Source: an uncultured Lachnospiraceae bacterium (GTDB lineage: Bacteria; Bacillota; Clostridia; Lachnospirales; Lachnospiraceae). Taken from it: DNA of 55,141 nt. The position numbers and the translations under genes were made by a program. The notes under the pieces are model-generated. The model had not been told where the DNA came from and did no database searches. It saw only the letters and a program-made list of their open reading frames with translations. Shown one piece after another: positions 1 to 55,141 of this stretch. The first letter of the stretch is position 1; every line of letters begins with the position of its first letter. The DNA is taken from positions 1 through 55,141 of the forward strand of contig CACZBZ010000032.1 of assembly GCA_902779505.1 (NCBI GenBank). The letters run 5' to 3'.

Positions 1-1
1 G

Positions 2-127
2 ATGAAGTTCTCTGACCGCTCCGCAAGTTATGACGTCTCAGAAGACCTAATATATAACTACTACACCTACGATCTTGAGGGTAAAGTCTTCTACGAAGCC
101 ATCGCCCGCTACAAGATGGCAAAGTAG
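2..127 (+). CDS. C-terminal fragment of an unidentified protein, cut by the window edge
   Basis: An open frame enters from the left edge and ends at a TAG at 125-127, giving 41 visible residues. The fragment is rich in Tyr, Asp and Glu and ends EAIARYKMAK. An ATG lies at 2-4 but the true start is probably outside the window. It is followed 36 bp later by a strong hairpin, which supports this being a real gene end. I do not recognise a family. Codon use (CGC, TCC, GCC, GTC) is more GC-rich than in the insertion sequence downstream. Confidence 0.45.
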   Translation: MKFSDRSASYDVSEDLIYNYYTYDLEGKVFYEAIARYKMAK

Positions 128-162
128 TTTATTTCCAACTAAAAATCTTTGATTTAGAATGA

Positions 163-222
163 GAAAACTGCTTATAATACGGAGTCTCGTAAGGCGTCTC
201 CGTAATATAAGCAGTTTTCTTG
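163..222 (+). terminator. Long hairpin terminator after the left-edge gene
   Basis: A perfect 14-bp outer stem (163-176 with 206-219, GAAAACTGCTTATA and its complement) encloses an inner ACGGAG/CTCCGT stem. The right arm ends in TTTTC, giving a modest U-run. The IS30 target duplication begins 9 bp beyond it, so the element inserted right next to a terminator stem. Confidence 0.75.
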
Positions 223-227
223 TTAGA

Positions 228-242
228 ATATAAGAGAGGTTA
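228..242 (+). repeat. Left copy of 15-bp direct repeat (target-site duplication)
   Basis: ATATAAGAGAGGTTA here is identical to 2022-2036 on the other side of the transposase gene. Direct repeats exactly outside the inverted termini are the signature of a transposition event. Most IS30 elements duplicate 2-4 bp, but longer duplications are known in the IS1630 branch. Confidence 0.75.
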
Positions 243-264
243 GGTAAATTGTAAATCGAAATGC
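243..264 (+). repeat. Left terminal inverted repeat of the IS30 element
   Basis: GGTAAATTGTAAATCGAAATGC aligned with the reverse complement of 2000-2021 agrees at 15 of 22 positions and ends in an identical ATGC. The boundary was set by the adjacent 15-bp direct repeat. Confidence 0.6.
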
Positions 265-338
265 AACCCTTTCGATCACTGAACCTTTCTTTGTAATAGA
301 TAATGCATATAGTATGGGGTAGTTGCATCTCCATGTAC

Positions 339-369
339 ATGGACTTGATCACATGTTGGTCAGGTCCAT
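339..369 (+). promoter_or_regulatory. Leader hairpin 1 upstream of the transposase
   Basis: ATGGACTTG (339-347) can pair with CAGGTCCAT (361-369), 8 of 9 positions, around a 13-nt loop. It sits just before the SD-blocking hairpin and may act with it to limit translation of transcripts that read in from outside the element. Function is inferred. Confidence 0.4.
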
Positions 370-376
370 TTATTAT

Positions 377-420
377 GTTATCCTTTGTGGTTGTGTCGGC
401 GAGTAGAAATGGAGGATAAC
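377..420 (+). promoter_or_regulatory. Hairpin that would bury the transposase ribosome binding site
   Basis: GTTATCCT (377-384) is the exact complement of AGGATAAC (413-420), which contains the Shine-Dalgarno sequence GGAGG (411-415) and directly abuts the ATG at 421. Folding would hide the ribosome binding site. Similar structures in other insertion sequences prevent transposase synthesis from impinging transcripts. The pairing is visible; the regulatory role is inference. Confidence 0.5.
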
Positions 421-1728
421 ATGTCTAACTTTTTTACTTATGCTGAAAGGATCTCTCTCCAAAAGTTTCTTGGAGAAGGGCTTACTTTCAAAGAAATAGC
501 TCGCACTCTAGGTAAGGATCCATCTACCATATCCAGAGAGGTCAGAAAACACATGTCTGAAATGGCTACTGGCAGACCCGGGTATCCATACAATCCATGC
601 AAGCATAGAAAGAATTGCAGGATTAAGAATCTATGTGGTGGTGCTTGCCATAGATCTTCAAGCAACTTCTGTAAGCTGTGTCAGGATTGTACAAGTCACT
701 GCCCGGACTTTCTTGAAGAAATATGTACAAGCAGGTTTAAAGTTCCATATGTCTGTAACGGCTGTGGCCAGATCGAAAAGTGTACGTTGCTCAAGAATAT
801 ATATGATGCTGAGCATGCCCAGTACAAAGCTCATGATGTGATAACCCAGGCGCGTTCAGGACTCTGTACTTCTGAAGCTGAGATAGCCCATTTAAATGCA
901 ATTGTCAGCCCTCTTGTTAAGCGAGGTCAGTCATTACACCAGATTTACATAACCCACCAGGACGAGATCATGTGTAGCGAAAAAACGTTGTATAACTACC
1001 TTGCCTCAGACCTGTTTGATGTAAGCAATGGTGATCTTCCAAGGAAGAAAAGACTCCGTCCGCGTAAGCAAAAGAAAGAATATAAAGTGGATAAAGGCTG
1101 TCGTATTGGTCGAAGCTACAAGGATTTCCTTGAATACCTTGACAAGAATCCCGATACATCTGTCGTTCAGATGGACAGCGTTATCGGAACTGTGGGTGGT
1201 AAATGCCTACTGACAATACACTTTGTTGAATCATCACTTATGCTGGCGTTCTTGCGCGATGCTAATACTTCCCAATCAGTTATTGATGTATTTGATGACT
1301 TGCAGGAAAGGCTTGGAATAGAACTGTTCAAACGTATCTTTCCACTGATCGTAACTGACAACGGAAGTGAGTTCTCTAATCCCGTGGCAATCGAATGTGA
1401 CAGGGAAACAGGAGAAATTCGTACACAGGTCTTTTATTGCGATGCCGGAAAGCCATATCAGAAAGGCTCTATAGAGGTTAACCACGAACTGATACGAAGA
1501 GTACTCACGGATGTTGATGGACGTAATCGCAGTTTTAACAACCTCACACAAGAGGATGTGAACCTGATGATGGATCACATCAATTCTTATCAAAGAAAAA
1601 AGCTGAACGATCGTAGCCCATACGAGACATTCAGCTTTTATCATGGTGAAGAAGTTCTAAAGCTTCTTGGATGTACAAAGGTTCCCGCCGACGACATCCT
1701 GCTCAAACCTGAACTTCTCGGACTCTAA
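421..1728 (+). CDS. IS30-family DDE transposase
   Basis: A 435-residue protein starting at ATG 421, chosen because GGAGG lies 6 bp upstream; the frame extends back to a TTG at 385 without a ribosome site. An N-terminal helix-turn-helix (about residues 1-45, with FKEIARTLGKDPSTISREV) is typical of IS30. A cysteine-rich stretch (about 57-125) looks like a zinc-binding insert. The catalytic core shows QMDSVIG (Asp252), VTDNGSEF (Asp313) and KGSIEVNHELIR (Glu352), a complete DDE triad. It cuts and joins the inverted termini of its own element. The gene is intact, and the element is bounded by inverted and direct repeats. Confidence 0.93.
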   Translation: MSNFFTYAERISLQKFLGEGLTFKEIARTLGKDPSTISREVRKHMSEMATGRPGYPYNPCKHRKNCRIKNLCGGACHRSSSNFCKLCQDCTSHCPDFLEEICTSRFKVPYVCNGCGQIEKCTLLKNIYDAEHAQYKAHDVITQARSGLCTSEAEIAHLNAIVSPLVKRGQSLHQIYITHQDEIMCSEKTLYNYLASDLFDVSNGDLPRKKRLRPRKQKKEYKVDKGCRIGRSYKDFLEYLDKNPDTSVVQMDSVIGTVGGKCLLTIHFVESSLMLAFLRDANTSQSVIDVFDDLQERLGIELFKRIFPLIVTDNGSEFSNPVAIECDRETGEIRTQVFYCDAGKPYQKGSIEVNHELIRRVLTDVDGRNRSFNNLTQEDVNLMMDHINSYQRKKLNDRSPYETFSFYHGEEVLKLLGCTKVPADDILLKPELLGL

Positions 1729-1857
1729 AACAAACAGACCGCCGACACAGAAATACAAAAACTATATCGAAAACCAGGGGTGGATTCTCCGATTACAAGT
1801 AAAATCGAGAGGGAGTCGACCTCTTTTGGTCGTGTTTATTTTTCCATGATAAATGAA

Positions 1858-2011
1858 AATATCCATTTGTCAACGTCGCATTTCGATTACAAGACCAAAC
1901 TTTTCGGTTACAAAAGTGGAATTTCGCCGACAAAAATGGCATCTCGCTTACAAATATGAAGTTTTCAATTTACAAAGTTGCATTTCCATGTACAAAACCG
2001 CATCTCGCCTT
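1858..2011 (+). repeat. Array of about eight degenerate 20-21 bp repeats in the right end of the IS
   Basis: Units resembling GCATTTCGATTACAA start at about 1859, 1878, 1898, 1918, 1939, 1960, 1980 and 2000, a spacing of 20-21 bp, close to two helical turns. The best-kept parts are GCATYTC and TACAA. The last unit is the right terminal inverted repeat, and a reverse-oriented copy (249-264) lies at the left end. Together with the transposase 3' flank this fills the 391-bp gap 1729-2119. They could be repeated transposase binding sites; that is inference. Confidence 0.6.
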
Positions 2012-2021
2012 GCTATTCAGC
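2000..2021 (+). repeat. Right terminal inverted repeat of the IS30 element
   Basis: The 22 bp ending in TATTCAGC are the imperfect complement (15 of 22) of 243-264 and abut the right 15-bp direct repeat. Confidence 0.6.
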
Positions 2022-2036
2022 ATATAAGAGAGGTTA
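2022..2036 (+). repeat. Right copy of 15-bp direct repeat (target-site duplication)
   Basis: Identical to 228-242. Removing the element and one copy would rejoin the left-edge terminator region to the hipBA promoter region. Confidence 0.75.
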
Positions 2037-2045
2037 ATTTAAAAT

Positions 2046-2107
2046 AACTAGACAAATATTGCATATTATGATATAAATAAAGCGTAACAAGTCAAATTTG
2101 GCTAGTT
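2046..2107 (+). promoter_or_regulatory. hipBA promoter flanked by an inverted repeat (candidate HipB operator)
   Basis: TAGACA (2049-2054) and TATAAA (2072-2077), 17 bp apart, make a plausible sigma-A promoter. The arms AACTAGACAAAT (2046-2057) and ATTTGGCTAGTT (2096-2107) are complementary at 11 of 12 positions and bracket the promoter. HipB proteins bind inverted sites in their own promoter and repress with HipA, so this pair is the natural operator candidate. The promoter and repeat are visible; binding is inferred. Confidence 0.5.
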
Positions 2108-2119
2108 AATGTGGGGTAA

Positions 2120-2443
2120 ATGAATTATATGAATAATGTATCAGAAATGAGTGGGCGAATAAAAGAATATAGAATTTCTATTTCTATGACACAAAAAGAA
2201 CTTGCCGATAAATCCGGGGTGTCGATTAGAAGTATTTCCAGATTTGAAAATGGAGAAGACATCAGTTTGAGTTCTTTTTATAAAATTCTCAAAGCATTAA
2301 ATCTTGACGATAGACTTGATATGTTGGTTCCGGATCAAAGCAAGAGACCATCGTATTATTTGAACTCTGAAAGGAAAAGGAAAAGAGCATCCGGGAAGAA
2401 AAAGAATGCAGAAAGAGCCTTTGTATGGGGGGATGAGAAATGA
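2120..2443 (+). CDS. hipB: HipB-like antitoxin, XRE-type DNA-binding protein
   Basis: A 107-residue protein with a helix-turn-helix at about 15-70 (KELADKSGVSIRSISRFENG is the recognition region) and a very basic tail rich in Lys and Arg (about 80-100). It overlaps the next gene by ATGA (2440-2443), so the two are translationally coupled. In HipBA systems HipB binds DNA as a dimer, neutralises the HipA kinase and represses the operon. The start at 2120 has GGGG upstream; ATG 2129 is an alternative. The assignment rests on the domain plus its position before hipA. Confidence 0.85.
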   Translation: MNYMNNVSEMSGRIKEYRISISMTQKELADKSGVSIRSISRFENGEDISLSSFYKILKALNLDDRLDMLVPDQSKRPSYYLNSERKRKRASGKKKNAERAFVWGDEK

Positions 2444-3732
2444 TTAATACTGCTGAAGTAATTCTATGGGGTACTAGAATAGGTATTGTTCATCAGGATA
2501 ATGATAAACCATATGTTTCATTTGAATATGACAGAGAATTTATAAAAAGTGGAATAGAACTTTCGCCGATAAAGCTTAAACTGAGTGGGCAGGTGTATGA
2601 TTTCCCGGATCTTGTGGGAGATGCGTTTCATGGAGCTCCCGGTCTTATTGCTGATTCGCTTCCGGACAAATTCGGTAACAAAGTGATTGAAAGATGGCTT
2701 ATAGAGCAAGGACGTACTCTTAGTGATTTTAATACAATTGATAGACTGTGCTATACGGGCGTGCGCGGAATGGGAGCATTAGAATACAGACCGGTTGCAG
2801 GCCCGCAATATCGTTTAGACGAAGATATCAATATTGAAAAAATGGTAGATTTTGCGTCTAAAGTGCTGTCTGATAAGGAAAATCAAAAGATTAGTTCGGA
2901 AGAGGAAATAGGCTATAGTCAGCTGGTACAACTTGGAACCTCAGCCGGAGGAGCCAGAGCAAAAGCCCTTATAGCATGGAATAAAGATACTAATGAGATA
3001 AAAAGTGGACAGATAGATGCAGGGGATGGCTTTGAGTATTGGTTAATCAAATTTGATGGGGTTGATAAAAACGGAGATCATAATCTTAAGGATTCTGTTG
3101 AATATACCAGGATAGAATATGCATATTATCTTATGGCTGTAGATGCGGGTATTGTGATGGAAAAATGCAGCCTACTTGAAGAAGACGGTCGATATCATTT
3201 TATGACAAAGCGCTTTGACAGGATGGGGAATCAGAAGATGCATATGCAGACCTTGGGAGCTCTAACACATATAGATTATAATTATCCCGGTCTATGTAGC
3301 TATGAACAGGCGGCGAGTGTATTAAAGCAAATCAATCCTTCAATGAAAGATGTGGAGGAATTATACCGAAGAATGGTATTTAACGTAATTATGGTCAATC
3401 AGGATGATCATGTAAAGAATATATCGTTCCTAATGGATAGGAATGGTTCTTGGAAACTTGCTCCGGCGTATGATATTACATTTTCATATAACCTTAACAA
3501 TAGATGGTTAAAGGCTCATCAAATGCTGGTTAATGGAAAAGCGGATAACATAGTCGTTGATGATTTAATTGCAGCCGGAAAAAGTATGGGGATATCATCT
3601 GTAAAATGTAACAGAATAATTGATGAAATTGCCATTGTATCAAATAATAAAGAACGATATTTTGAAAAGGCCGGCGTACGAGAAAAAACATATAACGAAA
3701 TTGCTAAGATAATAAATGATCATTCTACTTAA
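2440..3732 (+). CDS. hipA: HipA-family Ser/Thr kinase toxin
   Basis: A 430-residue protein with the HipA N-terminal domain (about 1-110) and kinase-like C-terminal domain. Visible motifs are the glycine-rich loop GTSAGGARAKALI (near residue 168, containing the serine that HipA proteins autophosphorylate), the lysine strand YWLIKFDG, the catalytic NQDDHVKN (about 319-326) and the metal-binding AYDITFS. E. coli HipA phosphorylates glutamyl-tRNA synthetase and induces dormancy; the target here is unknown. All motifs look intact, so the toxin should be active. It overlaps the 3' end of the convergent apbE homology region by 8 bp. Confidence 0.92.
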   Translation: MINTAEVILWGTRIGIVHQDNDKPYVSFEYDREFIKSGIELSPIKLKLSGQVYDFPDLVGDAFHGAPGLIADSLPDKFGNKVIERWLIEQGRTLSDFNTIDRLCYTGVRGMGALEYRPVAGPQYRLDEDINIEKMVDFASKVLSDKENQKISSEEEIGYSQLVQLGTSAGGARAKALIAWNKDTNEIKSGQIDAGDGFEYWLIKFDGVDKNGDHNLKDSVEYTRIEYAYYLMAVDAGIVMEKCSLLEEDGRYHFMTKRFDRMGNQKMHMQTLGALTHIDYNYPGLCSYEQAASVLKQINPSMKDVEELYRRMVFNVIMVNQDDHVKNISFLMDRNGSWKLAPAYDITFSYNLNNRWLKAHQMLVNGKADNIVVDDLIAAGKSMGISSVKCNRIIDEIAIVSNNKERYFEKAGVREKTYNEIAKIINDHST

Positions 3733-3768
3733 TGCTTTTGAAGATATTATTGCTGTCGTCAATGAGTA

Positions 3769-4872
3769 TCACTTCGATACTGTTGTCGGCAGCATATTTT
3801 TTTGCCTGCTCGTAGCCCATAGAGAAAAGATAAGGTCGAGGATGTGGTGGTATATGTGGCCGTTTTCCTCGAAATATCTCTCGTAGATGCCTGATGTGAC
3901 TATGGCTTTGTCTGAAGAGGATACTTTATCTATCAGCTGTCCTTGGGGAGCGAAAGGTTCCTGAATGCCGGTTGTAAAAGGTCCGCCTATATATATGTTG
4001 TCTCCTCCAAGGGAGATGATGGCTTTGCTTATTCCCTGTTCAAGAAGATAATCCTTTATCCTGTCTCCAATATATCCCTTGGCAAATCCTCCCATATCGA
4101 TCATTGTATCCGGATCTTCAAAGAAGACTCGATTATCTGTATCGAGGCGTATCTTTTTATAGGATACGGTTGATAGGGCTTTGTCTATGTCGGCAGAGGA
4201 GGGCACAGTGTTATCACAACTGTCGGTGAAGTTCCAAAGAGTAGTAAGACTTCCGATGCTGATATCGAATGCACCGTCAGACATTTTGCTGTAAGTAAGG
4301 CCTTCTTCGAGCATTTCATAGAGCTTATCAGACACTGTATAGGACCCGTCAGCATTAGCGGAAATTAATCTATGATTTAATTTATAGAGTTCACTAGACC
4401 CTGATGTTCTGCTGCAGACGGCTTCATATTTGTCACAGATTTCCATACAACCGTCCAGAATTTTTTCATCCGAGCTATCATATATTTTTACCGAGACGAT
4501 TGTTCCCAATTTGAAATCCGTCTTTGAGATGGGATCGGATTCTCCTTCAATCAGAACCGACAATTTGTTCGGAAGACATACAATCGATTCTCCGGATTTT
4601 GAGATGGCACCCTGAGACTCGCAAAGATGATCCGGACAATCCGAATCTTTCATATAAACTTTGTTGTTTTCAATAACGACTGTATTTTTATCAAGCTCAA
4701 TTGTGGCATCTTTATGCAGGTCATAGCGACCATATTCTTCCCCTGCAAGGTTGATGACAACATAAGCTGCTTCACCCTTGTTCATGCTGCTCTTTATTAA
4801 AAATGATACAGCAATCAATATTAAGATGGACAAAATGACTGTAATATCTGATTTCTTCATACTTTTTAGCAT
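3769..4872 (-). CDS. apbE: NusG domain II - ApbE fusion (FAD:protein FMN transferase), C-terminus disrupted
   Basis: An N-terminal membrane anchor (about 8-27) is followed by a NusG_II domain (about 30-110, with CPDHLCESQG and a GESIVCLPN strand), then an ApbE domain (about 118-345) with DGAFDISIG, DMGGFAKGYIGD and ISLGGDN. ApbE moves FMN from FAD to a threonine in SGAT-type motifs such as those of RnfD and RnfG, outside the membrane. The frame ends with about 26 unrelated residues after HHILD. In another frame, FSMGYEQAKKYAADNS and a normal ApbE end continue to a TAG at 3725-3727. The missing block, about 35 residues by family comparison, should hold the D-x-x-S-T metal-binding motif. The product as written is probably inactive. 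Confidence 0.85.
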   Translation of the reverse strand: MLKSMKKSDITVILSILILIAVSFLIKSSMNKGEAAYVVINLAGEEYGRYDLHKDATIELDKNTVVIENNKVYMKDSDCPDHLCESQGAISKSGESIVCLPNKLSVLIEGESDPISKTDFKLGTIVSVKIYDSSDEKILDGCMEICDKYEAVCSRTSGSSELYKLNHRLISANADGSYTVSDKLYEMLEEGLTYSKMSDGAFDISIGSLTTLWNFTDSCDNTVPSSADIDKALSTVSYKKIRLDTDNRVFFEDPDTMIDMGGFAKGYIGDRIKDYLLEQGISKAIISLGGDNIYIGGPFTTGIQEPFAPQGQLIDKVSSSDKAIVTSGIYERYFEENGHIYHHILDLIFSLWATSRQKNMLPTTVSK

Positions 4873-4900
4873 ACCATATGATTCTATAATATGGTAGAAT
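4873..4900. promoter_or_regulatory. Divergent apbE / Gx-transporter control region with a palindrome
   Basis: Only 35 bp separate the two divergent starts. ACCATAT (4873-4879) and ATATGGT (4889-4895) form an inverted repeat, an operator candidate. TATAAT at 4885-4890 and TAGAAT at 4895-4900 are possible -10 boxes for the rightward gene; no convincing -35 was found. TAGAAT would place transcription start at or next to the ATG at 4908. Confidence 0.4.
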
Positions 4901-4907
4901 AATAACC

Positions 4908-5387
4908 ATGAAAAAGCTTGCTTATACGGGGTTGCTTACAGCCCTGGCACTGATTTTAGGATATCTGGAATCCCTGATACCACCGATCGTTCCTGTGCCC
5001 GGCATTAAGATGGGCTTTGCCAATATTGTAGTGGTTTTCACACTTTACAAGATAGGCGTTAAGGAAGCGGTTATGGTGAATATTGTCAGAGTCATTGTAT
5101 CGGGGCTTCTTTTCGGGACTATGTTCTCTCTGGCTTACAGTATGGCCGGGGCTGTTCTTAGTCTTATTATCATGTGCATTTTATATAAGAAGACAGACCT
5201 TGATGTGGCCACTGTCAGTGTATGCGGTTCCATTATGCATATAATCGGACAGGTCGCTGTGGCTATAATCGTTGTCGGTTCGGCATCCATTATCTCAATG
5301 CTGCCGTTTTTGCTGCTGTCAGCTTTTATTATGGGAGCCATTATAGGCCTGCTTGCCAAGATCCTTATGGACAGAATAAGGGTTTGA
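4908..5387 (+). CDS. Gx transporter family membrane protein (Hpre_diP_synt_I family)
   Basis: A 159-residue, almost wholly hydrophobic protein with about five membrane segments. Family hallmarks are the start MKKLAYTGLLTALALILGYL, VPGIKMGFANIVV and a conserved GLLFGTMFSLAYSMAGA stretch. It is annotated variously as heptaprenyl diphosphate synthase component I or Gx transporter. In many Clostridia it neighbours NusG_II and ApbE proteins, as it does here, which suggests a role in flavin or redox-factor handling at the membrane rather than isoprenoid synthesis. No Shine-Dalgarno sequence precedes the ATG, so translation may be leaderless. Confidence 0.85.
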   Translation: MKKLAYTGLLTALALILGYLESLIPPIVPVPGIKMGFANIVVVFTLYKIGVKEAVMVNIVRVIVSGLLFGTMFSLAYSMAGAVLSLIIMCILYKKTDLDVATVSVCGSIMHIIGQVAVAIIVVGSASIISMLPFLLLSAFIMGAIIGLLAKILMDRIRV

Positions 5388-5450
5388 CATGCTATGGTGC
5401 AGTATTTATAATATCTTTTGGTAATTTAGGATTAATTTGGGAGGCAATTG

Positions 5451-8105
5451 ATGAGACAATTTACTTCAAACGAACTTAGAAAAGTTTGGAAAGAATTCTA
5501 TATAGAAAGAGGACATGTGGACGTTGGTGCGGTTTCCCTTGTATCGGACGGTTCCACAGGCGTTATGTTCAATGTTGCAGGTATGCAGCCTCTTATGCCA
5601 TACCTTTTGGGCGAGAAGCATCCTCTTGGAACAAGACTCTGCAACGTTCAGGGTTGCGTAAGAACCAACGATATCGATTCCGTTGGTGACAAGAGCCACG
5701 TTACTTTCTTCGAGATGATGGGTAGCTGGAGTCTTGGTGATTATTTCAAGGAAGACAGATGTAAATGGAGCTACGAGCTTTTGACTGAGGTGTTCGGTTT
5801 TGACAGGGATCACCTTGCTGCAACTGTTTTTGCAGGTGATGAGAATGCTCCCAGAGACGAAGAGGGCGCAGGCTTCAGAATCGCTTCAGGTTTTAAGAAG
5901 GAAAATATCTATTATCTGCCCGCAGAAGACAACTGGTGGGGTCTTGAATACGGTCCCTGCGGTCCTGACAGTGAGATGTTCTATATAGCTGACGTTCCGG
6001 ATTGCGGACCTAATTGTGGTCCCGGATGTTCATGTGGTAAGTACACAGAGCTTGGTAATGATGTATTTATGCAGTATGAGAAGCATCATGACGGAAGCCT
6101 CACACCTTTAAAGCAGAAGAACGTTGATACAGGCTGGGGCCTTGAGCGTAACCTTGCTTTCCTTAACGGAACCAAGGATGTATACAGAACAGACCTTTTT
6201 GTACCTGTTATTACTTATATAGAAAAGGCATCAGGTCAGAAATATGAGCAGGATGAAAAGCTTACTAAGTCAATGAGAATTCTTGCTGATCATATGCGTA
6301 CAAGCGTTATGCTCATCGGAGACGAGGCTAAGCTCCTTCCTTCCAATGCAGGCGCAGGATACGTCCTCAGAAGACTTATCAGACGTGCGGTTAGACACGG
6401 CAGAATGCTTGGACTTAAGAAGGACAATCTTCTTAACATTGCTGATATTTATATTAATGAGGTATATAAGGAAAGCTATCCTCTTCTTGTTAAGAACAGT
6501 GATTTCATCAAGAAGGAACTTGAGAGAGAAATCAATCGTTTCGAGAGCACTCTTGAGAACGGTATGAAGGAGTTCAGAAAGATCCTTGATGAGAAGAAGG
6601 CTGCAAAAGAGACCGTGATTGACGGTGCATCTGCTTTCTATCTCTATGATACCTTCGGATTCCCTCTTGAGCTTACTGTTGAGATGGCAGCTGAAGAAGG
6701 CATCAAGGTTGATGAAGAAGGCTTCGCTGCTTCCATGGAAGAGCAGAAGAAGAAAGCGAGAGAGAATCAGAACTTCCAGGCTAACCTTACAGCCAATGAA
6801 GATGTATTTGCTTCCCTTGCTGATGATAAGGTTACTGAATTTGTAGGATATGAGAAGCTTGAGGCTGACAGCGCAATTCTTGCCATCGGTACAGAAGACG
6901 CTATGGTTGATTCCGTAAGCGCCGGCGCCGAAGCTACAATCATTACGGCTGCTACACCTTTCTATGCAACAATGGGTGGTCAGTGTGCTGACTTTGGTGT
7001 GATTGAAGGACCTTCGGGCAAGTTCGAAGTTAAGGATACCGTTAAGCTTAAGGGCGGAAGAGTAGGCCACGTTGGTGTGGTTAAGGAAGGAAGCATCGCT
7101 TCAACAGACAAGGTTAAGCTTGTGGTTGATGCCGACAGAAGATCTTCTATATGTAAGAACCATTCCGCAACACATCTTCTTCAGAAAGCGCTTCAGCTTG
7201 TTCTCGGAGACGGCGTAGAGCAGGCAGGTTCTTATCAGGATGCTGAGAGAACAAGATTCGACTTCACATATTCTCAGGCTATGACAGCTGAAGAACTTGA
7301 GAAGGTTGAAGCTCTCGTTAATGAGCAGATTGACAAGGATATCAAGGTTTGGACAGATATCATGTCTATAGATGAAGCCAAGAAGAGTGGAGCAATGGCT
7401 CTCTTTGGTGAGAAATACGGCGAAAGCGTAAGAGTGGTAAGCATGGGCGACTTCTCCAAGGAATTGTGCGGAGGTACTCATGTATCACATACAGGTGAGA
7501 TCAGAAACTTCAAGATCGTAAGCGAAAGCGGTGTTGCTGCCGGCGTCAGAAGAATTGAAGCCATCACAGGAGACAACGTCCTTGCTTTTTACAAGAATCT
7601 TGAGAAGGAACTCATGGATGCCGCAACAATTGTTAAATCAACACCTGCAGCTCTTGCAGACAAGCTTACATCCATGATGAAGGAGATCAAGGAACTGAAC
7701 AGTCAGCTTGAATCTCTCAAGGCTAAGGCTGCACAGAATGCTCTCGGTGACGTTATGGATCAGGTTACTGAAGTTAAGGGTGTAAAAGTGCTCGCAACCA
7801 AGCTTTCGGGCGTAGATATGAACGCTTTAAGAGACTTGGGCGATCAGCTTAAGGAAAAACTGGGAGAGGGCGTTATCGTTCTTGCCAGTGAAGTTGACGG
7901 TAAGGTTAATCTTGTAACAATGGCAACTGACGGAGCTCAGAAGTCAGGTGCTCACGCAGGCAACCTGATTAAGGCCATAGCCGCTAAAGTAGGCGGTGGC
8001 GGCGGCGGTCGTCCCAATATGGCACAGGCAGGCGGTAAGAACCCTGCGGGTATCGATGATTGCCTTGCTGAGGCTGTAAAAGTACTTGAATCACAGATTT
8101 CATAG
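5451..8105 (+). CDS. alaS: Alanyl-tRNA synthetase
   Basis: An 884-residue protein of normal length, started at ATG 5451 with GGGAGG 6 bp upstream (the frame also opens at TTG 5448). Order: catalytic class II domain (MQPLMPYLLGEKHP, VTFFEMMGSWSLGDYFKED, EYGPCGPDSEMF), tRNA-recognition domain, editing domain with metal ligands HSATH and CGGTH, and a C-terminal DHHA1 domain ending in the Gly-rich GGGGGGRPNMAQAGG. It charges tRNA-Ala and removes mis-charged serine and glycine. The cysteine-rich insert ADVPDCGPNCGPGCSCGK (about 178-196) is typical of Firmicute enzymes. No T-box leader fits in the 63 bp before it. Confidence 0.98.
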   Translation: MRQFTSNELRKVWKEFYIERGHVDVGAVSLVSDGSTGVMFNVAGMQPLMPYLLGEKHPLGTRLCNVQGCVRTNDIDSVGDKSHVTFFEMMGSWSLGDYFKEDRCKWSYELLTEVFGFDRDHLAATVFAGDENAPRDEEGAGFRIASGFKKENIYYLPAEDNWWGLEYGPCGPDSEMFYIADVPDCGPNCGPGCSCGKYTELGNDVFMQYEKHHDGSLTPLKQKNVDTGWGLERNLAFLNGTKDVYRTDLFVPVITYIEKASGQKYEQDEKLTKSMRILADHMRTSVMLIGDEAKLLPSNAGAGYVLRRLIRRAVRHGRMLGLKKDNLLNIADIYINEVYKESYPLLVKNSDFIKKELEREINRFESTLENGMKEFRKILDEKKAAKETVIDGASAFYLYDTFGFPLELTVEMAAEEGIKVDEEGFAASMEEQKKKARENQNFQANLTANEDVFASLADDKVTEFVGYEKLEADSAILAIGTEDAMVDSVSAGAEATIITAATPFYATMGGQCADFGVIEGPSGKFEVKDTVKLKGGRVGHVGVVKEGSIASTDKVKLVVDADRRSSICKNHSATHLLQKALQLVLGDGVEQAGSYQDAERTRFDFTYSQAMTAEELEKVEALVNEQIDKDIKVWTDIMSIDEAKKSGAMALFGEKYGESVRVVSMGDFSKELCGGTHVSHTGEIRNFKIVSESGVAAGVRRIEAITGDNVLAFYKNLEKELMDAATIVKSTPAALADKLTSMMKEIKELNSQLESLKAKAAQNALGDVMDQVTEVKGVKVLATKLSGVDMNALRDLGDQLKEKLGEGVIVLASEVDGKVNLVTMATDGAQKSGAHAGNLIKAIAAKVGGGGGGRPNMAQAGGKNPAGIDDCLAEAVKVLESQIS

Positions 8106-8134
8106 CCCATATTTTACAGTCGAACAATAAAATG

Positions 8135-8162
8135 TTGACTTAATCAAAATTTTAAGTATAAT
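8135..8162 (+). promoter_or_regulatory. Sigma-A promoter for rpsU
   Basis: TTGACT (8135-8140) and TATAAT (8157-8162), 16 bp apart, are close to consensus. Transcription would start near 8169, leaving a leader of about 73 nt before rpsU. Confidence 0.75.
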
Positions 8163-8198
8163 AATAAGCGTATGTGGCGCTAAAAGCACATATAATAA

Positions 8199-8230
8199 CC
8201 CTGGTTCAGTCGAATGGGGCTGAAGGGAGG
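8199..8230 (+). promoter_or_regulatory. Hairpin overlapping the rpsU ribosome binding site
   Basis: CCC (8199-8201) and TTCAG (8205-8209) can pair with CTGAAGGG (8220-8227), which runs into the Shine-Dalgarno GGGAGG (8225-8230). This could allow feedback control of S21 synthesis. The structure is short and the role speculative. Confidence 0.35.
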
Positions 8231-8241
8231 TCGGGAATTAG

Positions 8242-8418
8242 ATGTCAAACGTAATAGTTAAAGAAAATGAATCTTTAGACAGTGCATTACGTCGTTTCAA
8301 GAGAAGCTGCGCTAAGGCTGGTATCCAGCAGGAGATACGTAAGCGTGAGCACTATGAGAAGCCAAGTGTAAGACGTAAGAAGAAGTCTGAAGCTGCTCGC
8401 AAGAGAAAGTTCAACTAG
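8242..8418 (+). CDS. rpsU: 30S ribosomal protein S21
   Basis: A 58-residue basic protein beginning [20 protein letters not shown] and ending [13 protein letters not shown], the standard S21 pattern. S21 sits on the 30S platform near the 16S rRNA 3' end and helps initiation. Strong promoter, GGGAGG site, and a terminator directly after show that it is a single-gene unit, although the next gene may receive readthrough. Confidence 0.97.
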
Positions 8419-8423
8419 TGAGT

Positions 8424-8456
8424 AAAGGCCTTTGGCGTACAGCCAAAGGCTTTTTT
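8424..8456 (+). terminator. Intrinsic terminator after rpsU
   Basis: GCCTTTGGC (8428-8436) and GCCAAAGGC (8442-8450) form a perfect 9-bp stem with a 5-nt loop followed by six T. Confidence 0.95.
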
Positions 8457-8501
8457 AAATATTTGAGCGTTGGTTTTTTGTATTTTTGCTTTGGAGGAAG
8501 T

Positions 8502-9374
8502 ATGAATCTGCTTATTTCCATTGTAATGGGCCTTATATTGGCTGCTTTATTTGTCATATGTCTTGATGTTAACAGGTTTGTGGTGCGCGACTATACCATC
8601 TATTCCGATAAGGTGGACAGAGAGTACAAGATTGCGCTCCTTGCTGACATGCATAACAAGGAATACGGCAAAGACAACTACAAACTGATCTCGGCCATTA
8701 AGGATATGAATCCCGACATGGTATGCTGTGCGGGAGATATTCTTACCGCCAGACCGGGCAAGGATACCTCGATTGCTCTTAAGCTCTTCAAATATCTTAA
8801 GAACTACAAGGTCTATTATTCCCTCAGGATGAAGATATATGAAGACAGATATCCCGGACTCTATGAAGACTACGCTGAAAAGCTGAAAGAAGACGGGGTT
8901 ATCCTTCTTGAGAACGATCATGCCTACTTCCCAAACAGTAATATAAGAATTCAGGGCCTGATGATAGACAGGGAATATTACAAGAGATTCGACAATGTTC
9001 ACATGACCGGTGAATACGTGGACGGACTTATTAGGTCAGGTTCCAATGTTGACAGTTATAAGAACGAGAGCGGCAGAGAAGATTACTGTATTTTACTGGC
9101 TCATAATCCGGAGTTTTTTGAATCTTATTGTGAAAGCAACGCGGATCTTATATTTGCGGGACACAATCACGGCGGTATTGTGAGGCTTCCGTTAATTGGC
9201 GGACTCATAAGTCCCAAGCTTTCACTTTTTCCAAAATACGACGGTGGCATCTATAATGAAGGAATCAAGACCATGGTCCTCAGCCGAGGCCTTGGAAGTC
9301 ACACTATTCCCGTGAGATTTTTCAATCCCGGAGAACTCATCTGTGTGCACCTTTGCCCTTGCAAAAAGGACTGA
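8502..9374 (+). CDS. Membrane-anchored metallophosphoesterase lacking its GNHE motif
   Basis: A 290-residue protein with one N-terminal membrane segment (about 3-22) and a calcineurin-like phosphoesterase domain. Motifs present: ADMHN (D-x-H), AGDIL (GD), LLAHNPEF and AGHNHGG (GHxH). ATG 8502 was chosen over GTG 8418 because GGAGG lies just upstream and the GTG is inside the rpsU terminator region. The GNHE motif expected between the GD and AHN motifs is absent: the sequence runs NYKVYYSLRMKIYED, where relatives read about five more residues containing GNHE. That motif supplies metal-binding Asn and the catalytic His, so the protein as written should be inactive. The gap keeps the frame. Confidence 0.85.
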   Translation: MNLLISIVMGLILAALFVICLDVNRFVVRDYTIYSDKVDREYKIALLADMHNKEYGKDNYKLISAIKDMNPDMVCCAGDILTARPGKDTSIALKLFKYLKNYKVYYSLRMKIYEDRYPGLYEDYAEKLKEDGVILLENDHAYFPNSNIRIQGLMIDREYYKRFDNVHMTGEYVDGLIRSGSNVDSYKNESGREDYCILLAHNPEFFESYCESNADLIFAGHNHGGIVRLPLIGGLISPKLSLFPKYDGGIYNEGIKTMVLSRGLGSHTIPVRFFNPGELICVHLCPCKKD

Positions 9375-9419
9375 TAAACAGTAAAATTATTTAACGAATA
9401 TATGCGAAAGTGGTAAATT

Positions 9420-10211
9420 ATGGCTTTATCGGTAAAACTTGAAGTTTTCGAGGGCCCGCTGGACCTTCTGCTTCATCTTATTGAAAAGAATAAAGTTGAT
9501 ATTTATGATATTCCCATTGTCACCATAACAGAACAGTATCTGGATTATATCCGTCAGATGGAGACGGAAGATATGAACATTATGAGTGAGTTCCTTCTGA
9601 TGGCAGCCACACTTCTTGATATCAAGTGTAAGATGCTGCTTCCCAAGGAAGTCAATGAGGAAGGTGAGGAAGAGGATCCCAGAGCGGAACTGGTTCAGAA
9701 GCTCCTTGAATACAAGATGTACAAATATATGTCTTACGAGCTGAAGGACAGAAGCATGAGTGCTCAGAAGTTCCTCTATAAAAAGGCGACTATTCCGGAT
9801 GAAGTTGCTAAATACAGGCCTCCGGTTGATTACGATTATCTTCTCGGTGATGTGAACCTGCAGAAGCTTCACGGAATTTTTAAAGAGACTCTTAAGCGTA
9901 GGGAAGACAAGATCGACCCTATCAGAAGTAAGTTCGGCAATATTGAAAAAGACGAGATCGACCTTGACGGTAAGACCCAGTACATCAAGGAATATATCTG
10001 GGAACACAAGACCTTAAGCTTCAGAGATCTTCTGGAGAAGCAGGGCAGCAAGATGGAGATCATCGTGTCCTTTCTTGTTATCCTTGAACTTATCAAGGTT
10101 GGGGTTATTACCATAGAGCAGGACGATACTTTTGATGACATTATTATAAAGGTGTGCGAAGACGTGTCAGGGGCTGAGTTCCTTATGGCAGATCTTGAGA
10201 CGGCACAGTAG
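9420..10211 (+). CDS. scpA: Segregation and condensation protein A (kleisin)
   Basis: A 263-residue protein with the ScpA start VKLEVFEGPLDLLLHLIEK, the TITEQYLDYI and FLLMAATLLDIKCKMLLPK blocks and a C-terminal winged-helix region (about 205-255). ScpA bridges SMC heads and, with ScpB, forms the condensin that organises and segregates the chromosome. It lies 13 bp before scpB, the usual order. Confidence 0.96.
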   Translation: MALSVKLEVFEGPLDLLLHLIEKNKVDIYDIPIVTITEQYLDYIRQMETEDMNIMSEFLLMAATLLDIKCKMLLPKEVNEEGEEEDPRAELVQKLLEYKMYKYMSYELKDRSMSAQKFLYKKATIPDEVAKYRPPVDYDYLLGDVNLQKLHGIFKETLKRREDKIDPIRSKFGNIEKDEIDLDGKTQYIKEYIWEHKTLSFRDLLEKQGSKMEIIVSFLVILELIKVGVITIEQDDTFDDIIIKVCEDVSGAEFLMADLETAQ

Positions 10212-10224
10212 GATTTGTTGAATT

Positions 10225-10794
10225 ATGGATAAGAAAAAGCAGAGAGCGGTTATTGAGGCTGTTCTTTTTACCATGGGGGATGCGGTCCCCGTCAATAAAA
10301 TAGCGGATCTTATTGAAGAAGATACGAAAAAAACTCGCGAGATTATCTATAAGATGAAGGAAGAGCTTGATGCAGCCGACAGAGGAATCACCATCACTGA
10401 GCTGGATGATTCTTTCCAGATGTGTACAAAGCAGGAGATGTATGATTATCTTATCGATCTTACGGTTTCCGACAGGAAATTCGCTCTCAGCGATTCGGCT
10501 CTTGAGACGCTCTCAATCATTGCCTATAAGCAGCCGGTTACCAAGCTGGATATAGAGAAGATAAGAGGTGTCAGCTGCGATCACGCGGTTAACAGACTTC
10601 TTGAGTTCGACCTTATCAAAGAACTGGGCAGACTTGATGCTCCCGGCAGACCGCTTTTGTTCGGTACCACAGAGCAGTTCTTGAGAAGTTTCGGTGTTAA
10701 GAGTCTTGAAGAACTTCCCGAACTCTCAACGGTTCAGATGGAAGAATTCAAAGAGCAGGCTGAGCAGGAAGTTCAGCTTAAACTTGAAATATAA
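10225..10794 (+). CDS. scpB: Segregation and condensation protein B
   Basis: A 189-residue protein with tandem winged helices. AVLFTMGDAVPVNKIADLI and LETLSIIAYKQPVTKLDIE, followed by an RGV and the GRPLLFGTT block, are characteristic. It dimerises and binds ScpA, regulating the SMC ATPase. Same operon as scpA. Confidence 0.96.
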   Translation: MDKKKQRAVIEAVLFTMGDAVPVNKIADLIEEDTKKTREIIYKMKEELDAADRGITITELDDSFQMCTKQEMYDYLIDLTVSDRKFALSDSALETLSIIAYKQPVTKLDIEKIRGVSCDHAVNRLLEFDLIKELGRLDAPGRPLLFGTTEQFLRSFGVKSLEELPELSTVQMEEFKEQAEQEVQLKLEI

Positions 10795-10814
10795 GCCTGT
10801 TTCGGAGGCGGGGA

Positions 10815-11318
10815 ATGACAAAAGAAGAAGCAAAGCTCAAACTTAGAAAAGACGGATATCAGGTTGTGGATGACAATTCCGTTGTGACGGTAATCATCTC
10901 TTCTGAGACTTCCTTAAAGAATATTGTTAAAGATGTAAAAACAAAATTAGCCTCTTGGGGATATGAGGCCAGTTTTGCGGTTAAGCAGCATAAGGGCGAA
11001 CTGTCCGCTGATTCAGCGGATGAAGAGAAGGATGAAGTCGATTATATCGATGAAGAATCCGAAGAGATGCTTGATGAGGTCGAAGCTACTAACGAAGAGC
11101 CCGTAGCCGAAGAAGCAAAGCCTGCAAAGAAAGCTCCCGCTGCGAAAGCATCCAAGAAAGAAAGCACTAAAGATAGCAATTCCGATGATGAGGGATTCCT
11201 CGATGATGACGATGAGGATTCGCTCTCTGATATAAAGATCGATGAAGACGATATGGATATGCTCTTAAATGAAGAGTCTATTCAGTTTTCCCTGGAAGAT
11301 TTTGGCATGAATTTCTGA
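10815..11318 (+). CDS. Acidic low-complexity protein of unknown function in the scpAB operon
   Basis: A 167-residue protein with good Shine-Dalgarno (GGAGG). Residues 1-60 look folded (MTKEEAKLKLRKDGYQVVDD, then a beta-rich stretch with KLASWGYEASFAVK). Residues 65-165 are mostly Asp and Glu with an alanine/lysine linker (about 100-120) and end in a hydrophobic FSLEDFGMNF. I do not recognise the family. It starts 21 bp after scpB and 12 bp before the GGDEF gene, so it is co-transcribed with both. Confidence 0.8.
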   Translation: MTKEEAKLKLRKDGYQVVDDNSVVTVIISSETSLKNIVKDVKTKLASWGYEASFAVKQHKGELSADSADEEKDEVDYIDEESEEMLDEVEATNEEPVAEEAKPAKKAPAAKASKKESTKDSNSDDEGFLDDDDEDSLSDIKIDEDDMDMLLNEESIQFSLEDFGMNF

Positions 11319-11330
11319 TAAGAGGTATTT

Positions 11331-12653
11331 ATGGACAAGAACAAGTCGAGCGGCCTCAGAAAAAGAATTCTTATTATCACCATCATACCTATTCTTTTAC
11401 TGGGTTTTCTTATCGCATGTTTCAGTTACTTCCAATTTAATAAGACAATGGAACATGAGGTTCAGCGTAACCTCAAGAATGTTGCCATGGCCACAGTACG
11501 CGCTTATGACCATATATATCCCGGTGATTACGGCGTGGCTGAGAATGAAGACGGCTCCTACAGAGTTACCAAGGGCGGAGTCGATCTTACCGACAAAGTT
11601 GAGTACATTGATGAGCTTCACAATGACAGTGGTATAGACATTACTCTCTTTTATCTTGATATAAGAATTCTTACCACCATCAGAAATGAGCGCGGTAACA
11701 GAATATCCGGAACTGTTGTTAACAAGATGGTTGTGGATGATATCTTCGGAAGCGGTGAAGGCCATTTTTACAACAATATGCATGTTAACGGTACCAACTA
11801 CTATGCTTATTACGCACCCCTCATCAACAGTGACGGTTCGGTGGTGGGCATGATGTTTGCCGGCAAGCCTACAGCGGTTGTTAAGCAGGATGTTATGCGA
11901 AGTGCCATTCCTATTATAGGTATTGCCATTGCCATGATGATCATCGTCAGCTTTATTGGTACCTCTTTTTCAAAAGAACTTGCCCAGGCTATAGGCAAGG
12001 AAAAGAATTTCCTTGGTGCCATTGCCGGAGGCAACTTAAGAGCACAGCTTGATGCAAGTATAATCGCCAGAAAAGATGAGATCGGAGAGATGGGCAGATT
12101 TACCGTCCACGTTCAGAAATTCATTCGAGATATGATTGAGCGAGATCCTCTTACCAAGCTTTACACCAGAAGGATAGGTGAGCTCAAGATTCAGTACGCT
12201 CAGCAGAGTGCTCTTGAGAACAACAGTCCTTACTGTGTTGCCATGTGTGATATAGACTTCTTCAAGAAGTTCAATGATACCTACGGCCATGATTGCGGTG
12301 ACCAGGTTCTCAGAGAGACGGCGGCCATTTTTAACAGAGTTCTCTTCAGAGAGGGTTTTGCTGTAAGATGGGGCGGTGAAGAGTTCATTATTATATATGA
12401 AGAGATGAACATGGATCAGGCCTACAAGGCTCTCAGCAAACTGAGAGAAGAAGTTATTAATCATGTTTTGGAGTATGGCGAAGAAAGACTGAATATTACA
12501 ATGACCTTCGGACTTGTGGAAGGCGACAGCAGAAATATCAACGATATTGTCAAAGTAGCCGACGAACTTCTCTATTATGGTAAGACACACGGACGTAACC
12601 AGATAGTAAGAGGAGACGAGGTGGATATCGAGGCCGAGGAAAAGTCTGAATAA
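11331..12653 (+). CDS. Membrane diguanylate cyclase with extracellular Cache-type sensor
   Basis: A 440-residue protein with membrane segments at about 13-35 and 187-210 flanking an outside domain of about 150 residues that resembles single Cache sensors (NYYAYYAPLINSDGSVVGMM). After a HAMP-like linker comes a GGDEF domain (about 270-425) with DPLTKLYTRR, CDIDFFKKFNDTYGHDCGD and the active-site RWGGEEF. It should make c-di-GMP in response to an external ligand. I do not see the RxxD inhibitory site five residues before GGEEF, so product inhibition may be absent. A PilZ receptor gene occurs at 49944. Confidence 0.93.
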   Translation: MDKNKSSGLRKRILIITIIPILLLGFLIACFSYFQFNKTMEHEVQRNLKNVAMATVRAYDHIYPGDYGVAENEDGSYRVTKGGVDLTDKVEYIDELHNDSGIDITLFYLDIRILTTIRNERGNRISGTVVNKMVVDDIFGSGEGHFYNNMHVNGTNYYAYYAPLINSDGSVVGMMFAGKPTAVVKQDVMRSAIPIIGIAIAMMIIVSFIGTSFSKELAQAIGKEKNFLGAIAGGNLRAQLDASIIARKDEIGEMGRFTVHVQKFIRDMIERDPLTKLYTRRIGELKIQYAQQSALENNSPYCVAMCDIDFFKKFNDTYGHDCGDQVLRETAAIFNRVLFREGFAVRWGGEEFIIIYEEMNMDQAYKALSKLREEVINHVLEYGEERLNITMTFGLVEGDSRNINDIVKVADELLYYGKTHGRNQIVRGDEVDIEAEEKSE

Positions 12654-12675
12654 AGGAATAATTGATTGACGTAAG

Positions 12676-12722
12676 AAATCCCAAGAAAAAGGCAAAAAAT
12701 TGCTTTTTCTTTGGGATTTTTT
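12676..12722 (+). terminator. Intrinsic terminator after the GGDEF gene
   Basis: AAATCCCAA (12676-12684) pairs with TTGGGATTT near 12711-12719, with an A-rich/T-rich inner stem around GGCAAAAAATTGC, followed by a T-run. Confidence 0.9.
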
Positions 12723-12780
12723 ATGTTATACTAGGCACAGTGCGTAAATTTTTATTTTTATTATAAATGGAGGGCTTAAA

Positions 12781-14160
12781 ATGAGTACTACAACCCAAGC
12801 AAGCCAGAGAATAGCTTCTCTGCTTGATGACAACAGCTTTGTTGAAATCGGTGCTAAGGTTACAGCAAGAGCAACTGACTTCAATCTTAAAGCTACAGAC
12901 ACTCCATCTGACGGCGTAGTTACCGGTTATGGTGTGATTAATGACAATCTTGTGTATGTTTACGCCCAGGATCCTTCTGTTTTAGGCGGAAGTATCGGTG
13001 AGATGCATGCAAAGAAGATTGCTAATCTGTATGACATGGCACTTAAGATGGGTGCACCTGTTATCGGAATTATTGATTCTACAGGCTTACGTCTGCAGGA
13101 GGGCGTTGATGCCCTTGACGGTTTCGGCGAGATCTTTGCCGCACAGTCACTTGCATCAGGCGTTATTCCTCAGATTACAGCTGTATTTGGTAATTGCGGC
13201 GGTGGTTTATCAATGATCCCTGCACTTTCTGACTTCGTATTTATGGAGAAAGATGCAAAGATGTTTGTTAACTCACCTGATGCCATTGATGGCAACAACG
13301 CTGCAAAGTGTGATACATCAGCTTGTACATTCCAGGCTGAGGAAGCAGGAAATGCCTCTGTCGTTGCTGATGAAGCAACTATATATGCACAGATCAGAGA
13401 GCTTGTTTCTTTACTTCCCGGTAACTGTGAGTCTACAGCATTTGCTGATTGTGATGATGATCTTAACAGAGCAGCTGCAGATATCGCTTCATTCGTAGGC
13501 GGTGATATCGCAGGTGCTGTTGCAGCTATCGCTGACAACGGAAGTGTATTTGAGTCTAAGGCTGATTTTGCCAAGGATGTATTCACAGGACTTATTAAGC
13601 TCAACGGAGATACAGTAGGAGTTATCGCAAATAACGATACAGCCATTACTGCCAACGGTGCAGCAAAGGCTGCTGATTTTGTTGAATTCCTTGATGCATT
13701 TGAAATTCCTGTTCTTACTCTTACTAATGTAGAGAAGTTCAAGAACTGCATGTGCTGTGAAAAGAGATTCGCAAGAGAAGGCGCTAAGCTTACAGCTGCT
13801 TTCGCCAACGCAACAGTTCCCAAGGTTAATGTTATCGTAGGTAAGGCATTCGGAACACCCGGTGTGATGATGAATTCCAAGGCTCTCGGAGCTGACATGA
13901 CATTTGCATGGGCTGATGCAAAGATCGGTATGATCGATTCTAAGTATGCCGCTCAGGTTATCGCAGGCGATAAGGGCGATAAGGATGCGGTTGCAAAAGA
14001 GTATGATGCTCTTCAGAACAGCGTAGACGCTGCTGCAAGAAGAGGATATGTTGATACAATCATTAACGCCGAGGATACACGTAAGTATGTTATCGGTGCT
14101 TTTGACATGTTATATACAAAGGCCGTTGATACACCGGCTAAGAAGCATACCACAAAATAA
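12781..14160 (+). CDS. Carboxyltransferase subunit (MmdA / 12S type) of a biotin-dependent decarboxylase
   Basis: A 459-residue crotonase-fold carboxyltransferase in two halves. IGEMHAKKIANLYDMALKMG and DSTGLRLQEG in the first half, and GVMMNSKALGADMTFAWADA in the second, match acyl-CoA carboxyltransferases of the MmdA/12S group; NCGGGLSMIPALSDFVFME forms an oxyanion loop. It exchanges a carboxyl group between a CoA ester and biotin on the carrier protein. Methylmalonyl- or malonyl-CoA are candidate substrates; sequence alone does not decide. First gene of a five-gene operon ending at 18005. Confidence 0.88.
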   Translation: MSTTTQASQRIASLLDDNSFVEIGAKVTARATDFNLKATDTPSDGVVTGYGVINDNLVYVYAQDPSVLGGSIGEMHAKKIANLYDMALKMGAPVIGIIDSTGLRLQEGVDALDGFGEIFAAQSLASGVIPQITAVFGNCGGGLSMIPALSDFVFMEKDAKMFVNSPDAIDGNNAAKCDTSACTFQAEEAGNASVVADEATIYAQIRELVSLLPGNCESTAFADCDDDLNRAAADIASFVGGDIAGAVAAIADNGSVFESKADFAKDVFTGLIKLNGDTVGVIANNDTAITANGAAKAADFVEFLDAFEIPVLTLTNVEKFKNCMCCEKRFAREGAKLTAAFANATVPKVNVIVGKAFGTPGVMMNSKALGADMTFAWADAKIGMIDSKYAAQVIAGDKGDKDAVAKEYDALQNSVDAAARRGYVDTIINAEDTRKYVIGAFDMLYTKAVDTPAKKHTTK

Positions 14161-14183
14161 TTGCAGGAAAGGAAATACTTAAT

Positions 14184-14927
14184 ATGAAAAAATTATTGCT
14201 TGTATTAGGTATGGTCTTAAGTCTCGCAACAGTAACTGCCTGCGGTAGTACGACTGAAGTTGCTTCTTCAAGCATCACAGCCGAACAGGCACAGGCTTAC
14301 GCTGAAAGCTATATCTCACTTATCAGTGATGTAGCCGCACAGGGTGTTGACATTGCTGCAAATGCCGATTATTTCGAGACATATTGTGGTATTAAGGCTG
14401 ACGTTATGACAGCAGCCGTTGACAGCTTTAACAGTGCTGTAGACGAGATTGGAACATATCAGGGCGGTGTCAGTGATGTGAATTATTCACAGGATGGCAA
14501 CGAACTTACAATTTCAGGAACCATTACAGGATCCAAGAATAAGACTGCGAATGTTGTTATGAACTTCGATATGACAGACGGAAGCATGACTTCTTCAGCT
14601 ACCAATGTTAATTATTCAATCGGAGATCTTATGACAATGGCAGGCCAGAACACTATTCTTGGTGTTGGTACTGTATTTATCGTACTTATCATTCTTTGGG
14701 GAGTTATTTCTTGCTTTAAGATCGTTCCTTATCTTAATGACAGAAAGGCTAAGAAGAATGCCGGTACTAAGTCATCTGTAGACAACGCAGTTGCTCAGAT
14801 TATTGGAAACGAAGAGACACAGGACGATACAGAATTGATCGCGGTTATTGCTGCGGCAATTGCAGCAAGCGAAGGAGCTGCATCTTCAGATGGATACGTA
14901 GTACGTTCTGTCAGAAGAAGATATTAA
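14184..14927 (+). CDS. Decarboxylase gamma-like subunit with lipoprotein signal (OadG family)
   Basis: A 247-residue protein beginning with a signal peptide whose lipobox is TACGS (cleavage before the Cys at about 20). An outside domain (about 25-150) precedes one membrane segment (about 155-178, TILGVGTVFIVLIILWGVIS) followed by a cytoplasmic alanine/glutamate tail ending VRSVRRRY. The segment and tail match OadG/gamma subunits that hold the carboxyltransferase to the beta pump; the long lipoprotein-like N-terminus is a Lachnospiraceae variation. The C-terminal tail binds the carboxyltransferase in known complexes. Confidence 0.85.
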   Translation: MKKLLLVLGMVLSLATVTACGSTTEVASSSITAEQAQAYAESYISLISDVAAQGVDIAANADYFETYCGIKADVMTAAVDSFNSAVDEIGTYQGGVSDVNYSQDGNELTISGTITGSKNKTANVVMNFDMTDGSMTSSATNVNYSIGDLMTMAGQNTILGVGTVFIVLIILWGVISCFKIVPYLNDRKAKKNAGTKSSVDNAVAQIIGNEETQDDTELIAVIAAAIAASEGAASSDGYVVRSVRRRY

Positions 14928-14946
14928 TTAGCGGAGGATATTAATA

Positions 14947-15312
14947 ATGAAGAATTATACAATTACAGTTAATGGCAATGTATATGATGTAGTAGTTGAA
15001 GAAGGAGCTACAAGCGGAGCAGCTGCTCCCGTTGCAGCACCTAAGGCAGCTCCCAAGGCAGCACCCAAGGCAGCTCCCAAGGCAAGTGCAGGCGCAGGCA
15101 GCATCAAGGTTGAGGCCGGTGCAGCAGGTAAGGTATTCAAGATTGAAGCAGGCGTTGGAACAGCAGTTAAGAAGGGTGATGCGGTAGTTATCATCGAGGC
15201 AATGAAGATGGAGATTCCTGTTGTTGCTCCCGAAGACGGAACAGTAGCAAGCATTGATTGTGCTGTTGGTGATGCAGTTGAAGCAGGCGCATGTCTTGCA
15301 ACACTCAACTAA
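14947..15312 (+). CDS. Biotin carboxyl carrier protein of the decarboxylase
   Basis: A 121-residue protein: N-terminal strand (1-20), a flexible Ala/Pro/Lys linker (about 25-47, repeats of AAPK), then a biotinyl domain with the attachment motif EAMKMEIP (Lys in the second half of the protein). It carries carboxyl groups between the two carboxyltransferases and the membrane beta subunit. Its stop at 15310-15312 is in the same frame as the beta-subunit coding region that follows. Confidence 0.95.
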   Translation: MKNYTITVNGNVYDVVVEEGATSGAAAPVAAPKAAPKAAPKAAPKASAGAGSIKVEAGAAGKVFKIEAGVGTAVKKGDAVVIIEAMKMEIPVVAPEDGTVASIDCAVGDAVEAGACLATLN

Positions 15313-15369
15313 TTAAACAATCTTGTTCACCAGACAGCGTTCTTTAACCTGACCTGGGGAAATTATGTA

Positions 15370-16443
15370 ATGATAGCTGTAGCATGCGTGTTCTTATATC
15401 TGGCTATTGCAAAGGAGTTCGAGCCACTGCTCTTAATTCCTATTGCATTTGGTATGTTGCTTGTTAATATCTATCCTGATATTATGCTGAGCACAAAAGA
15501 TTCTGCCAATGGTATAGGCGGCTTGTTATACTATTTCTATTTGCTTGATGAATGGGCAATTTTACCTTCACTTATTTTCATGGGTGTAGGTGCGATGACA
15601 GACTTCGGTCCCCTTATTGCCAATCCTAAGAGCTTCTTACTTGGAGCTGCTGCGCAGCTCGGTATCTATGCAGCTTACTTCGGAGCTATCGTAATGGGCT
15701 TCAACGGAAAGGCAGCTGCAGCTATATCAATCATCGGTGGTGCCGACGGCCCTACATCTATCTTCCTTGCAGGTAAGCTTGGACAGACTGCAATCATGGG
15801 ACCTATCGCGGTTGCGGCATATTCTTATATGTCACTGGTACCTATCATCCAGCCTCCGATCATGAAGCTTCTCACAACAGAGAAGGAAAGAAAGATCAAA
15901 ATGGGACAGCTCAGACCTGTATCTAAGCTTGAGAAGATCCTGTTCCCTATAGTAATAACAATCGTTGTTTGTATGATACTTCCTACAACAGCTCCTCTTG
16001 TTGGTATGCTCATGCTTGGTAACCTTTTCAAGGAGTGTGGTGTTGTAAGACAGCTTACGGAGACAGCATCAAATGCTTTGATGTACATTGTTGTTATTAT
16101 CCTCGGTACTTCAGTAGGTGCTACAACAAGTGCTGAAGCTTTCCTTAACGCAGAGACACTTAAGATCGTTTTCCTCGGTCTTTGTGCTTTCGCTTTCGGT
16201 ACAGCAGGTGGAGTATTGTTGGGAAAACTTATGTGTGTAATAACCAGAGGTCAGATCAATCCGCTTATCGGTTCAGCAGGTGTTTCTGCCGTTCCTATGG
16301 CGGCCAGAGTATCTCAGAAGGTTGGTGCGGAAGCAGATCCTACTAACTTCCTTCTTATGCATGCTATGGGACCTAACGTTGCCGGAGTTATCGGTACAGC
16401 GGTTGCTGCCGGAACTTTCATGGCGGTTTATGGAATAATGTAA
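15370..16443 (+). CDS. oadB: Na+-pumping decarboxylase beta subunit (OadB/MmdB/GcdB family), start missing
   Basis: A 357-residue membrane protein with about ten segments. GGADGPTSIFLAGKL, GPIAVAAYSYMSLVPIIQPP and HAMGPNVAGVIG are the family's ion and carboxybiotin blocks. It decarboxylates carboxybiotin and expels Na+. ATG 15370 is the first start, but family-like sequence continues upstream in the same frame (NLVHQTAFFNLTWGNY, 15319-15366) right up to the biotin-carrier stop, with no start codon or ribosome site. The true start and the intergenic DNA therefore seem to be missing from this sequence. Alternatively translation begins at 15370 using GGGGA at 15356-15360. Confidence 0.85.
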   Translation: MIAVACVFLYLAIAKEFEPLLLIPIAFGMLLVNIYPDIMLSTKDSANGIGGLLYYFYLLDEWAILPSLIFMGVGAMTDFGPLIANPKSFLLGAAAQLGIYAAYFGAIVMGFNGKAAAAISIIGGADGPTSIFLAGKLGQTAIMGPIAVAAYSYMSLVPIIQPPIMKLLTTEKERKIKMGQLRPVSKLEKILFPIVITIVVCMILPTTAPLVGMLMLGNLFKECGVVRQLTETASNALMYIVVIILGTSVGATTSAEAFLNAETLKIVFLGLCAFAFGTAGGVLLGKLMCVITRGQINPLIGSAGVSAVPMAARVSQKVGAEADPTNFLLMHAMGPNVAGVIGTAVAAGTFMAVYGIM

Positions 16444-16510
16444 ATAACAACTAACATTTACCAACGGTTCAACAGCAATGGCTGTTTCACCGGGTAAAAG
16501 TAACGTTGTC

Positions 16511-16533
16511 GCGAAGGTGCGGAGCACCTTCGC
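16511..16533 (+). repeat. Perfect palindromic hairpin between oadB and the 5S-like gene
   Basis: GCGAAGGTGC (16511-16520) and GCACCTTCGC (16524-16533) form a perfect 10-bp stem with a 3-nt loop. No T-run follows, so it is not a classical terminator. It may set transcript stability or be a REP-like element. Confidence 0.6.
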
Positions 16534-16568
16534 CACACAACAATCAATATATACAAAGGAGATTAAAA

Positions 16569-18005
16569 ATGGCAGAACAGGTTAAAAAGCCGGTTGGGAT
16601 TATGGAGACAGTTCTTCGTGATGCTCATCAGTCACTGATAGCAACAAGAATGCCTACCGAGGTTATGCTTCCAATCGTTGATAAAATGGATAAGATCGGC
16701 TATGCTGCAGTAGAGTGCTGGGGCGGTGCCACATTTGATGCTTCCCTTAGATTCCTTAAAGAGGATCCATGGGAGAGATTACGTAAGTTACGTGACGGAT
16801 TTAAGAATACAAAGTTACAGATGCTTTTCCGTGGTCAGAACATCTTAGGTTACAGACCATACGCAGATGACGTTGTATACTCATTCGTTGAAAAGTCTAT
16901 CTCAAACGGTATCGACGTAATCAGAATTTTCGACTGTCTGAATGATATCAGAAACCTTCAGGCTGCAGTTGATGCAACTAACAAGATCAAGAAGCAGGAA
17001 GGACGCGGAGAGTCTCAGATCGCTCTTTCTTATACTCTTGGTGATGCATATACACTTGAATACTGGGCTGATATGGCTAAGAAGATCGAGGAGATGGGTG
17101 CTGATTCCCTTTGTATCAAGGATATGGCAGGTCTTCTTGTACCTTACAAGGCAGCTGAGCTCGTTAAGACTCTTAAGGAGAACACAAAGCTTCCTATTCA
17201 GCTTCATACACATTACACATCAGGTGTTGCTTCAATGACATACCTTAAGGCTGTTGAAGCAGGTGTTGATATTATCGACTGTGCAATTTCACCTTTCGCT
17301 CTTGGTACATCTCAGCCTGCAACAGAAGTTATGGTTGAGACATTCAAGGGTACAGAGTACGACACAGGTCTTGATCAGACAAAGCTTGCTGAGATCGCTG
17401 ATTACTTCCGTCCTTATCGTGAGGAGTGCATCGAGTCAGGTCTCATGAGCACAAAGGTTCTTGGTGTTAACATCAAGACACTTCTTTACCAGGTTCCCGG
17501 CGGTATGCTTTCCAACATGGTTAGCCAGCTCAAGGAGCAGAACGCAGAAGACAGATACAACGATGTTCTTGAAGAGATACCAAGAGTTCGTAAAGATTGT
17601 GGTGAGCCACCTCTTGTTACACCTTCTTCACAGATCGTTGGTACACAGGCTATATTCAATGTCCTTATGGGCGAGAGATACAAGATGGCTACAGGCGAGT
17701 TCAAGGATCTCTTACGTGGTAACTACGGACAGACAGTTAAGCCCATGAGCCAGGAAGTTATCGATAAGGTTATTCCGGGCGAGAAGAGATCTACAGCTCG
17801 TTCAGCAGAGGCTACAGGCCATACAGAGCCTGAGCTTGCAGGTATCGAGGCTGAGATGAAGGAATGGAAGCAGCAGGATGAGGACGTATTGTCATATGCA
17901 TTATTCCCTCAGGTTGCTACAGAGTTCTTCAAGTATCGTCAGGCTCAGCAGACAGGTGTTGACGTAAACAAAGCTGATGCAGCTAACGGAGCAATTCCTG
18001 TTTAA
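16569..18005 (+). CDS. oadA: Pyruvate/oxaloacetate carboxyltransferase (5S / OadA type, no biotin domain)
   Basis: A 478-residue protein started at ATG 16569 with AAAGGAGA 6 bp upstream. The HMGL-like barrel opens with VLRDAHQSLIATRMPTEVM and shows ECWGGATFDASLRFL, FRGQNILGYRPYADD, SLCIKDMAGLLVPY (metal- and carbamyl-lysine site) and LHTHYTSG. The conserved carboxyltransferase domain follows (about 300-440). It ends without the biotinyl domain of classical OadA, like the 5S subunit of transcarboxylase; biotin is on the separate carrier. It interconverts oxaloacetate and pyruvate plus carboxybiotin. Confidence 0.93.
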   Translation: MAEQVKKPVGIMETVLRDAHQSLIATRMPTEVMLPIVDKMDKIGYAAVECWGGATFDASLRFLKEDPWERLRKLRDGFKNTKLQMLFRGQNILGYRPYADDVVYSFVEKSISNGIDVIRIFDCLNDIRNLQAAVDATNKIKKQEGRGESQIALSYTLGDAYTLEYWADMAKKIEEMGADSLCIKDMAGLLVPYKAAELVKTLKENTKLPIQLHTHYTSGVASMTYLKAVEAGVDIIDCAISPFALGTSQPATEVMVETFKGTEYDTGLDQTKLAEIADYFRPYREECIESGLMSTKVLGVNIKTLLYQVPGGMLSNMVSQLKEQNAEDRYNDVLEEIPRVRKDCGEPPLVTPSSQIVGTQAIFNVLMGERYKMATGEFKDLLRGNYGQTVKPMSQEVIDKVIPGEKRSTARSAEATGHTEPELAGIEAEMKEWKQQDEDVLSYALFPQVATEFFKYRQAQQTGVDVNKADAANGAIPV

Positions 18006-18026
18006 TCCTAAGATTTGACAGATTTT

Positions 18027-18067
18027 AAAATCCTTCTTTTACCTTTTGGTGAAAGAAGGATTTTTTG
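18027..18067 (+). terminator. Intrinsic terminator after the decarboxylase operon
   Basis: AAAATCCTTCTTT and its complement AAAGAAGGATTTT form a long stem closed by ACC-TTTT-GGT and followed by T-rich sequence. Confidence 0.93.
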
Positions 18068-18101
18068 TTTAATTAAAATTCAGAATATTAGATCATTTGA
18101 A

Positions 18102-18130
18102 TTGCAAAGATAGGTAACAGGTGTTATAAT
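18102..18130 (+). promoter_or_regulatory. Sigma-A promoter for the TetR gene
   Basis: TTGCAA (18102-18107) and TATAAT (18125-18130) are exactly 17 bp apart, giving a leader of about 30 nt before the ATG at 18166. Confidence 0.75.
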
Positions 18131-18165
18131 AACTAGGCAAGTCTATGAATATTTTGGAGGTAGCT

Positions 18166-18711
18166 ATGGCTAGAAAAGAGACTATTACTAAGGATTATCT
18201 TATAGAAACCGCTTTTTTAATGGCAAAGCAGGAAGGCATAGAGAACGTTACTGCAAGGAAACTTGCTGCAAAAGCCGGATGTTCTACACAGCCCATATTC
18301 AGACTCTATGAGAATATGGATGAACTCTGGAAAGATATATTTGAAAAGGCGGTTGCTTTTTACGGATTTTATTACGACAAGAGCCGGAAGAGTCATAACG
18401 AACCCTTCGTTGATCTTGGACTTGCATATATTAATTTTGCAAAAGAGGAATCCGATCTCTTTAAGATGCTCTTTTTAAGTAACAACAGATATGATAAGAG
18501 CATGTATGAGATCCTTAACGGTGAAAAGGGTAATGTTGCGGGAGAGATGAATAAGGCTAAGACTACAGGTTGCACCAATCCCGGAGACCTCTTTACCAAG
18601 ATGTGGATCTTCATCCACGGTGCTGCCTGCATGACAATAACAGGTGATTACGATCTTGGAGAAAAAGAAACTGTTGATCTCCTTATCGATACATACAAAT
18701 CATTTAACTAA
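18166..18711 (+). CDS. TetR/AcrR-family transcriptional regulator
   Basis: A 181-residue protein started at ATG 18166 (GGAGG at 18156-18160), preferred over ATG 18145. The N-terminal helix-turn-helix (about 5-50) reads ARKLAAKAGCSTQPIFRLYE, the classic TetR pattern; the C-terminal domain is ligand-binding and unrecognised. The next gene begins 15 bp later. Target and ligand unknown. Confidence 0.88.
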   Translation: MARKETITKDYLIETAFLMAKQEGIENVTARKLAAKAGCSTQPIFRLYENMDELWKDIFEKAVAFYGFYYDKSRKSHNEPFVDLGLAYINFAKEESDLFKMLFLSNNRYDKSMYEILNGEKGNVAGEMNKAKTTGCTNPGDLFTKMWIFIHGAACMTITGDYDLGEKETVDLLIDTYKSFN

Positions 18712-18725
18712 TCGGAGTGTTGGAA

Positions 18726-19570
18726 TTGGATAATTCATTTGATGTAATTCAGATAATTGATGAAAGATATCCCAAGATGAGCAAAGGCCACAAGGCTAGG
18801 TGCCGAGCTTATGATCAGTGAATCTACTGTTGTAAGATTTGCTTCAGGCCTTGGTTATGCGGGTTTTCCTGATTTTCAGAAAAACCTTGCGGACTGGGTT
18901 AAGAATAAGCTTAATACGGTTGAGAAAGTGGGCGCAAAATACGGCCACAGTTCACAGTCCGAAGTGCTTAAGTCAGTGTTAACGGGTGATATTGATAAGG
19001 GATGTTTTCGACAGGGCCGTTGATACCATTTTGGGTGCGAGAACCGTATATATCATGGGACTCAGAAGCTGTGCACCTTTGGCTGAGTTTTTGAACTTTT
19101 ACCTGAACATGGTTAGAGATAATGTGGTGCTTCTCAATACCACAAGTATCAGCGAGACCTTTGAGCAGATGATCCGTATCAATGAGAAGGACTGCTTCAT
19201 CGGTATCAGTTTCCCCAGATATTCCATGAGAACCTTGAAGGCACTGGAATTCGCTTCCGACAGGAATGCGAAAGTTCTGTCCATCACGGACAACGACCAT
19301 TCGCCCATGTGTCTCTATTCATACTGCAATCTCTTTGCCAAGAGTGACATGGTGTCCATAGTTGATTCTTTGGTGGCACCCCTCAGTATCATCAATGCTT
19401 TGGTGGTTGCCCTTTGTCTTAAGGCTCCCGAAGCTGTCAGGAACAATCTTGAGACTCTGGAAGAGGCTTGGAGCAATTATCAGGTATATCTCAACGACGA
19501 GATCAACTTCATCGACGATGAGCCTATGCTTGATTACAGTCTCACAAGAGATCTGCTTAAGAAGGATTAA
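18726..19570 (+). pseudogene. RpiR-family regulator broken by two missing blocks
   Basis: Three frame-shifted pieces read in order as one RpiR protein. Piece 1 starts at TTG 18726 (FDVIQIIDERYPKMSKGHK). Piece 2 (about 18799-19003) gives LGAELMISESTVVRFASGLG, the helix-turn-helix. Piece 3 (about 19004-19570) is a complete SIS domain (YIMGLRSCAPLAEF to the end at LLKKD). Between pieces 1 and 2 about 20 residues typical of the family are missing; between 2 and 3 about 8-10. Both losses change frame. RpiR proteins sense sugar phosphates or related ligands and bind DNA; as written this one cannot be made whole. TTG is the only start candidate. Confidence 0.8.
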
Positions 19571-19572
19571 TA

Positions 19573-20847
19573 ATGCATAATTGCGTGGTTTTGGGCGGAG
19601 GTGCCGCCGGTATGATGGCCGCAATCGCGGCAGCCGAAGCAGGCGCCAAAGTCACTTTGATAGAAAAAAACGAGAAGCTTGGGAAAAAGGTATATATCAC
19701 GGGTAAGGGCAGATGTAATGTAACCAATGACTGTGATGCCGATACTTTTTTCGCAAATGTTGTCTCCAACAGAAAGTTCTTATACAGTGCTTTTTATTCT
19801 TTTGACAACAACATGCTTATGGAGCTTGTGAAAGATAACGGATGTCCTCTTAAGACCGAAAGAGGCGGCAGGGTTTTCCCGGTAAGCGACCATTCTTCCG
19901 ATGTCCTTAAAGCTCTTAACAAGGCTATTAAAGATGCCGGTGTCGAAGTGCTTCTTAATCACGAAGCAAAGGATGTAGTTGTTGAAGAAGCGGAAGGCAT
20001 TAAGCGTGTTAAAGGACTTTTGCTTAAAAACGGCAAGACTCTTCCCTGCGACAGTCTGATTATGGCTACGGGAGGTCTGTCATATCCCTCGACAGGTTCC
20101 ACGGGAGACGGCCACAGAATCCTTAAGAAGCTTGGTCACAGCATTACAGAGATGCATCCCGGTCTGGTGCCTTTCAATGTCGAGGAATCCGTATGCGGTG
20201 AACTGCAGGGCCTGGCTCTTAAAAATGTGAGTCTTAAGATGTACAACAGTTCGGAAGAGCAGGGCAAAAAGAAAAAGCCTGTCTACGATGGTTTCGGCGA
20301 GATGCTTTTTACCCACTTCGGAATCAGCGGTCCGCTGGTTCTCAGTTGCAGTGAATTTTATGACGCATCAGGGGGCGCGAAGAAGGACATATTGATTGAC
20401 CTGAAACCTGCTCTTGATACGGATACGCTGGATAAAAGAATCCTCAGGGATTTTGATGAGAATAAAAACAAGAGTTTTAAGAATTCCATATCCGGACTTC
20501 TTCCTTCCAGGATGATACCGCTTATCATATCCATGTGCGGTATTGATCCCGACAAGGCTGTCAATGAGATAAGCAGAGAAGAAAGAACGGGACTTGTGCA
20601 TTTGCTTAAGAATTTCCCTCTTACGGTTACGGGAACCAGGGATTACAACGAAGCAATCATCACAAGAGGAGGGGTGAGTGTTAAAGAAGTGGACCCTTCC
20701 ACAATGGAATCGAAACTAATCGATGGATTATACATATGCGGCGAGATGCTGGATCTGGATGCAATGACGGGAGGTTTTAATCTCCAGATCGCCTGGTCCA
20801 CGGGACATCTTGCGGGAAGCAGTGTTATGGAAAAGGAGAGATTATGA
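19573..20847 (+). CDS. HI0933-family FAD-dependent oxidoreductase
   Basis: A 424-residue flavoprotein. The N-terminal Rossmann motif VVLGGGAAGMMAAIAAAEAG binds FAD; TGKGRCNVTND, TGGLSYPSTGSTGDGH and the C-terminal GGVSVKEVDPSTMESK and GEMLDLDAMTGGFNLQIAWS are hallmarks of the BaiN/HI0933 family. Substrate is unknown; relatives include putative bile-acid-modifying or tRNA-linked enzymes. It overlaps cmk by 4 bp (ATGA), so the two are translationally coupled. Confidence 0.92.
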   Translation: MHNCVVLGGGAAGMMAAIAAAEAGAKVTLIEKNEKLGKKVYITGKGRCNVTNDCDADTFFANVVSNRKFLYSAFYSFDNNMLMELVKDNGCPLKTERGGRVFPVSDHSSDVLKALNKAIKDAGVEVLLNHEAKDVVVEEAEGIKRVKGLLLKNGKTLPCDSLIMATGGLSYPSTGSTGDGHRILKKLGHSITEMHPGLVPFNVEESVCGELQGLALKNVSLKMYNSSEEQGKKKKPVYDGFGEMLFTHFGISGPLVLSCSEFYDASGGAKKDILIDLKPALDTDTLDKRILRDFDENKNKSFKNSISGLLPSRMIPLIISMCGIDPDKAVNEISREERTGLVHLLKNFPLTVTGTRDYNEAIITRGGVSVKEVDPSTMESKLIDGLYICGEMLDLDAMTGGFNLQIAWSTGHLAGSSVMEKERL

Positions 20848-21506
20848 ATATAGCAATCGACGGACCTGCAGGCGCAGGCAAAAGTACAATAGCAAAGCTT
20901 GTTGCTAAGAAGATGGGCTACATATATGTGGATACGGGAGCAATGTATCGAGCTATGGCTCTGTATTTTATCAGACTGGGCGTAGCCTCTGATGACAGTG
21001 CCAAGATTGATGAGCTCTGTAACAAGGCTGAGATTTCCATTGAATACAGAGACGGCGAGCAGGTTGTAACCCTTGGGGGTGAGAATGTTAACGGTCTTAT
21101 CAGAACGGAAGAAGTGGGCAATATGGCCTCAGCTACGTCCGTTAACGGCAATGTAAGAAAGAAACTTGTGGAACTTCAGCAGCAGCTTGCGGCTAAGACG
21201 GATGTTGTTATGGACGGAAGAGATATAGGTACCGTGGTACTTCCCAATGCGGAAGTCAAGGTATATCTCACAGCCAGCAGCAAGGTCAGAGCCGAGAGAA
21301 GATATAAGGAACTGATTGCAAAAGGTATGGAAGCCGATATCGACAAGATTGAAGCGGATATCATCGAAAGAGACGAGAGAGATATGAACAGAGAGATATC
21401 TCCTTTGAGACAGGCTGAGGATGCAACTTTTGTGGACAGTTCATATATGACCATCGAAGAGGTGGCCGATACTATTATGGGGCTTGTAAAGAAATATGAA
21501 GGTTGA
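20844..21506 (+). CDS. cmk: Cytidylate kinase
   Basis: A 220-residue protein of standard length. The P-loop is DGPAGAGKSTIAK; YVDTGAMYRAMA and DGRDIGTVVLPNAEVK bind CMP. It phosphorylates CMP and dCMP using ATP. The order cmk-ispH-S1 is the common Firmicute arrangement, and it overlaps ispH by 11 bp. Confidence 0.97.
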   Translation: MNIAIDGPAGAGKSTIAKLVAKKMGYIYVDTGAMYRAMALYFIRLGVASDDSAKIDELCNKAEISIEYRDGEQVVTLGGENVNGLIRTEEVGNMASATSVNGNVRKKLVELQQQLAAKTDVVMDGRDIGTVVLPNAEVKVYLTASSKVRAERRYKELIAKGMEADIDKIEADIIERDERDMNREISPLRQAEDATFVDSSYMTIEEVADTIMGLVKKYEG

Positions 21507-22347
21507 GATTGCCAATCCTTCGGGCTTTTGCTTTGGAGTGGACAAAGCGGTCCGAACAGTCAGGGAGACAATTGAAGAGAATGCGGGGGTGCCCATATAC
21601 ACCTACGGACCTATCATTCACAATGAATCCGTTGTGAACGAGCTGGCGGGGAAGGGCGCAAGAGCGGTAGCGGAAGATGAGATTGATTCCATTGAACCGG
21701 GTATCATGATCATCAGAAGTCACGGCGTGTCCAAGGCGGTCTGTGAAGACTTGGAAAGAAGAGGGCATAAGATAGTTGATGCTACTTGTCCTTTTGTAAA
21801 AAGAATTCACAGAATTGTGGACAAGGAATCTGCTGAAGGCAAGACGGTGCTCATCGTAGGAAACCCCAATCATCCCGAAGTTCAGGGCATAAAAGGCTGG
21901 TGCAACAGCGAGCCTCTTATAATTGAAACGGTGGAAGACGTGGACGGATTAAATGTCGAAAGAGACAGAGAAATCTGTGTTGTTTCACAAACTACATTTA
22001 ATTATAAGAAATTTGAGAATATTGTTGAAAAACTTGAAAAATTAGGGTATTATATTAATGTTGTGAATACTATATGCAACGCTACTGAGGAGAGGCAGCA
22101 AGCGGCCGCAATGCTTGCGAAAAAGGCGGATTGCATGATAGTAATAGGTGGATCTCGAAGCTCTAATTCGCGCAAATTATTCGAAATTTGCGAAAATGAG
22201 TGTAAGGACACATATTTTATACAGACACTAGATGACTTGCATTTAGATATTACTAAATCTGTTGGACTGGTGGGTATTACAGCTGGGGCATCAACCCCAA
22301 ATAATATTATCGAGGAGGTTCAAAATTATGTCAGAAATGAGTTTTGA
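21496..22347 (+). CDS. ispH: 4-hydroxy-3-methylbut-2-enyl diphosphate reductase
   Basis: A 283-residue protein with the three cluster cysteines Cys12 (GFCFGVDKAV), Cys98 (DATCPFVK) and Cys194 (NTICNATEERQ), and the HGV and ITAGAST motifs. It makes IPP and DMAPP in the last step of the MEP pathway. It overlaps the S1 gene by 20 bp in another frame, whereas many relatives fuse the two. Codon use turns AT-rich from about 21960 to 22330, unlike its flanks, and the coding sequence contains a perfect 8-bp hairpin (22171-22192). Confidence 0.96.
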   Translation: MKVEIANPSGFCFGVDKAVRTVRETIEENAGVPIYTYGPIIHNESVVNELAGKGARAVAEDEIDSIEPGIMIIRSHGVSKAVCEDLERRGHKIVDATCPFVKRIHRIVDKESAEGKTVLIVGNPNHPEVQGIKGWCNSEPLIIETVEDVDGLNVERDREICVVSQTTFNYKKFENIVEKLEKLGYYINVVNTICNATEERQQAAAMLAKKADCMIVIGGSRSSNSRKLFEICENECKDTYFIQTLDDLHLDITKSVGLVGITAGASTPNNIIEEVQNYVRNEF

Positions 22348-23467
22348 ACAAATGTTGAATGAATCATTCAAAACAATCCATACAGGAGAGGTAGTTGAAG
22401 GCACTGTTATCGATGTAAAGCCGGATGAGATTATCCTTAACATTGGCTACAAGTCAGACGGTATTCTCAGCAGAAGCGAATATACTAACGAGAGCAACGT
22501 TGATCTTACTACCGTTGCCAAAGTTGGAGATAAAATGGAAGTCAAGGTATTGAAGGTTAACGACGGTGAAGGTCAGGTTATCCTTACATACAAGAGACTT
22601 GCGGCAGAGAAAGGCAACAAGAGAATTGAAGATGCCTTTAACAATCAGGAAGTTCTTAAAGCAAAAGTTACTCAGGTACTTGACGGTGGTATTTGCGTAG
22701 TAGTTGATGAAGTCAGAATCTTCATCCCCGCATCACTTGTATCTGATACATATGAGAAAGATCTCTCAAAGTACAACGGAGAAGAGATCGAGTTTGTTGT
22801 TACTGAGTACAATCCCAAGAGACGTCGTTACATAGGTAACAGACGTATGCTTCTTACAGCAGAGAGAGATAAGGCTCAGAAGGAACTCTTTGACAAGATC
22901 AAAGTTGGCGATGTAATCGAAGGTGTTGCAAAGAACGTTACAGACTTCGGTGCATTCATCGATCTTGGCGGAGCAGACGGACTTCTTCACATCTCAGAGA
23001 TGAGCTGGGGAAGAGTTGAGAATCCCAAGAAGGTTATTAAGCCCGGCGATAAAGTTAAGGCTTTCATCAAAGATATTCAGGGTAACAAGATCGCACTTTC
23101 TTGCAAGTTCGATGATGAGAACCCTTGGAAGGATGCAGAGACAAAGTTCGCTGTCGGCAACATAGTAACAGGTAAGGTTGCTCGTATGACAGACTTCGGT
23201 GCATTTGTTGAGCTTGAGAAGGGTGTAGACGCACTTCTTCATGTATCTCAGATCTCTAAGGATCACATTGAGAAGCCCAGCGATGTTCTTAAGGTTGGCG
23301 ATGAAGTAACAGCTAAGATCACAGACTTCAGTCTTGCAGACAAGAAGATCAGCTTGAGCATCAAGGCAACTCTTGAGCCCGATGAAGCTGAGAAGGCTGC
23401 AGAAGAAGATGCTGATGAAGTATCAGTAAATATCGACGAAGTTATCGCTAACGAAGAAGCTGAATAA
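22328..23467 (+). CDS. S1 RNA-binding domain protein (ribosomal protein S1-like)
   Basis: A 379-residue protein started at ATG 22328 because GAGGAGG ends 8-9 bp upstream inside ispH; an in-frame start at 22262 has no such site. Four S1 domains lie at about 15-85, 100-170, 190-260 and 275-345; DFGAFIDLGGADGLLHISEM and DFGAFVELEKGVDALLHVSQ are the best conserved. The tail is acidic (KAAEEDADEV). S1 proteins help mRNA binding or act in RNA turnover; Firmicute S1-like proteins are less tied to translation than the E. coli one. Confidence 0.94.
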   Translation: MSEMSFEQMLNESFKTIHTGEVVEGTVIDVKPDEIILNIGYKSDGILSRSEYTNESNVDLTTVAKVGDKMEVKVLKVNDGEGQVILTYKRLAAEKGNKRIEDAFNNQEVLKAKVTQVLDGGICVVVDEVRIFIPASLVSDTYEKDLSKYNGEEIEFVVTEYNPKRRRYIGNRRMLLTAERDKAQKELFDKIKVGDVIEGVAKNVTDFGAFIDLGGADGLLHISEMSWGRVENPKKVIKPGDKVKAFIKDIQGNKIALSCKFDDENPWKDAETKFAVGNIVTGKVARMTDFGAFVELEKGVDALLHVSQISKDHIEKPSDVLKVGDEVTAKITDFSLADKKISLSIKATLEPDEAEKAAEEDADEVSVNIDEVIANEEAE

Positions 23468-23514
23468 TTCATTTTCTGAACAGAGATTAAAATAGTTGTT
23501 GTGGAGGGATCAAT

Positions 23515-24288
23515 ATGGCATACGGATATCCGGAGTTTATGAAGGACATTTTCCTTCTCACCAAGATTGACCTTACTTTTTACAAAGAAGCTCAGATGAA
23601 GAGAAGGATCGATGCACTTATAGCCAAGGAGAAATTCCCCGGTTATAAAGAGTTTGTAGATGCTCTTAAGGCTGACAGTAAGAAGCTCAGCGAGTTCGTT
23701 GAGTATATGACTATCAACGTTTCTGAATTTTACAGAAACCCCGAGCAGTGGAAGATAATGACTGAGAAGATCTTCCCCGAGCTTATAGATAAGTTTGGCA
23801 AGAACCTCAAGATTTGGAGTGCTGCATGTTCAACAGGTGATGAACCTTATTCACTTGTTATGGCACTTTCAGAGTTCGTTCCGCTGAATCAGATTCGTAT
23901 TGTTGCAACAGACATCAGTGATGAGGTTGTTGGTAAGGCTAAGATTGGTCTTTATTCCGAGAAGAGTATTGCCCATGTGCCGGATAAGTACAAGAAGGAG
24001 TATTTCACACAGAACGGACCTTTCTACCAGATATCTGACAAGATCAAGAACTGTGTTACTTTCAAGAAGCACAACCTTCTTAAGGATGATTTCTTTAAGG
24101 AGCAGCATCTGATTGTATGCCGTAATGTTCTTATCTACTTTACAGAGGATGCTAAGGACGAGATTTTCGAGAAGTATTATGATTCTTTGGCAGACGGAGG
24201 TGTGCTCTTCATAGGAAGTACCGAGCAGATCCTCAAATACAGACAGATAGGATATAAGAAGTTGGATTCTTTCTTCTATCAGAGATAA
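23515..24288 (+). CDS. cheR: CheR-type chemoreceptor methyltransferase
   Basis: A 257-residue protein with a small helical N-terminal domain (about 1-75) and a SAM-dependent methyltransferase domain. IWSAACSTGDEPYSLVMALS binds SAM; CRNVLIYF and FIGSTEQIL are conserved CheR motifs; VSEFYRNPEQW matches the receptor-side region. It methylates glutamates on chemoreceptors. GGAGG lies 8 bp before the ATG. No receptor gene is in the window, so the target is elsewhere. Confidence 0.95.
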   Translation: MAYGYPEFMKDIFLLTKIDLTFYKEAQMKRRIDALIAKEKFPGYKEFVDALKADSKKLSEFVEYMTINVSEFYRNPEQWKIMTEKIFPELIDKFGKNLKIWSAACSTGDEPYSLVMALSEFVPLNQIRIVATDISDEVVGKAKIGLYSEKSIAHVPDKYKKEYFTQNGPFYQISDKIKNCVTFKKHNLLKDDFFKEQHLIVCRNVLIYFTEDAKDEIFEKYYDSLADGGVLFIGSTEQILKYRQIGYKKLDSFFYQR

Positions 24289-24298
24289 TTGAGATTAT

Positions 24299-24329
24299 AA
24301 AAGCCACAGTTTTCACTGTGGCTTTTTTT
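24299..24329. terminator. Bidirectional terminator between cheR and the exonuclease gene
   Basis: AAAAGCCACAGT (24299-24310) and ACTGTGGCTTTT (24315-24326) form a 12-bp stem with a TTTC loop and T-runs readable on both strands. Confidence 0.93.
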
Positions 24330-25455
24330 ATTTGTTTCTCATCATCATATCTAAGATGTGCTTTGCATAGTCGATGAAAGAAGATTTGTTCTTTTTGAAT
24401 TCGTCGTTTAATTCGAAGAACATTGACTTTGTCTCATAATCTCTCTTGAAGAAGGGATTGAATAAAGGCCCCCACTCGGGAAGATAAGAGCTTTTCTTTC
24501 TGGTATAGCAGGTGGCTGCCGTAGCCTGTGTTCTGAATTCCTTGTCTACGTAGATGGATACAGACTTGTGTACGGCCATATCTTCCTCGGGAAGATAATA
24601 ATAATCCTTGTATCCTTCGTAGAAGTATTTCATCTCTTCATCATATACAGGCACCTTCAGGCTGGCTTCGCTGCCTCTTGCTGTAAGAATGCATTCGTTG
24701 GCATTATAAGAAAGGGGCTTTGGAAGAGGAGATGAAAGAGTGAGGTTGATAAGCAACTCCCTGCTCTTTAATCCGTTCACATCCTTGTAGGTGTTAATCT
24801 GTACTTTACCGACCTTAATATTGTCTCCGCTTAAGAAATCGCTGTAAGCGAGGATGGGCAATATTGAAAGCATACCTGTTACGTCCTCGTAATTGTGAGT
24901 AACAAGAAGTTTCAAAGCCTTGCGGTCGGCGCTTTTTACATATTCTTTGTAGACATTGACAAGCTGTCCGCCGGAATATTGGTCCTCACGGTCGATTCCC
25001 AGATATTCTTCAACGGCTTTCTGTTTGCAGGAACCCAGTCTGAGTATATTTTTAAAGGGCTGGATTCTTCTGTAGATATCTATGCCTTTGAATTCGCTGT
25101 AGTTGAATTCCAATCCGTTGGCCTCACATCTTGCCTGAATAAAGGGCAGGTCAAAAGTGTTGCCGTTGAAATGAATCAACATCTCATAATTCTTAACCTC
25201 AGACAGGAAATCAACGAGTATTTCTTTCTCATCCGCAGCATTCTCGGCAAGCCACTGTGTAATGGTATAACCTTCGGGTTCTAAACCGCTTGCCTCCGTG
25301 TAATGTGCAGCTCCTATCATGTAGATGTAAGAGGAGCGGGGAGAGAGACCTGTTGTCTCAATGTCTAAGAAAAGAATCTTTTCTCTGGGACATATTTCCT
25401 CCAGATTGTATCCGATGTTTTTTTCATATAATTGATTAGTTTTTTTCATAGACAT
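24328..25455 (-). CDS. RNase H-like / DnaQ-type exonuclease domain protein (YprB family)
   Basis: A 375-residue protein transcribed leftward. FLDIETTGLSP, HFNGNTFDLPFIQ and THNYEDVTGM give the DEDD residues of a 3'-5' exonuclease fold (about 27-205). The C-terminal half (about 210-375) is family-specific and unassigned. YprB-like proteins are poorly characterised; a nucleic-acid role is likely but the substrate is unknown. The convergent terminator overlaps its last bases. Confidence 0.88.
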   Translation of the reverse strand: MSMKKTNQLYEKNIGYNLEEICPREKILFLDIETTGLSPRSSYIYMIGAAHYTEASGLEPEGYTITQWLAENAADEKEILVDFLSEVKNYEMLIHFNGNTFDLPFIQARCEANGLEFNYSEFKGIDIYRRIQPFKNILRLGSCKQKAVEEYLGIDREDQYSGGQLVNVYKEYVKSADRKALKLLVTHNYEDVTGMLSILPILAYSDFLSGDNIKVGKVQINTYKDVNGLKSRELLINLTLSSPLPKPLSYNANECILTARGSEASLKVPVYDEEMKYFYEGYKDYYYLPEEDMAVHKSVSIYVDKEFRTQATAATCYTRKKSSYLPEWGPLFNPFFKRDYETKSMFFELNDEFKKNKSSFIDYAKHILDMMMRNK

Positions 25456-25549
25456 ATCTTAACATATATATCTAAAAATCAGTAGTTTTTTGTATAAAAA
25501 AATAGTAAAATTGTACATAGGTGTATTGCTATAGAAAGGACGTATTTGT

Positions 25550-26869
25550 ATGTCTAAATTATCATTTACCGGAGGAATTCATCCTTATGACGGCAAAGCC
25601 TTAAGTATGGAACTTCCTATTCGGGACGTGTTGCCAAAGGGGGAACTTGTTTACCCGGTAAGCCAGCATATCGGCGCGCCGGCAGTGCCTGTTGTTAAAA
25701 AAGGCGACAGGGTATTAAGAGGTCAGCTCATTGCTGAAGCCGGAGGATTTGTATCCGCACCGGTCTATTCATCCGTATCCGGAACGGTTAAAGCCATTGA
25801 ACCGCGAAGGGTAGTCACAGGAGACAGTGTTGACAGTATCATCATCGAAAATGATGAGATGTATGAAGAAGTTCAGTACGATGCTGTGGACGACGTCTCA
25901 ACTCTCACCAAAGAAGAAATAATTGAAAGGGTTAAGAAGGCAGGTGTTGTCGGAATGGGCGGCGCAGGATTCCCTACGCATGTTAAGCTGTCGCCTAAGG
26001 ATCCGGGTGCCATTGAATATGTCATTGCCAACTGTGCCGAGTGTGAGCCTTATCTTACAAGTGATTACAGAAGAATGATTGAAGAGCCTGAGAAACTTGT
26101 GGAAGGCCTGAAGATCATGCTGATGCTCTTTGACAATGCCAAAGGTATTCTGGCGGTGGAAGACAATAAGCCCAAGGCCATTGCAAAGCTTAAGAGACTT
26201 ACAAAGAATGACCCTCATATACTTGTGAAGACATTGCAGACCAAGTATCCTCAGGGCGCTGAGAGACAGCTCATCTTTGCTACCACAAAGAGAGCCATCA
26301 ATTCAACAATGTTGCCGGCGGATGCGGGATGTATCGTTGATAACGTGGATACGGTTGTTGCAATATATAACGCAGTTAAGAACGGCAAGCCTCTCATGGA
26401 GAGAATAGTTACCGTTACCGGCGACTGCATTAGAAAGCCTCAGAATTTCCGTGTACATACAGGTATGATGTACAGCGAACTGATAGAAGAAGCAGGTGGA
26501 TTCAAGGTTGAACCCGAGAAGATAGTATCCGGCGGACCCATGATGGGCTTCGGACTGTTCGATCTCAATGTTCCCACCACCAAGACGGCTTCGGCTCTTC
26601 TCTGTATAGCAAAAGACGATGTTTCCAGAATGGAGACCACGGCCTGCATCAACTGCGGAAGATGTTTGGAAGTTTGTCCCGGAAGAGTAATGCCGAGAAA
26701 GCTTGCGGATCTGGCTGAAAAAGGCGATTTTGAAGAGTTTGAAAAATTCAACGGACTTGAGTGTTGCGAATGCGGCTGCTGTTCATATGTATGTCCCGCA
26801 AAACGACCTCTTACCCAGTCCATAAAATCAGCAAGAAAGATAGTTCTTGCCAATAAGAAGAAAAAATAG
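25550..26869 (+). CDS. rnfC: Rnf complex subunit C
   Basis: A 439-residue protein. Residues 1-100 form a barrel-hybrid domain (GGIHPYDGK at the start); GVVGMGGAGFPTHVKL binds FMN/NADH; two 4Fe-4S sites are CINCGRCLEVCP and CCECGCCSYVCP. RnfC docks NAD+/NADH at the cytoplasmic side of the Rnf ion pump, which couples ferredoxin oxidation to NAD+ reduction and Na+ or H+ export. First gene of the rnfCDGEAB operon, GAAAGGA upstream. Confidence 0.97.
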   Translation: MSKLSFTGGIHPYDGKALSMELPIRDVLPKGELVYPVSQHIGAPAVPVVKKGDRVLRGQLIAEAGGFVSAPVYSSVSGTVKAIEPRRVVTGDSVDSIIIENDEMYEEVQYDAVDDVSTLTKEEIIERVKKAGVVGMGGAGFPTHVKLSPKDPGAIEYVIANCAECEPYLTSDYRRMIEEPEKLVEGLKIMLMLFDNAKGILAVEDNKPKAIAKLKRLTKNDPHILVKTLQTKYPQGAERQLIFATTKRAINSTMLPADAGCIVDNVDTVVAIYNAVKNGKPLMERIVTVTGDCIRKPQNFRVHTGMMYSELIEEAGGFKVEPEKIVSGGPMMGFGLFDLNVPTTKTASALLCIAKDDVSRMETTACINCGRCLEVCPGRVMPRKLADLAEKGDFEEFEKFNGLECCECGCCSYVCPAKRPLTQSIKSARKIVLANKKKK

Positions 26870-26886
26870 AAAGGGAGATAAATCTA

Positions 26887-27822
26887 ATGAGCGATATGAT
26901 GAAAGTATCATCTAATCCGCATATACGTTCAAAGGTCAGTACGGACAAGATCATGCTGTGCGTAATCATTGCATTACTCCCTACGACTATTTTCGGTATA
27001 TGGAATTTCGGATGGTATTCTCTGGCACTGGTTGCTGTATCCATTGCATCCTGTGTCGCTTCGGAAGCTGTTTTTGAATTAATTCTTAAAAAGAAAGTTA
27101 CAATAGGGGACCTGTCAGCGGTTGTAACAGGACTTCTCCTTGGACTCAATCTTCCTCCCAAGGCTCCTCTTTGGATAGCTCTTATGGGAGGTATATTTGC
27201 CATCATCGTGGTAAAGATGCTTTTCGGCGGATTGGGCCAGAACTTTATGAACCCTGCTTTGGCAGCAAGATGTTTCCTGCTTATATCATTCCCTGCAATC
27301 ATGACCAATTTTGAAAGCGGAATCGATGCATACAGCGGGGCAACACCTCTTGCAAGAATCAATGCGGGTGAGACCGTGAACATTGTGGACATGGTCATCG
27401 GTAAGACGGGCGGTACCATCGGTGAGACATCGATGATAGCAATCGTTGCAGGTGCCTGTTTACTTATCCTTCTGGGAATCATTGATATGAAGATTCCGGG
27501 AGCTTACATCGTAACATTTGTAGTATTCATCGGACTCTTCGGAGGACATGGTTTTAACGGATATTATATCTCATCCGAGCTTGCAGCCGGCGGTCTTATG
27601 CTCGGTGCCTTCTTCATGGCTACCGATTATGTCACAAGACCCATCACTAAGTTCGGACAGATCTTATTCGGTATTCTTCTCGGTGTTTTAACGGGAATCT
27701 TCCGTGTGTTCGGTTCAGGAGAAGGCGTGTCATATGCAATTATCATAGGCAACCTCTTGGTACCTTTAATTGAAAAGGTTACCGCTCCCAAAGCTTTTGG
27801 AAAGGGAGGTGAGCGCTTATGA
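26887..27822 (+). CDS. rnfD: Rnf complex subunit D
   Basis: A 311-residue membrane protein with about nine segments. YSGATPLARI contains the threonine that receives covalent FMN from ApbE; NFMNPALAARCFLLISFP and FFMATDYVTRPIT are conserved. It is a core ion-translocating and electron-carrying subunit. It overlaps rnfG by 4 bp. Confidence 0.96.
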   Translation: MSDMMKVSSNPHIRSKVSTDKIMLCVIIALLPTTIFGIWNFGWYSLALVAVSIASCVASEAVFELILKKKVTIGDLSAVVTGLLLGLNLPPKAPLWIALMGGIFAIIVVKMLFGGLGQNFMNPALAARCFLLISFPAIMTNFESGIDAYSGATPLARINAGETVNIVDMVIGKTGGTIGETSMIAIVAGACLLILLGIIDMKIPGAYIVTFVVFIGLFGGHGFNGYYISSELAAGGLMLGAFFMATDYVTRPITKFGQILFGILLGVLTGIFRVFGSGEGVSYAIIIGNLLVPLIEKVTAPKAFGKGGERL

Positions 27823-28424
27823 AAGAAATGATCAAAAATGCGTCAATTCTTCTTGTAATCACTCTTGTAGCAGGATGCCTCCTGGGACTTGTTAATTACG
27901 CAACCAAGGATACCATCGAGCTCAGACAGACAGAGCAGAAGAATAAGGCTTATCAGGATGTATTCAGTGATGCCTCTACTTTCGAAGCTACTGAATTTAC
28001 TATCAGTGACAAGCTTTTGAATGATATGGCCGAAGCCGGATACGGCGGGGCTTCCATCGATGAAGTTATCGTTGCTAAGGATGCTTCAGGCAATGCATTG
28101 GGTAATGTATATACCGTAACCAGTCATGAAGGATACGGCGGCGATATCAGATTCACCGTAGGTATCAGAGAAGACGGTACGGTAAACGGAATCTCTCTTC
28201 TTGAGATCAACGAGACAGCAGGTCTCGGTATGAATGCGGAAAAGGTGCTTGTACCTCAGTTCGCTGCAAAGAAGGTAGATAATTTTGCATATACCAAGAC
28301 AGGTGCTGTATCCGAGAATGAAGTGGATGCCATCTCAGGTGCCACAATCACAACAAGAGCAATTACTAACGGTGTCAACATGAGCCTGTACTATTTTCAG
28401 CATGGAAACGGAGGCGAGAATTAA
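27819..28424 (+). CDS. rnfG: Rnf complex subunit G, covalent-FMN protein
   Basis: A 201-residue protein with one N-terminal membrane segment (about 8-27) and an outside FMN-binding domain. The C-terminal DAISGATITTRA holds the flavinylated threonine (SGATxT). EGYGGDIRFTVGI and ETAGLGMNA are usual RnfG blocks. It overlaps rnfE by 1 bp. Confidence 0.96.
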   Translation: MKEMIKNASILLVITLVAGCLLGLVNYATKDTIELRQTEQKNKAYQDVFSDASTFEATEFTISDKLLNDMAEAGYGGASIDEVIVAKDASGNALGNVYTVTSHEGYGGDIRFTVGIREDGTVNGISLLEINETAGLGMNAEKVLVPQFAAKKVDNFAYTKTGAVSENEVDAISGATITTRAITNGVNMSLYYFQHGNGGEN

Positions 28425-29152
28425 TGAATAAATGTTTTGAACGTCTCTTTAACGGTCTGGTAAAAGAAAACCCGACTCTGGTATTGATGCTTGGAATGTG
28501 TCCGACTCTTGCGGTTACGACATCGGCTATGAACGGTCTTGGAATGGGTCTTACAACCACAGTTGTACTTGCCCTGAGTAATGCCATTATTTCATCACTC
28601 AGAAAGGTTATTCCCGACAAGACACGTATTCCTGCATTTATTGTTATCATTGCATCTTTCGTTACCATGATGCAGCTTTTGCTTCAGGCATATCTGCCGG
28701 ATCTCTATACAGCTCTCGGTATTTATATACCTCTTATAGTTGTTAACTGTATCATCCTGGGACGTGCGGAAGCTTATGCTTATAAGAATCCTGTGTTGCC
28801 TTCATTTTTTGACGGACTTGGTATGGGACTTGGATTTACCATCGCTCTTACGGCAATCGGTCTTATCAGAGAATTCATAGGCGGATGCAGTGTGTTCGGT
28901 ATTGAACTGGGATGGTTCACTCCCGTGGGTATATTCAAGATGGCTCCCGGAGCTTTCTTCGTGCTTGCTCTGCTTACGGCCATTCAGAATGCTATCAAGA
29001 TAAGCGGAGAGAAGAAGGGCAAGGATATGTCCAAGATCCAGTCAGGCTGCGGTACGGATTGTATGAACTGTAATGTGGCAGGATGTAAGGATCGTAAGGA
29101 TGACTTGATTGAATTGGATGATCTTGAGGAGGATACAGATGGAAACAGTTAG
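28424..29152 (+). CDS. rnfE: Rnf complex subunit E with a cysteine-rich tail
   Basis: A 242-residue membrane protein of six segments (NPTLVLMLGMCPTLAVTTSA; GRAEAYAYKNP; GLGFTIALTAIG). It pairs with RnfA in the membrane core, which holds an iron-sulfur centre. The last 35 residues are unusual: SGCGTDCMNCNVAGCKDRK has four cysteines spaced C-x3-C-x2-C-x4-C, followed by an acidic end. The tail could hold metal or a cluster. It overlaps rnfA by 14 bp. Confidence 0.95.
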   Translation: MNKCFERLFNGLVKENPTLVLMLGMCPTLAVTTSAMNGLGMGLTTTVVLALSNAIISSLRKVIPDKTRIPAFIVIIASFVTMMQLLLQAYLPDLYTALGIYIPLIVVNCIILGRAEAYAYKNPVLPSFFDGLGMGLGFTIALTAIGLIREFIGGCSVFGIELGWFTPVGIFKMAPGAFFVLALLTAIQNAIKISGEKKGKDMSKIQSGCGTDCMNCNVAGCKDRKDDLIELDDLEEDTDGNS

Positions 29153-29619
29153 AAGTTTGTTAATTATTCTTGTTGGATCATCACTTGCAAGCAACGTTGT
29201 CCTGAGTCAGTTTTTAGGACTTTGTCCTTTCCTTGGTGTATCCAAGAAGATCAACACGGCTGCCGGAATGGGCGGTGCCGTAATATTTGTTATTACTCTT
29301 TCCAGTGCGGTTGCAGGAGTAATATATAAGTTCATATTGCAGCCTCTTAACCTGGAATACCTTCAGACTATAGTATTTATTCTGGTTATAGCAGCTCTGG
29401 TTCAGTTCGTTGAGATGTTCTTGAGAAAGTTCATCCCCGGCCTTTAACGGTTTTGCCACTGCGGTTGGTTTTACAATCTCAATCGTGCTGCTGGCCGGTA
29501 TCAGGGAAAAGATGGAGGACAATGACGTTCCCGCAGCCCTTAAGGGTATGCCTATCGTTCTTGTAACAGCAGGACTTATGGCTATTGCTTTCTGTGGCTT
29601 CGGAGGACTTAGTTTCTGA
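29139..29619 (+). pseudogene. rnfA: Rnf complex subunit A, interrupted by a missing block
   Basis: ATG 29139 (GAGGAGGA upstream) opens SLLIILVGSSLASNVVLSQF, FLGLCPFLGVSKK and four segments, and stops at 29447 after VEMFLRKFIPGL. From about 29441 another frame continues with NGFATAVGFTISIVLLAGIR and ends normally at TGA 29617-29619. Both halves are ordinary RnfA. The total is about 95 bp shorter than the usual 190-residue gene; the missing middle corresponds to the ALGIYLPLITTNC-type segment of relatives. A functional RnfA is essential for Rnf, so either this sequence lacks bases or the pump is dead. Confidence 0.88.
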
Positions 29620-29630
29620 TAGGAGAGGCT

Positions 29631-30383
29631 ATGATTACGAGTATTTTAATTGCTGCCGCGCTGATCGGCGGCGTGGGATTATTTGTGGGTCTGTTTCTCG
29701 GAATTGCAGGTATCAAATTTGCGGTTGAGACGGATCCTAAGGAAGAAGAAGTGCTGAATGCCCTTCCCGGCAACAATTGCGGCGGATGTGGTTTCGCCGG
29801 CTGTGCCGCTCTTGCTACGGCTATAGCAAAGGGTGAAGCTCCGGTTAATGCCTGTCCTGTAGGCGGTGAGCCCGTAGGCAAAGCAATCGGTGAGATAATG
29901 GGCATTGAAGCAGAGGAAAAAGAGAGAATGGTTGCCTTTGTTAAATGCCAGGGAGACTGTGACAAGGCCAAGACGGACTATGAATACACAGGTGCGGAAG
30001 ACTGTGCCATGTTATCATTTGTTCCTAACGGTGGTCCCAAGAGCTGTAATTACGGCTGTCTGGGCTACGGCAATTGTGTTAAGGCATGTCCTTTTGACGC
30101 AATACATGTTGTGAACGGTATTGCGGTAGTAGATAAGGAAGCATGTAAAGCCTGCGGTAAATGCGTGGCTGCATGTCCCAAGAATCTTATCGAACTGGTG
30201 CCTTACAAGGCTAATGTCTTCGTATCATGTAATTCTCAGGCCAAGGGCCCTGTTGCCATGAAAGCCTGCGATACAGCCTGCATAGGATGCGGAATATGTC
30301 AGAAGAACTGCGATTATGATAAGTGTATAGGATGTGGAAGTTGTGTAGAAAAATGTCCTAAGAAAGCGATTATCAAGTCTTAG
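29631..30383 (+). CDS. rnfB: Rnf complex subunit B, ferredoxin-like; one inter-cluster linker missing
   Basis: A 250-residue protein: one N-terminal membrane segment, an Fe-S domain with NNCGGCGFAGCAALATAI, then cysteine motifs YGCLGYGNCVKACPFDAI, ACKACGKCVAACP, ACIGCGICQKNC and CIGCGSCVEKCPKKAI. It takes electrons from ferredoxin. Only four residues (DYDK) lie between the last two cysteine motifs; relatives have about 18-20, including an AI-type stretch. The frame is kept, so the protein is made but the last two clusters could not pack normally. Confidence 0.94.
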   Translation: MITSILIAAALIGGVGLFVGLFLGIAGIKFAVETDPKEEEVLNALPGNNCGGCGFAGCAALATAIAKGEAPVNACPVGGEPVGKAIGEIMGIEAEEKERMVAFVKCQGDCDKAKTDYEYTGAEDCAMLSFVPNGGPKSCNYGCLGYGNCVKACPFDAIHVVNGIAVVDKEACKACGKCVAACPKNLIELVPYKANVFVSCNSQAKGPVAMKACDTACIGCGICQKNCDYDKCIGCGSCVEKCPKKAIIKS

Positions 30384-30400
30384 GTTTTTTGAGGAGTGTT

Positions 30401-31519
30401 ATGAGATTTGATGATGATTATGATGGAGACGGCAGTGGTCGTATATCCATTGTTATGATGTCTCTTATCGTATCATTCTTTATATTGGTGGTTTTGGGTG
30501 TTGTTGTGGCCGTCAATAAAAAGAGTAATAAGAGAAGCGATTCATATCAGGCTTATCTTGATTCTCAGAAGACTACGGTTGAAGAAGTTACAAGCGTAGC
30601 GATGGAGAGAAAGATTACGGCTGACGATCTTGATATATGGAATATGTATCCCAAGGAAAAGGAAAGTGAGAGACTTGATGATGTCCCTACACCTTCGCCT
30701 ATGCCTACCATATCAATGACACCTGAAGAATCTCAGGCAGCGCTTGATGAGAAGATGAACGACGGTAAACATACCAAGATCACTTATGCTGACGGTTCAT
30801 CTGAGTGGGTAACCATCAATGAAAAATGGGAAAAGAATACATATGACTTTACCAATCTGGTTGCCAGTGACGGTAAGCTGAAATATTTTGCCAACGGTAA
30901 AAAAGTATCTTTTGTGGGAATGGATGTTTCCAGATACCAGGGAGATATTGATTTTATTCAGGCAAAAGAGAGCGGTATTGATTTCGTAATGATAAGAGTG
31001 GGAGCGAGAGGTTATAAGACCGGAGAGCTTACTCTTGACGAATATTTCGCTCAGAATATTCAGAGGGCTACGGATGCGGGCCTGGATGTGGGTGTGTATT
31101 TTTATTCTCAGGCCATAACCGTGGAAGAGGCTGAAAAAGAAGCCGAGATGGTTCTTCAGAATATACAGAATTACAAGATTCTATATCCTGTAGCCATCGA
31201 TATGGAATATGTTGAAAATGATATGTCCAGAGTGGAGTCTCTTAAAAATGCCGACAGAACGAAAGTTACGGCCGCATTTTTAAATAAGATTCAGGCGGCG
31301 GGCTATAAGCCGATGATATATGGCAATAAGGAGTGGCTGCTTAAAAGGATAGATCTTGGAACATTCACAACCAGCAGCGTCTGGCTCAGTGATGAGGCAG
31401 ACATGCCTGATTATCCGTATCAGTTTGCTATGTGGCAATACACTACGGATGGTTCTGTTAAAGGGGTAACAGGTCCGGTTAACATGGATATTTGTTTTAT
31501 TGATTACAGGGCACAGTGA
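30401..31519 (+). CDS. Membrane-anchored GH25 muramidase
   Basis: A 372-residue protein started at ATG 30401 (GAGGAG upstream; frame opens at TTG 30389). One membrane segment at about 15-40, then a Ser/Thr/Pro linker (TPSPMPTIS) and a GH25 domain (about 175-370): GMDVSRYQGDIDF, VMIRVGARGYKTG, DVGVYFYSQAI, YPVAIDMEY and MWQYTTDG. The catalytic Asp/Glu pair is in DMEY. It should cut peptidoglycan at the cell surface. The gene overlaps or abuts the next one. Confidence 0.94.
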   Translation: MRFDDDYDGDGSGRISIVMMSLIVSFFILVVLGVVVAVNKKSNKRSDSYQAYLDSQKTTVEEVTSVAMERKITADDLDIWNMYPKEKESERLDDVPTPSPMPTISMTPEESQAALDEKMNDGKHTKITYADGSSEWVTINEKWEKNTYDFTNLVASDGKLKYFANGKKVSFVGMDVSRYQGDIDFIQAKESGIDFVMIRVGARGYKTGELTLDEYFAQNIQRATDAGLDVGVYFYSQAITVEEAEKEAEMVLQNIQNYKILYPVAIDMEYVENDMSRVESLKNADRTKVTAAFLNKIQAAGYKPMIYGNKEWLLKRIDLGTFTTSSVWLSDEADMPDYPYQFAMWQYTTDGSVKGVTGPVNMDICFIDYRAQ

Positions 31520-31524
31520 TTCTC

Positions 31525-32334
31525 ATGGAAAATAGTAAGACAAAGGGCACAACTCTTGCGGGAGTATATAAAAGCGTTCATAAGGACGGTAGTGAATTCT
31601 ACCGTTCTTCCTTTACATATAAGAACAAGCATATTTCTCTCGGAAGTTATCCGACGGAGTTGCAGGCAGGAAGGGCTTATATAGAGGCTTCCCGTCTTAT
31701 CAAGGATAAGAAGAAGGGAATAGCGGACTACAAGGATAAGTCTGCATTAAGTTTTGAGAAGTGGGTTGTCATTATCAATTTCCGTGATAATGATATCTAT
31801 TTTTCGACGCCTATCTATATCAGAAGCAAATATTTCTCTTATTATATAGACAAGCATACGGAGTTGAAGTTCTCAGTCGACGATCTTTTTTACTATTCCT
31901 CTCATAAGATTATGAAGAGAGGTAGACATCTCTTTGTGGCGGATTACGGTATGCAGGTGTCCATCGCCGGCAGATACGGTATAAAGCCTCACGCTGTATG
32001 CGGTAAGGATTACATCCATAAGAACGGAGACAATCTGGACTATTGTTACGAGAATATTGAAGTTATGAATGCCTATCACGGCGTGAGTTACTCATCCAGA
32101 TACGGCAAGCCGGGATATAAGGCGAAGATTCATGTTAACGGCGATTATGTAATCGGTTATTATCAGACCGCCGTACATGCGGCCATTGCCTACAATAAGG
32201 CTGTGGATATTCTCAAAGAAAGAGGGCTGAAGAAGGAATTCAGGATCAATTATATTGAAGAGATCAGCCCGTCAGCCTATGCTGATATTTATTCAAGGAT
32301 TAAAATATCTCCAAAGATATTGAATTATAAATGA
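31525..32334 (+). CDS. AP2-like / degenerate HNH protein
   Basis: A 269-residue protein from ATG 31525; GTG 31516, overlapping the GH25 stop, is equally possible. Three parts: an AP2-like repeat (about 8-55, GVYKSVHKDGSEFYRSSFTY, ISLGSYPTELQAGRAYIEAS), a middle (about 60-185) whose IHKNGDNLDYCYENIEVMN resembles the HNH pattern of homing nucleases, and a second AP2-like repeat (about 187-235, GVSYSSRYGKPGYKAKIHV, AAIAYNKAVDIL). AP2-HNH architecture is typical of mobile homing endonucleases; here it sits at the end of the rnf-GH25 run. First catalytic His of HNH is not evident, so it may be a domesticated DNA-binding protein. Confidence 0.7.
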   Translation: MENSKTKGTTLAGVYKSVHKDGSEFYRSSFTYKNKHISLGSYPTELQAGRAYIEASRLIKDKKKGIADYKDKSALSFEKWVVIINFRDNDIYFSTPIYIRSKYFSYYIDKHTELKFSVDDLFYYSSHKIMKRGRHLFVADYGMQVSIAGRYGIKPHAVCGKDYIHKNGDNLDYCYENIEVMNAYHGVSYSSRYGKPGYKAKIHVNGDYVIGYYQTAVHAAIAYNKAVDILKERGLKKEFRINYIEEISPSAYADIYSRIKISPKILNYK

Positions 32335-32341
32335 GTCGGTG

Positions 32342-32371
32342 GTGACGAATCGCATTATATTGTGTTATAAT
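32342..32371 (+). promoter_or_regulatory. Promoter of thrC
   Basis: TATAAT (32366-32371) with a partial -35 GTGACG (32342-32347) 18 bp upstream. The leader to ATG 32402 is about 25 nt and includes AGGAGG. Confidence 0.6.
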
Positions 32372-32401
32372 CCCTCTGACAATATTAGGAGGTTTTAGAT
32401 A

Positions 32402-33886
32402 ATGGAGATTTTATATAAAAGTACAAGAGACAGCAGCAAGAGACTTACTGCAAGTCAGGCTGTTCTTCAGGGACTTTCGGAGGACGGAGGATTATTCATC
32501 CCCACATCCATCCCGGGGCTCGATAAGAGCCTTAAGGAACTGTCTTCCCTTGATTACAGAGGCCTTGCTTATGAAGTAATGAAGCTGTTCTTTACAGACT
32601 ATACGGAAGAAGAACTCAAAAAGTGTATAGACAACGCTTATGACGATAAATTTGATACAGAGGAGATAGTTCCTCTTGTTGAAGCTGACGGAGCTTATTA
32701 TATCGAGCTTTTCCACGGTGCAACCATAGCATTCAAGGATATGGCTCTTTCAATACTTCCTCATCTCATGACTACAGCGGCTAAGAAGAACAATATCAGC
32801 AATGACATCGTTATTCTTACGGCTACATCGGGAGATACGGGAAAGGCTGCACTGGCAGGTTTTGATTCGGTTCCCGGAACCAAGATCATCGTATTTTATC
32901 CAAAGGGAGGCGTAAGCTTCATTCAGGAGAGACAGATGGTTACTCAGGCAGGAGAGAATACCTGCGTAATCGGTATCAACGGTAATTTCGATGATGCTCA
33001 GACAGCTGTTAAGAAGATTTTCTCGGATGATGCCATGAAGGCAGAGCTTAATGCAAAGGGATATCAGTTCTCATCTGCCAATTCAATCAATATCGGCCGT
33101 CTTTTCCCTCAGGTGGTATATTATGTATTCTCTTACTGCAAGCTCTTAAGCGAGGGCAAGATCGGAGAGGGTGAGAAGGTTAATATCGTTGTTCCCACAG
33201 GTAACTTCGGTAATATTCTGGCGGCATATTATGCTAAGCAGATCGGACTTCCCGTTAATAAGTTCATATGTGCTTCCAATGAGAACAAGGTGCTCTTTGA
33301 TTTCTTCGGAACAGGTGTATATGACAAAAACAGACAGTTTAATCTTACCAACAGTCCTTCAATGGATATCCTTATCTCAAGTAATCTTGAGAGACTTATA
33401 TATCTCATTGCAGGTGAGGATTCAGATAAGACCAAGGAATTCATGAAGAATCTTGTATCGGGTGGTAAGTATGAGATTACTGCCGATATGAAGGCTAAGC
33501 TTGCTGATTTTGAAGCAGGATTCGCTACACAGGATGAGACTCTTGCAAGAATTAAGAGCCTCTATGACAATACAGGCTATGTGCTTGATACACATACGGC
33601 TGTTGCTTCGTATGTATATGATAAGTACAGAAAAGAGAGCGGGGATCAGACCAAGACTCTTATCGCTTCAACAGCAAGTCCTTTCAAGTTCACTCCGAAC
33701 GTTATGAAGGCAATTGCCCCCGATAAGATCAGTGATGATAATTTTGCAATGGCGGATGAGTTAAGTAAGCTTGCCAATGTTGCAGTGCCCAAAGCAATCG
33801 AAGAGATCAAGACTGCGCCTATCAAGCATACAAAGGTAGTTGATGTTAAAGATATGCCTGATGCAGTCAGAGATTTTCTTAACTAA
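32402..33886 (+). CDS. thrC: Threonine synthase
   Basis: A 494-residue PLP enzyme of usual length. FHGATIAFKDMALSILP contains the PLP lysine, and ILTATSGDTGKAALAGF and VPTGNFGNILAAYYAKQIG bind the phosphate. It converts O-phosphohomoserine to threonine. Own promoter and terminator; no leader-type attenuator fits the 67-bp gap. Confidence 0.97.
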   Translation: MEILYKSTRDSSKRLTASQAVLQGLSEDGGLFIPTSIPGLDKSLKELSSLDYRGLAYEVMKLFFTDYTEEELKKCIDNAYDDKFDTEEIVPLVEADGAYYIELFHGATIAFKDMALSILPHLMTTAAKKNNISNDIVILTATSGDTGKAALAGFDSVPGTKIIVFYPKGGVSFIQERQMVTQAGENTCVIGINGNFDDAQTAVKKIFSDDAMKAELNAKGYQFSSANSINIGRLFPQVVYYVFSYCKLLSEGKIGEGEKVNIVVPTGNFGNILAAYYAKQIGLPVNKFICASNENKVLFDFFGTGVYDKNRQFNLTNSPSMDILISSNLERLIYLIAGEDSDKTKEFMKNLVSGGKYEITADMKAKLADFEAGFATQDETLARIKSLYDNTGYVLDTHTAVASYVYDKYRKESGDQTKTLIASTASPFKFTPNVMKAIAPDKISDDNFAMADELSKLANVAVPKAIEEIKTAPIKHTKVVDVKDMPDAVRDFLN

Positions 33887-33889
33887 AGT

Positions 33890-33922
33890 AAAAGAGATGC
33901 GGTAATACCGCATCTCTTTTTT
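33890..33922. terminator. Bidirectional terminator between thrC and citrate synthase
   Basis: AAAGAGATGCGGTA and TACCGCATCTCTTT form a 14-bp stem around a single A-centred loop, with T-runs on both strands. Confidence 0.95.
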
Positions 33923-33923
33923 A

Positions 33924-35248
33924 TTATCTGTCTTCGATTGAGATGTATTTTTGGTCTTCACAAAGTGTCATGTAAGCGGGACGGATAATCTTGCCGTTGT
34001 TGCTTAATTCTTCGATTCTGTGAGCTGACCATCCGGATATCCTTGCCATGGCAAAGAGAGGAGTGTAGAGCTCCAGAGGAAGTCCTAACATGTTGTAGAC
34101 CAGACCGGAATAAAAGTCCACGTTGATACATACACCCTTGTACATCTTACGCTCGGAAGCGATGATCTCCGGAGCAAGTTTTTCAACTGCAGAATAGAGT
34201 TCGTATTCCTTGTGCATGCCCTTTTCTATAGCCAGTTTATCAACAAATCCCTTAAGGACTTCGGCTCTTGGATCGGACTTGGAATAGATGGCATGTCCTA
34301 CACCGTATATAAGACCTGCTTTGTCAAAAGCTTCGCCGTGCAATATCTTTCTCAGATAATCCGCAACCTGTCCTTCATCGGACCAGTCTTTGATGTTCTT
34401 CTTCATATCCTCAAACATCTGAACAACCTTGATGTTGGCACCGCCATGACGAGGTCCCTTAAGGGAACCGATGGCTGCTGCCATAACGGAATATGTATCG
34501 GTCATTGTTGAAGATACAACATGGGTGGTGAAAGAAGAGTTGTTACCACCACCGTGCTCCATATGAAGAACTCGGAATCGGGTCTTAATATATGGAGGAT
34601 GTTCTCCGCTGTTGTAAGTCCCGGTCCGGGCTGATGGATGATAAGGCTTTCGCCGTCGTGATAGTGTCTGTAAGCCTGGTATCCGTATATTGATAACATG
34701 GGGAAAAGGCTTATCAGCTGAAGACACTGTCTTAAGACATTTGGAATGCTTACGTCATCTTCAAAATCATCATAAGAATAGAGTGTAAGCACACTTCTTG
34801 CCAATGTGTTCATCATATCTCTGGAAGGTGCCTTCATAATAATGTCTCTGACAAAATTCGTGGGCAGACTTCTGTAATGCTCGATAAGGGCAGAGAATTC
34901 GGCAAGTTCTTCTTTATTGGGGAGTTCACCGAAAAGAAGAAGATAGGTCGCCTCTTCAAAGCCGTATTTACGGCCGTTGGCAAAACCTGCGCAGAGGTCT
35001 TTTACATCATAGCCTCTGTATGTAAGAACGCCGTAATCGGGTACACGTTCCCCGTTGACGTCTTTATATGCTCTTACATCGGAAATATAAGTAAGACCTG
35101 CGAGAACACCTCTGCCGTTGAGGTCACGTAGGCCGCGTTTTACGTCATATTTAGTGTAGAGTTCCGAATCGATAAGGTCGTGCTTAGCACATTTGTCAGC
35201 AAGTCTTACGATGTCCGGAGTGATTTCTGAATAAATGTTGTGATCCAA
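33924..35248 (-). pseudogene. Citrate synthase broken by a missing block
   Basis: N-terminal piece 35248 down to about 34572: LTYRGYDVKDLCAGFANGRK, FGELPNKEELAEF, then HDGESLIIHQP and TAENILHILRPDSE. C-terminal piece from about 34571 down to 33924 in another frame: VLHMEHGGGNNSSFTTHVVS (active-site His), YGVGHAIYSKSDPRA and a normal end (KYISIEDR). About 13-14 residues expected between RPDS and VLHMEHG are missing, a loss not divisible by three. It would condense acetyl-CoA and oxaloacetate, feeding glutamate synthesis. The rest is well conserved, which argues against old decay. Confidence 0.9.
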
Positions 35249-35431
35249 TATACAGTCCCCTGCTTTCCCTAAAACAAACTATATAGGGTGATTGTATCAT
35301 GACATCTTAAATCGTTTCAATAAAAAGGACATTTGTTAATAGAAATTTTACAAGTATTTTAGAAAGAGAATATTGTCAGATTATTTGATTTTTCATAGTA
35401 TATAAAGTGCTTATGCAAGCTGTAATACTGT

Positions 35432-35437
35432 GATAAT
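35432..35437 (+). promoter_or_regulatory. Possible extended -10 promoter for the Xaa-Pro aminopeptidase gene
   Basis: TGTGATAAT (35429-35437) resembles an extended -10; no clear -35. It lies 40 bp before ATG 35478 in the 229-bp gap between divergent genes. Confidence 0.35.
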
Positions 35438-35477
35438 ATTATTTTGTTGAAATCATATAAAAAGGAAGTAGTGAAAT

Positions 35478-37286
35478 ATGAAAGAAGAGATCGTCAGATT
35501 ACAGGAAAAGATGAAGGAATACGGTGTTGATTATTATATTGTGACCACATCGGATCCTCATTGTTCCGAATACGTAAGCGAATATGATAAAGAAAGAAAA
35601 TTCTTAAGCGGTTTTACCGGTTCCAACGGTGACCTTGTTGTGGGAAAGAATGATGCCTATCTCTGGACAGACGGCAGATATTTCGTTCAGGCTGAAAAGG
35701 AACTTAAGGGTTCCGGAATCGAACTTATGAAGATGGGTGAGAAGGACGTTCCCACTGTGGGAGAATTCCTTGGAGATAAGGTAAAAGACGGAGACTGCAT
35801 CGGCTTCAACGGATATACTTTTACAAGACATTATATTGAGACTTTGAAGGAAAAACTTGGAGACAAGAAATACACTTTCAAGGCTTCAGAAGATCTTGCG
35901 GATATGATCTGGAATGACAGACCCGAAAGAAGTCACAATAAGGCTTTTGTGCATGATATAAAATACGCCGGAGTATCTGTAGGCGATAAGATCAAAGAGA
36001 TCAGGGAAAAGATGGAGGAACTTGACTGTAAGCAGTATTTCATCAACAAGCTTGATGATATTATGTGGCTCTTTAATCTTCGCGGCGATGATGTGGCCTG
36101 CAATCCGGTTGCCTTGTCTTACGCTTTTATCAGTATGGATGAGGTATATCTCTTCCTTCAGGAGGATGCGGTTACTGATGAAGTGAGAACTTATCTTATG
36201 GATAACGGAGTGATTCTTAAGGATTATGATTCCGTAAAGGATATGCTTGCGTCATATTCTTACAAGGGTAAGACTCTGCTAGATGACAAGTGTGTCAATT
36301 ATTTGCTTTACAATCTTATATGTGAGAAGTCTGAGACAGTTGATAAGTTCAATCTCACAAGTGATATGAAGTCTATAAAGAATCCTGTGGAAATCGAAGG
36401 AATGAGAGATTTCTTCCTGAAGGATTCGGTGGCTATGACAAAATACATCTACTGGCTTAAGAAGTGCGCCGATAGAGGATGTAAGACTGAAGACGGCGAG
36501 ACTCTTAACGAGCTAAATGCAGGCAGAAAATGCGACGGCCTTCGTGCAGAGATAGATGGCTTTATGGGCATATCTTTTGAGACTATATGTGCATACGGAC
36601 CCAATGCCGCAATGATGCATTATGAAGCTACGAAAGAGAGCTTTGCTGAATGTAAGTCTGAAGGAATGTTGCTTACAGACTGCGGCGGACAGTATCCGGG
36701 AGCAACAACGGATGTTACAAGAACCGTTATTATGGGACCCGTAAGCGAAGAGGAGAAGAAGAACTTCACTCTTGTTGCGAAGGGCTTTTTAAATCTTATG
36801 TATGCTTCTTTCCTGGAAGGATGTACCGGAAGAAATGTTGATATTCTTGCAAGAATTCCTTTGTGGAAAGAAGGAATAGATTACAAGTGCGGTACAGGTC
36901 ATGGAGTTGGTTATTGCCTGAATGTTCATGAAGGACCTCAGAATATCAGATGGAAGTTCTTGGAAGGCAGCAATGAGGCTGTTCTTAAGCCAGGTATGAC
37001 GGTTACCGATGAACCCGGTGTATATATCGCGGACGGATACGGAATCAGAACCGAGAATACACTTCTTATTGTATCCAAACTTGAAAACAGTGACGGTCAC
37101 TTCCTTGCTTTTGAGCCACTGACCTTTGTTCCCGTGGATCTGGACGGAATAGATGTTAAATACCTTGATAAATCTGATATCGATCAGCTTAACGATTATC
37201 ATAAAATGGTATATGACAAAGTTGCACCTTTCCTGACAGAGGATGAAAAGGCTTGGCTTAAAGAGGCAACTAAGGCTATTGATTGA
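35478..37286 (+). CDS. Xaa-Pro aminopeptidase, M24 family
   Basis: A 602-residue protein with two creatinase-like N-terminal domains (about 1-130 and 155-300) and a C-terminal pita-bread domain. Metal ligands lie in TDCGGQYPGATTDVTRT, GTGHGVGYCLNVHEGP, DEPGVYIADGYGIRTEN. It removes N-terminal residues preceding proline. AAAGGAAG precedes the ATG. Its end runs into a three-fold 20-bp repeat. Confidence 0.95.
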   Translation: MKEEIVRLQEKMKEYGVDYYIVTTSDPHCSEYVSEYDKERKFLSGFTGSNGDLVVGKNDAYLWTDGRYFVQAEKELKGSGIELMKMGEKDVPTVGEFLGDKVKDGDCIGFNGYTFTRHYIETLKEKLGDKKYTFKASEDLADMIWNDRPERSHNKAFVHDIKYAGVSVGDKIKEIREKMEELDCKQYFINKLDDIMWLFNLRGDDVACNPVALSYAFISMDEVYLFLQEDAVTDEVRTYLMDNGVILKDYDSVKDMLASYSYKGKTLLDDKCVNYLLYNLICEKSETVDKFNLTSDMKSIKNPVEIEGMRDFFLKDSVAMTKYIYWLKKCADRGCKTEDGETLNELNAGRKCDGLRAEIDGFMGISFETICAYGPNAAMMHYEATKESFAECKSEGMLLTDCGGQYPGATTDVTRTVIMGPVSEEEKKNFTLVAKGFLNLMYASFLEGCTGRNVDILARIPLWKEGIDYKCGTGHGVGYCLNVHEGPQNIRWKFLEGSNEAVLKPGMTVTDEPGVYIADGYGIRTENTLLIVSKLENSDGHFLAFEPLTFVPVDLDGIDVKYLDKSDIDQLNDYHKMVYDKVAPFLTEDEKAWLKEATKAID

Positions 37287-37343
37287 TAATATGGTCAATC
37301 AACTGATAATATGGCCAATTGGCTGATGATATGGTCGATCCCT
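37284..37343 (+). repeat. Three tandem 20-bp repeats before the ABC exporter operon
   Basis: Copies begin at 37284, 37304 and 37324 with TGATAATATGG followed by Y-C-R-A-T; the exact 20-bp period puts them on the same helix face. The first overlaps the aminopeptidase stop. They could be operator sites for a regulator of the exporter. No MarR gene, the usual partner, is adjacent. Confidence 0.6.
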
Positions 37344-37390
37344 GTTATTTTAATGGCTAAAATTCAGGCGGCCTGATAAATAGGTGGATT

Positions 37391-39052
37391 ATGTTAAAAC
37401 GAGTATTAAAAGAAGTAAAAGAATATAAGGGAGTATCTATTGCGACTCCGGTCTGTATGATTGTGGAAGTCATCATGGAGATGATCATCCCTTATCTTAT
37501 GGCTTCAATCATTGATAAAGGTATCAATGTTGAAGGCGGTGATATGAATCACATTCTGAAAGTGGGTGCCCTTATGCTTCCCGTTGCGGCAGTGGGACTG
37601 CTTGCGGGCTTGTTGGGAACCGCCGGTCTTGTTACAAGACTTACAACGGATGTGAGCACTTTGCAGATGGGTTATCAGATGTGCTTAAGAATGATGTTTC
37701 GAGCACCCATAAGCATGGTGGTCGCTCTTTGCATGGCGTTTTTTATCAATGCCAGAATTGCAAGCATTTATCTTGTTGCGGTTCTAATGCTTGGCTTTGT
37801 TCTTTTTCTTATTCTCAAAAGAGCAACGAAGTATTTCAAGGAAGCTTTTCCCAAATACGACAAACTTAATGAGTCCGTTCAGGAAAATGTATCAGCCATC
37901 AGAGTCGTTAAAGCCTATGTCAGAGAAGACTGGGAGATATCAAAATTCAAGAAGGCTTCGGAAGGTATCTATAAGATATTTACCAAGGCCGAAGGTACAA
38001 CCATATTCCAGATGCCTGCCATGAATCTGACGGTATACACCTGTATTTTGCTGATATCATGGATCGGTGCAAAGATGATCGTAGCCGGCAGTCTTACAAC
38101 AGGTGAGCTTATGAGCCTGCTTGCATACTGTATGAACATCCTTATGAGTCTCATGATTTTCTCATTCATGTTCGTAATGATATCAATGGGTTCAGCCGCA
38201 ATCACAAGAGTATATGAGGTACTTGAGGAGAAGAGTTCGCTGGATAATCCCGAGAACCCTGTATATGAGATTAAGGATGGTTCGGTTGATTTTGAAGATG
38301 TCTACTTTGCTTACAATAAAGAGGCAAAAGAACCCGTGCTTAAGGATATTGACCTGCACATTGACAGCGGAGAGATGGTGGGAATCATCGGTGCCACCGG
38401 TAGTGCCAAGACATCTTTGGTTAATCTTATAAGCCGTCTCTATGATGTGACGGGCGGTTCCGTTAAAGTTGGCGGAAGAGATGTAAGAGAATACGATCTT
38501 CAGACTCTGAGAAATAAGGTCTCGGTTGTGCTTCAGAACAACACCCTTTTCTCAGGCAGCATATATGACAATTTAAGATGGGGCAATAAGGACGCAAGCG
38601 ACGAAGAGTGCAAGGCTGCATGTAAGATTGCCTGTGCGGATGATTTTGTGGAGAATTTCCCCGACAAATATGACACTCATATCGAGCAGGGCGGAAGCAA
38701 TGTGTCCGGCGGTCAGAAGCAGAGACTCTGTATCGCACGTGCTCTGCTTAAGGAGCCGAAGATTCTTATTCTGGATGATTCCACATCGGCGGTTGATACC
38801 GCTACGGATGCAAGGATAAGAAAATCCTTCAGGGAAGACATACCTAATATTACGAAATTCATTATTTCTCAGAGAGTAAGTTCAGTTATGGATTCTGACC
38901 ATATTATCGTTATGGAAGACGGTCAGATCAACGGCTTCGGCACACATGACGAGCTGATGAAGACCAATGAGATATACAGAGAATTATATGAATCTCAGAC
39001 CCAGAACGGTGGAGATTTTGATGAAGTAAATACAGCAAAGGAGGACAAATAA
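37391..39052 (+). CDS. ABC exporter subunit 1 with an internal membrane-domain gap
   Basis: A 553-residue TMD-NBD protein. NBD motifs: Walker A GATGSAKTSL, Q-loop VVLQNNTLFSG, signature NVSGGQKQRLCIARALL, Walker B ILILDDSTSAVD (Asp after Walker B instead of Glu, the degenerate site usual in one half of heterodimers), H-loop replaced by ISQRVSS. Between GLLAGLLG and TAGLVTRLTTDV about 35 residues normal in this family (end of segment 2, first intracellular loop, FSFSNIDKFS-type motif) are missing in frame, and only about five of six segments remain. Pairs with the next gene. Confidence 0.9.
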   Translation: MLKRVLKEVKEYKGVSIATPVCMIVEVIMEMIIPYLMASIIDKGINVEGGDMNHILKVGALMLPVAAVGLLAGLLGTAGLVTRLTTDVSTLQMGYQMCLRMMFRAPISMVVALCMAFFINARIASIYLVAVLMLGFVLFLILKRATKYFKEAFPKYDKLNESVQENVSAIRVVKAYVREDWEISKFKKASEGIYKIFTKAEGTTIFQMPAMNLTVYTCILLISWIGAKMIVAGSLTTGELMSLLAYCMNILMSLMIFSFMFVMISMGSAAITRVYEVLEEKSSLDNPENPVYEIKDGSVDFEDVYFAYNKEAKEPVLKDIDLHIDSGEMVGIIGATGSAKTSLVNLISRLYDVTGGSVKVGGRDVREYDLQTLRNKVSVVLQNNTLFSGSIYDNLRWGNKDASDEECKAACKIACADDFVENFPDKYDTHIEQGGSNVSGGQKQRLCIARALLKEPKILILDDSTSAVDTATDARIRKSFREDIPNITKFIISQRVSSVMDSDHIIVMEDGQINGFGTHDELMKTNEIYRELYESQTQNGGDFDEVNTAKEDK

Positions 39053-39053
39053 T

Positions 39054-40946
39054 ATGCCGGGACCTTCAAGAGTACAGCGTGGCCTTAAGCCTACGGTTGA
39101 TAATCCGGGTAAGGTATTTGGCCGCCTTATAAAATACATATTCAAGGACTTTGGTCTGCATTTTATTGCGGTGTTCGTTCTGATTGGAATCAATGTGCTC
39201 GCAAGTGTAAGAGGAACGCTTTTTACCAAGAGCCTTATTGATGATTACATTACACCTTTTCTTTTGAACACAGACAATCCGGATTTCGGACCCTTGGCTC
39301 ATGCCATTATGAAAGTGGCCTGCTTCTACGGAATAGGTGTTGTCGCCGTGTTTATTCAGGGCAAGCTGATGATTAAGATCAGTCAGGGTGTCCTTAAGAA
39401 CCTGAGGGATGATATGTTTTCTCATATGGAGAAGCTTCCCATCAAATATTTTGATGTGCACAGTCACGGTGACATAATGAGTATGTACACCAATGACGTT
39501 GACACATTAAGACAGGTTGTGAGCCAGACCATACCGCAGTTTGTCAATGCTGCCATCACTATTGTGAGCGTATTTATCAGTATGGTTATTTTAAGTGTTC
39601 CCCTTACGCTGGTTACGCTTTTTATGGTCTTTGTTACCATGTTTATTACAGCGAAGAGCGGTAAAATGTCCGGTAAATATTTCATGCAGCAACAGGCCAA
39701 TCTCGGTAAGACCAACGGTTATATCGAAGAGATGGTTAACGGTATGAAGGTTGTAAAAGTCTTCTGCCATGAAGAGATATGCAAGGAAGAATTCAATGTT
39801 CTGAATGAAGAACTTTGTGAGTCGGCTGACAAGGCCAATAAATACTCCAATGTTATCGGACCTGTCAATGCGCAGATCGGTAATATCAGTTACGTGCTCT
39901 GTGCCGTATTCGGTGGAATTCTTGCGATCAACGGATGGACGGGACTTACCCTTGGTGGACTGGCCAGCTTCCTGACTTTTAACAAGAGCTTTAACATGCC
40001 CATTAATCAGATATCCATGCAGATAAGCTCAATCGTTATGGCCCTTGCGGGTGCTGACAGAGTCTTCAAGCTTTTGGATGAAGATGTGGAAGTAGATGAC
40101 GGTTATGTCGTTTTGGTCAATGTAAAAGAAGAGAAGGGTGAGATTGTTGAGACCGATGAGCATACGGGCAGATGGATGTGGAAACATTATCACCACGAGA
40201 CCGGCGAGACCGAATACAAGGACTGGGAAGGCGGAGTTGTATTTGACGGAGTGGACTTCGGATACAATGACGACAAGATGGTTCTTCATGATATTCAGAT
40301 GTTTGCCAATCCGGGTCAGAAGATTGCTTTTGTCGGTTCAACCGGTTCCGGCAAGACTACAATAACCAATCTTATCAATCGTTTCTATGATATTCAGGAC
40401 GGCAAGATAAGATATGACGGTATTAATGTAAATAAGATCAAGAAAGCTGACCTCAGAAGGTCGCTTGGCGTAGTGCTTCAGGATACCCACCTCTTTACTG
40501 GCACAGTTGCCGACAATATCAGATACGGTAAGCTTGATGCCACTGATGAGGAAGTAATTAAAGCTGCCAAGCTTGTGAGTGCTGACTCTTTTATCCGAAG
40601 ACTGCCTCAGGGCTACAACACAATGCTTACGGGCGACGGAGCCAACTTAAGTCAGGGTCAGAGACAGTTGCTTGCCATTGCAAGGGCGGCCATCGCGGAT
40701 CCTCCGGCTCTTATTCTTGATGAGGCTACATCCAGCATCGATACCCGTACCGAGCGTATCGTTCAGGAAGGTATGGATGCTCTGATGAAGGGCAGAACCA
40801 CTTTTGTTATCGCCCACAGATTGTCTGCGGACTGTATCATGGTTCTTGAAGACGGTCGCATAATCGAGCGTGGAACTCACGATCAACTGCTTGAAGAGAA
40901 GGGCAAATATTATCAGTTATATACCGGCAATTCGATGGCTGTGTGA
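39054..40946 (+). CDS. ABC exporter subunit 2
   Basis: A 630-residue TMD-NBD protein starting 2 bp after its partner, with AAAGGAGG. Walker A GSTGSGKTTI, signature NLSQGQRQLLAIARAA, Walker B ALILDEATSSID with the catalytic Glu, H-loop AHRLS. An insert before the NBD (DEHTGRWMWKHYHHETGETE) is common in Lachnospiraceae exporters. After AHRLS the near-universal TVRN (or similar) is missing and the chain goes straight to ADCIMVLEDG, a 12-bp in-frame loss. The heterodimer probably exports drugs, lipids or peptides; substrate unknown. Confidence 0.93.
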   Translation: MPGPSRVQRGLKPTVDNPGKVFGRLIKYIFKDFGLHFIAVFVLIGINVLASVRGTLFTKSLIDDYITPFLLNTDNPDFGPLAHAIMKVACFYGIGVVAVFIQGKLMIKISQGVLKNLRDDMFSHMEKLPIKYFDVHSHGDIMSMYTNDVDTLRQVVSQTIPQFVNAAITIVSVFISMVILSVPLTLVTLFMVFVTMFITAKSGKMSGKYFMQQQANLGKTNGYIEEMVNGMKVVKVFCHEEICKEEFNVLNEELCESADKANKYSNVIGPVNAQIGNISYVLCAVFGGILAINGWTGLTLGGLASFLTFNKSFNMPINQISMQISSIVMALAGADRVFKLLDEDVEVDDGYVVLVNVKEEKGEIVETDEHTGRWMWKHYHHETGETEYKDWEGGVVFDGVDFGYNDDKMVLHDIQMFANPGQKIAFVGSTGSGKTTITNLINRFYDIQDGKIRYDGINVNKIKKADLRRSLGVVLQDTHLFTGTVADNIRYGKLDATDEEVIKAAKLVSADSFIRRLPQGYNTMLTGDGANLSQGQRQLLAIARAAIADPPALILDEATSSIDTRTERIVQEGMDALMKGRTTFVIAHRLSADCIMVLEDGRIIERGTHDQLLEEKGKYYQLYTGNSMAV

Positions 40947-40987
40947 TTGCAACTTTGTTCGCACTGGATTGCTGTCTTCCGGATGAA

Positions 40988-41455
40988 ATTACGGAACAGT
41001 ATTGCATATTGTAATGTCTGTTCCGTAAAATAGCAGCAAAATACGTCGTGATCGCCTTCGGTAAGCAACGTATTTACGGAACTTTTTACCATATATGGCG
41101 CCTGTTCCGTAAAAACAAAGCCGAATGCCTCGACTAACTTGCTTTTTTAAGTGTATATTACGGAACAGTGTTGCATATTGTAATGCCTGTTCCGTAAAAT
41201 ATCAGCAAAATACGTCGTGATTGCCTTCGGTAAGCAAAGCAATTACGGAACTCTTCACCATATATGGCGCTTGTTCCGTAAAAACAAAGCCGAATACCTC
41301 GACTAACTTGCTTTTTGAAGTGTATATTACGGAACAGAGCTGTGTATTGTAATTCCTGTTACGTAAAATAGCAGCAAAATACGTCGTAATCGCCTTCGGT
41401 AAGCAACGCAATTACGGAACTTTTCACCATATATGGCGCCTGTTCCGTAAAAACA
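40988..41455 (+). repeat. Three tandem 169-bp repeats with nested inverted repeats
   Basis: Units start at 40988, 41157 and 41326 (exact 169-bp period; the third is cut at about 41455). Each carries hairpin A (TTACGGAACAG ... CTGTTCCGTAA) and hairpin B (TTACGGAAC ... GTTCCGTAA around the palindrome CCATATATGG). Arms are kept while loops vary; copy 3 has one mismatch in A. Between them a variable segment contains GCCTTCGGTAAGC. It fills most of the 623-bp gap between the exporter and the alcohol dehydrogenase. No open frame or clear promoter is seen inside. Confidence 0.9.
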
Positions 41456-41508
41456 GAAATTCAATATTGTTAACGGACCTGATAATGCAACCGGGCTGAT
41501 AATGGGAT

Positions 41509-41520
41509 GCATGCGCATGC
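41509..41520 (+). promoter_or_regulatory. 12-bp perfect palindrome upstream of the alcohol dehydrogenase
   Basis: GCATGCGCATGC is its own complement. It lies 49 bp before ATG 41570, in a suitable place for an operator. Two TGATAATG motifs (41480 and 41497) sit just before it. Confidence 0.35.
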
Positions 41521-41569
41521 CGGCACTCAGCAAGGAAGAAAATTCTTACCATAAGGAGGAAAAAGGGGT

Positions 41570-42748
41570 ATGCAGAATTTTAGTTTTTATTCACCGACAT
41601 TTTTTGAATTCGGCAAAGACAGCGAAACTAAGGCAGGAGAACTTGTTAAGCGTTTTGGGGGAAGCAAGGTTCTTATCCATTACGGCGGCGGAAGCGTAGT
41701 AAGATCCGGCCTGCTTTACAGAGTTAAGAAATCTCTTGAAAAAGAGGGAATTGACTATGTTGAACTTGGCGGTGTAAAGCCCAATCCCCGCAGCGGTCTT
41801 GTATACGAAGGTATAGACCTCTGTAAGAAAGAGAATGTTGATTTTGTATTGGCTGTAGGAGGCGGAAGTACGATAGATTCATCTAAGGCGATCGCTGCAG
41901 GTGTAGTCTACAACGGTGATTTCTGGGATTTCTATATGGGTAAGAGAATCGAAGAAGCTCTTCCTGTGGGAACCATTCTTACAATTGCGGCTGCAGGAAG
42001 TGAAGGAAGTCCCGATTCGGTTATAACCAAAGAAGAAGGCATGTTCAAAAGAGGAGCGACAGGTGATGCCATAAGACCCAAGTTCAGTATCCTTAATCCT
42101 GCTCTGACACAGACGCTTCCTCCATATCAGACAGCTGCCGGTATTACAGATATCATGGCTCATCTTCATGAGAGATATCTGACCAATACAAAAGAGGTTG
42201 AAGTTACAGACAGACTTATAGAGGCGCTGCTTCTTACAATGGTTCATGAAGGTCCCAGAGTAATTGAAGATCCGAACAATTACGAAGCAAGAGCCAATAT
42301 CATGTGGGCAGGTATGATGGCTCATAACAACTGTGTAGGCGTAGGACGCAGCCAGGACTGGAACAGCCATGATATTGAGCATGAACTGTCAGCTCTCTAT
42401 GACTGTGCTCACGGTGCGGGACTTGCAGTCACAATGCCGGCGGTATTCAAATACGTATACAAGCATGATGTTATGAGATTTGCAAAGCTTGCGGTTAGGG
42501 TATGGGGATGCCAGATGGACTTCGACAATCCGGAATCAACGGCTCTTGCCGGTATTGCATGTCTTGAAAATTACCTCAGATCAATAGGAATGCCTTTATC
42601 CTTCAAGGAACTGGGAGCTAAAGAAGAGGATATACCAAAGCTTGTTGAATCTTTATGTTACGGCAATGGAAGAGACGGAAACATATATGGTTTCGTAACA
42701 CTCAACAAAGATGACTGCGAAAAGATATATAAGCTGATGGTCAGATAG
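41570..42748 (+). CDS. Iron-containing alcohol dehydrogenase
   Basis: A 392-residue protein with the dinucleotide motif AVGGGSTIDSSKA, the ITDIMAHLHERYL region with a metal-binding His, and HDIEHELSALYDCAHGAGLAV with the other metal histidines. Closest in style to NADPH-dependent butanol dehydrogenases (BDH/YqhD). It probably reduces short-chain aldehydes during fermentation. AAGGAGG precedes the start. Confidence 0.92.
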   Translation: MQNFSFYSPTFFEFGKDSETKAGELVKRFGGSKVLIHYGGGSVVRSGLLYRVKKSLEKEGIDYVELGGVKPNPRSGLVYEGIDLCKKENVDFVLAVGGGSTIDSSKAIAAGVVYNGDFWDFYMGKRIEEALPVGTILTIAAAGSEGSPDSVITKEEGMFKRGATGDAIRPKFSILNPALTQTLPPYQTAAGITDIMAHLHERYLTNTKEVEVTDRLIEALLLTMVHEGPRVIEDPNNYEARANIMWAGMMAHNNCVGVGRSQDWNSHDIEHELSALYDCAHGAGLAVTMPAVFKYVYKHDVMRFAKLAVRVWGCQMDFDNPESTALAGIACLENYLRSIGMPLSFKELGAKEEDIPKLVESLCYGNGRDGNIYGFVTLNKDDCEKIYKLMVR

Positions 42749-42764
42749 TATATGTCGAAATAAC

Positions 42765-42794
42765 TTGCATAATATACGCAATGAATGTTATAAT
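42765..42794 (+). promoter_or_regulatory. Promoter of 6S RNA
   Basis: TTGCAT (42765-42770) and TATAAT (42789-42794) are 18 bp apart; transcription would begin about 42801-42803, exactly where the RNA's closing stem begins. Confidence 0.75.
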
Positions 42795-42800
42795 AAACTT

Positions 42801-42979
42801 AACCTGAAATGAAGGTTCCTGTGTTTTGAACCTACATTTACTTTAAACGGGACTCCTATATTTCCGAATAGATGTCGGGCCGCCTTAGATGCTTAGCAAC
42901 AGCGGATGGCAGAAGTTCGGTTGCGGTAACCCACCTGGCTTTAGCTAGGAGTCAAAATAGGGTTCTTCATTTTGGGCCA
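42801..42979 (+). ncRNA. ssrS: 6S RNA
   Basis: About 180 nt with promoter, no open frame and a terminator. The ends pair: AAATGAA (42808-42814) with TTCATTT (42966-42972), continuing GGTTC-type pairing. The inner part (CGCCTTAGATGCTTAGCAACAG and GGATGGCAG) resembles 6S RNA of Clostridia as I recall it. 6S RNA mimics an open promoter and holds sigma-A RNA polymerase in stationary phase. It fills most of the 392-bp gap between the dehydrogenase and yihY. Identification is from pattern and structure, not from a covariance model. Confidence 0.8.
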
Positions 42980-42985
42980 TAAGAA

Positions 42986-43009
42986 AAGCAGCGTAAGCTG
43001 CTTTTTTTG
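42986..43009 (+). terminator. Intrinsic terminator of 6S RNA
   Basis: AGCAGC and GCTGCT (42987-42992 with 42997-43002) around a GTAA loop, followed by seven T. Confidence 0.92.
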
Positions 43010-43104
43010 TGGGAAAATGCATACAGTATTTCAGCCTCTGTAAAAAATAGCGGGAAGATGCAAAAGAAAGCTTCATTTTTATTGAAAAATAAGGGCTCCT
43101 TTAC

Positions 43105-43133
43105 TTGCACTGAGCATGAAAATTAATTACAAT
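43105..43133 (+). promoter_or_regulatory. Promoter of yihY, start adjacent to the ATG
   Basis: TTGCAC (43105-43110) and TACAAT (43128-43133) with exactly 17 bp between. The expected start point (about 43140) coincides with ATG 43141, so the mRNA would have no 5' leader. Confidence 0.65.
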
Positions 43134-43140
43134 AGATTGT

Positions 43141-43974
43141 ATGGTTAAAAAGATATATCGTATTTTTTACGAATTCGGAAAGCAGCTGCAAAGAGACAAT
43201 ATTTCGGCCTATGCTTCCAGTGCGGCCTTTTTCTTCTTTCTGTCTCTGGTGCCTCTGCTTCTGATTGTGTGTTCAATAATCACATATACGCCATTAACCG
43301 AAAACGATCTTATCAATGTAATCAAAAAGATCATTCCCACGGCTATGGATGATTCGGTAATATCTTTTGTGGAGCAGATGTACCATCGTGCCAGTACCGT
43401 GCTTCCCATTGCTATTGTTGTGGCCATTTGGTCGGCTGCAAAAGGAATGATGGGACTTCAGATGGGTCTCAATGTTGCCCATGGAGTGTTGGAAAGCAGG
43501 AATTATTTTCTTAAGAGACTTCAGGCCTGCTTTTATACGATTATAACGGTGATTGCTTTTGCGGTTACTTTTGCAGGTGCATTTTTCGGTAAAAGCTTTA
43601 TTAAGAGCATAACGGAACATGCTCCTATTGTTGCGCCTACGCTTTCGTTCATTTCCAGATGGAGATACATACCTGTCCTTCTGGTTTTAACCGTAACATT
43701 TTTATTCATATATACCTTTGTTCCCAACCTTAAGGTAAAGATGAGATATCAGCTTCCCGGAGCCGTTTTCGCAGCGGTAACCTGGGTTGTATTTTCATGG
43801 GGATTTTCGGTATATGTTGATAACTTCAATGCGCTCAGTGCTTACGGAAGTCTGTCAACAATAATACTTCTCAGTTTTTGGCTCTATTTTGCTATGTACA
43901 TTCTTCTTATCGGAGCCAATATGAACAAGTATTTTAAGCCTGTTATTAAGGTGTTCTTAAAGAAGAAAAAATAA
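43141..43974 (+). CDS. YihY/virulence factor BrkB family membrane protein
   Basis: A 277-residue protein with about six membrane segments; SAYASSAAFFFFLSLVPLLL and QLPGAVFAAVTWVVFSWGFS, YGSLSTIILLSFWLYFAMYI are typical. Once mis-named ribonuclease BN, the family is of unknown transport-like function. No Shine-Dalgarno sequence precedes the ATG and no other start fits before the conserved region, consistent with leaderless translation. Confidence 0.9.
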   Translation: MVKKIYRIFYEFGKQLQRDNISAYASSAAFFFFLSLVPLLLIVCSIITYTPLTENDLINVIKKIIPTAMDDSVISFVEQMYHRASTVLPIAIVVAIWSAAKGMMGLQMGLNVAHGVLESRNYFLKRLQACFYTIITVIAFAVTFAGAFFGKSFIKSITEHAPIVAPTLSFISRWRYIPVLLVLTVTFLFIYTFVPNLKVKMRYQLPGAVFAAVTWVVFSWGFSVYVDNFNALSAYGSLSTIILLSFWLYFAMYILLIGANMNKYFKPVIKVFLKKKK

Positions 43975-44002
43975 AATTAATTAATATACAGTGAGGTTGA
44001 TT

Positions 44003-45022
44003 ATGAAAGAAAAGTTGGAAAAGATCAAACAGGACGCCATCGCTCAGATAGAGAAGAGTGATGCGCTTGAAGCTCTTAATGAGGTAAGAGTTAATTTCCT
44101 TGGTAAAAAAGGTGAACTTACTGCAGTACTTAAGAGCATGAAGGACGTAGCTCCCGAAGACAGACCAAAGGTTGGTCAGTTTGTCAATGAGACAAGGGCT
44201 GAAATAGAGAGAATCCTCGATGAAGCTACTAAGAAGATGGAGAAACTTAAGCGTGAATCTCAGATGAAGAATGAGGTTATCGACGTTACTCTTCCCGCTA
44301 AGAAGAACATGGTTGGTCACAGACATCCCAATGTTACAACTCAGGAAGAAGTAGAGAGAATCTTCATCGGAATGGGATATGAAGTTGTTGAAGGTCCCGA
44401 GATCGAGACTGATTATTACAACTTTGAAGCACTTAACATTCCTGCAGATCATCCCGCAAAAGATGAGCAGGATACATTCTATATCAACGGTGATTTCCTT
44501 CTTCGTACCCAGACATCAGGTACACAGGTTCACGTTATGGAAAAGGGCAAGCTGCCTATCAGAATGATCGCTCCCGGAAGAGTGTTCAGATCGGATGAGG
44601 TGGATGCAACTCACAGTCCTTCTTTCCATCAGATCGAGGGTCTTGTAATTGACAAGCACATCACTTTTGCTGACCTTAAGGGTACTCTTGCAGAGTTCTC
44701 AAAGGAACTTTTCGGAGAAGACACAAAGGTAAGATTCAGACCTCATCATTTCAACTTCACAGAGCCTTCGGCTGAAATGGATATAAGCTGCTTTAAGTGT
44801 GGCGGTAAGGGCTGCCGTTTCTGTAAAGGAACAGGCTGGATTGAGATACTTGGCTGCGGCCTTGTTCATCCCAATGTTCTTCGTATGAGCGGAATTGACC
44901 CCGAAGAATACAGCGGCTTTGCTTTTGGTATCGGCCTTGAAAGAATTGCTTTACTTAAATACGAGATTGATGATATGCGACTTCTCTATGAGAACGATGT
45001 CAGATTCTTAAAGCAGTTCTGA
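44003..45022 (+). CDS. pheS: Phenylalanyl-tRNA synthetase alpha subunit
   Basis: A 339-residue protein started at ATG 44003 (GTGAGG 6 bp upstream), giving the usual length; GTG 43991 is the same frame. N-terminal coiled coil (about 1-85), then class II catalytic domain with GHRHPNVTTQEEVERIFIGM, LLRTQTSGTQVHVM and ISCFKCGGKGCRFCKGTGWI, the cysteine cluster seen in many Firmicutes. It charges tRNA-Phe with PheT. Confidence 0.97.
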   Translation: MKEKLEKIKQDAIAQIEKSDALEALNEVRVNFLGKKGELTAVLKSMKDVAPEDRPKVGQFVNETRAEIERILDEATKKMEKLKRESQMKNEVIDVTLPAKKNMVGHRHPNVTTQEEVERIFIGMGYEVVEGPEIETDYYNFEALNIPADHPAKDEQDTFYINGDFLLRTQTSGTQVHVMEKGKLPIRMIAPGRVFRSDEVDATHSPSFHQIEGLVIDKHITFADLKGTLAEFSKELFGEDTKVRFRPHHFNFTEPSAEMDISCFKCGGKGCRFCKGTGWIEILGCGLVHPNVLRMSGIDPEEYSGFAFGIGLERIALLKYEIDDMRLLYENDVRFLKQF

Positions 45023-45063
45023 TTTTGAATGCGTAAAATAAACCAAAGATTGGAGAAATAATA

Positions 45064-47487
45064 ATGAACACAGCATTAAGTTGGATCAAGGCATATGTAC
45101 CTGAGCTTGACTGTACTCCTCAGGAATATCTTGATGCCCTGACTCTTACAGGAACAAAAGTTGAATACTACGAGAATCTTGATAAGAACCTTAAGAATAT
45201 CGTGGTAGGACAGATAAAGAAGATTGATAAACATCCCGATGCGGACAAACTTATTGTTTGTCAGGTGGATGTGGGAAAAGAGACAATTCAGATCGTAACA
45301 GGCGCTCCCAATGTTAAAGAGGGAGATAAGGTTCCGGTTGTTCTTGACGGCGGAAAAGTTGCCGGCGGTCATGACGGAAGTCCTCTTCCCGAGAACGGAA
45401 TCGAGATCAAGGCCGGCAAGCTCAGAGGAGTGGACAGCTTTGGTATGATGTGCTCGATTGAGGAACTTGGTTCAAACACCAATTTCTATCCTGAAGCACC
45501 CGAAGACGGAATATATATCTTTGATGATTCGGCAGTGGTCGGTTCAAGCGCTATCGAAGCCCTCGGACTTAATGACACTGTTTTTGAATATGAGATTACA
45601 TCCAACAGAGTAGACTGCTACAGCATCCTCGGTATTGCGAGAGAAGCTGCGGCTACATTTAACAAGCCTTTCTGTCCTCCCGTTGTTGAACTTAAGGAGC
45701 AGGGCGGAGACGATGTTAACAATTACATCTCCGTTGAAGTAAAAGACAAGGATCTTTGCAGCAGATATGTTGCAAGAGTTGTTAAGAATATCAGAATCGC
45801 TCCAAGTCCCAAGTGGCTTCAGAGAAGACTTGCTGCAAGCGGTATCAGACCTATCAACAACCTGGTTGATATCACCAACTACGTTATGGAAGAGTACGGT
45901 CAGCCTATGCATGCTTTCGATCTTGATAAGATCGACGGCAAGAAGATTGTTGTTAAGAGAGCTAAAGATGGCGATACATTCATGACTCTTGACGGCGAGG
46001 AGAGAAAGCTTGACGGCGAGATATTAATGATCAACGATGCCAGCAAGCCTGTAGCTGTTGCCGGTATTATGGGCGGTGAGAACAGCAAGATCACTGATGA
46101 TGTGAAGACTGTTCTTTTTGAGGCGGCTACTTTTAACGGTGCAAACATCAGAAAGTCAGCTAAGAGACTGGGTCTTCGTACTGATTCATCAGGTAAGTTC
46201 GAGAAAGGCCTTGATCCCAGAAATGCACTGGATGCCATCAACAGAGCCTGCCAGCTTATTGAAGAGCTTGACTGCGGGGATGTTGTTAAAGGTGTTGTAG
46301 ATGTATGCGAGCCCCTTAAGGAGCTTAATAAGATTGAGTTCAGACCGGACAGAATCAACGATCTTCTCGGTACAAGTGTGTCTGCGGAAGATATGCTTGC
46401 AATCTTCAAGAAGCTTGAACTTGAATATAACGAAAATGACAAGATGATCACAATTCCTTCATTCCGTCAGGACCTTGAGGGTATTGCCGATCTTGCGGAA
46501 GAAGTAGCAAGATTCTACGGATATGATAAGATTCCTTCAACTCTGCCCAGCGGTGAAGCTACAACAGGTAAGATAAGCTTCAAGCAGAGAATTGAGCAGA
46601 AGGCAAGAGAAGTTGCCGAATACTGTGGTTTCTCACAGGGTATGTGCTATTCATTCGAGAGCCCCAAGGTATTTGACAAGCTGCTTATCGATGAGAAGGA
46701 TCCATTAAGACAGGCTATTACAATCAGTAATCCTTTGGGAGAAGATTTCTCTATCATGAGAACCATCTCTCTTAACGGTATGCTTACAAGCCTTTCAACC
46801 AACTACAACAGAAGAAACAAGGATGTAAGACTTTACGAACTTGCCAATGTATATATCCCCGAGAAACTTCCTCTTGAGAAGCTTCCCGATGAGCGTATGC
46901 AGTTCACTCTGGGCTTCTACGGAGAGGGTGATTTCTTCACAATGAAGGGTGTTATAGAAGAGTTCTTTGACAGTATCGGACTTAAGGATAAGCTTTCTTA
47001 CGATCCCAAAGCAGGTAAGCCTTTCCTTCATCCCGGACGTCAGGCCAATGTTGTATATGACGGAAAAGTTGTGGGATATCTTGGAGAAGTTCATCCCGAA
47101 GTACTTGATAACTATGACATCCCTGTTAAGGCATACGTTGCTGTTCTTGATATGCCCGAGATAGTACCTTTTGCATCATTCGATCACAAGTACAAGGGCA
47201 TCGCAAAGTTCCCTGCTGTCAGCCGTGATATTTCAATGGTTGTACCCAAGGAAGTGCTTGTAGGTGATATTGAGAGAATGATCATTCAGAGAGGCGGCAA
47301 GATTCTTGAGAGTCTTACACTTTTTGATATCTACGAAGGCGAGCAGATCAAGGAGGGATTCAAGTCTGTTGCTTATTCAATTACATTCAGAGCACAGGAC
47401 AGAACTCTTGAGGATGCTGATGTAAGTGCTGCAATGAAGAAGATCCTTAACGGTCTTGAAGGAATGGGCATTGAACTCAGACAGTAA
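45064..47487 (+). CDS. pheT: Phenylalanyl-tRNA synthetase beta subunit
   Basis: An 807-residue protein with the tRNA-binding OB fold (about 40-150), B3/B4 editing domain (about 210-385), B5, a catalytic-like domain, and the C-terminal anticodon-binding FDX-ACB domain (about 710-805). VDCYSILGIAREAA, HAFDLDKIDG, FPAVSRDISMVVP are hallmarks. Editing removes mis-charged tyrosine. No missing block was noticed in this gene. Confidence 0.97.
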   Translation: MNTALSWIKAYVPELDCTPQEYLDALTLTGTKVEYYENLDKNLKNIVVGQIKKIDKHPDADKLIVCQVDVGKETIQIVTGAPNVKEGDKVPVVLDGGKVAGGHDGSPLPENGIEIKAGKLRGVDSFGMMCSIEELGSNTNFYPEAPEDGIYIFDDSAVVGSSAIEALGLNDTVFEYEITSNRVDCYSILGIAREAAATFNKPFCPPVVELKEQGGDDVNNYISVEVKDKDLCSRYVARVVKNIRIAPSPKWLQRRLAASGIRPINNLVDITNYVMEEYGQPMHAFDLDKIDGKKIVVKRAKDGDTFMTLDGEERKLDGEILMINDASKPVAVAGIMGGENSKITDDVKTVLFEAATFNGANIRKSAKRLGLRTDSSGKFEKGLDPRNALDAINRACQLIEELDCGDVVKGVVDVCEPLKELNKIEFRPDRINDLLGTSVSAEDMLAIFKKLELEYNENDKMITIPSFRQDLEGIADLAEEVARFYGYDKIPSTLPSGEATTGKISFKQRIEQKAREVAEYCGFSQGMCYSFESPKVFDKLLIDEKDPLRQAITISNPLGEDFSIMRTISLNGMLTSLSTNYNRRNKDVRLYELANVYIPEKLPLEKLPDERMQFTLGFYGEGDFFTMKGVIEEFFDSIGLKDKLSYDPKAGKPFLHPGRQANVVYDGKVVGYLGEVHPEVLDNYDIPVKAYVAVLDMPEIVPFASFDHKYKGIAKFPAVSRDISMVVPKEVLVGDIERMIIQRGGKILESLTLFDIYEGEQIKEGFKSVAYSITFRAQDRTLEDADVSAAMKKILNGLEGMGIELRQ

Positions 47488-47502
47488 TATTAGGAGGCAA
47501 TT

Positions 47503-48903
47503 ATGAACGAAAAGAATGTATGGAAGAATGCCAGTCAGAAAAAAGTAAAAGAGATTGATACATTTGCAAAGAAGTATATTGATTTTATATCAGACTGCAA
47601 AACAGAAAGAGAGTGTTGCGACGAGGCGGTTAATCGTCTTGAAGCAGCCGGATACGTAGAACTTGAGAAGGCAATAAAAGCAGGCAAGAAGCTTAAAGCC
47701 GGCGACAAGATCTATACAACACAGATGAACAAATCAGTTGCAGCTTTTATCATCGGTAAGGAAGGCATGGAAGCAGGACTTAATATTCTGGGAGCACATA
47801 TTGATTCCCCCAGAATGGATGTTAAGCAGAATCCTCTCTATGAATCAGACGGACTGGCTTACCTCGATACACATTACTACGGCGGTATCAAGAAGTATCA
47901 GTGGGTAACACTTCCTCTGGCACTTCACGGTGTGGTTGTTAAGAAGGACGGTTCCATTGTTGAGATCAACATAGGTGAAGATCCTGAAGATCCCGTATTC
48001 TTCGTATCAGATCTTCTTATACATCTTGCTGCGGATCAGATGGACAAGAAGGCATCAAAGGTAATTGAAGGTGAAGACCTTGATATATTTGTAGGTAATA
48101 TTCCTCTTAAGGATACTAAGGACGAAGAGAAGAAAGAGGCTGTTAAGGCCAACATCCTTAAGCTTCTTGAGATGCAGTACGGTATCGAGGAAGGTGATTT
48201 TGAGAGCGCTGAGATTGAAGTTGTTCCTGCAGGAAGAGCAAGAGAAGCCGGTTTTGACAGAAGCCTTATTCTTGGTTACGGTCATGATGACAGAGTATGT
48301 GCATTCCCTTCACTTATGGCCCTGCTTGAAACAAAGAATCCCAAGCGTACATCATGCTGTATCCTTGTGGACAAGGAAGAGATCGGCAGCGTGGGTGCTA
48401 CAGGTATGCAGTCACATTTCTTTGTTAATGCTGTTGCCGAGATCCTTAATCTCTGCGGTGAATACAGTGATCTTGTGCTTCGCAGATGCCTGGCCAATTC
48501 TTATATGTTAAGTTCGGATGTTACTGCAGCATTCGATCCGCTCTATGCTGACAAGTTTGAAAAGAGAAATACATCTTTCCTTGGCAATGGTCCCGGATTC
48601 TGTAAGTACACAGGCTCAAGAGGCAAGTATGATTCCAACGATGCCAATGCGGAATATATGGCTCACATCAGAAAGCTGATGGATGACGCAGGTGTCATCT
48701 ACCAGACTTCAGAGCTTGGTAAAGTAGATGTAGGCGGCGGCGGAACAATCGCTTACATCCTTGCACTCTACGGAATGAACGTTATCGACTGCGGTGTTGC
48801 TGTTCTTAACATGCATGCGCCTTGGGAAGCTATCAGCAAGGCCGATCTTTACAGTGCTTATGAAGGTTATAAGGTATTCCTTGATAAGGCCGGTATTTTT
48901 TAA
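47503..48903 (+). CDS. M18-family aminopeptidase
   Basis: A 466-residue zinc aminopeptidase (aspartyl aminopeptidase-like). GAHIDSPRMDVK, GYGHDDRVCAFPSLMALLE, DKEEIGSVGATGMQS and DVGGGGTIAYILALYGMN carry metal and catalytic residues. AGGAGG lies before the ATG, 15 bp after pheT. Its stop abuts the queA start. Confidence 0.94.
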   Translation: MNEKNVWKNASQKKVKEIDTFAKKYIDFISDCKTERECCDEAVNRLEAAGYVELEKAIKAGKKLKAGDKIYTTQMNKSVAAFIIGKEGMEAGLNILGAHIDSPRMDVKQNPLYESDGLAYLDTHYYGGIKKYQWVTLPLALHGVVVKKDGSIVEINIGEDPEDPVFFVSDLLIHLAADQMDKKASKVIEGEDLDIFVGNIPLKDTKDEEKKEAVKANILKLLEMQYGIEEGDFESAEIEVVPAGRAREAGFDRSLILGYGHDDRVCAFPSLMALLETKNPKRTSCCILVDKEEIGSVGATGMQSHFFVNAVAEILNLCGEYSDLVLRRCLANSYMLSSDVTAAFDPLYADKFEKRNTSFLGNGPGFCKYTGSRGKYDSNDANAEYMAHIRKLMDDAGVIYQTSELGKVDVGGGGTIAYILALYGMNVIDCGVAVLNMHAPWEAISKADLYSAYEGYKVFLDKAGIF

Positions 48904-49929
48904 ATGAAAACTTCGGATTTTTATTTTGATCTTCCTGAGGAACTGATCGCTCAGGATCCTCTGGAAGACAGAAGTGCATCAAGACTCCTGGTGCTCAATA
49001 AAGAGACGGGAGAAAGAGAGCACAAAATATTTAAGAATATTGTGGATTATCTGAATCCCGGTGATTGCCTTGTACTTAACAATACGAAGGTTATCCCCGC
49101 CAGACTCCTTGGTGTTAAGGAAGATACAGGAGCTCATGTGGAGGTATTCCTCTTAAAGAGACTGGACAATGACAACTGGGAGACCCTTGTTAAACCGGGT
49201 AAAAAATTAAAGCCCGGAGCCAGAGTGGACTTCGGTGACGGATTGCTCAAGTGTGAGATTAAAGAAGTTCTCGAAGAAGGTAACAGGCTGGTACATTTTG
49301 AGTATGAAGGAATATTCGAAGAGATTCTTGATAAACTCGGAGAGATGCCTTTACCGCCTTATATAACTCACAAACTTAAGGATAAGGACAGATATCAGAC
49401 GGTATATGCCAAGTATGAAGGCAGTGCTGCGGCGCCTACAGCAGGTTTGCATTTTACTAAGGACCTGCTTAAGGAGATAGAAGACAAGGGCGTAAATATC
49501 GCTTATGTCACACTTCATGTAGGCCTTGGTACATTCAGACCCGTTAAGGTTGAAAATGTGCTTGAGCATCATATGCATACTGAGTTTTATCAGATAACAA
49601 AAGAAGCTGCCGAGACCATCAATTCCACGAAAGATAAGGGCGGCAGAGTAATATGTGTTGGTACTACATCCTGCAGAACCGTTGAAAGTGCAGCAGATGA
49701 TGATGGAAGACTGCAGGCATGCTCCGGTAATACTGATATATTCATATATCCGGGCTATAAGTTCAAAGTCCTTGACGGACTTATCACCAATTTTCATCTT
49801 CCGGAATCTACTCTTGTCATGCTGGTATCGGCGCTGGCAGGAAGAGAGAATATCCTGAATGCATATCAGGATGCGATAGATAAAAGATACAGATTTTTCT
49901 CATTCGGAGACGCAATGTACATTAGTTAA
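48904..49929 (+). CDS. queA: S-adenosylmethionine:tRNA ribosyltransferase-isomerase
   Basis: A 341-residue protein of exact family length; [47 protein letters not shown] and [12 protein letters not shown] are diagnostic. It makes epoxyqueuosine in tRNA wobble position 34. The start directly follows the aminopeptidase stop (TAA-ATG), so coupling is likely. Confidence 0.97.
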
Positions 49930-49943
49930 AGGGAGGATTATTA

Positions 49944-50285
49944 ATGAACGAAGAAAAACGTAAAGCCGAAAGAACTGAGCTTTCCAGCAAGCTTATTATC
50001 AAGCAGCTTAACGGTAACTCTGAAGCTAGAGAAGTTGCCATTGAGATCAATGACGTTTCTAAGAACGGTGTTGGTTTTACTTGTACAGAGAAGCTGGAGA
50101 TCGGTGCTGTATACGAAGGCTTTCTTACTATCTGGACAAAGGAAGTTATCCATTGTTTCATTGAGATCGTAAGAATCATTAAGAAAGATGACACATTTGA
50201 TTACGGCGCTATTTTCATCGGCATGCCGGAAATGGATACCCAGAGAATTGAGATATATCAGACAATCTCAAATAACGTTAAGTAA
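49944..50285 (+). CDS. PilZ-domain c-di-GMP receptor
   Basis: A 113-residue single-domain protein. RKAER (R-x3-R) at the N-terminus and NDVSKNGVGF (N-x-S-x2-G) are the two c-di-GMP-binding motifs. It probably relays the signal made by GGDEF enzymes such as the one at 11331. GGGAGG precedes the ATG; 11 bp before manC. Confidence 0.9.
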   Translation: MNEEKRKAERTELSSKLIIKQLNGNSEAREVAIEINDVSKNGVGFTCTEKLEIGAVYEGFLTIWTKEVIHCFIEIVRIIKKDDTFDYGAIFIGMPEMDTQRIEIYQTISNNVK

Positions 50286-50296
50286 TTAATAATTCT

Positions 50297-52462
50297 ATGA
50301 AGTGTTTGATACTTGCAGGCGGAAGAGGCGACAGAATGTGGCCTCTTTCAAGAAAAAACAACCCTAAACAGTTCATACCGATCAAAAACAAGCATTCCAT
50401 ATTTCAGGAGACGGTTGCCAGAAATATGGCTTTTTGTGATGAATTCATAATAGCATCAAGCACTGACTACGAATCCATAATCGAGAATCAGATGAAGTCC
50501 TTCAGAGGACTTACCTACAGATGTATCTATGAAGGTATTGGGAAAAGTACCACCATGCCTGTCATTATGGCAGCGTTGTCACTTCCCCAGTCGGAGATGC
50601 TTTTTGTTGTATCATCGGATCATTTGATAAGCGGAGAATCCTACAAGGACGACATCATCAGAGCCAAGAATCTGGCCAAAGAAGGTGCTCTCGTCAGCTT
50701 TGGTATGGGGATGTTCCTTTTCAATGTGGGTGATTTTATCAATGAGATAAGACTGAAAGCTCCCGATATATATGAAAAGTGTGCCAAGAGCTATGTTAAG
50801 AGAGAAGTTGTCGGTAATAAGGTATACTACGGCGCAGAGGAACTTGAGGATATCCCTTCAAAATCCATAGAATCCGCTCTTTTTGAGATAAGTGACAAGA
50901 CAAAAGTAATCGAGTCCGAATTCGAATGGAAAGATGTGGGCAGTCTTGATGACCTTGATCATATCGATGCCATATGCGAGGGCGCTGATCAGGTTATCGA
51001 TAATAAATGTGTCAATACAACCGTTGTCAATCAATCCGAGAAAAAGCTGGTATTGGTCAACCATCTTAAGGACGTTATGGTTGTAAATACCGACGACGCC
51101 ATTTATATAGGCAACAAGGGAGATTCCAACGACCTTAAGCAGATCATCCGTGCTTCAAAGAGCATGTGGGGATATTTCGACAGAAGTTCCGTATTCTACA
51201 GAACCTGGGGTGAATTCCATCTTCTGGAATCCAATCCGGATGTGGGATACCAGGTAAGAAAAGTTGAGGTATTACCGGGCCGTACAACCCTTCTTCAGGC
51301 TCATAAGAACAGGAAAGAGAATCTTACCATCGTATCCGGTACAGGCAGGGCTCTTATCGGAGGTATGGTTTTTACCGTATCGGCTGGTGATACGCTTACT
51401 GTAGGATATAATGTTGAACATCAGATATCATGTACAAGTGATGAATCTCTGGTCTACATAGAGACTGATTTCGGAAAAGAACTTAAGATTGAAGATTTTC
51501 AGTCTGAAAAAAATAAAGCAGTGCCGTCGGCTGTCAATCTGGGATATGAGATTGAACCATTCTATAAGCTGTCTCCCTCTTATAAGGATTATATCTGGGG
51601 TGGCACCAAGCTCAGAGATGTGTACGGCAAAGAATGTGATTATGATGTTATAGCCGAGAGCTGGGAACTGTCAGCTCATCCGGACGGACAGAGCATAGTG
51701 GCATCAGGCAGGTTCAAGGGTATGCCTTTCGGAGAATTCCTAAGAACCATAGGCGATGAGAATCTGGGCTGGAAATATTCCGGCGGAAGAGCTTTCCCTC
51801 TTTTAGTAAAACTCATCGATGCCAAAGAAGATCTGTCTATCCAGGTTCATCCCGATGACGAATATGCTCTTGAGCATGAGAATGAATACGGCAAGAGCGA
51901 ACTCTGGTATATCCTGTCTGCAGAGGAAGGTGCATGCCTCTACGTGGGCTTCAAGGAAGATACTGACAAGAAGAAAGTAAAGCAGGCTGTTGCCGATGGA
52001 AGCATTATGCCTATGCTTAACAAGATAGAAGTGAAGGCGGGAGAGAGTTATTACATTCCCGCAGGTACGGTACATGCCATAGGAAAAGGCTGTTTGATAT
52101 GTGAGATTCAGCAGAATTCCAATACCACTTACAGATTGTACGATTACGATCGTGTGGACAAATACGGCAACAAACGTAAGCTGGATATCGAAAAAGCCCT
52201 TGATGTCATCGATTATTCAAAATATAAAGGCAACAAAGAATGCAAATATTTTGAATGCAACATGGTGGAAGTTAAAAAGAGCCACAACATCAAGATGAGT
52301 ACCGAATCCTTCTGTGCACTGATGTTTGTTGAAGGTTCTGGCCGAATATCATGCAATGATTATGAGATGGATATTCAGAAGGGTGACTGCATATTTGTTC
52401 CCAAAGGCGAAGGTGTCTTGAAAGTTAAAGGCAGTCTGAAGATGATATTATCCAAATTATAG
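50297..52462 (+). CDS. Fused mannose-1-phosphate guanylyltransferase / mannose-6-phosphate isomerase, with an internal gap
   Basis: A 721-residue fusion. Residues 1-280: nucleotidyltransferase (CLILAGGRGDRMWPLSRKN, VVSSDHLI, FEWKDVGSLDDL). About 290-400: cupin of the ManC type (WGEFHLLESNPDVGYQVRKV, LQAHKNRKEN). About 415-721: class I phosphomannose isomerase (KDYIWGGTKL, LVKLIDAKEDLSIQVHPDD, YIPAGTVHAIGKG). Together they turn fructose-6-P-derived mannose into GDP-mannose for surface glycans. After GALVSFG the chain jumps to MGMFLFNVGDF; about 45-50 residues normal in ManC, including the EKP substrate motif, are missing in frame. The guanylyltransferase should not work as written. Confidence 0.92.
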   Translation: MKCLILAGGRGDRMWPLSRKNNPKQFIPIKNKHSIFQETVARNMAFCDEFIIASSTDYESIIENQMKSFRGLTYRCIYEGIGKSTTMPVIMAALSLPQSEMLFVVSSDHLISGESYKDDIIRAKNLAKEGALVSFGMGMFLFNVGDFINEIRLKAPDIYEKCAKSYVKREVVGNKVYYGAEELEDIPSKSIESALFEISDKTKVIESEFEWKDVGSLDDLDHIDAICEGADQVIDNKCVNTTVVNQSEKKLVLVNHLKDVMVVNTDDAIYIGNKGDSNDLKQIIRASKSMWGYFDRSSVFYRTWGEFHLLESNPDVGYQVRKVEVLPGRTTLLQAHKNRKENLTIVSGTGRALIGGMVFTVSAGDTLTVGYNVEHQISCTSDESLVYIETDFGKELKIEDFQSEKNKAVPSAVNLGYEIEPFYKLSPSYKDYIWGGTKLRDVYGKECDYDVIAESWELSAHPDGQSIVASGRFKGMPFGEFLRTIGDENLGWKYSGGRAFPLLVKLIDAKEDLSIQVHPDDEYALEHENEYGKSELWYILSAEEGACLYVGFKEDTDKKKVKQAVADGSIMPMLNKIEVKAGESYYIPAGTVHAIGKGCLICEIQQNSNTTYRLYDYDRVDKYGNKRKLDIEKALDVIDYSKYKGNKECKYFECNMVEVKKSHNIKMSTESFCALMFVEGSGRISCNDYEMDIQKGDCIFVPKGEGVLKVKGSLKMILSKL

Positions 52463-52473
52463 ATAAGTGAGTC

Positions 52474-52517
52474 AATCCTCTCTGTCCGAGGTGGTCGGAT
52501 GGAGGGGATTTTTTTGT
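52474..52517 (+). terminator. Intrinsic terminator after manC-manA
   Basis: AATCCTCTC...GTCCGA pairs with TCGGAT...GAGGGGATT, followed by seven T. Confidence 0.9.
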
Positions 52518-52610
52518 TTATAGGGCTTTCGAAAGGGTTAGTTGCGGTTATTTTTTTTTGCATTAAAATTCTGATAATAAGAACAATATACAAAAAACAC
52601 GCCCTGCATA

Positions 52611-52639
52611 TTGTAAATTGTTTGAATATTTAGTAAAAT
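52611..52639 (+). promoter_or_regulatory. Promoter of the EF-G-like gene
   Basis: TTGTAA (52611-52616) and TAAAAT (52634-52639) are 17 bp apart, giving a leader of about 48 nt to ATG 52695. Confidence 0.55.
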
Positions 52640-52694
52640 AATGCATGTGGGTATTGGGGACTCACAACACACTACAAAATTGGAGGATAAACAT

Positions 52695-54788
52695 ATGAAT
52701 GTTTACACAACTGACAAGATCCGTAACGTTGTCCTTTTAGGACATGGAGGGGCCGGCAAGACCAGTCTTGCAGAGGCTATGGCTTATTTGGGGGGCATTA
52801 CATCAAGACTGGGTAAAGTACCTGATGGAAATACCGTCAGTGATTTCGGCAAGGAAGAGCAGAAGAGACAGTTTTCTATCTCAACATCCGTTATTCCTGT
52901 TGAATGGGAAGGTGTTAAGATCAATATTCTTGACGCTCCCGGATATTTTGATTTTGTAGGTGAAGCAGAAGAAGCTGCAAGTGCAGCCGATGCAGCCATT
53001 ATCGTTGTAAGCGGTAAGGCAGGTATAGAAGTTGGAACAGAAAAAGCGTGGGAATTGTGTGACAAATACAAACTTCCCAGAATGATATACGTATCCGACA
53101 TGGATATCGATAATGCATCTTTCCGTCAGGTTGTTGAAGATATGACAGCTAAGTACGGTAAGAAGATGGCTCCTTTCCATCTTCCCATAAGAGAAGATGA
53201 GAAGTTTGTCGGATATATCAATGTTATCGCTGAGCAGGGTTACAGATGGGAAGGCAAGGAAGTTGTTGAATGTGATATTCCCGATTACAGCAAGAGCAAC
53301 CTTGATCTCTTCAGAGATACTCTTATGGAATCTGTGGCTGAGACCAGCGAAGAATTTATGGAGAGATATTTTGGCGGTGAGACATTCTCTGAGGCTGAGA
53401 TTCGTGCAGCACTTCGAACCAATGTCCTTGACGGTTCCATAGTTCCCATGACAATGGGTTCAAGTACATTGTGTCAGGGTGTTTATACATTGCTTGACGA
53501 TATCATCAAATACTTCCCGAGTCCGGAGAACAGAGATGTTGCAGGTGTTAACCTCAAGACTAATGAGATCTTCGAAGCCAATTATGATTTCTCTAAGGCT
53601 AAGAGTGCTTACATCTGGAAGACTATAGTTGATCCATTTATCGGAAAATACAGTCTTATTAAGGTTTATTCCGGCGTTATCAAATCCGATGATGTCCTCT
53701 ATAACAAGGATAAGGACGTTGAAGAGAAGTTGTCTAAGCTCTATGTTCTTCAGGGCAACAAGCCTATCGAAGTTTCTGAGCTTCATGCCGGTGATATCGG
53801 TGCCATTGCCAAGCTTACGGCTGCCAGAACAGGTAATACTCTGTCAACAAAGGCTACAACCATTCAGTATGGTAAGGTGGATCTCCCGGTTCCTTACACA
53901 TACAGAAGATACAAGGCTGTTAACAAGGCTGATATCGATAAGATCAGCCAGTCTTTGCAGAAGATGATGCATGAAGACCTTACTCTCAGAAACGTTAACG
54001 ATGCTGAGAATCATCAGCTTCTCTTATACGGAATGAGCGAGCAGCATCTTGAAATCGTGTGCAGCAAGCTTCTTAATGAGTACAAGGTTGAGATTGAACT
54101 GTCAGATCCTAAGGTAGCTTACAAAGAGACCATTAAGAAGAAATCCGACGTTGAATACAAGTATAAGAAGCAGTCAGGCGGACACGGTCAGTATGGTCAC
54201 GTTAAGATGACTTTCGAACCTTCCGGCGATATCGAGACTCCTTATGTATTTGAACAGATAGTTGTAGGTGGAGCCGTTCCCAAGAACTTCTTCCCTGCAG
54301 TTGAAAAGGGTCTTGTTGAAAGTGTAGGTAGAGGACCTCTTGCAGCATATCCCGTTGTGGGTATCAAGGCTGTTCTTTACGATGGATCATACCATCCGGT
54401 TGATTCTTCGGAGCAGGCATTCAAGATGGCTACTATTCAGGCCTTCAAGAAAGGTATCATGGAAGCGGGACCTATTCTTCTTGAGCCTATCATGAGCCTT
54501 AAGGTTACTGTACCTGATGCTTATACCGGTGATGTTATGGGTGATCTTAACAAGCGTCGAGGCAGAGTGCTTGGTATGAATCCTACCAACAACGGTAAGC
54601 AGGTTATCGAGGCCGAGGTGCCTATGAGTACAATCTTCAGATATTGTACAGACTTAAGATCCATGACCGGCGGTAGCGGAACTTATGAATATGAATTCGC
54701 ACGCTATGAGCAGTGTCCTTCAGATGTTCAGGAGAAGGAAGTTGCTGCAAGAGCAGCTAAGGTTGCCGAGAACAACGTGGACGAATAA
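52695..54788 (+). CDS. EF-G paralogue (elongation factor G-like GTPase)
   Basis: A 697-residue translational GTPase started at ATG 52695 with GGAGG 8 bp upstream; the frame opens at 52641 without a site. G1 is GHGGAGKTSLAEAM instead of the AHIDAGKTT of housekeeping EF-G; G3 is DAPGYFDF; the G4 NKxD is replaced by SDMD. Domains II-V follow (KQSGGHGQYGHVKMTFEP, MGDLNKRRGRVLGM). The family (EF-G2-type) lacks a settled role, perhaps recycling or stress translation. The main fusA is probably elsewhere. Length is normal. Confidence 0.93.
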   Translation: MNVYTTDKIRNVVLLGHGGAGKTSLAEAMAYLGGITSRLGKVPDGNTVSDFGKEEQKRQFSISTSVIPVEWEGVKINILDAPGYFDFVGEAEEAASAADAAIIVVSGKAGIEVGTEKAWELCDKYKLPRMIYVSDMDIDNASFRQVVEDMTAKYGKKMAPFHLPIREDEKFVGYINVIAEQGYRWEGKEVVECDIPDYSKSNLDLFRDTLMESVAETSEEFMERYFGGETFSEAEIRAALRTNVLDGSIVPMTMGSSTLCQGVYTLLDDIIKYFPSPENRDVAGVNLKTNEIFEANYDFSKAKSAYIWKTIVDPFIGKYSLIKVYSGVIKSDDVLYNKDKDVEEKLSKLYVLQGNKPIEVSELHAGDIGAIAKLTAARTGNTLSTKATTIQYGKVDLPVPYTYRRYKAVNKADIDKISQSLQKMMHEDLTLRNVNDAENHQLLLYGMSEQHLEIVCSKLLNEYKVEIELSDPKVAYKETIKKKSDVEYKYKKQSGGHGQYGHVKMTFEPSGDIETPYVFEQIVVGGAVPKNFFPAVEKGLVESVGRGPLAAYPVVGIKAVLYDGSYHPVDSSEQAFKMATIQAFKKGIMEAGPILLEPIMSLKVTVPDAYTGDVMGDLNKRRGRVLGMNPTNNGKQVIEAEVPMSTIFRYCTDLRSMTGGSGTYEYEFARYEQCPSDVQEKEVAARAAKVAENNVDE

Positions 54789-54823
54789 AGCATATATTAC
54801 ATCCTTTTTGTGGTGTGTGGTGG

Positions 54824-54856
54824 GAACCCCCGAAAGAATCTTTCTTTCGGGGGTTC
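54824..54856 (+). terminator. Strong GC-rich hairpin after the EF-G-like gene
   Basis: GAACCCCCGAAAGA and TCTTTCGGGGGTTC form a perfect 14-bp stem. Only a short T-stretch follows, so termination is likely but not certain. Confidence 0.75.
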
Positions 54857-54865
54857 TGATGATGT

Positions 54866-55033
54866 CTGAATATATTATTCCACTGCCTCTAAATAATTCT
54901 AAGCTCATAGGCATTCTTCAGGGCAAAGCCTTTTTTGCGGAACTCGCTTCGCTCAGACAGTCCTCAAAAAGGCTTTTCAGAATGCCCATTCACTAAGAAT
55001 TATTTACAAAGGACATTGGAATAATATATTCAG
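54866..55033. repeat. 168-bp foldback element with perfect 17-bp ends
   Basis: CTGAATATATTATTCCA (54866-54882) is the exact complement of 55017-55033. Further nested arms match: AAATAATTCT with 54996-55005, GGCATTCT (54910-54917) with 54979-54986, and AAAGCCTTTTT (54925-54935) with 54966-54976. The whole could fold into one long hairpin. No coding frame of note is inside. It resembles a MITE or a structured intergenic repeat. Confidence 0.75.
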
Positions 55034-55062
55034 GCGGAATCATTCCTAAGCCTTTCTAAAGA

Positions 55063-55129
55063 CTTTCCGAATATATGCTTATGAATTTAGAATCTTTTGA
55101 GCGATATTCAAAAATATATATTCGGAAAG
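55063..55129. repeat. Second inverted repeat at the right edge
   Basis: CTTTCCGAATATAT (55063-55076) is the exact complement of 55116-55129. It shares the GAATATAT core with the neighbouring foldback. Together the two fill the gene-free 54789-55141, and the element may continue past the window. Confidence 0.55.
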
Positions 55130-55141
55130 GCGATTATAAGG

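Follow-up and report, generated by a model that had tools for sequence, protein, structure and literature searches.

Pseudogene decay in reduced genomes produces short internal losses in genes, some of which break the reading frame. Artificial frame breaks also arise from the indel errors of long-read assemblies, and short-read scaffolds can contain gaps of wrong estimated size. For the latter case, the Meraculous paper states that the read pairs spanning a gap must exceed its length, so that naive estimates need correction (PMC3158087). Negative gap estimates appear as a known situation in the same paper and in the RegScaf paper (PMC3158087; PMC9326850), and BESST also belongs to the gap-size literature (PMC4262078). 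Among papers judged by title and abstract, we found none on point for such losses in metagenome genomes.

We analyzed the window, which is the whole of contig C32 (55,141 nt), from the draft genome of a gut bacterium of the Lachnospiraceae (G000; 2,223,175 bases or 2.22 Mb, 115 contigs, 83.66% complete). Like short-read scaffold gaps of wrong estimated size, the losses in this genome are short stretches missing at apparent joins, and runs of N are shorter than the true gap; unlike in such scaffolds, the joins mostly carry no N. Short internal losses, some of them frame-breaking, are shared with pseudogene decay, but here essential single-copy genes are hit, microhomology is lacking, the flanks are conserved and indels of 1-2 nt are not in excess. 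Artificial frame breaks are the likeness to long-read indel errors, from which the losses differ by their size of 12-132 nt.

Blocks missing from genes of the window

Each gene of the window was aligned at the DNA level with syntenic stretches from relatives, all of them Lachnospiraceae. When 19 congeners and the genome itself were searched, the best identity to the closest relatives among the matches listed was 77% over matches of more than 600 nt and 81% over 255 nt. The full-length alaS genes of congeners were 73-80% identical to that of G000. In the multi-gene alignment run rnfA was merged with rnfE, and rnfA was therefore aligned apart. The following junctions were found, with the number of relatives that carry the block:

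3832..3838, minus strand, apbE (NusG_II-ApbE protein): about 85 nt missing, frame broken
8824..8827, plus strand, metallophosphoesterase: 15 nt missing, in frame; 6 of 6 relatives
13634..13635, plus strand, carboxyltransferase gene: 42 nt missing, in frame; 11 of 11 relatives
15310..15318, plus strand, biotin-carrier gene/oadB: about 68 nt missing, counted by eye
18797..18799, plus strand, rpiR-type regulator, junction 1: 59 nt missing, frame broken; 6 of 6 relatives
18999..19001, plus strand, rpiR-type regulator, junction 2: 29 nt missing, frame broken; 6 of 6 relatives
20389..20390, plus strand, HI0933-like flavoprotein gene, doubtful junction: 18 nt, in frame; 6 of 6 relatives
29443..29446, plus strand, rnfA: 107 nt missing, frame broken; 8 of 8 relatives
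30310..30312, plus strand, rnfB: 42 nt missing, in frame; 8 of 8 relatives
34568..34577, minus strand, citrate synthase: 40 nt missing, frame broken; 9 of 9 relatives
37611..37619, plus strand, ABC exporter subunit 1: 105 nt missing, in frame; 7 of 7 relatives
40824..40826, plus strand, ABC exporter subunit 2: 12 nt missing, in frame; 7 of 7 relatives
50702..50705, plus strand, manC: 132 nt (44 codons) missing, in frame; 1 of 1 relative (G001)

An earlier note, made from the sequence alone, had listed eleven junctions at which conserved genes would each have lost one internal block. The alignments confirmed that sequence is missing relative to the relatives at all eleven. The description as an internal block did not hold for oadB, where the junction (~15313) removes the spacer after the biotin-carrier gene together with the oadB start codon and first codons. 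The list was incomplete in that it missed the carboxyltransferase gene junction at 13634.

At the apbE junction one relative spans both sides: residues 1-164 of the G017 protein match 4323-3838 and residues 195-220 match 3832-3758. The ORF matches of seven further relatives end at 3835 or before the C-terminus. The product of this gene (3769-4872 of the window) is a fusion of a NusG_II domain with an ApbE domain. This fusion is not private to the genome, as ORFs of 426-461 aa from G003, G006 and G008 match most of its length.

The block missing from the metallophosphoesterase is its GNHE-type motif, and that of ABC exporter subunit 2 sits just behind the H-loop. In-frame losses, too, would therefore probably spoil function. 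The metallophosphoesterase also has an in-frame insertion of 27-30 nt at 9036, present in none of the compared relatives. The candidate gaps at 20389, 36279 and 36481 lie where the relatives vary in length or diverge, and these gaps may be natural. In the gene matching 25544-26863 of the window, a stretch from one relative (L036) has a private in-frame gap of 165 nt at the place corresponding to 26124.

For the count of private gaps, a gap had to be present in G000 alone and filled in every aligned relative (6-11 relatives per gene), and seven gene rows with one relative only were left out. Nine blocks of at least 10 nt were missing from G000 alone in 31.4 kb (12-105 nt; at 8824, 13634, 18798, 18999, 20389, 30311, 34577, 37617 and 40825), compared with 4 for all 20 relatives combined, in 216.8 kb (P ~4e-6). 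Four losses come in addition to the nine counted: rnfA (107 nt), manC (132 nt), apbE (~85 nt) and the oadB start (~68 nt). Private insertions of at least 10 nt showed no excess (2 in G000, 13 in the 20 relatives). Changes of 1-2 nt private to G000 amounted to 0 deletions and 1 insertion in the 31.4 kb. Because private deletions of 1-2 nt were absent, we do not attribute the losses to base errors of long reads.

Of the 13 window losses, 7 are in frame (4.3 expected, P = 0.10), the oadB start being scored among those that are not; when the doubtful place at 20389 is set aside, the figure is 6 of 12 (4 expected, P = 0.18). Selection for frame is thus not proven, with the limit that these numbers have little power. 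A small number of the window losses could be natural in-frame changes. The apparent completeness of alaS, pheT and the EF-G paralogue, to which the earlier note had pointed, is not informative: with about 1.9 junctions expected in these genes, the chance of finding none is 0.15.

Losses in the rest of the genome

About 811 kb of the genome were read as 45 stretches, window included. We applied a symmetric frame-break test, in which ORFs of at least 150 aa from 14 congeners were compared with all stretches, and an event was scored where adjacent matches lay in different frames with a loss of at least 8 nt. G000 had 12 such events in 157.0 kb, and the 14 congeners had 0 in 575.9 kb. One of the 12, on C27, was dropped as a false call, since its query was an antisense ORF over a spacer. 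The 11 kept losses still differed clearly from the 0 in congeners (P = 4e-8). Four of them lie in the window and seven outside (two each on C70 and C13, one each on C4, C5 and C36). The seven losses outside the window, in about 120 kb, are a test independent of the window finding (P = 5e-6; P = 1.5e-4 for the five without N runs). The losses were thus confined to one assembly, on C32, C70, C13 and C4, plus the N runs on C5 and C36.

In congeners the test responded to an 8-nt excess at an 11-N run (G001), a 34-nt excess (G009) and a 2-nt shift (G007). The 11-N run of G001 lies inside a carboxylase-type gene (L114:9271) and makes it 8 nt too long; it is a gap estimated too large. On C13 of G000 one gene has a 33-nt loss and, about 290 nt further on, a frame break at which it carries 7 extra nt relative to two relatives (L168:3718).

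Nearly all bacteria require IF-2 and NusA. On C70, infB lacks 52 nt and nusA lacks 73 nt relative to 6 of 6 relatives each, and in both genes the frame is broken. A second copy of infB or nusA was not found in the G000 assembly: the IF-2 domain was matched once and NusA only as two broken halves. Likewise, the assembly yielded no intact rnfA or citrate synthase gene, but two broken halves of each, plus the related rnfE in the case of rnfA. The losses are thus blind to function, as essential genes are hit and 6 of the 13 window losses are not in frame.

The rpoB, rpoC and ribosomal genes compared on C27 showed no kept frame break. In rpoC (C27, ~24451) there is a private in-frame insertion of 57 nt that is absent in three relatives, and near the variable end of the gene a 24-nt gap, in frame; a 16-nt gap lies behind another gene of C27.

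The losses were distributed unevenly per aligned kb (C32, 4 in 35.4; C70, 2 in 5.2; C27, 0 in 17.4; C20, 0 in 14.5), and this counts against an artefact. So does a pairwise run over 20 other stretches, mostly against one relative, in which the excess was weaker: G000 had 24 gaps, 15 of them in frame, and the relative had 16, of which 7 were in frame. These pairwise gaps on other contigs were excluded from the counts, since they are unpolarized against a single relative.

Character of the junctions and runs of N

Thirteen junctions (nine in C32, two in C70, two in C13) were examined. No microhomology was seen when they were judged on the letters of one relative each (mean 0.38 nt, compared with 0.75 nt at random cuts). 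The missing blocks were as conserved among the relatives as the genes (0.667 vs. 0.679, P = 0.50), and conserved blocks as preferred targets were therefore rejected. At each junction, the 21-mers to the left, to the right and across it were found a single time in about 806 kb of G000. The junction flanks are hence not repeated there, and an assembly break caused by repeats does not fit them. In the relatives the G+C content of the missing blocks was about 0.42, compared with 0.44 for G000 genes, and it was lower in 9 of 13 cases, although this does not compare like with like.

The sizes of 15 losses (mean 53, SD 36) fitted an exponential distribution with a shift of 12 (P = 0.89), whose mean was estimated from the same data; apbE, oadB and the single-relative cases from other contigs were left out of this fit. 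Random placing together with exponential lengths is what would be expected for chance gaps in read coverage.

The G000 stretches read contain four N runs of 11-30. Two of the four lie inside genes with a relative for comparison. On C5, 30 N stand between matching halves of a gene from which 136 nt net are missing (two relatives); on C36, 21 N stand between matching halves with 64 nt net missing (one relative). Since sequence is net missing at these places, the N runs most probably mark assembly gaps and not withheld letters. Sequence thus falls short at the gaps marked by the assembly just as it does at the unmarked junctions. A fixed shortfall per join was rejected by the two different values. 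Removal of all Ns from the scaffolds was not complete, as four runs remain. Shorter contigs tend toward later positions in the contig order, with long ones in between; the order was dropped as a sign of joined pieces, as loss-free pieces of C32 and C70 mismatch their rank.

Origin of the losses and meaning for the organism

We consider it very likely that the missing blocks are an artefact of assembly, as the earlier note had also favored. This reading is supported by frame-breaking losses on several contigs, including those in infB and nusA, by the absence of such losses from 14 congeners in the same test, by the blunt junctions and by the two junctions with N runs. Short-read contigs would have ended at brief unsequenced gaps, where local coverage was presumably thin, and read pairs or a comparable step would then have linked the contig ends. 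At gaps with an estimate of zero or less, the ends would have been set directly together and the block lost; where the estimate was positive, too few Ns would have been inserted. Most junctions carry no N, so that the joining step itself is not visible, which counts against this explanation, as does the in-frame share of 7 of 13, somewhat above one third.

If the lineage were decaying or prone to deletion, real losses made by slippage or end joining under relaxed selection would explain why the blocks are absent from the assembled consensus and why the in-frame share is slightly above one third. We regard such deletions as very unlikely, since infB and nusA are broken with no second copy found, and the junctions lack the microhomology that slippage or microhomology-mediated joining would leave. 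The well-conserved flanks and the absence of private 1-2 nt deletions are also unlike general decay, and the pattern of pseudogene decay, with dispensable genes hit first and several kinds of damage together, was not seen. A mixed population, in which part of the cells carry short forms that the assembler chose, is still harder to accept. It would require each of many independent losses, on several contigs, to be frequent, and cells with broken infB and nusA would die. The parts that rnfA, nusA and citrate synthase lack did not turn up at other places of the assembly either. A deletion-prone genome and a mixed population, the more exciting options of the earlier note, thus received no support, as only broken halves of rnfA, nusA and citrate synthase are present and the IF-2 domain is found once.

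Natural in-frame indels of the lineage, wrongly pooled with the rest, fit the doubtful places at 20389, 36279 and 36481. As an account of the losses they are just as improbable as a mixed population. They are refuted for the frame-breaking set, in which losses of 29, 40, 59, 107, 52 and 73 nt each have one size relative to all 6-9 relatives, and losses also lie in strongly conserved stretches. That the short forms are truly present in most cells, rescued by full copies outside the assembled part or by compensation at the RNA or protein level, we consider extremely improbable.

An assembly artefact means that the losses hold no biological novelty; their use is as a caution about protein predictions from this genome, since most joins carry no N as a warning. 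Counting frame breaks against congeners is a cheap way to spot such assemblies. In the living organism the genes are most likely of full length. The phosphoesterase, the ABC exporter, RnfA, RnfB, citrate synthase, NusA and IF-2 look truncated or motif-less in the assembly, and they are very probably intact in the organism.
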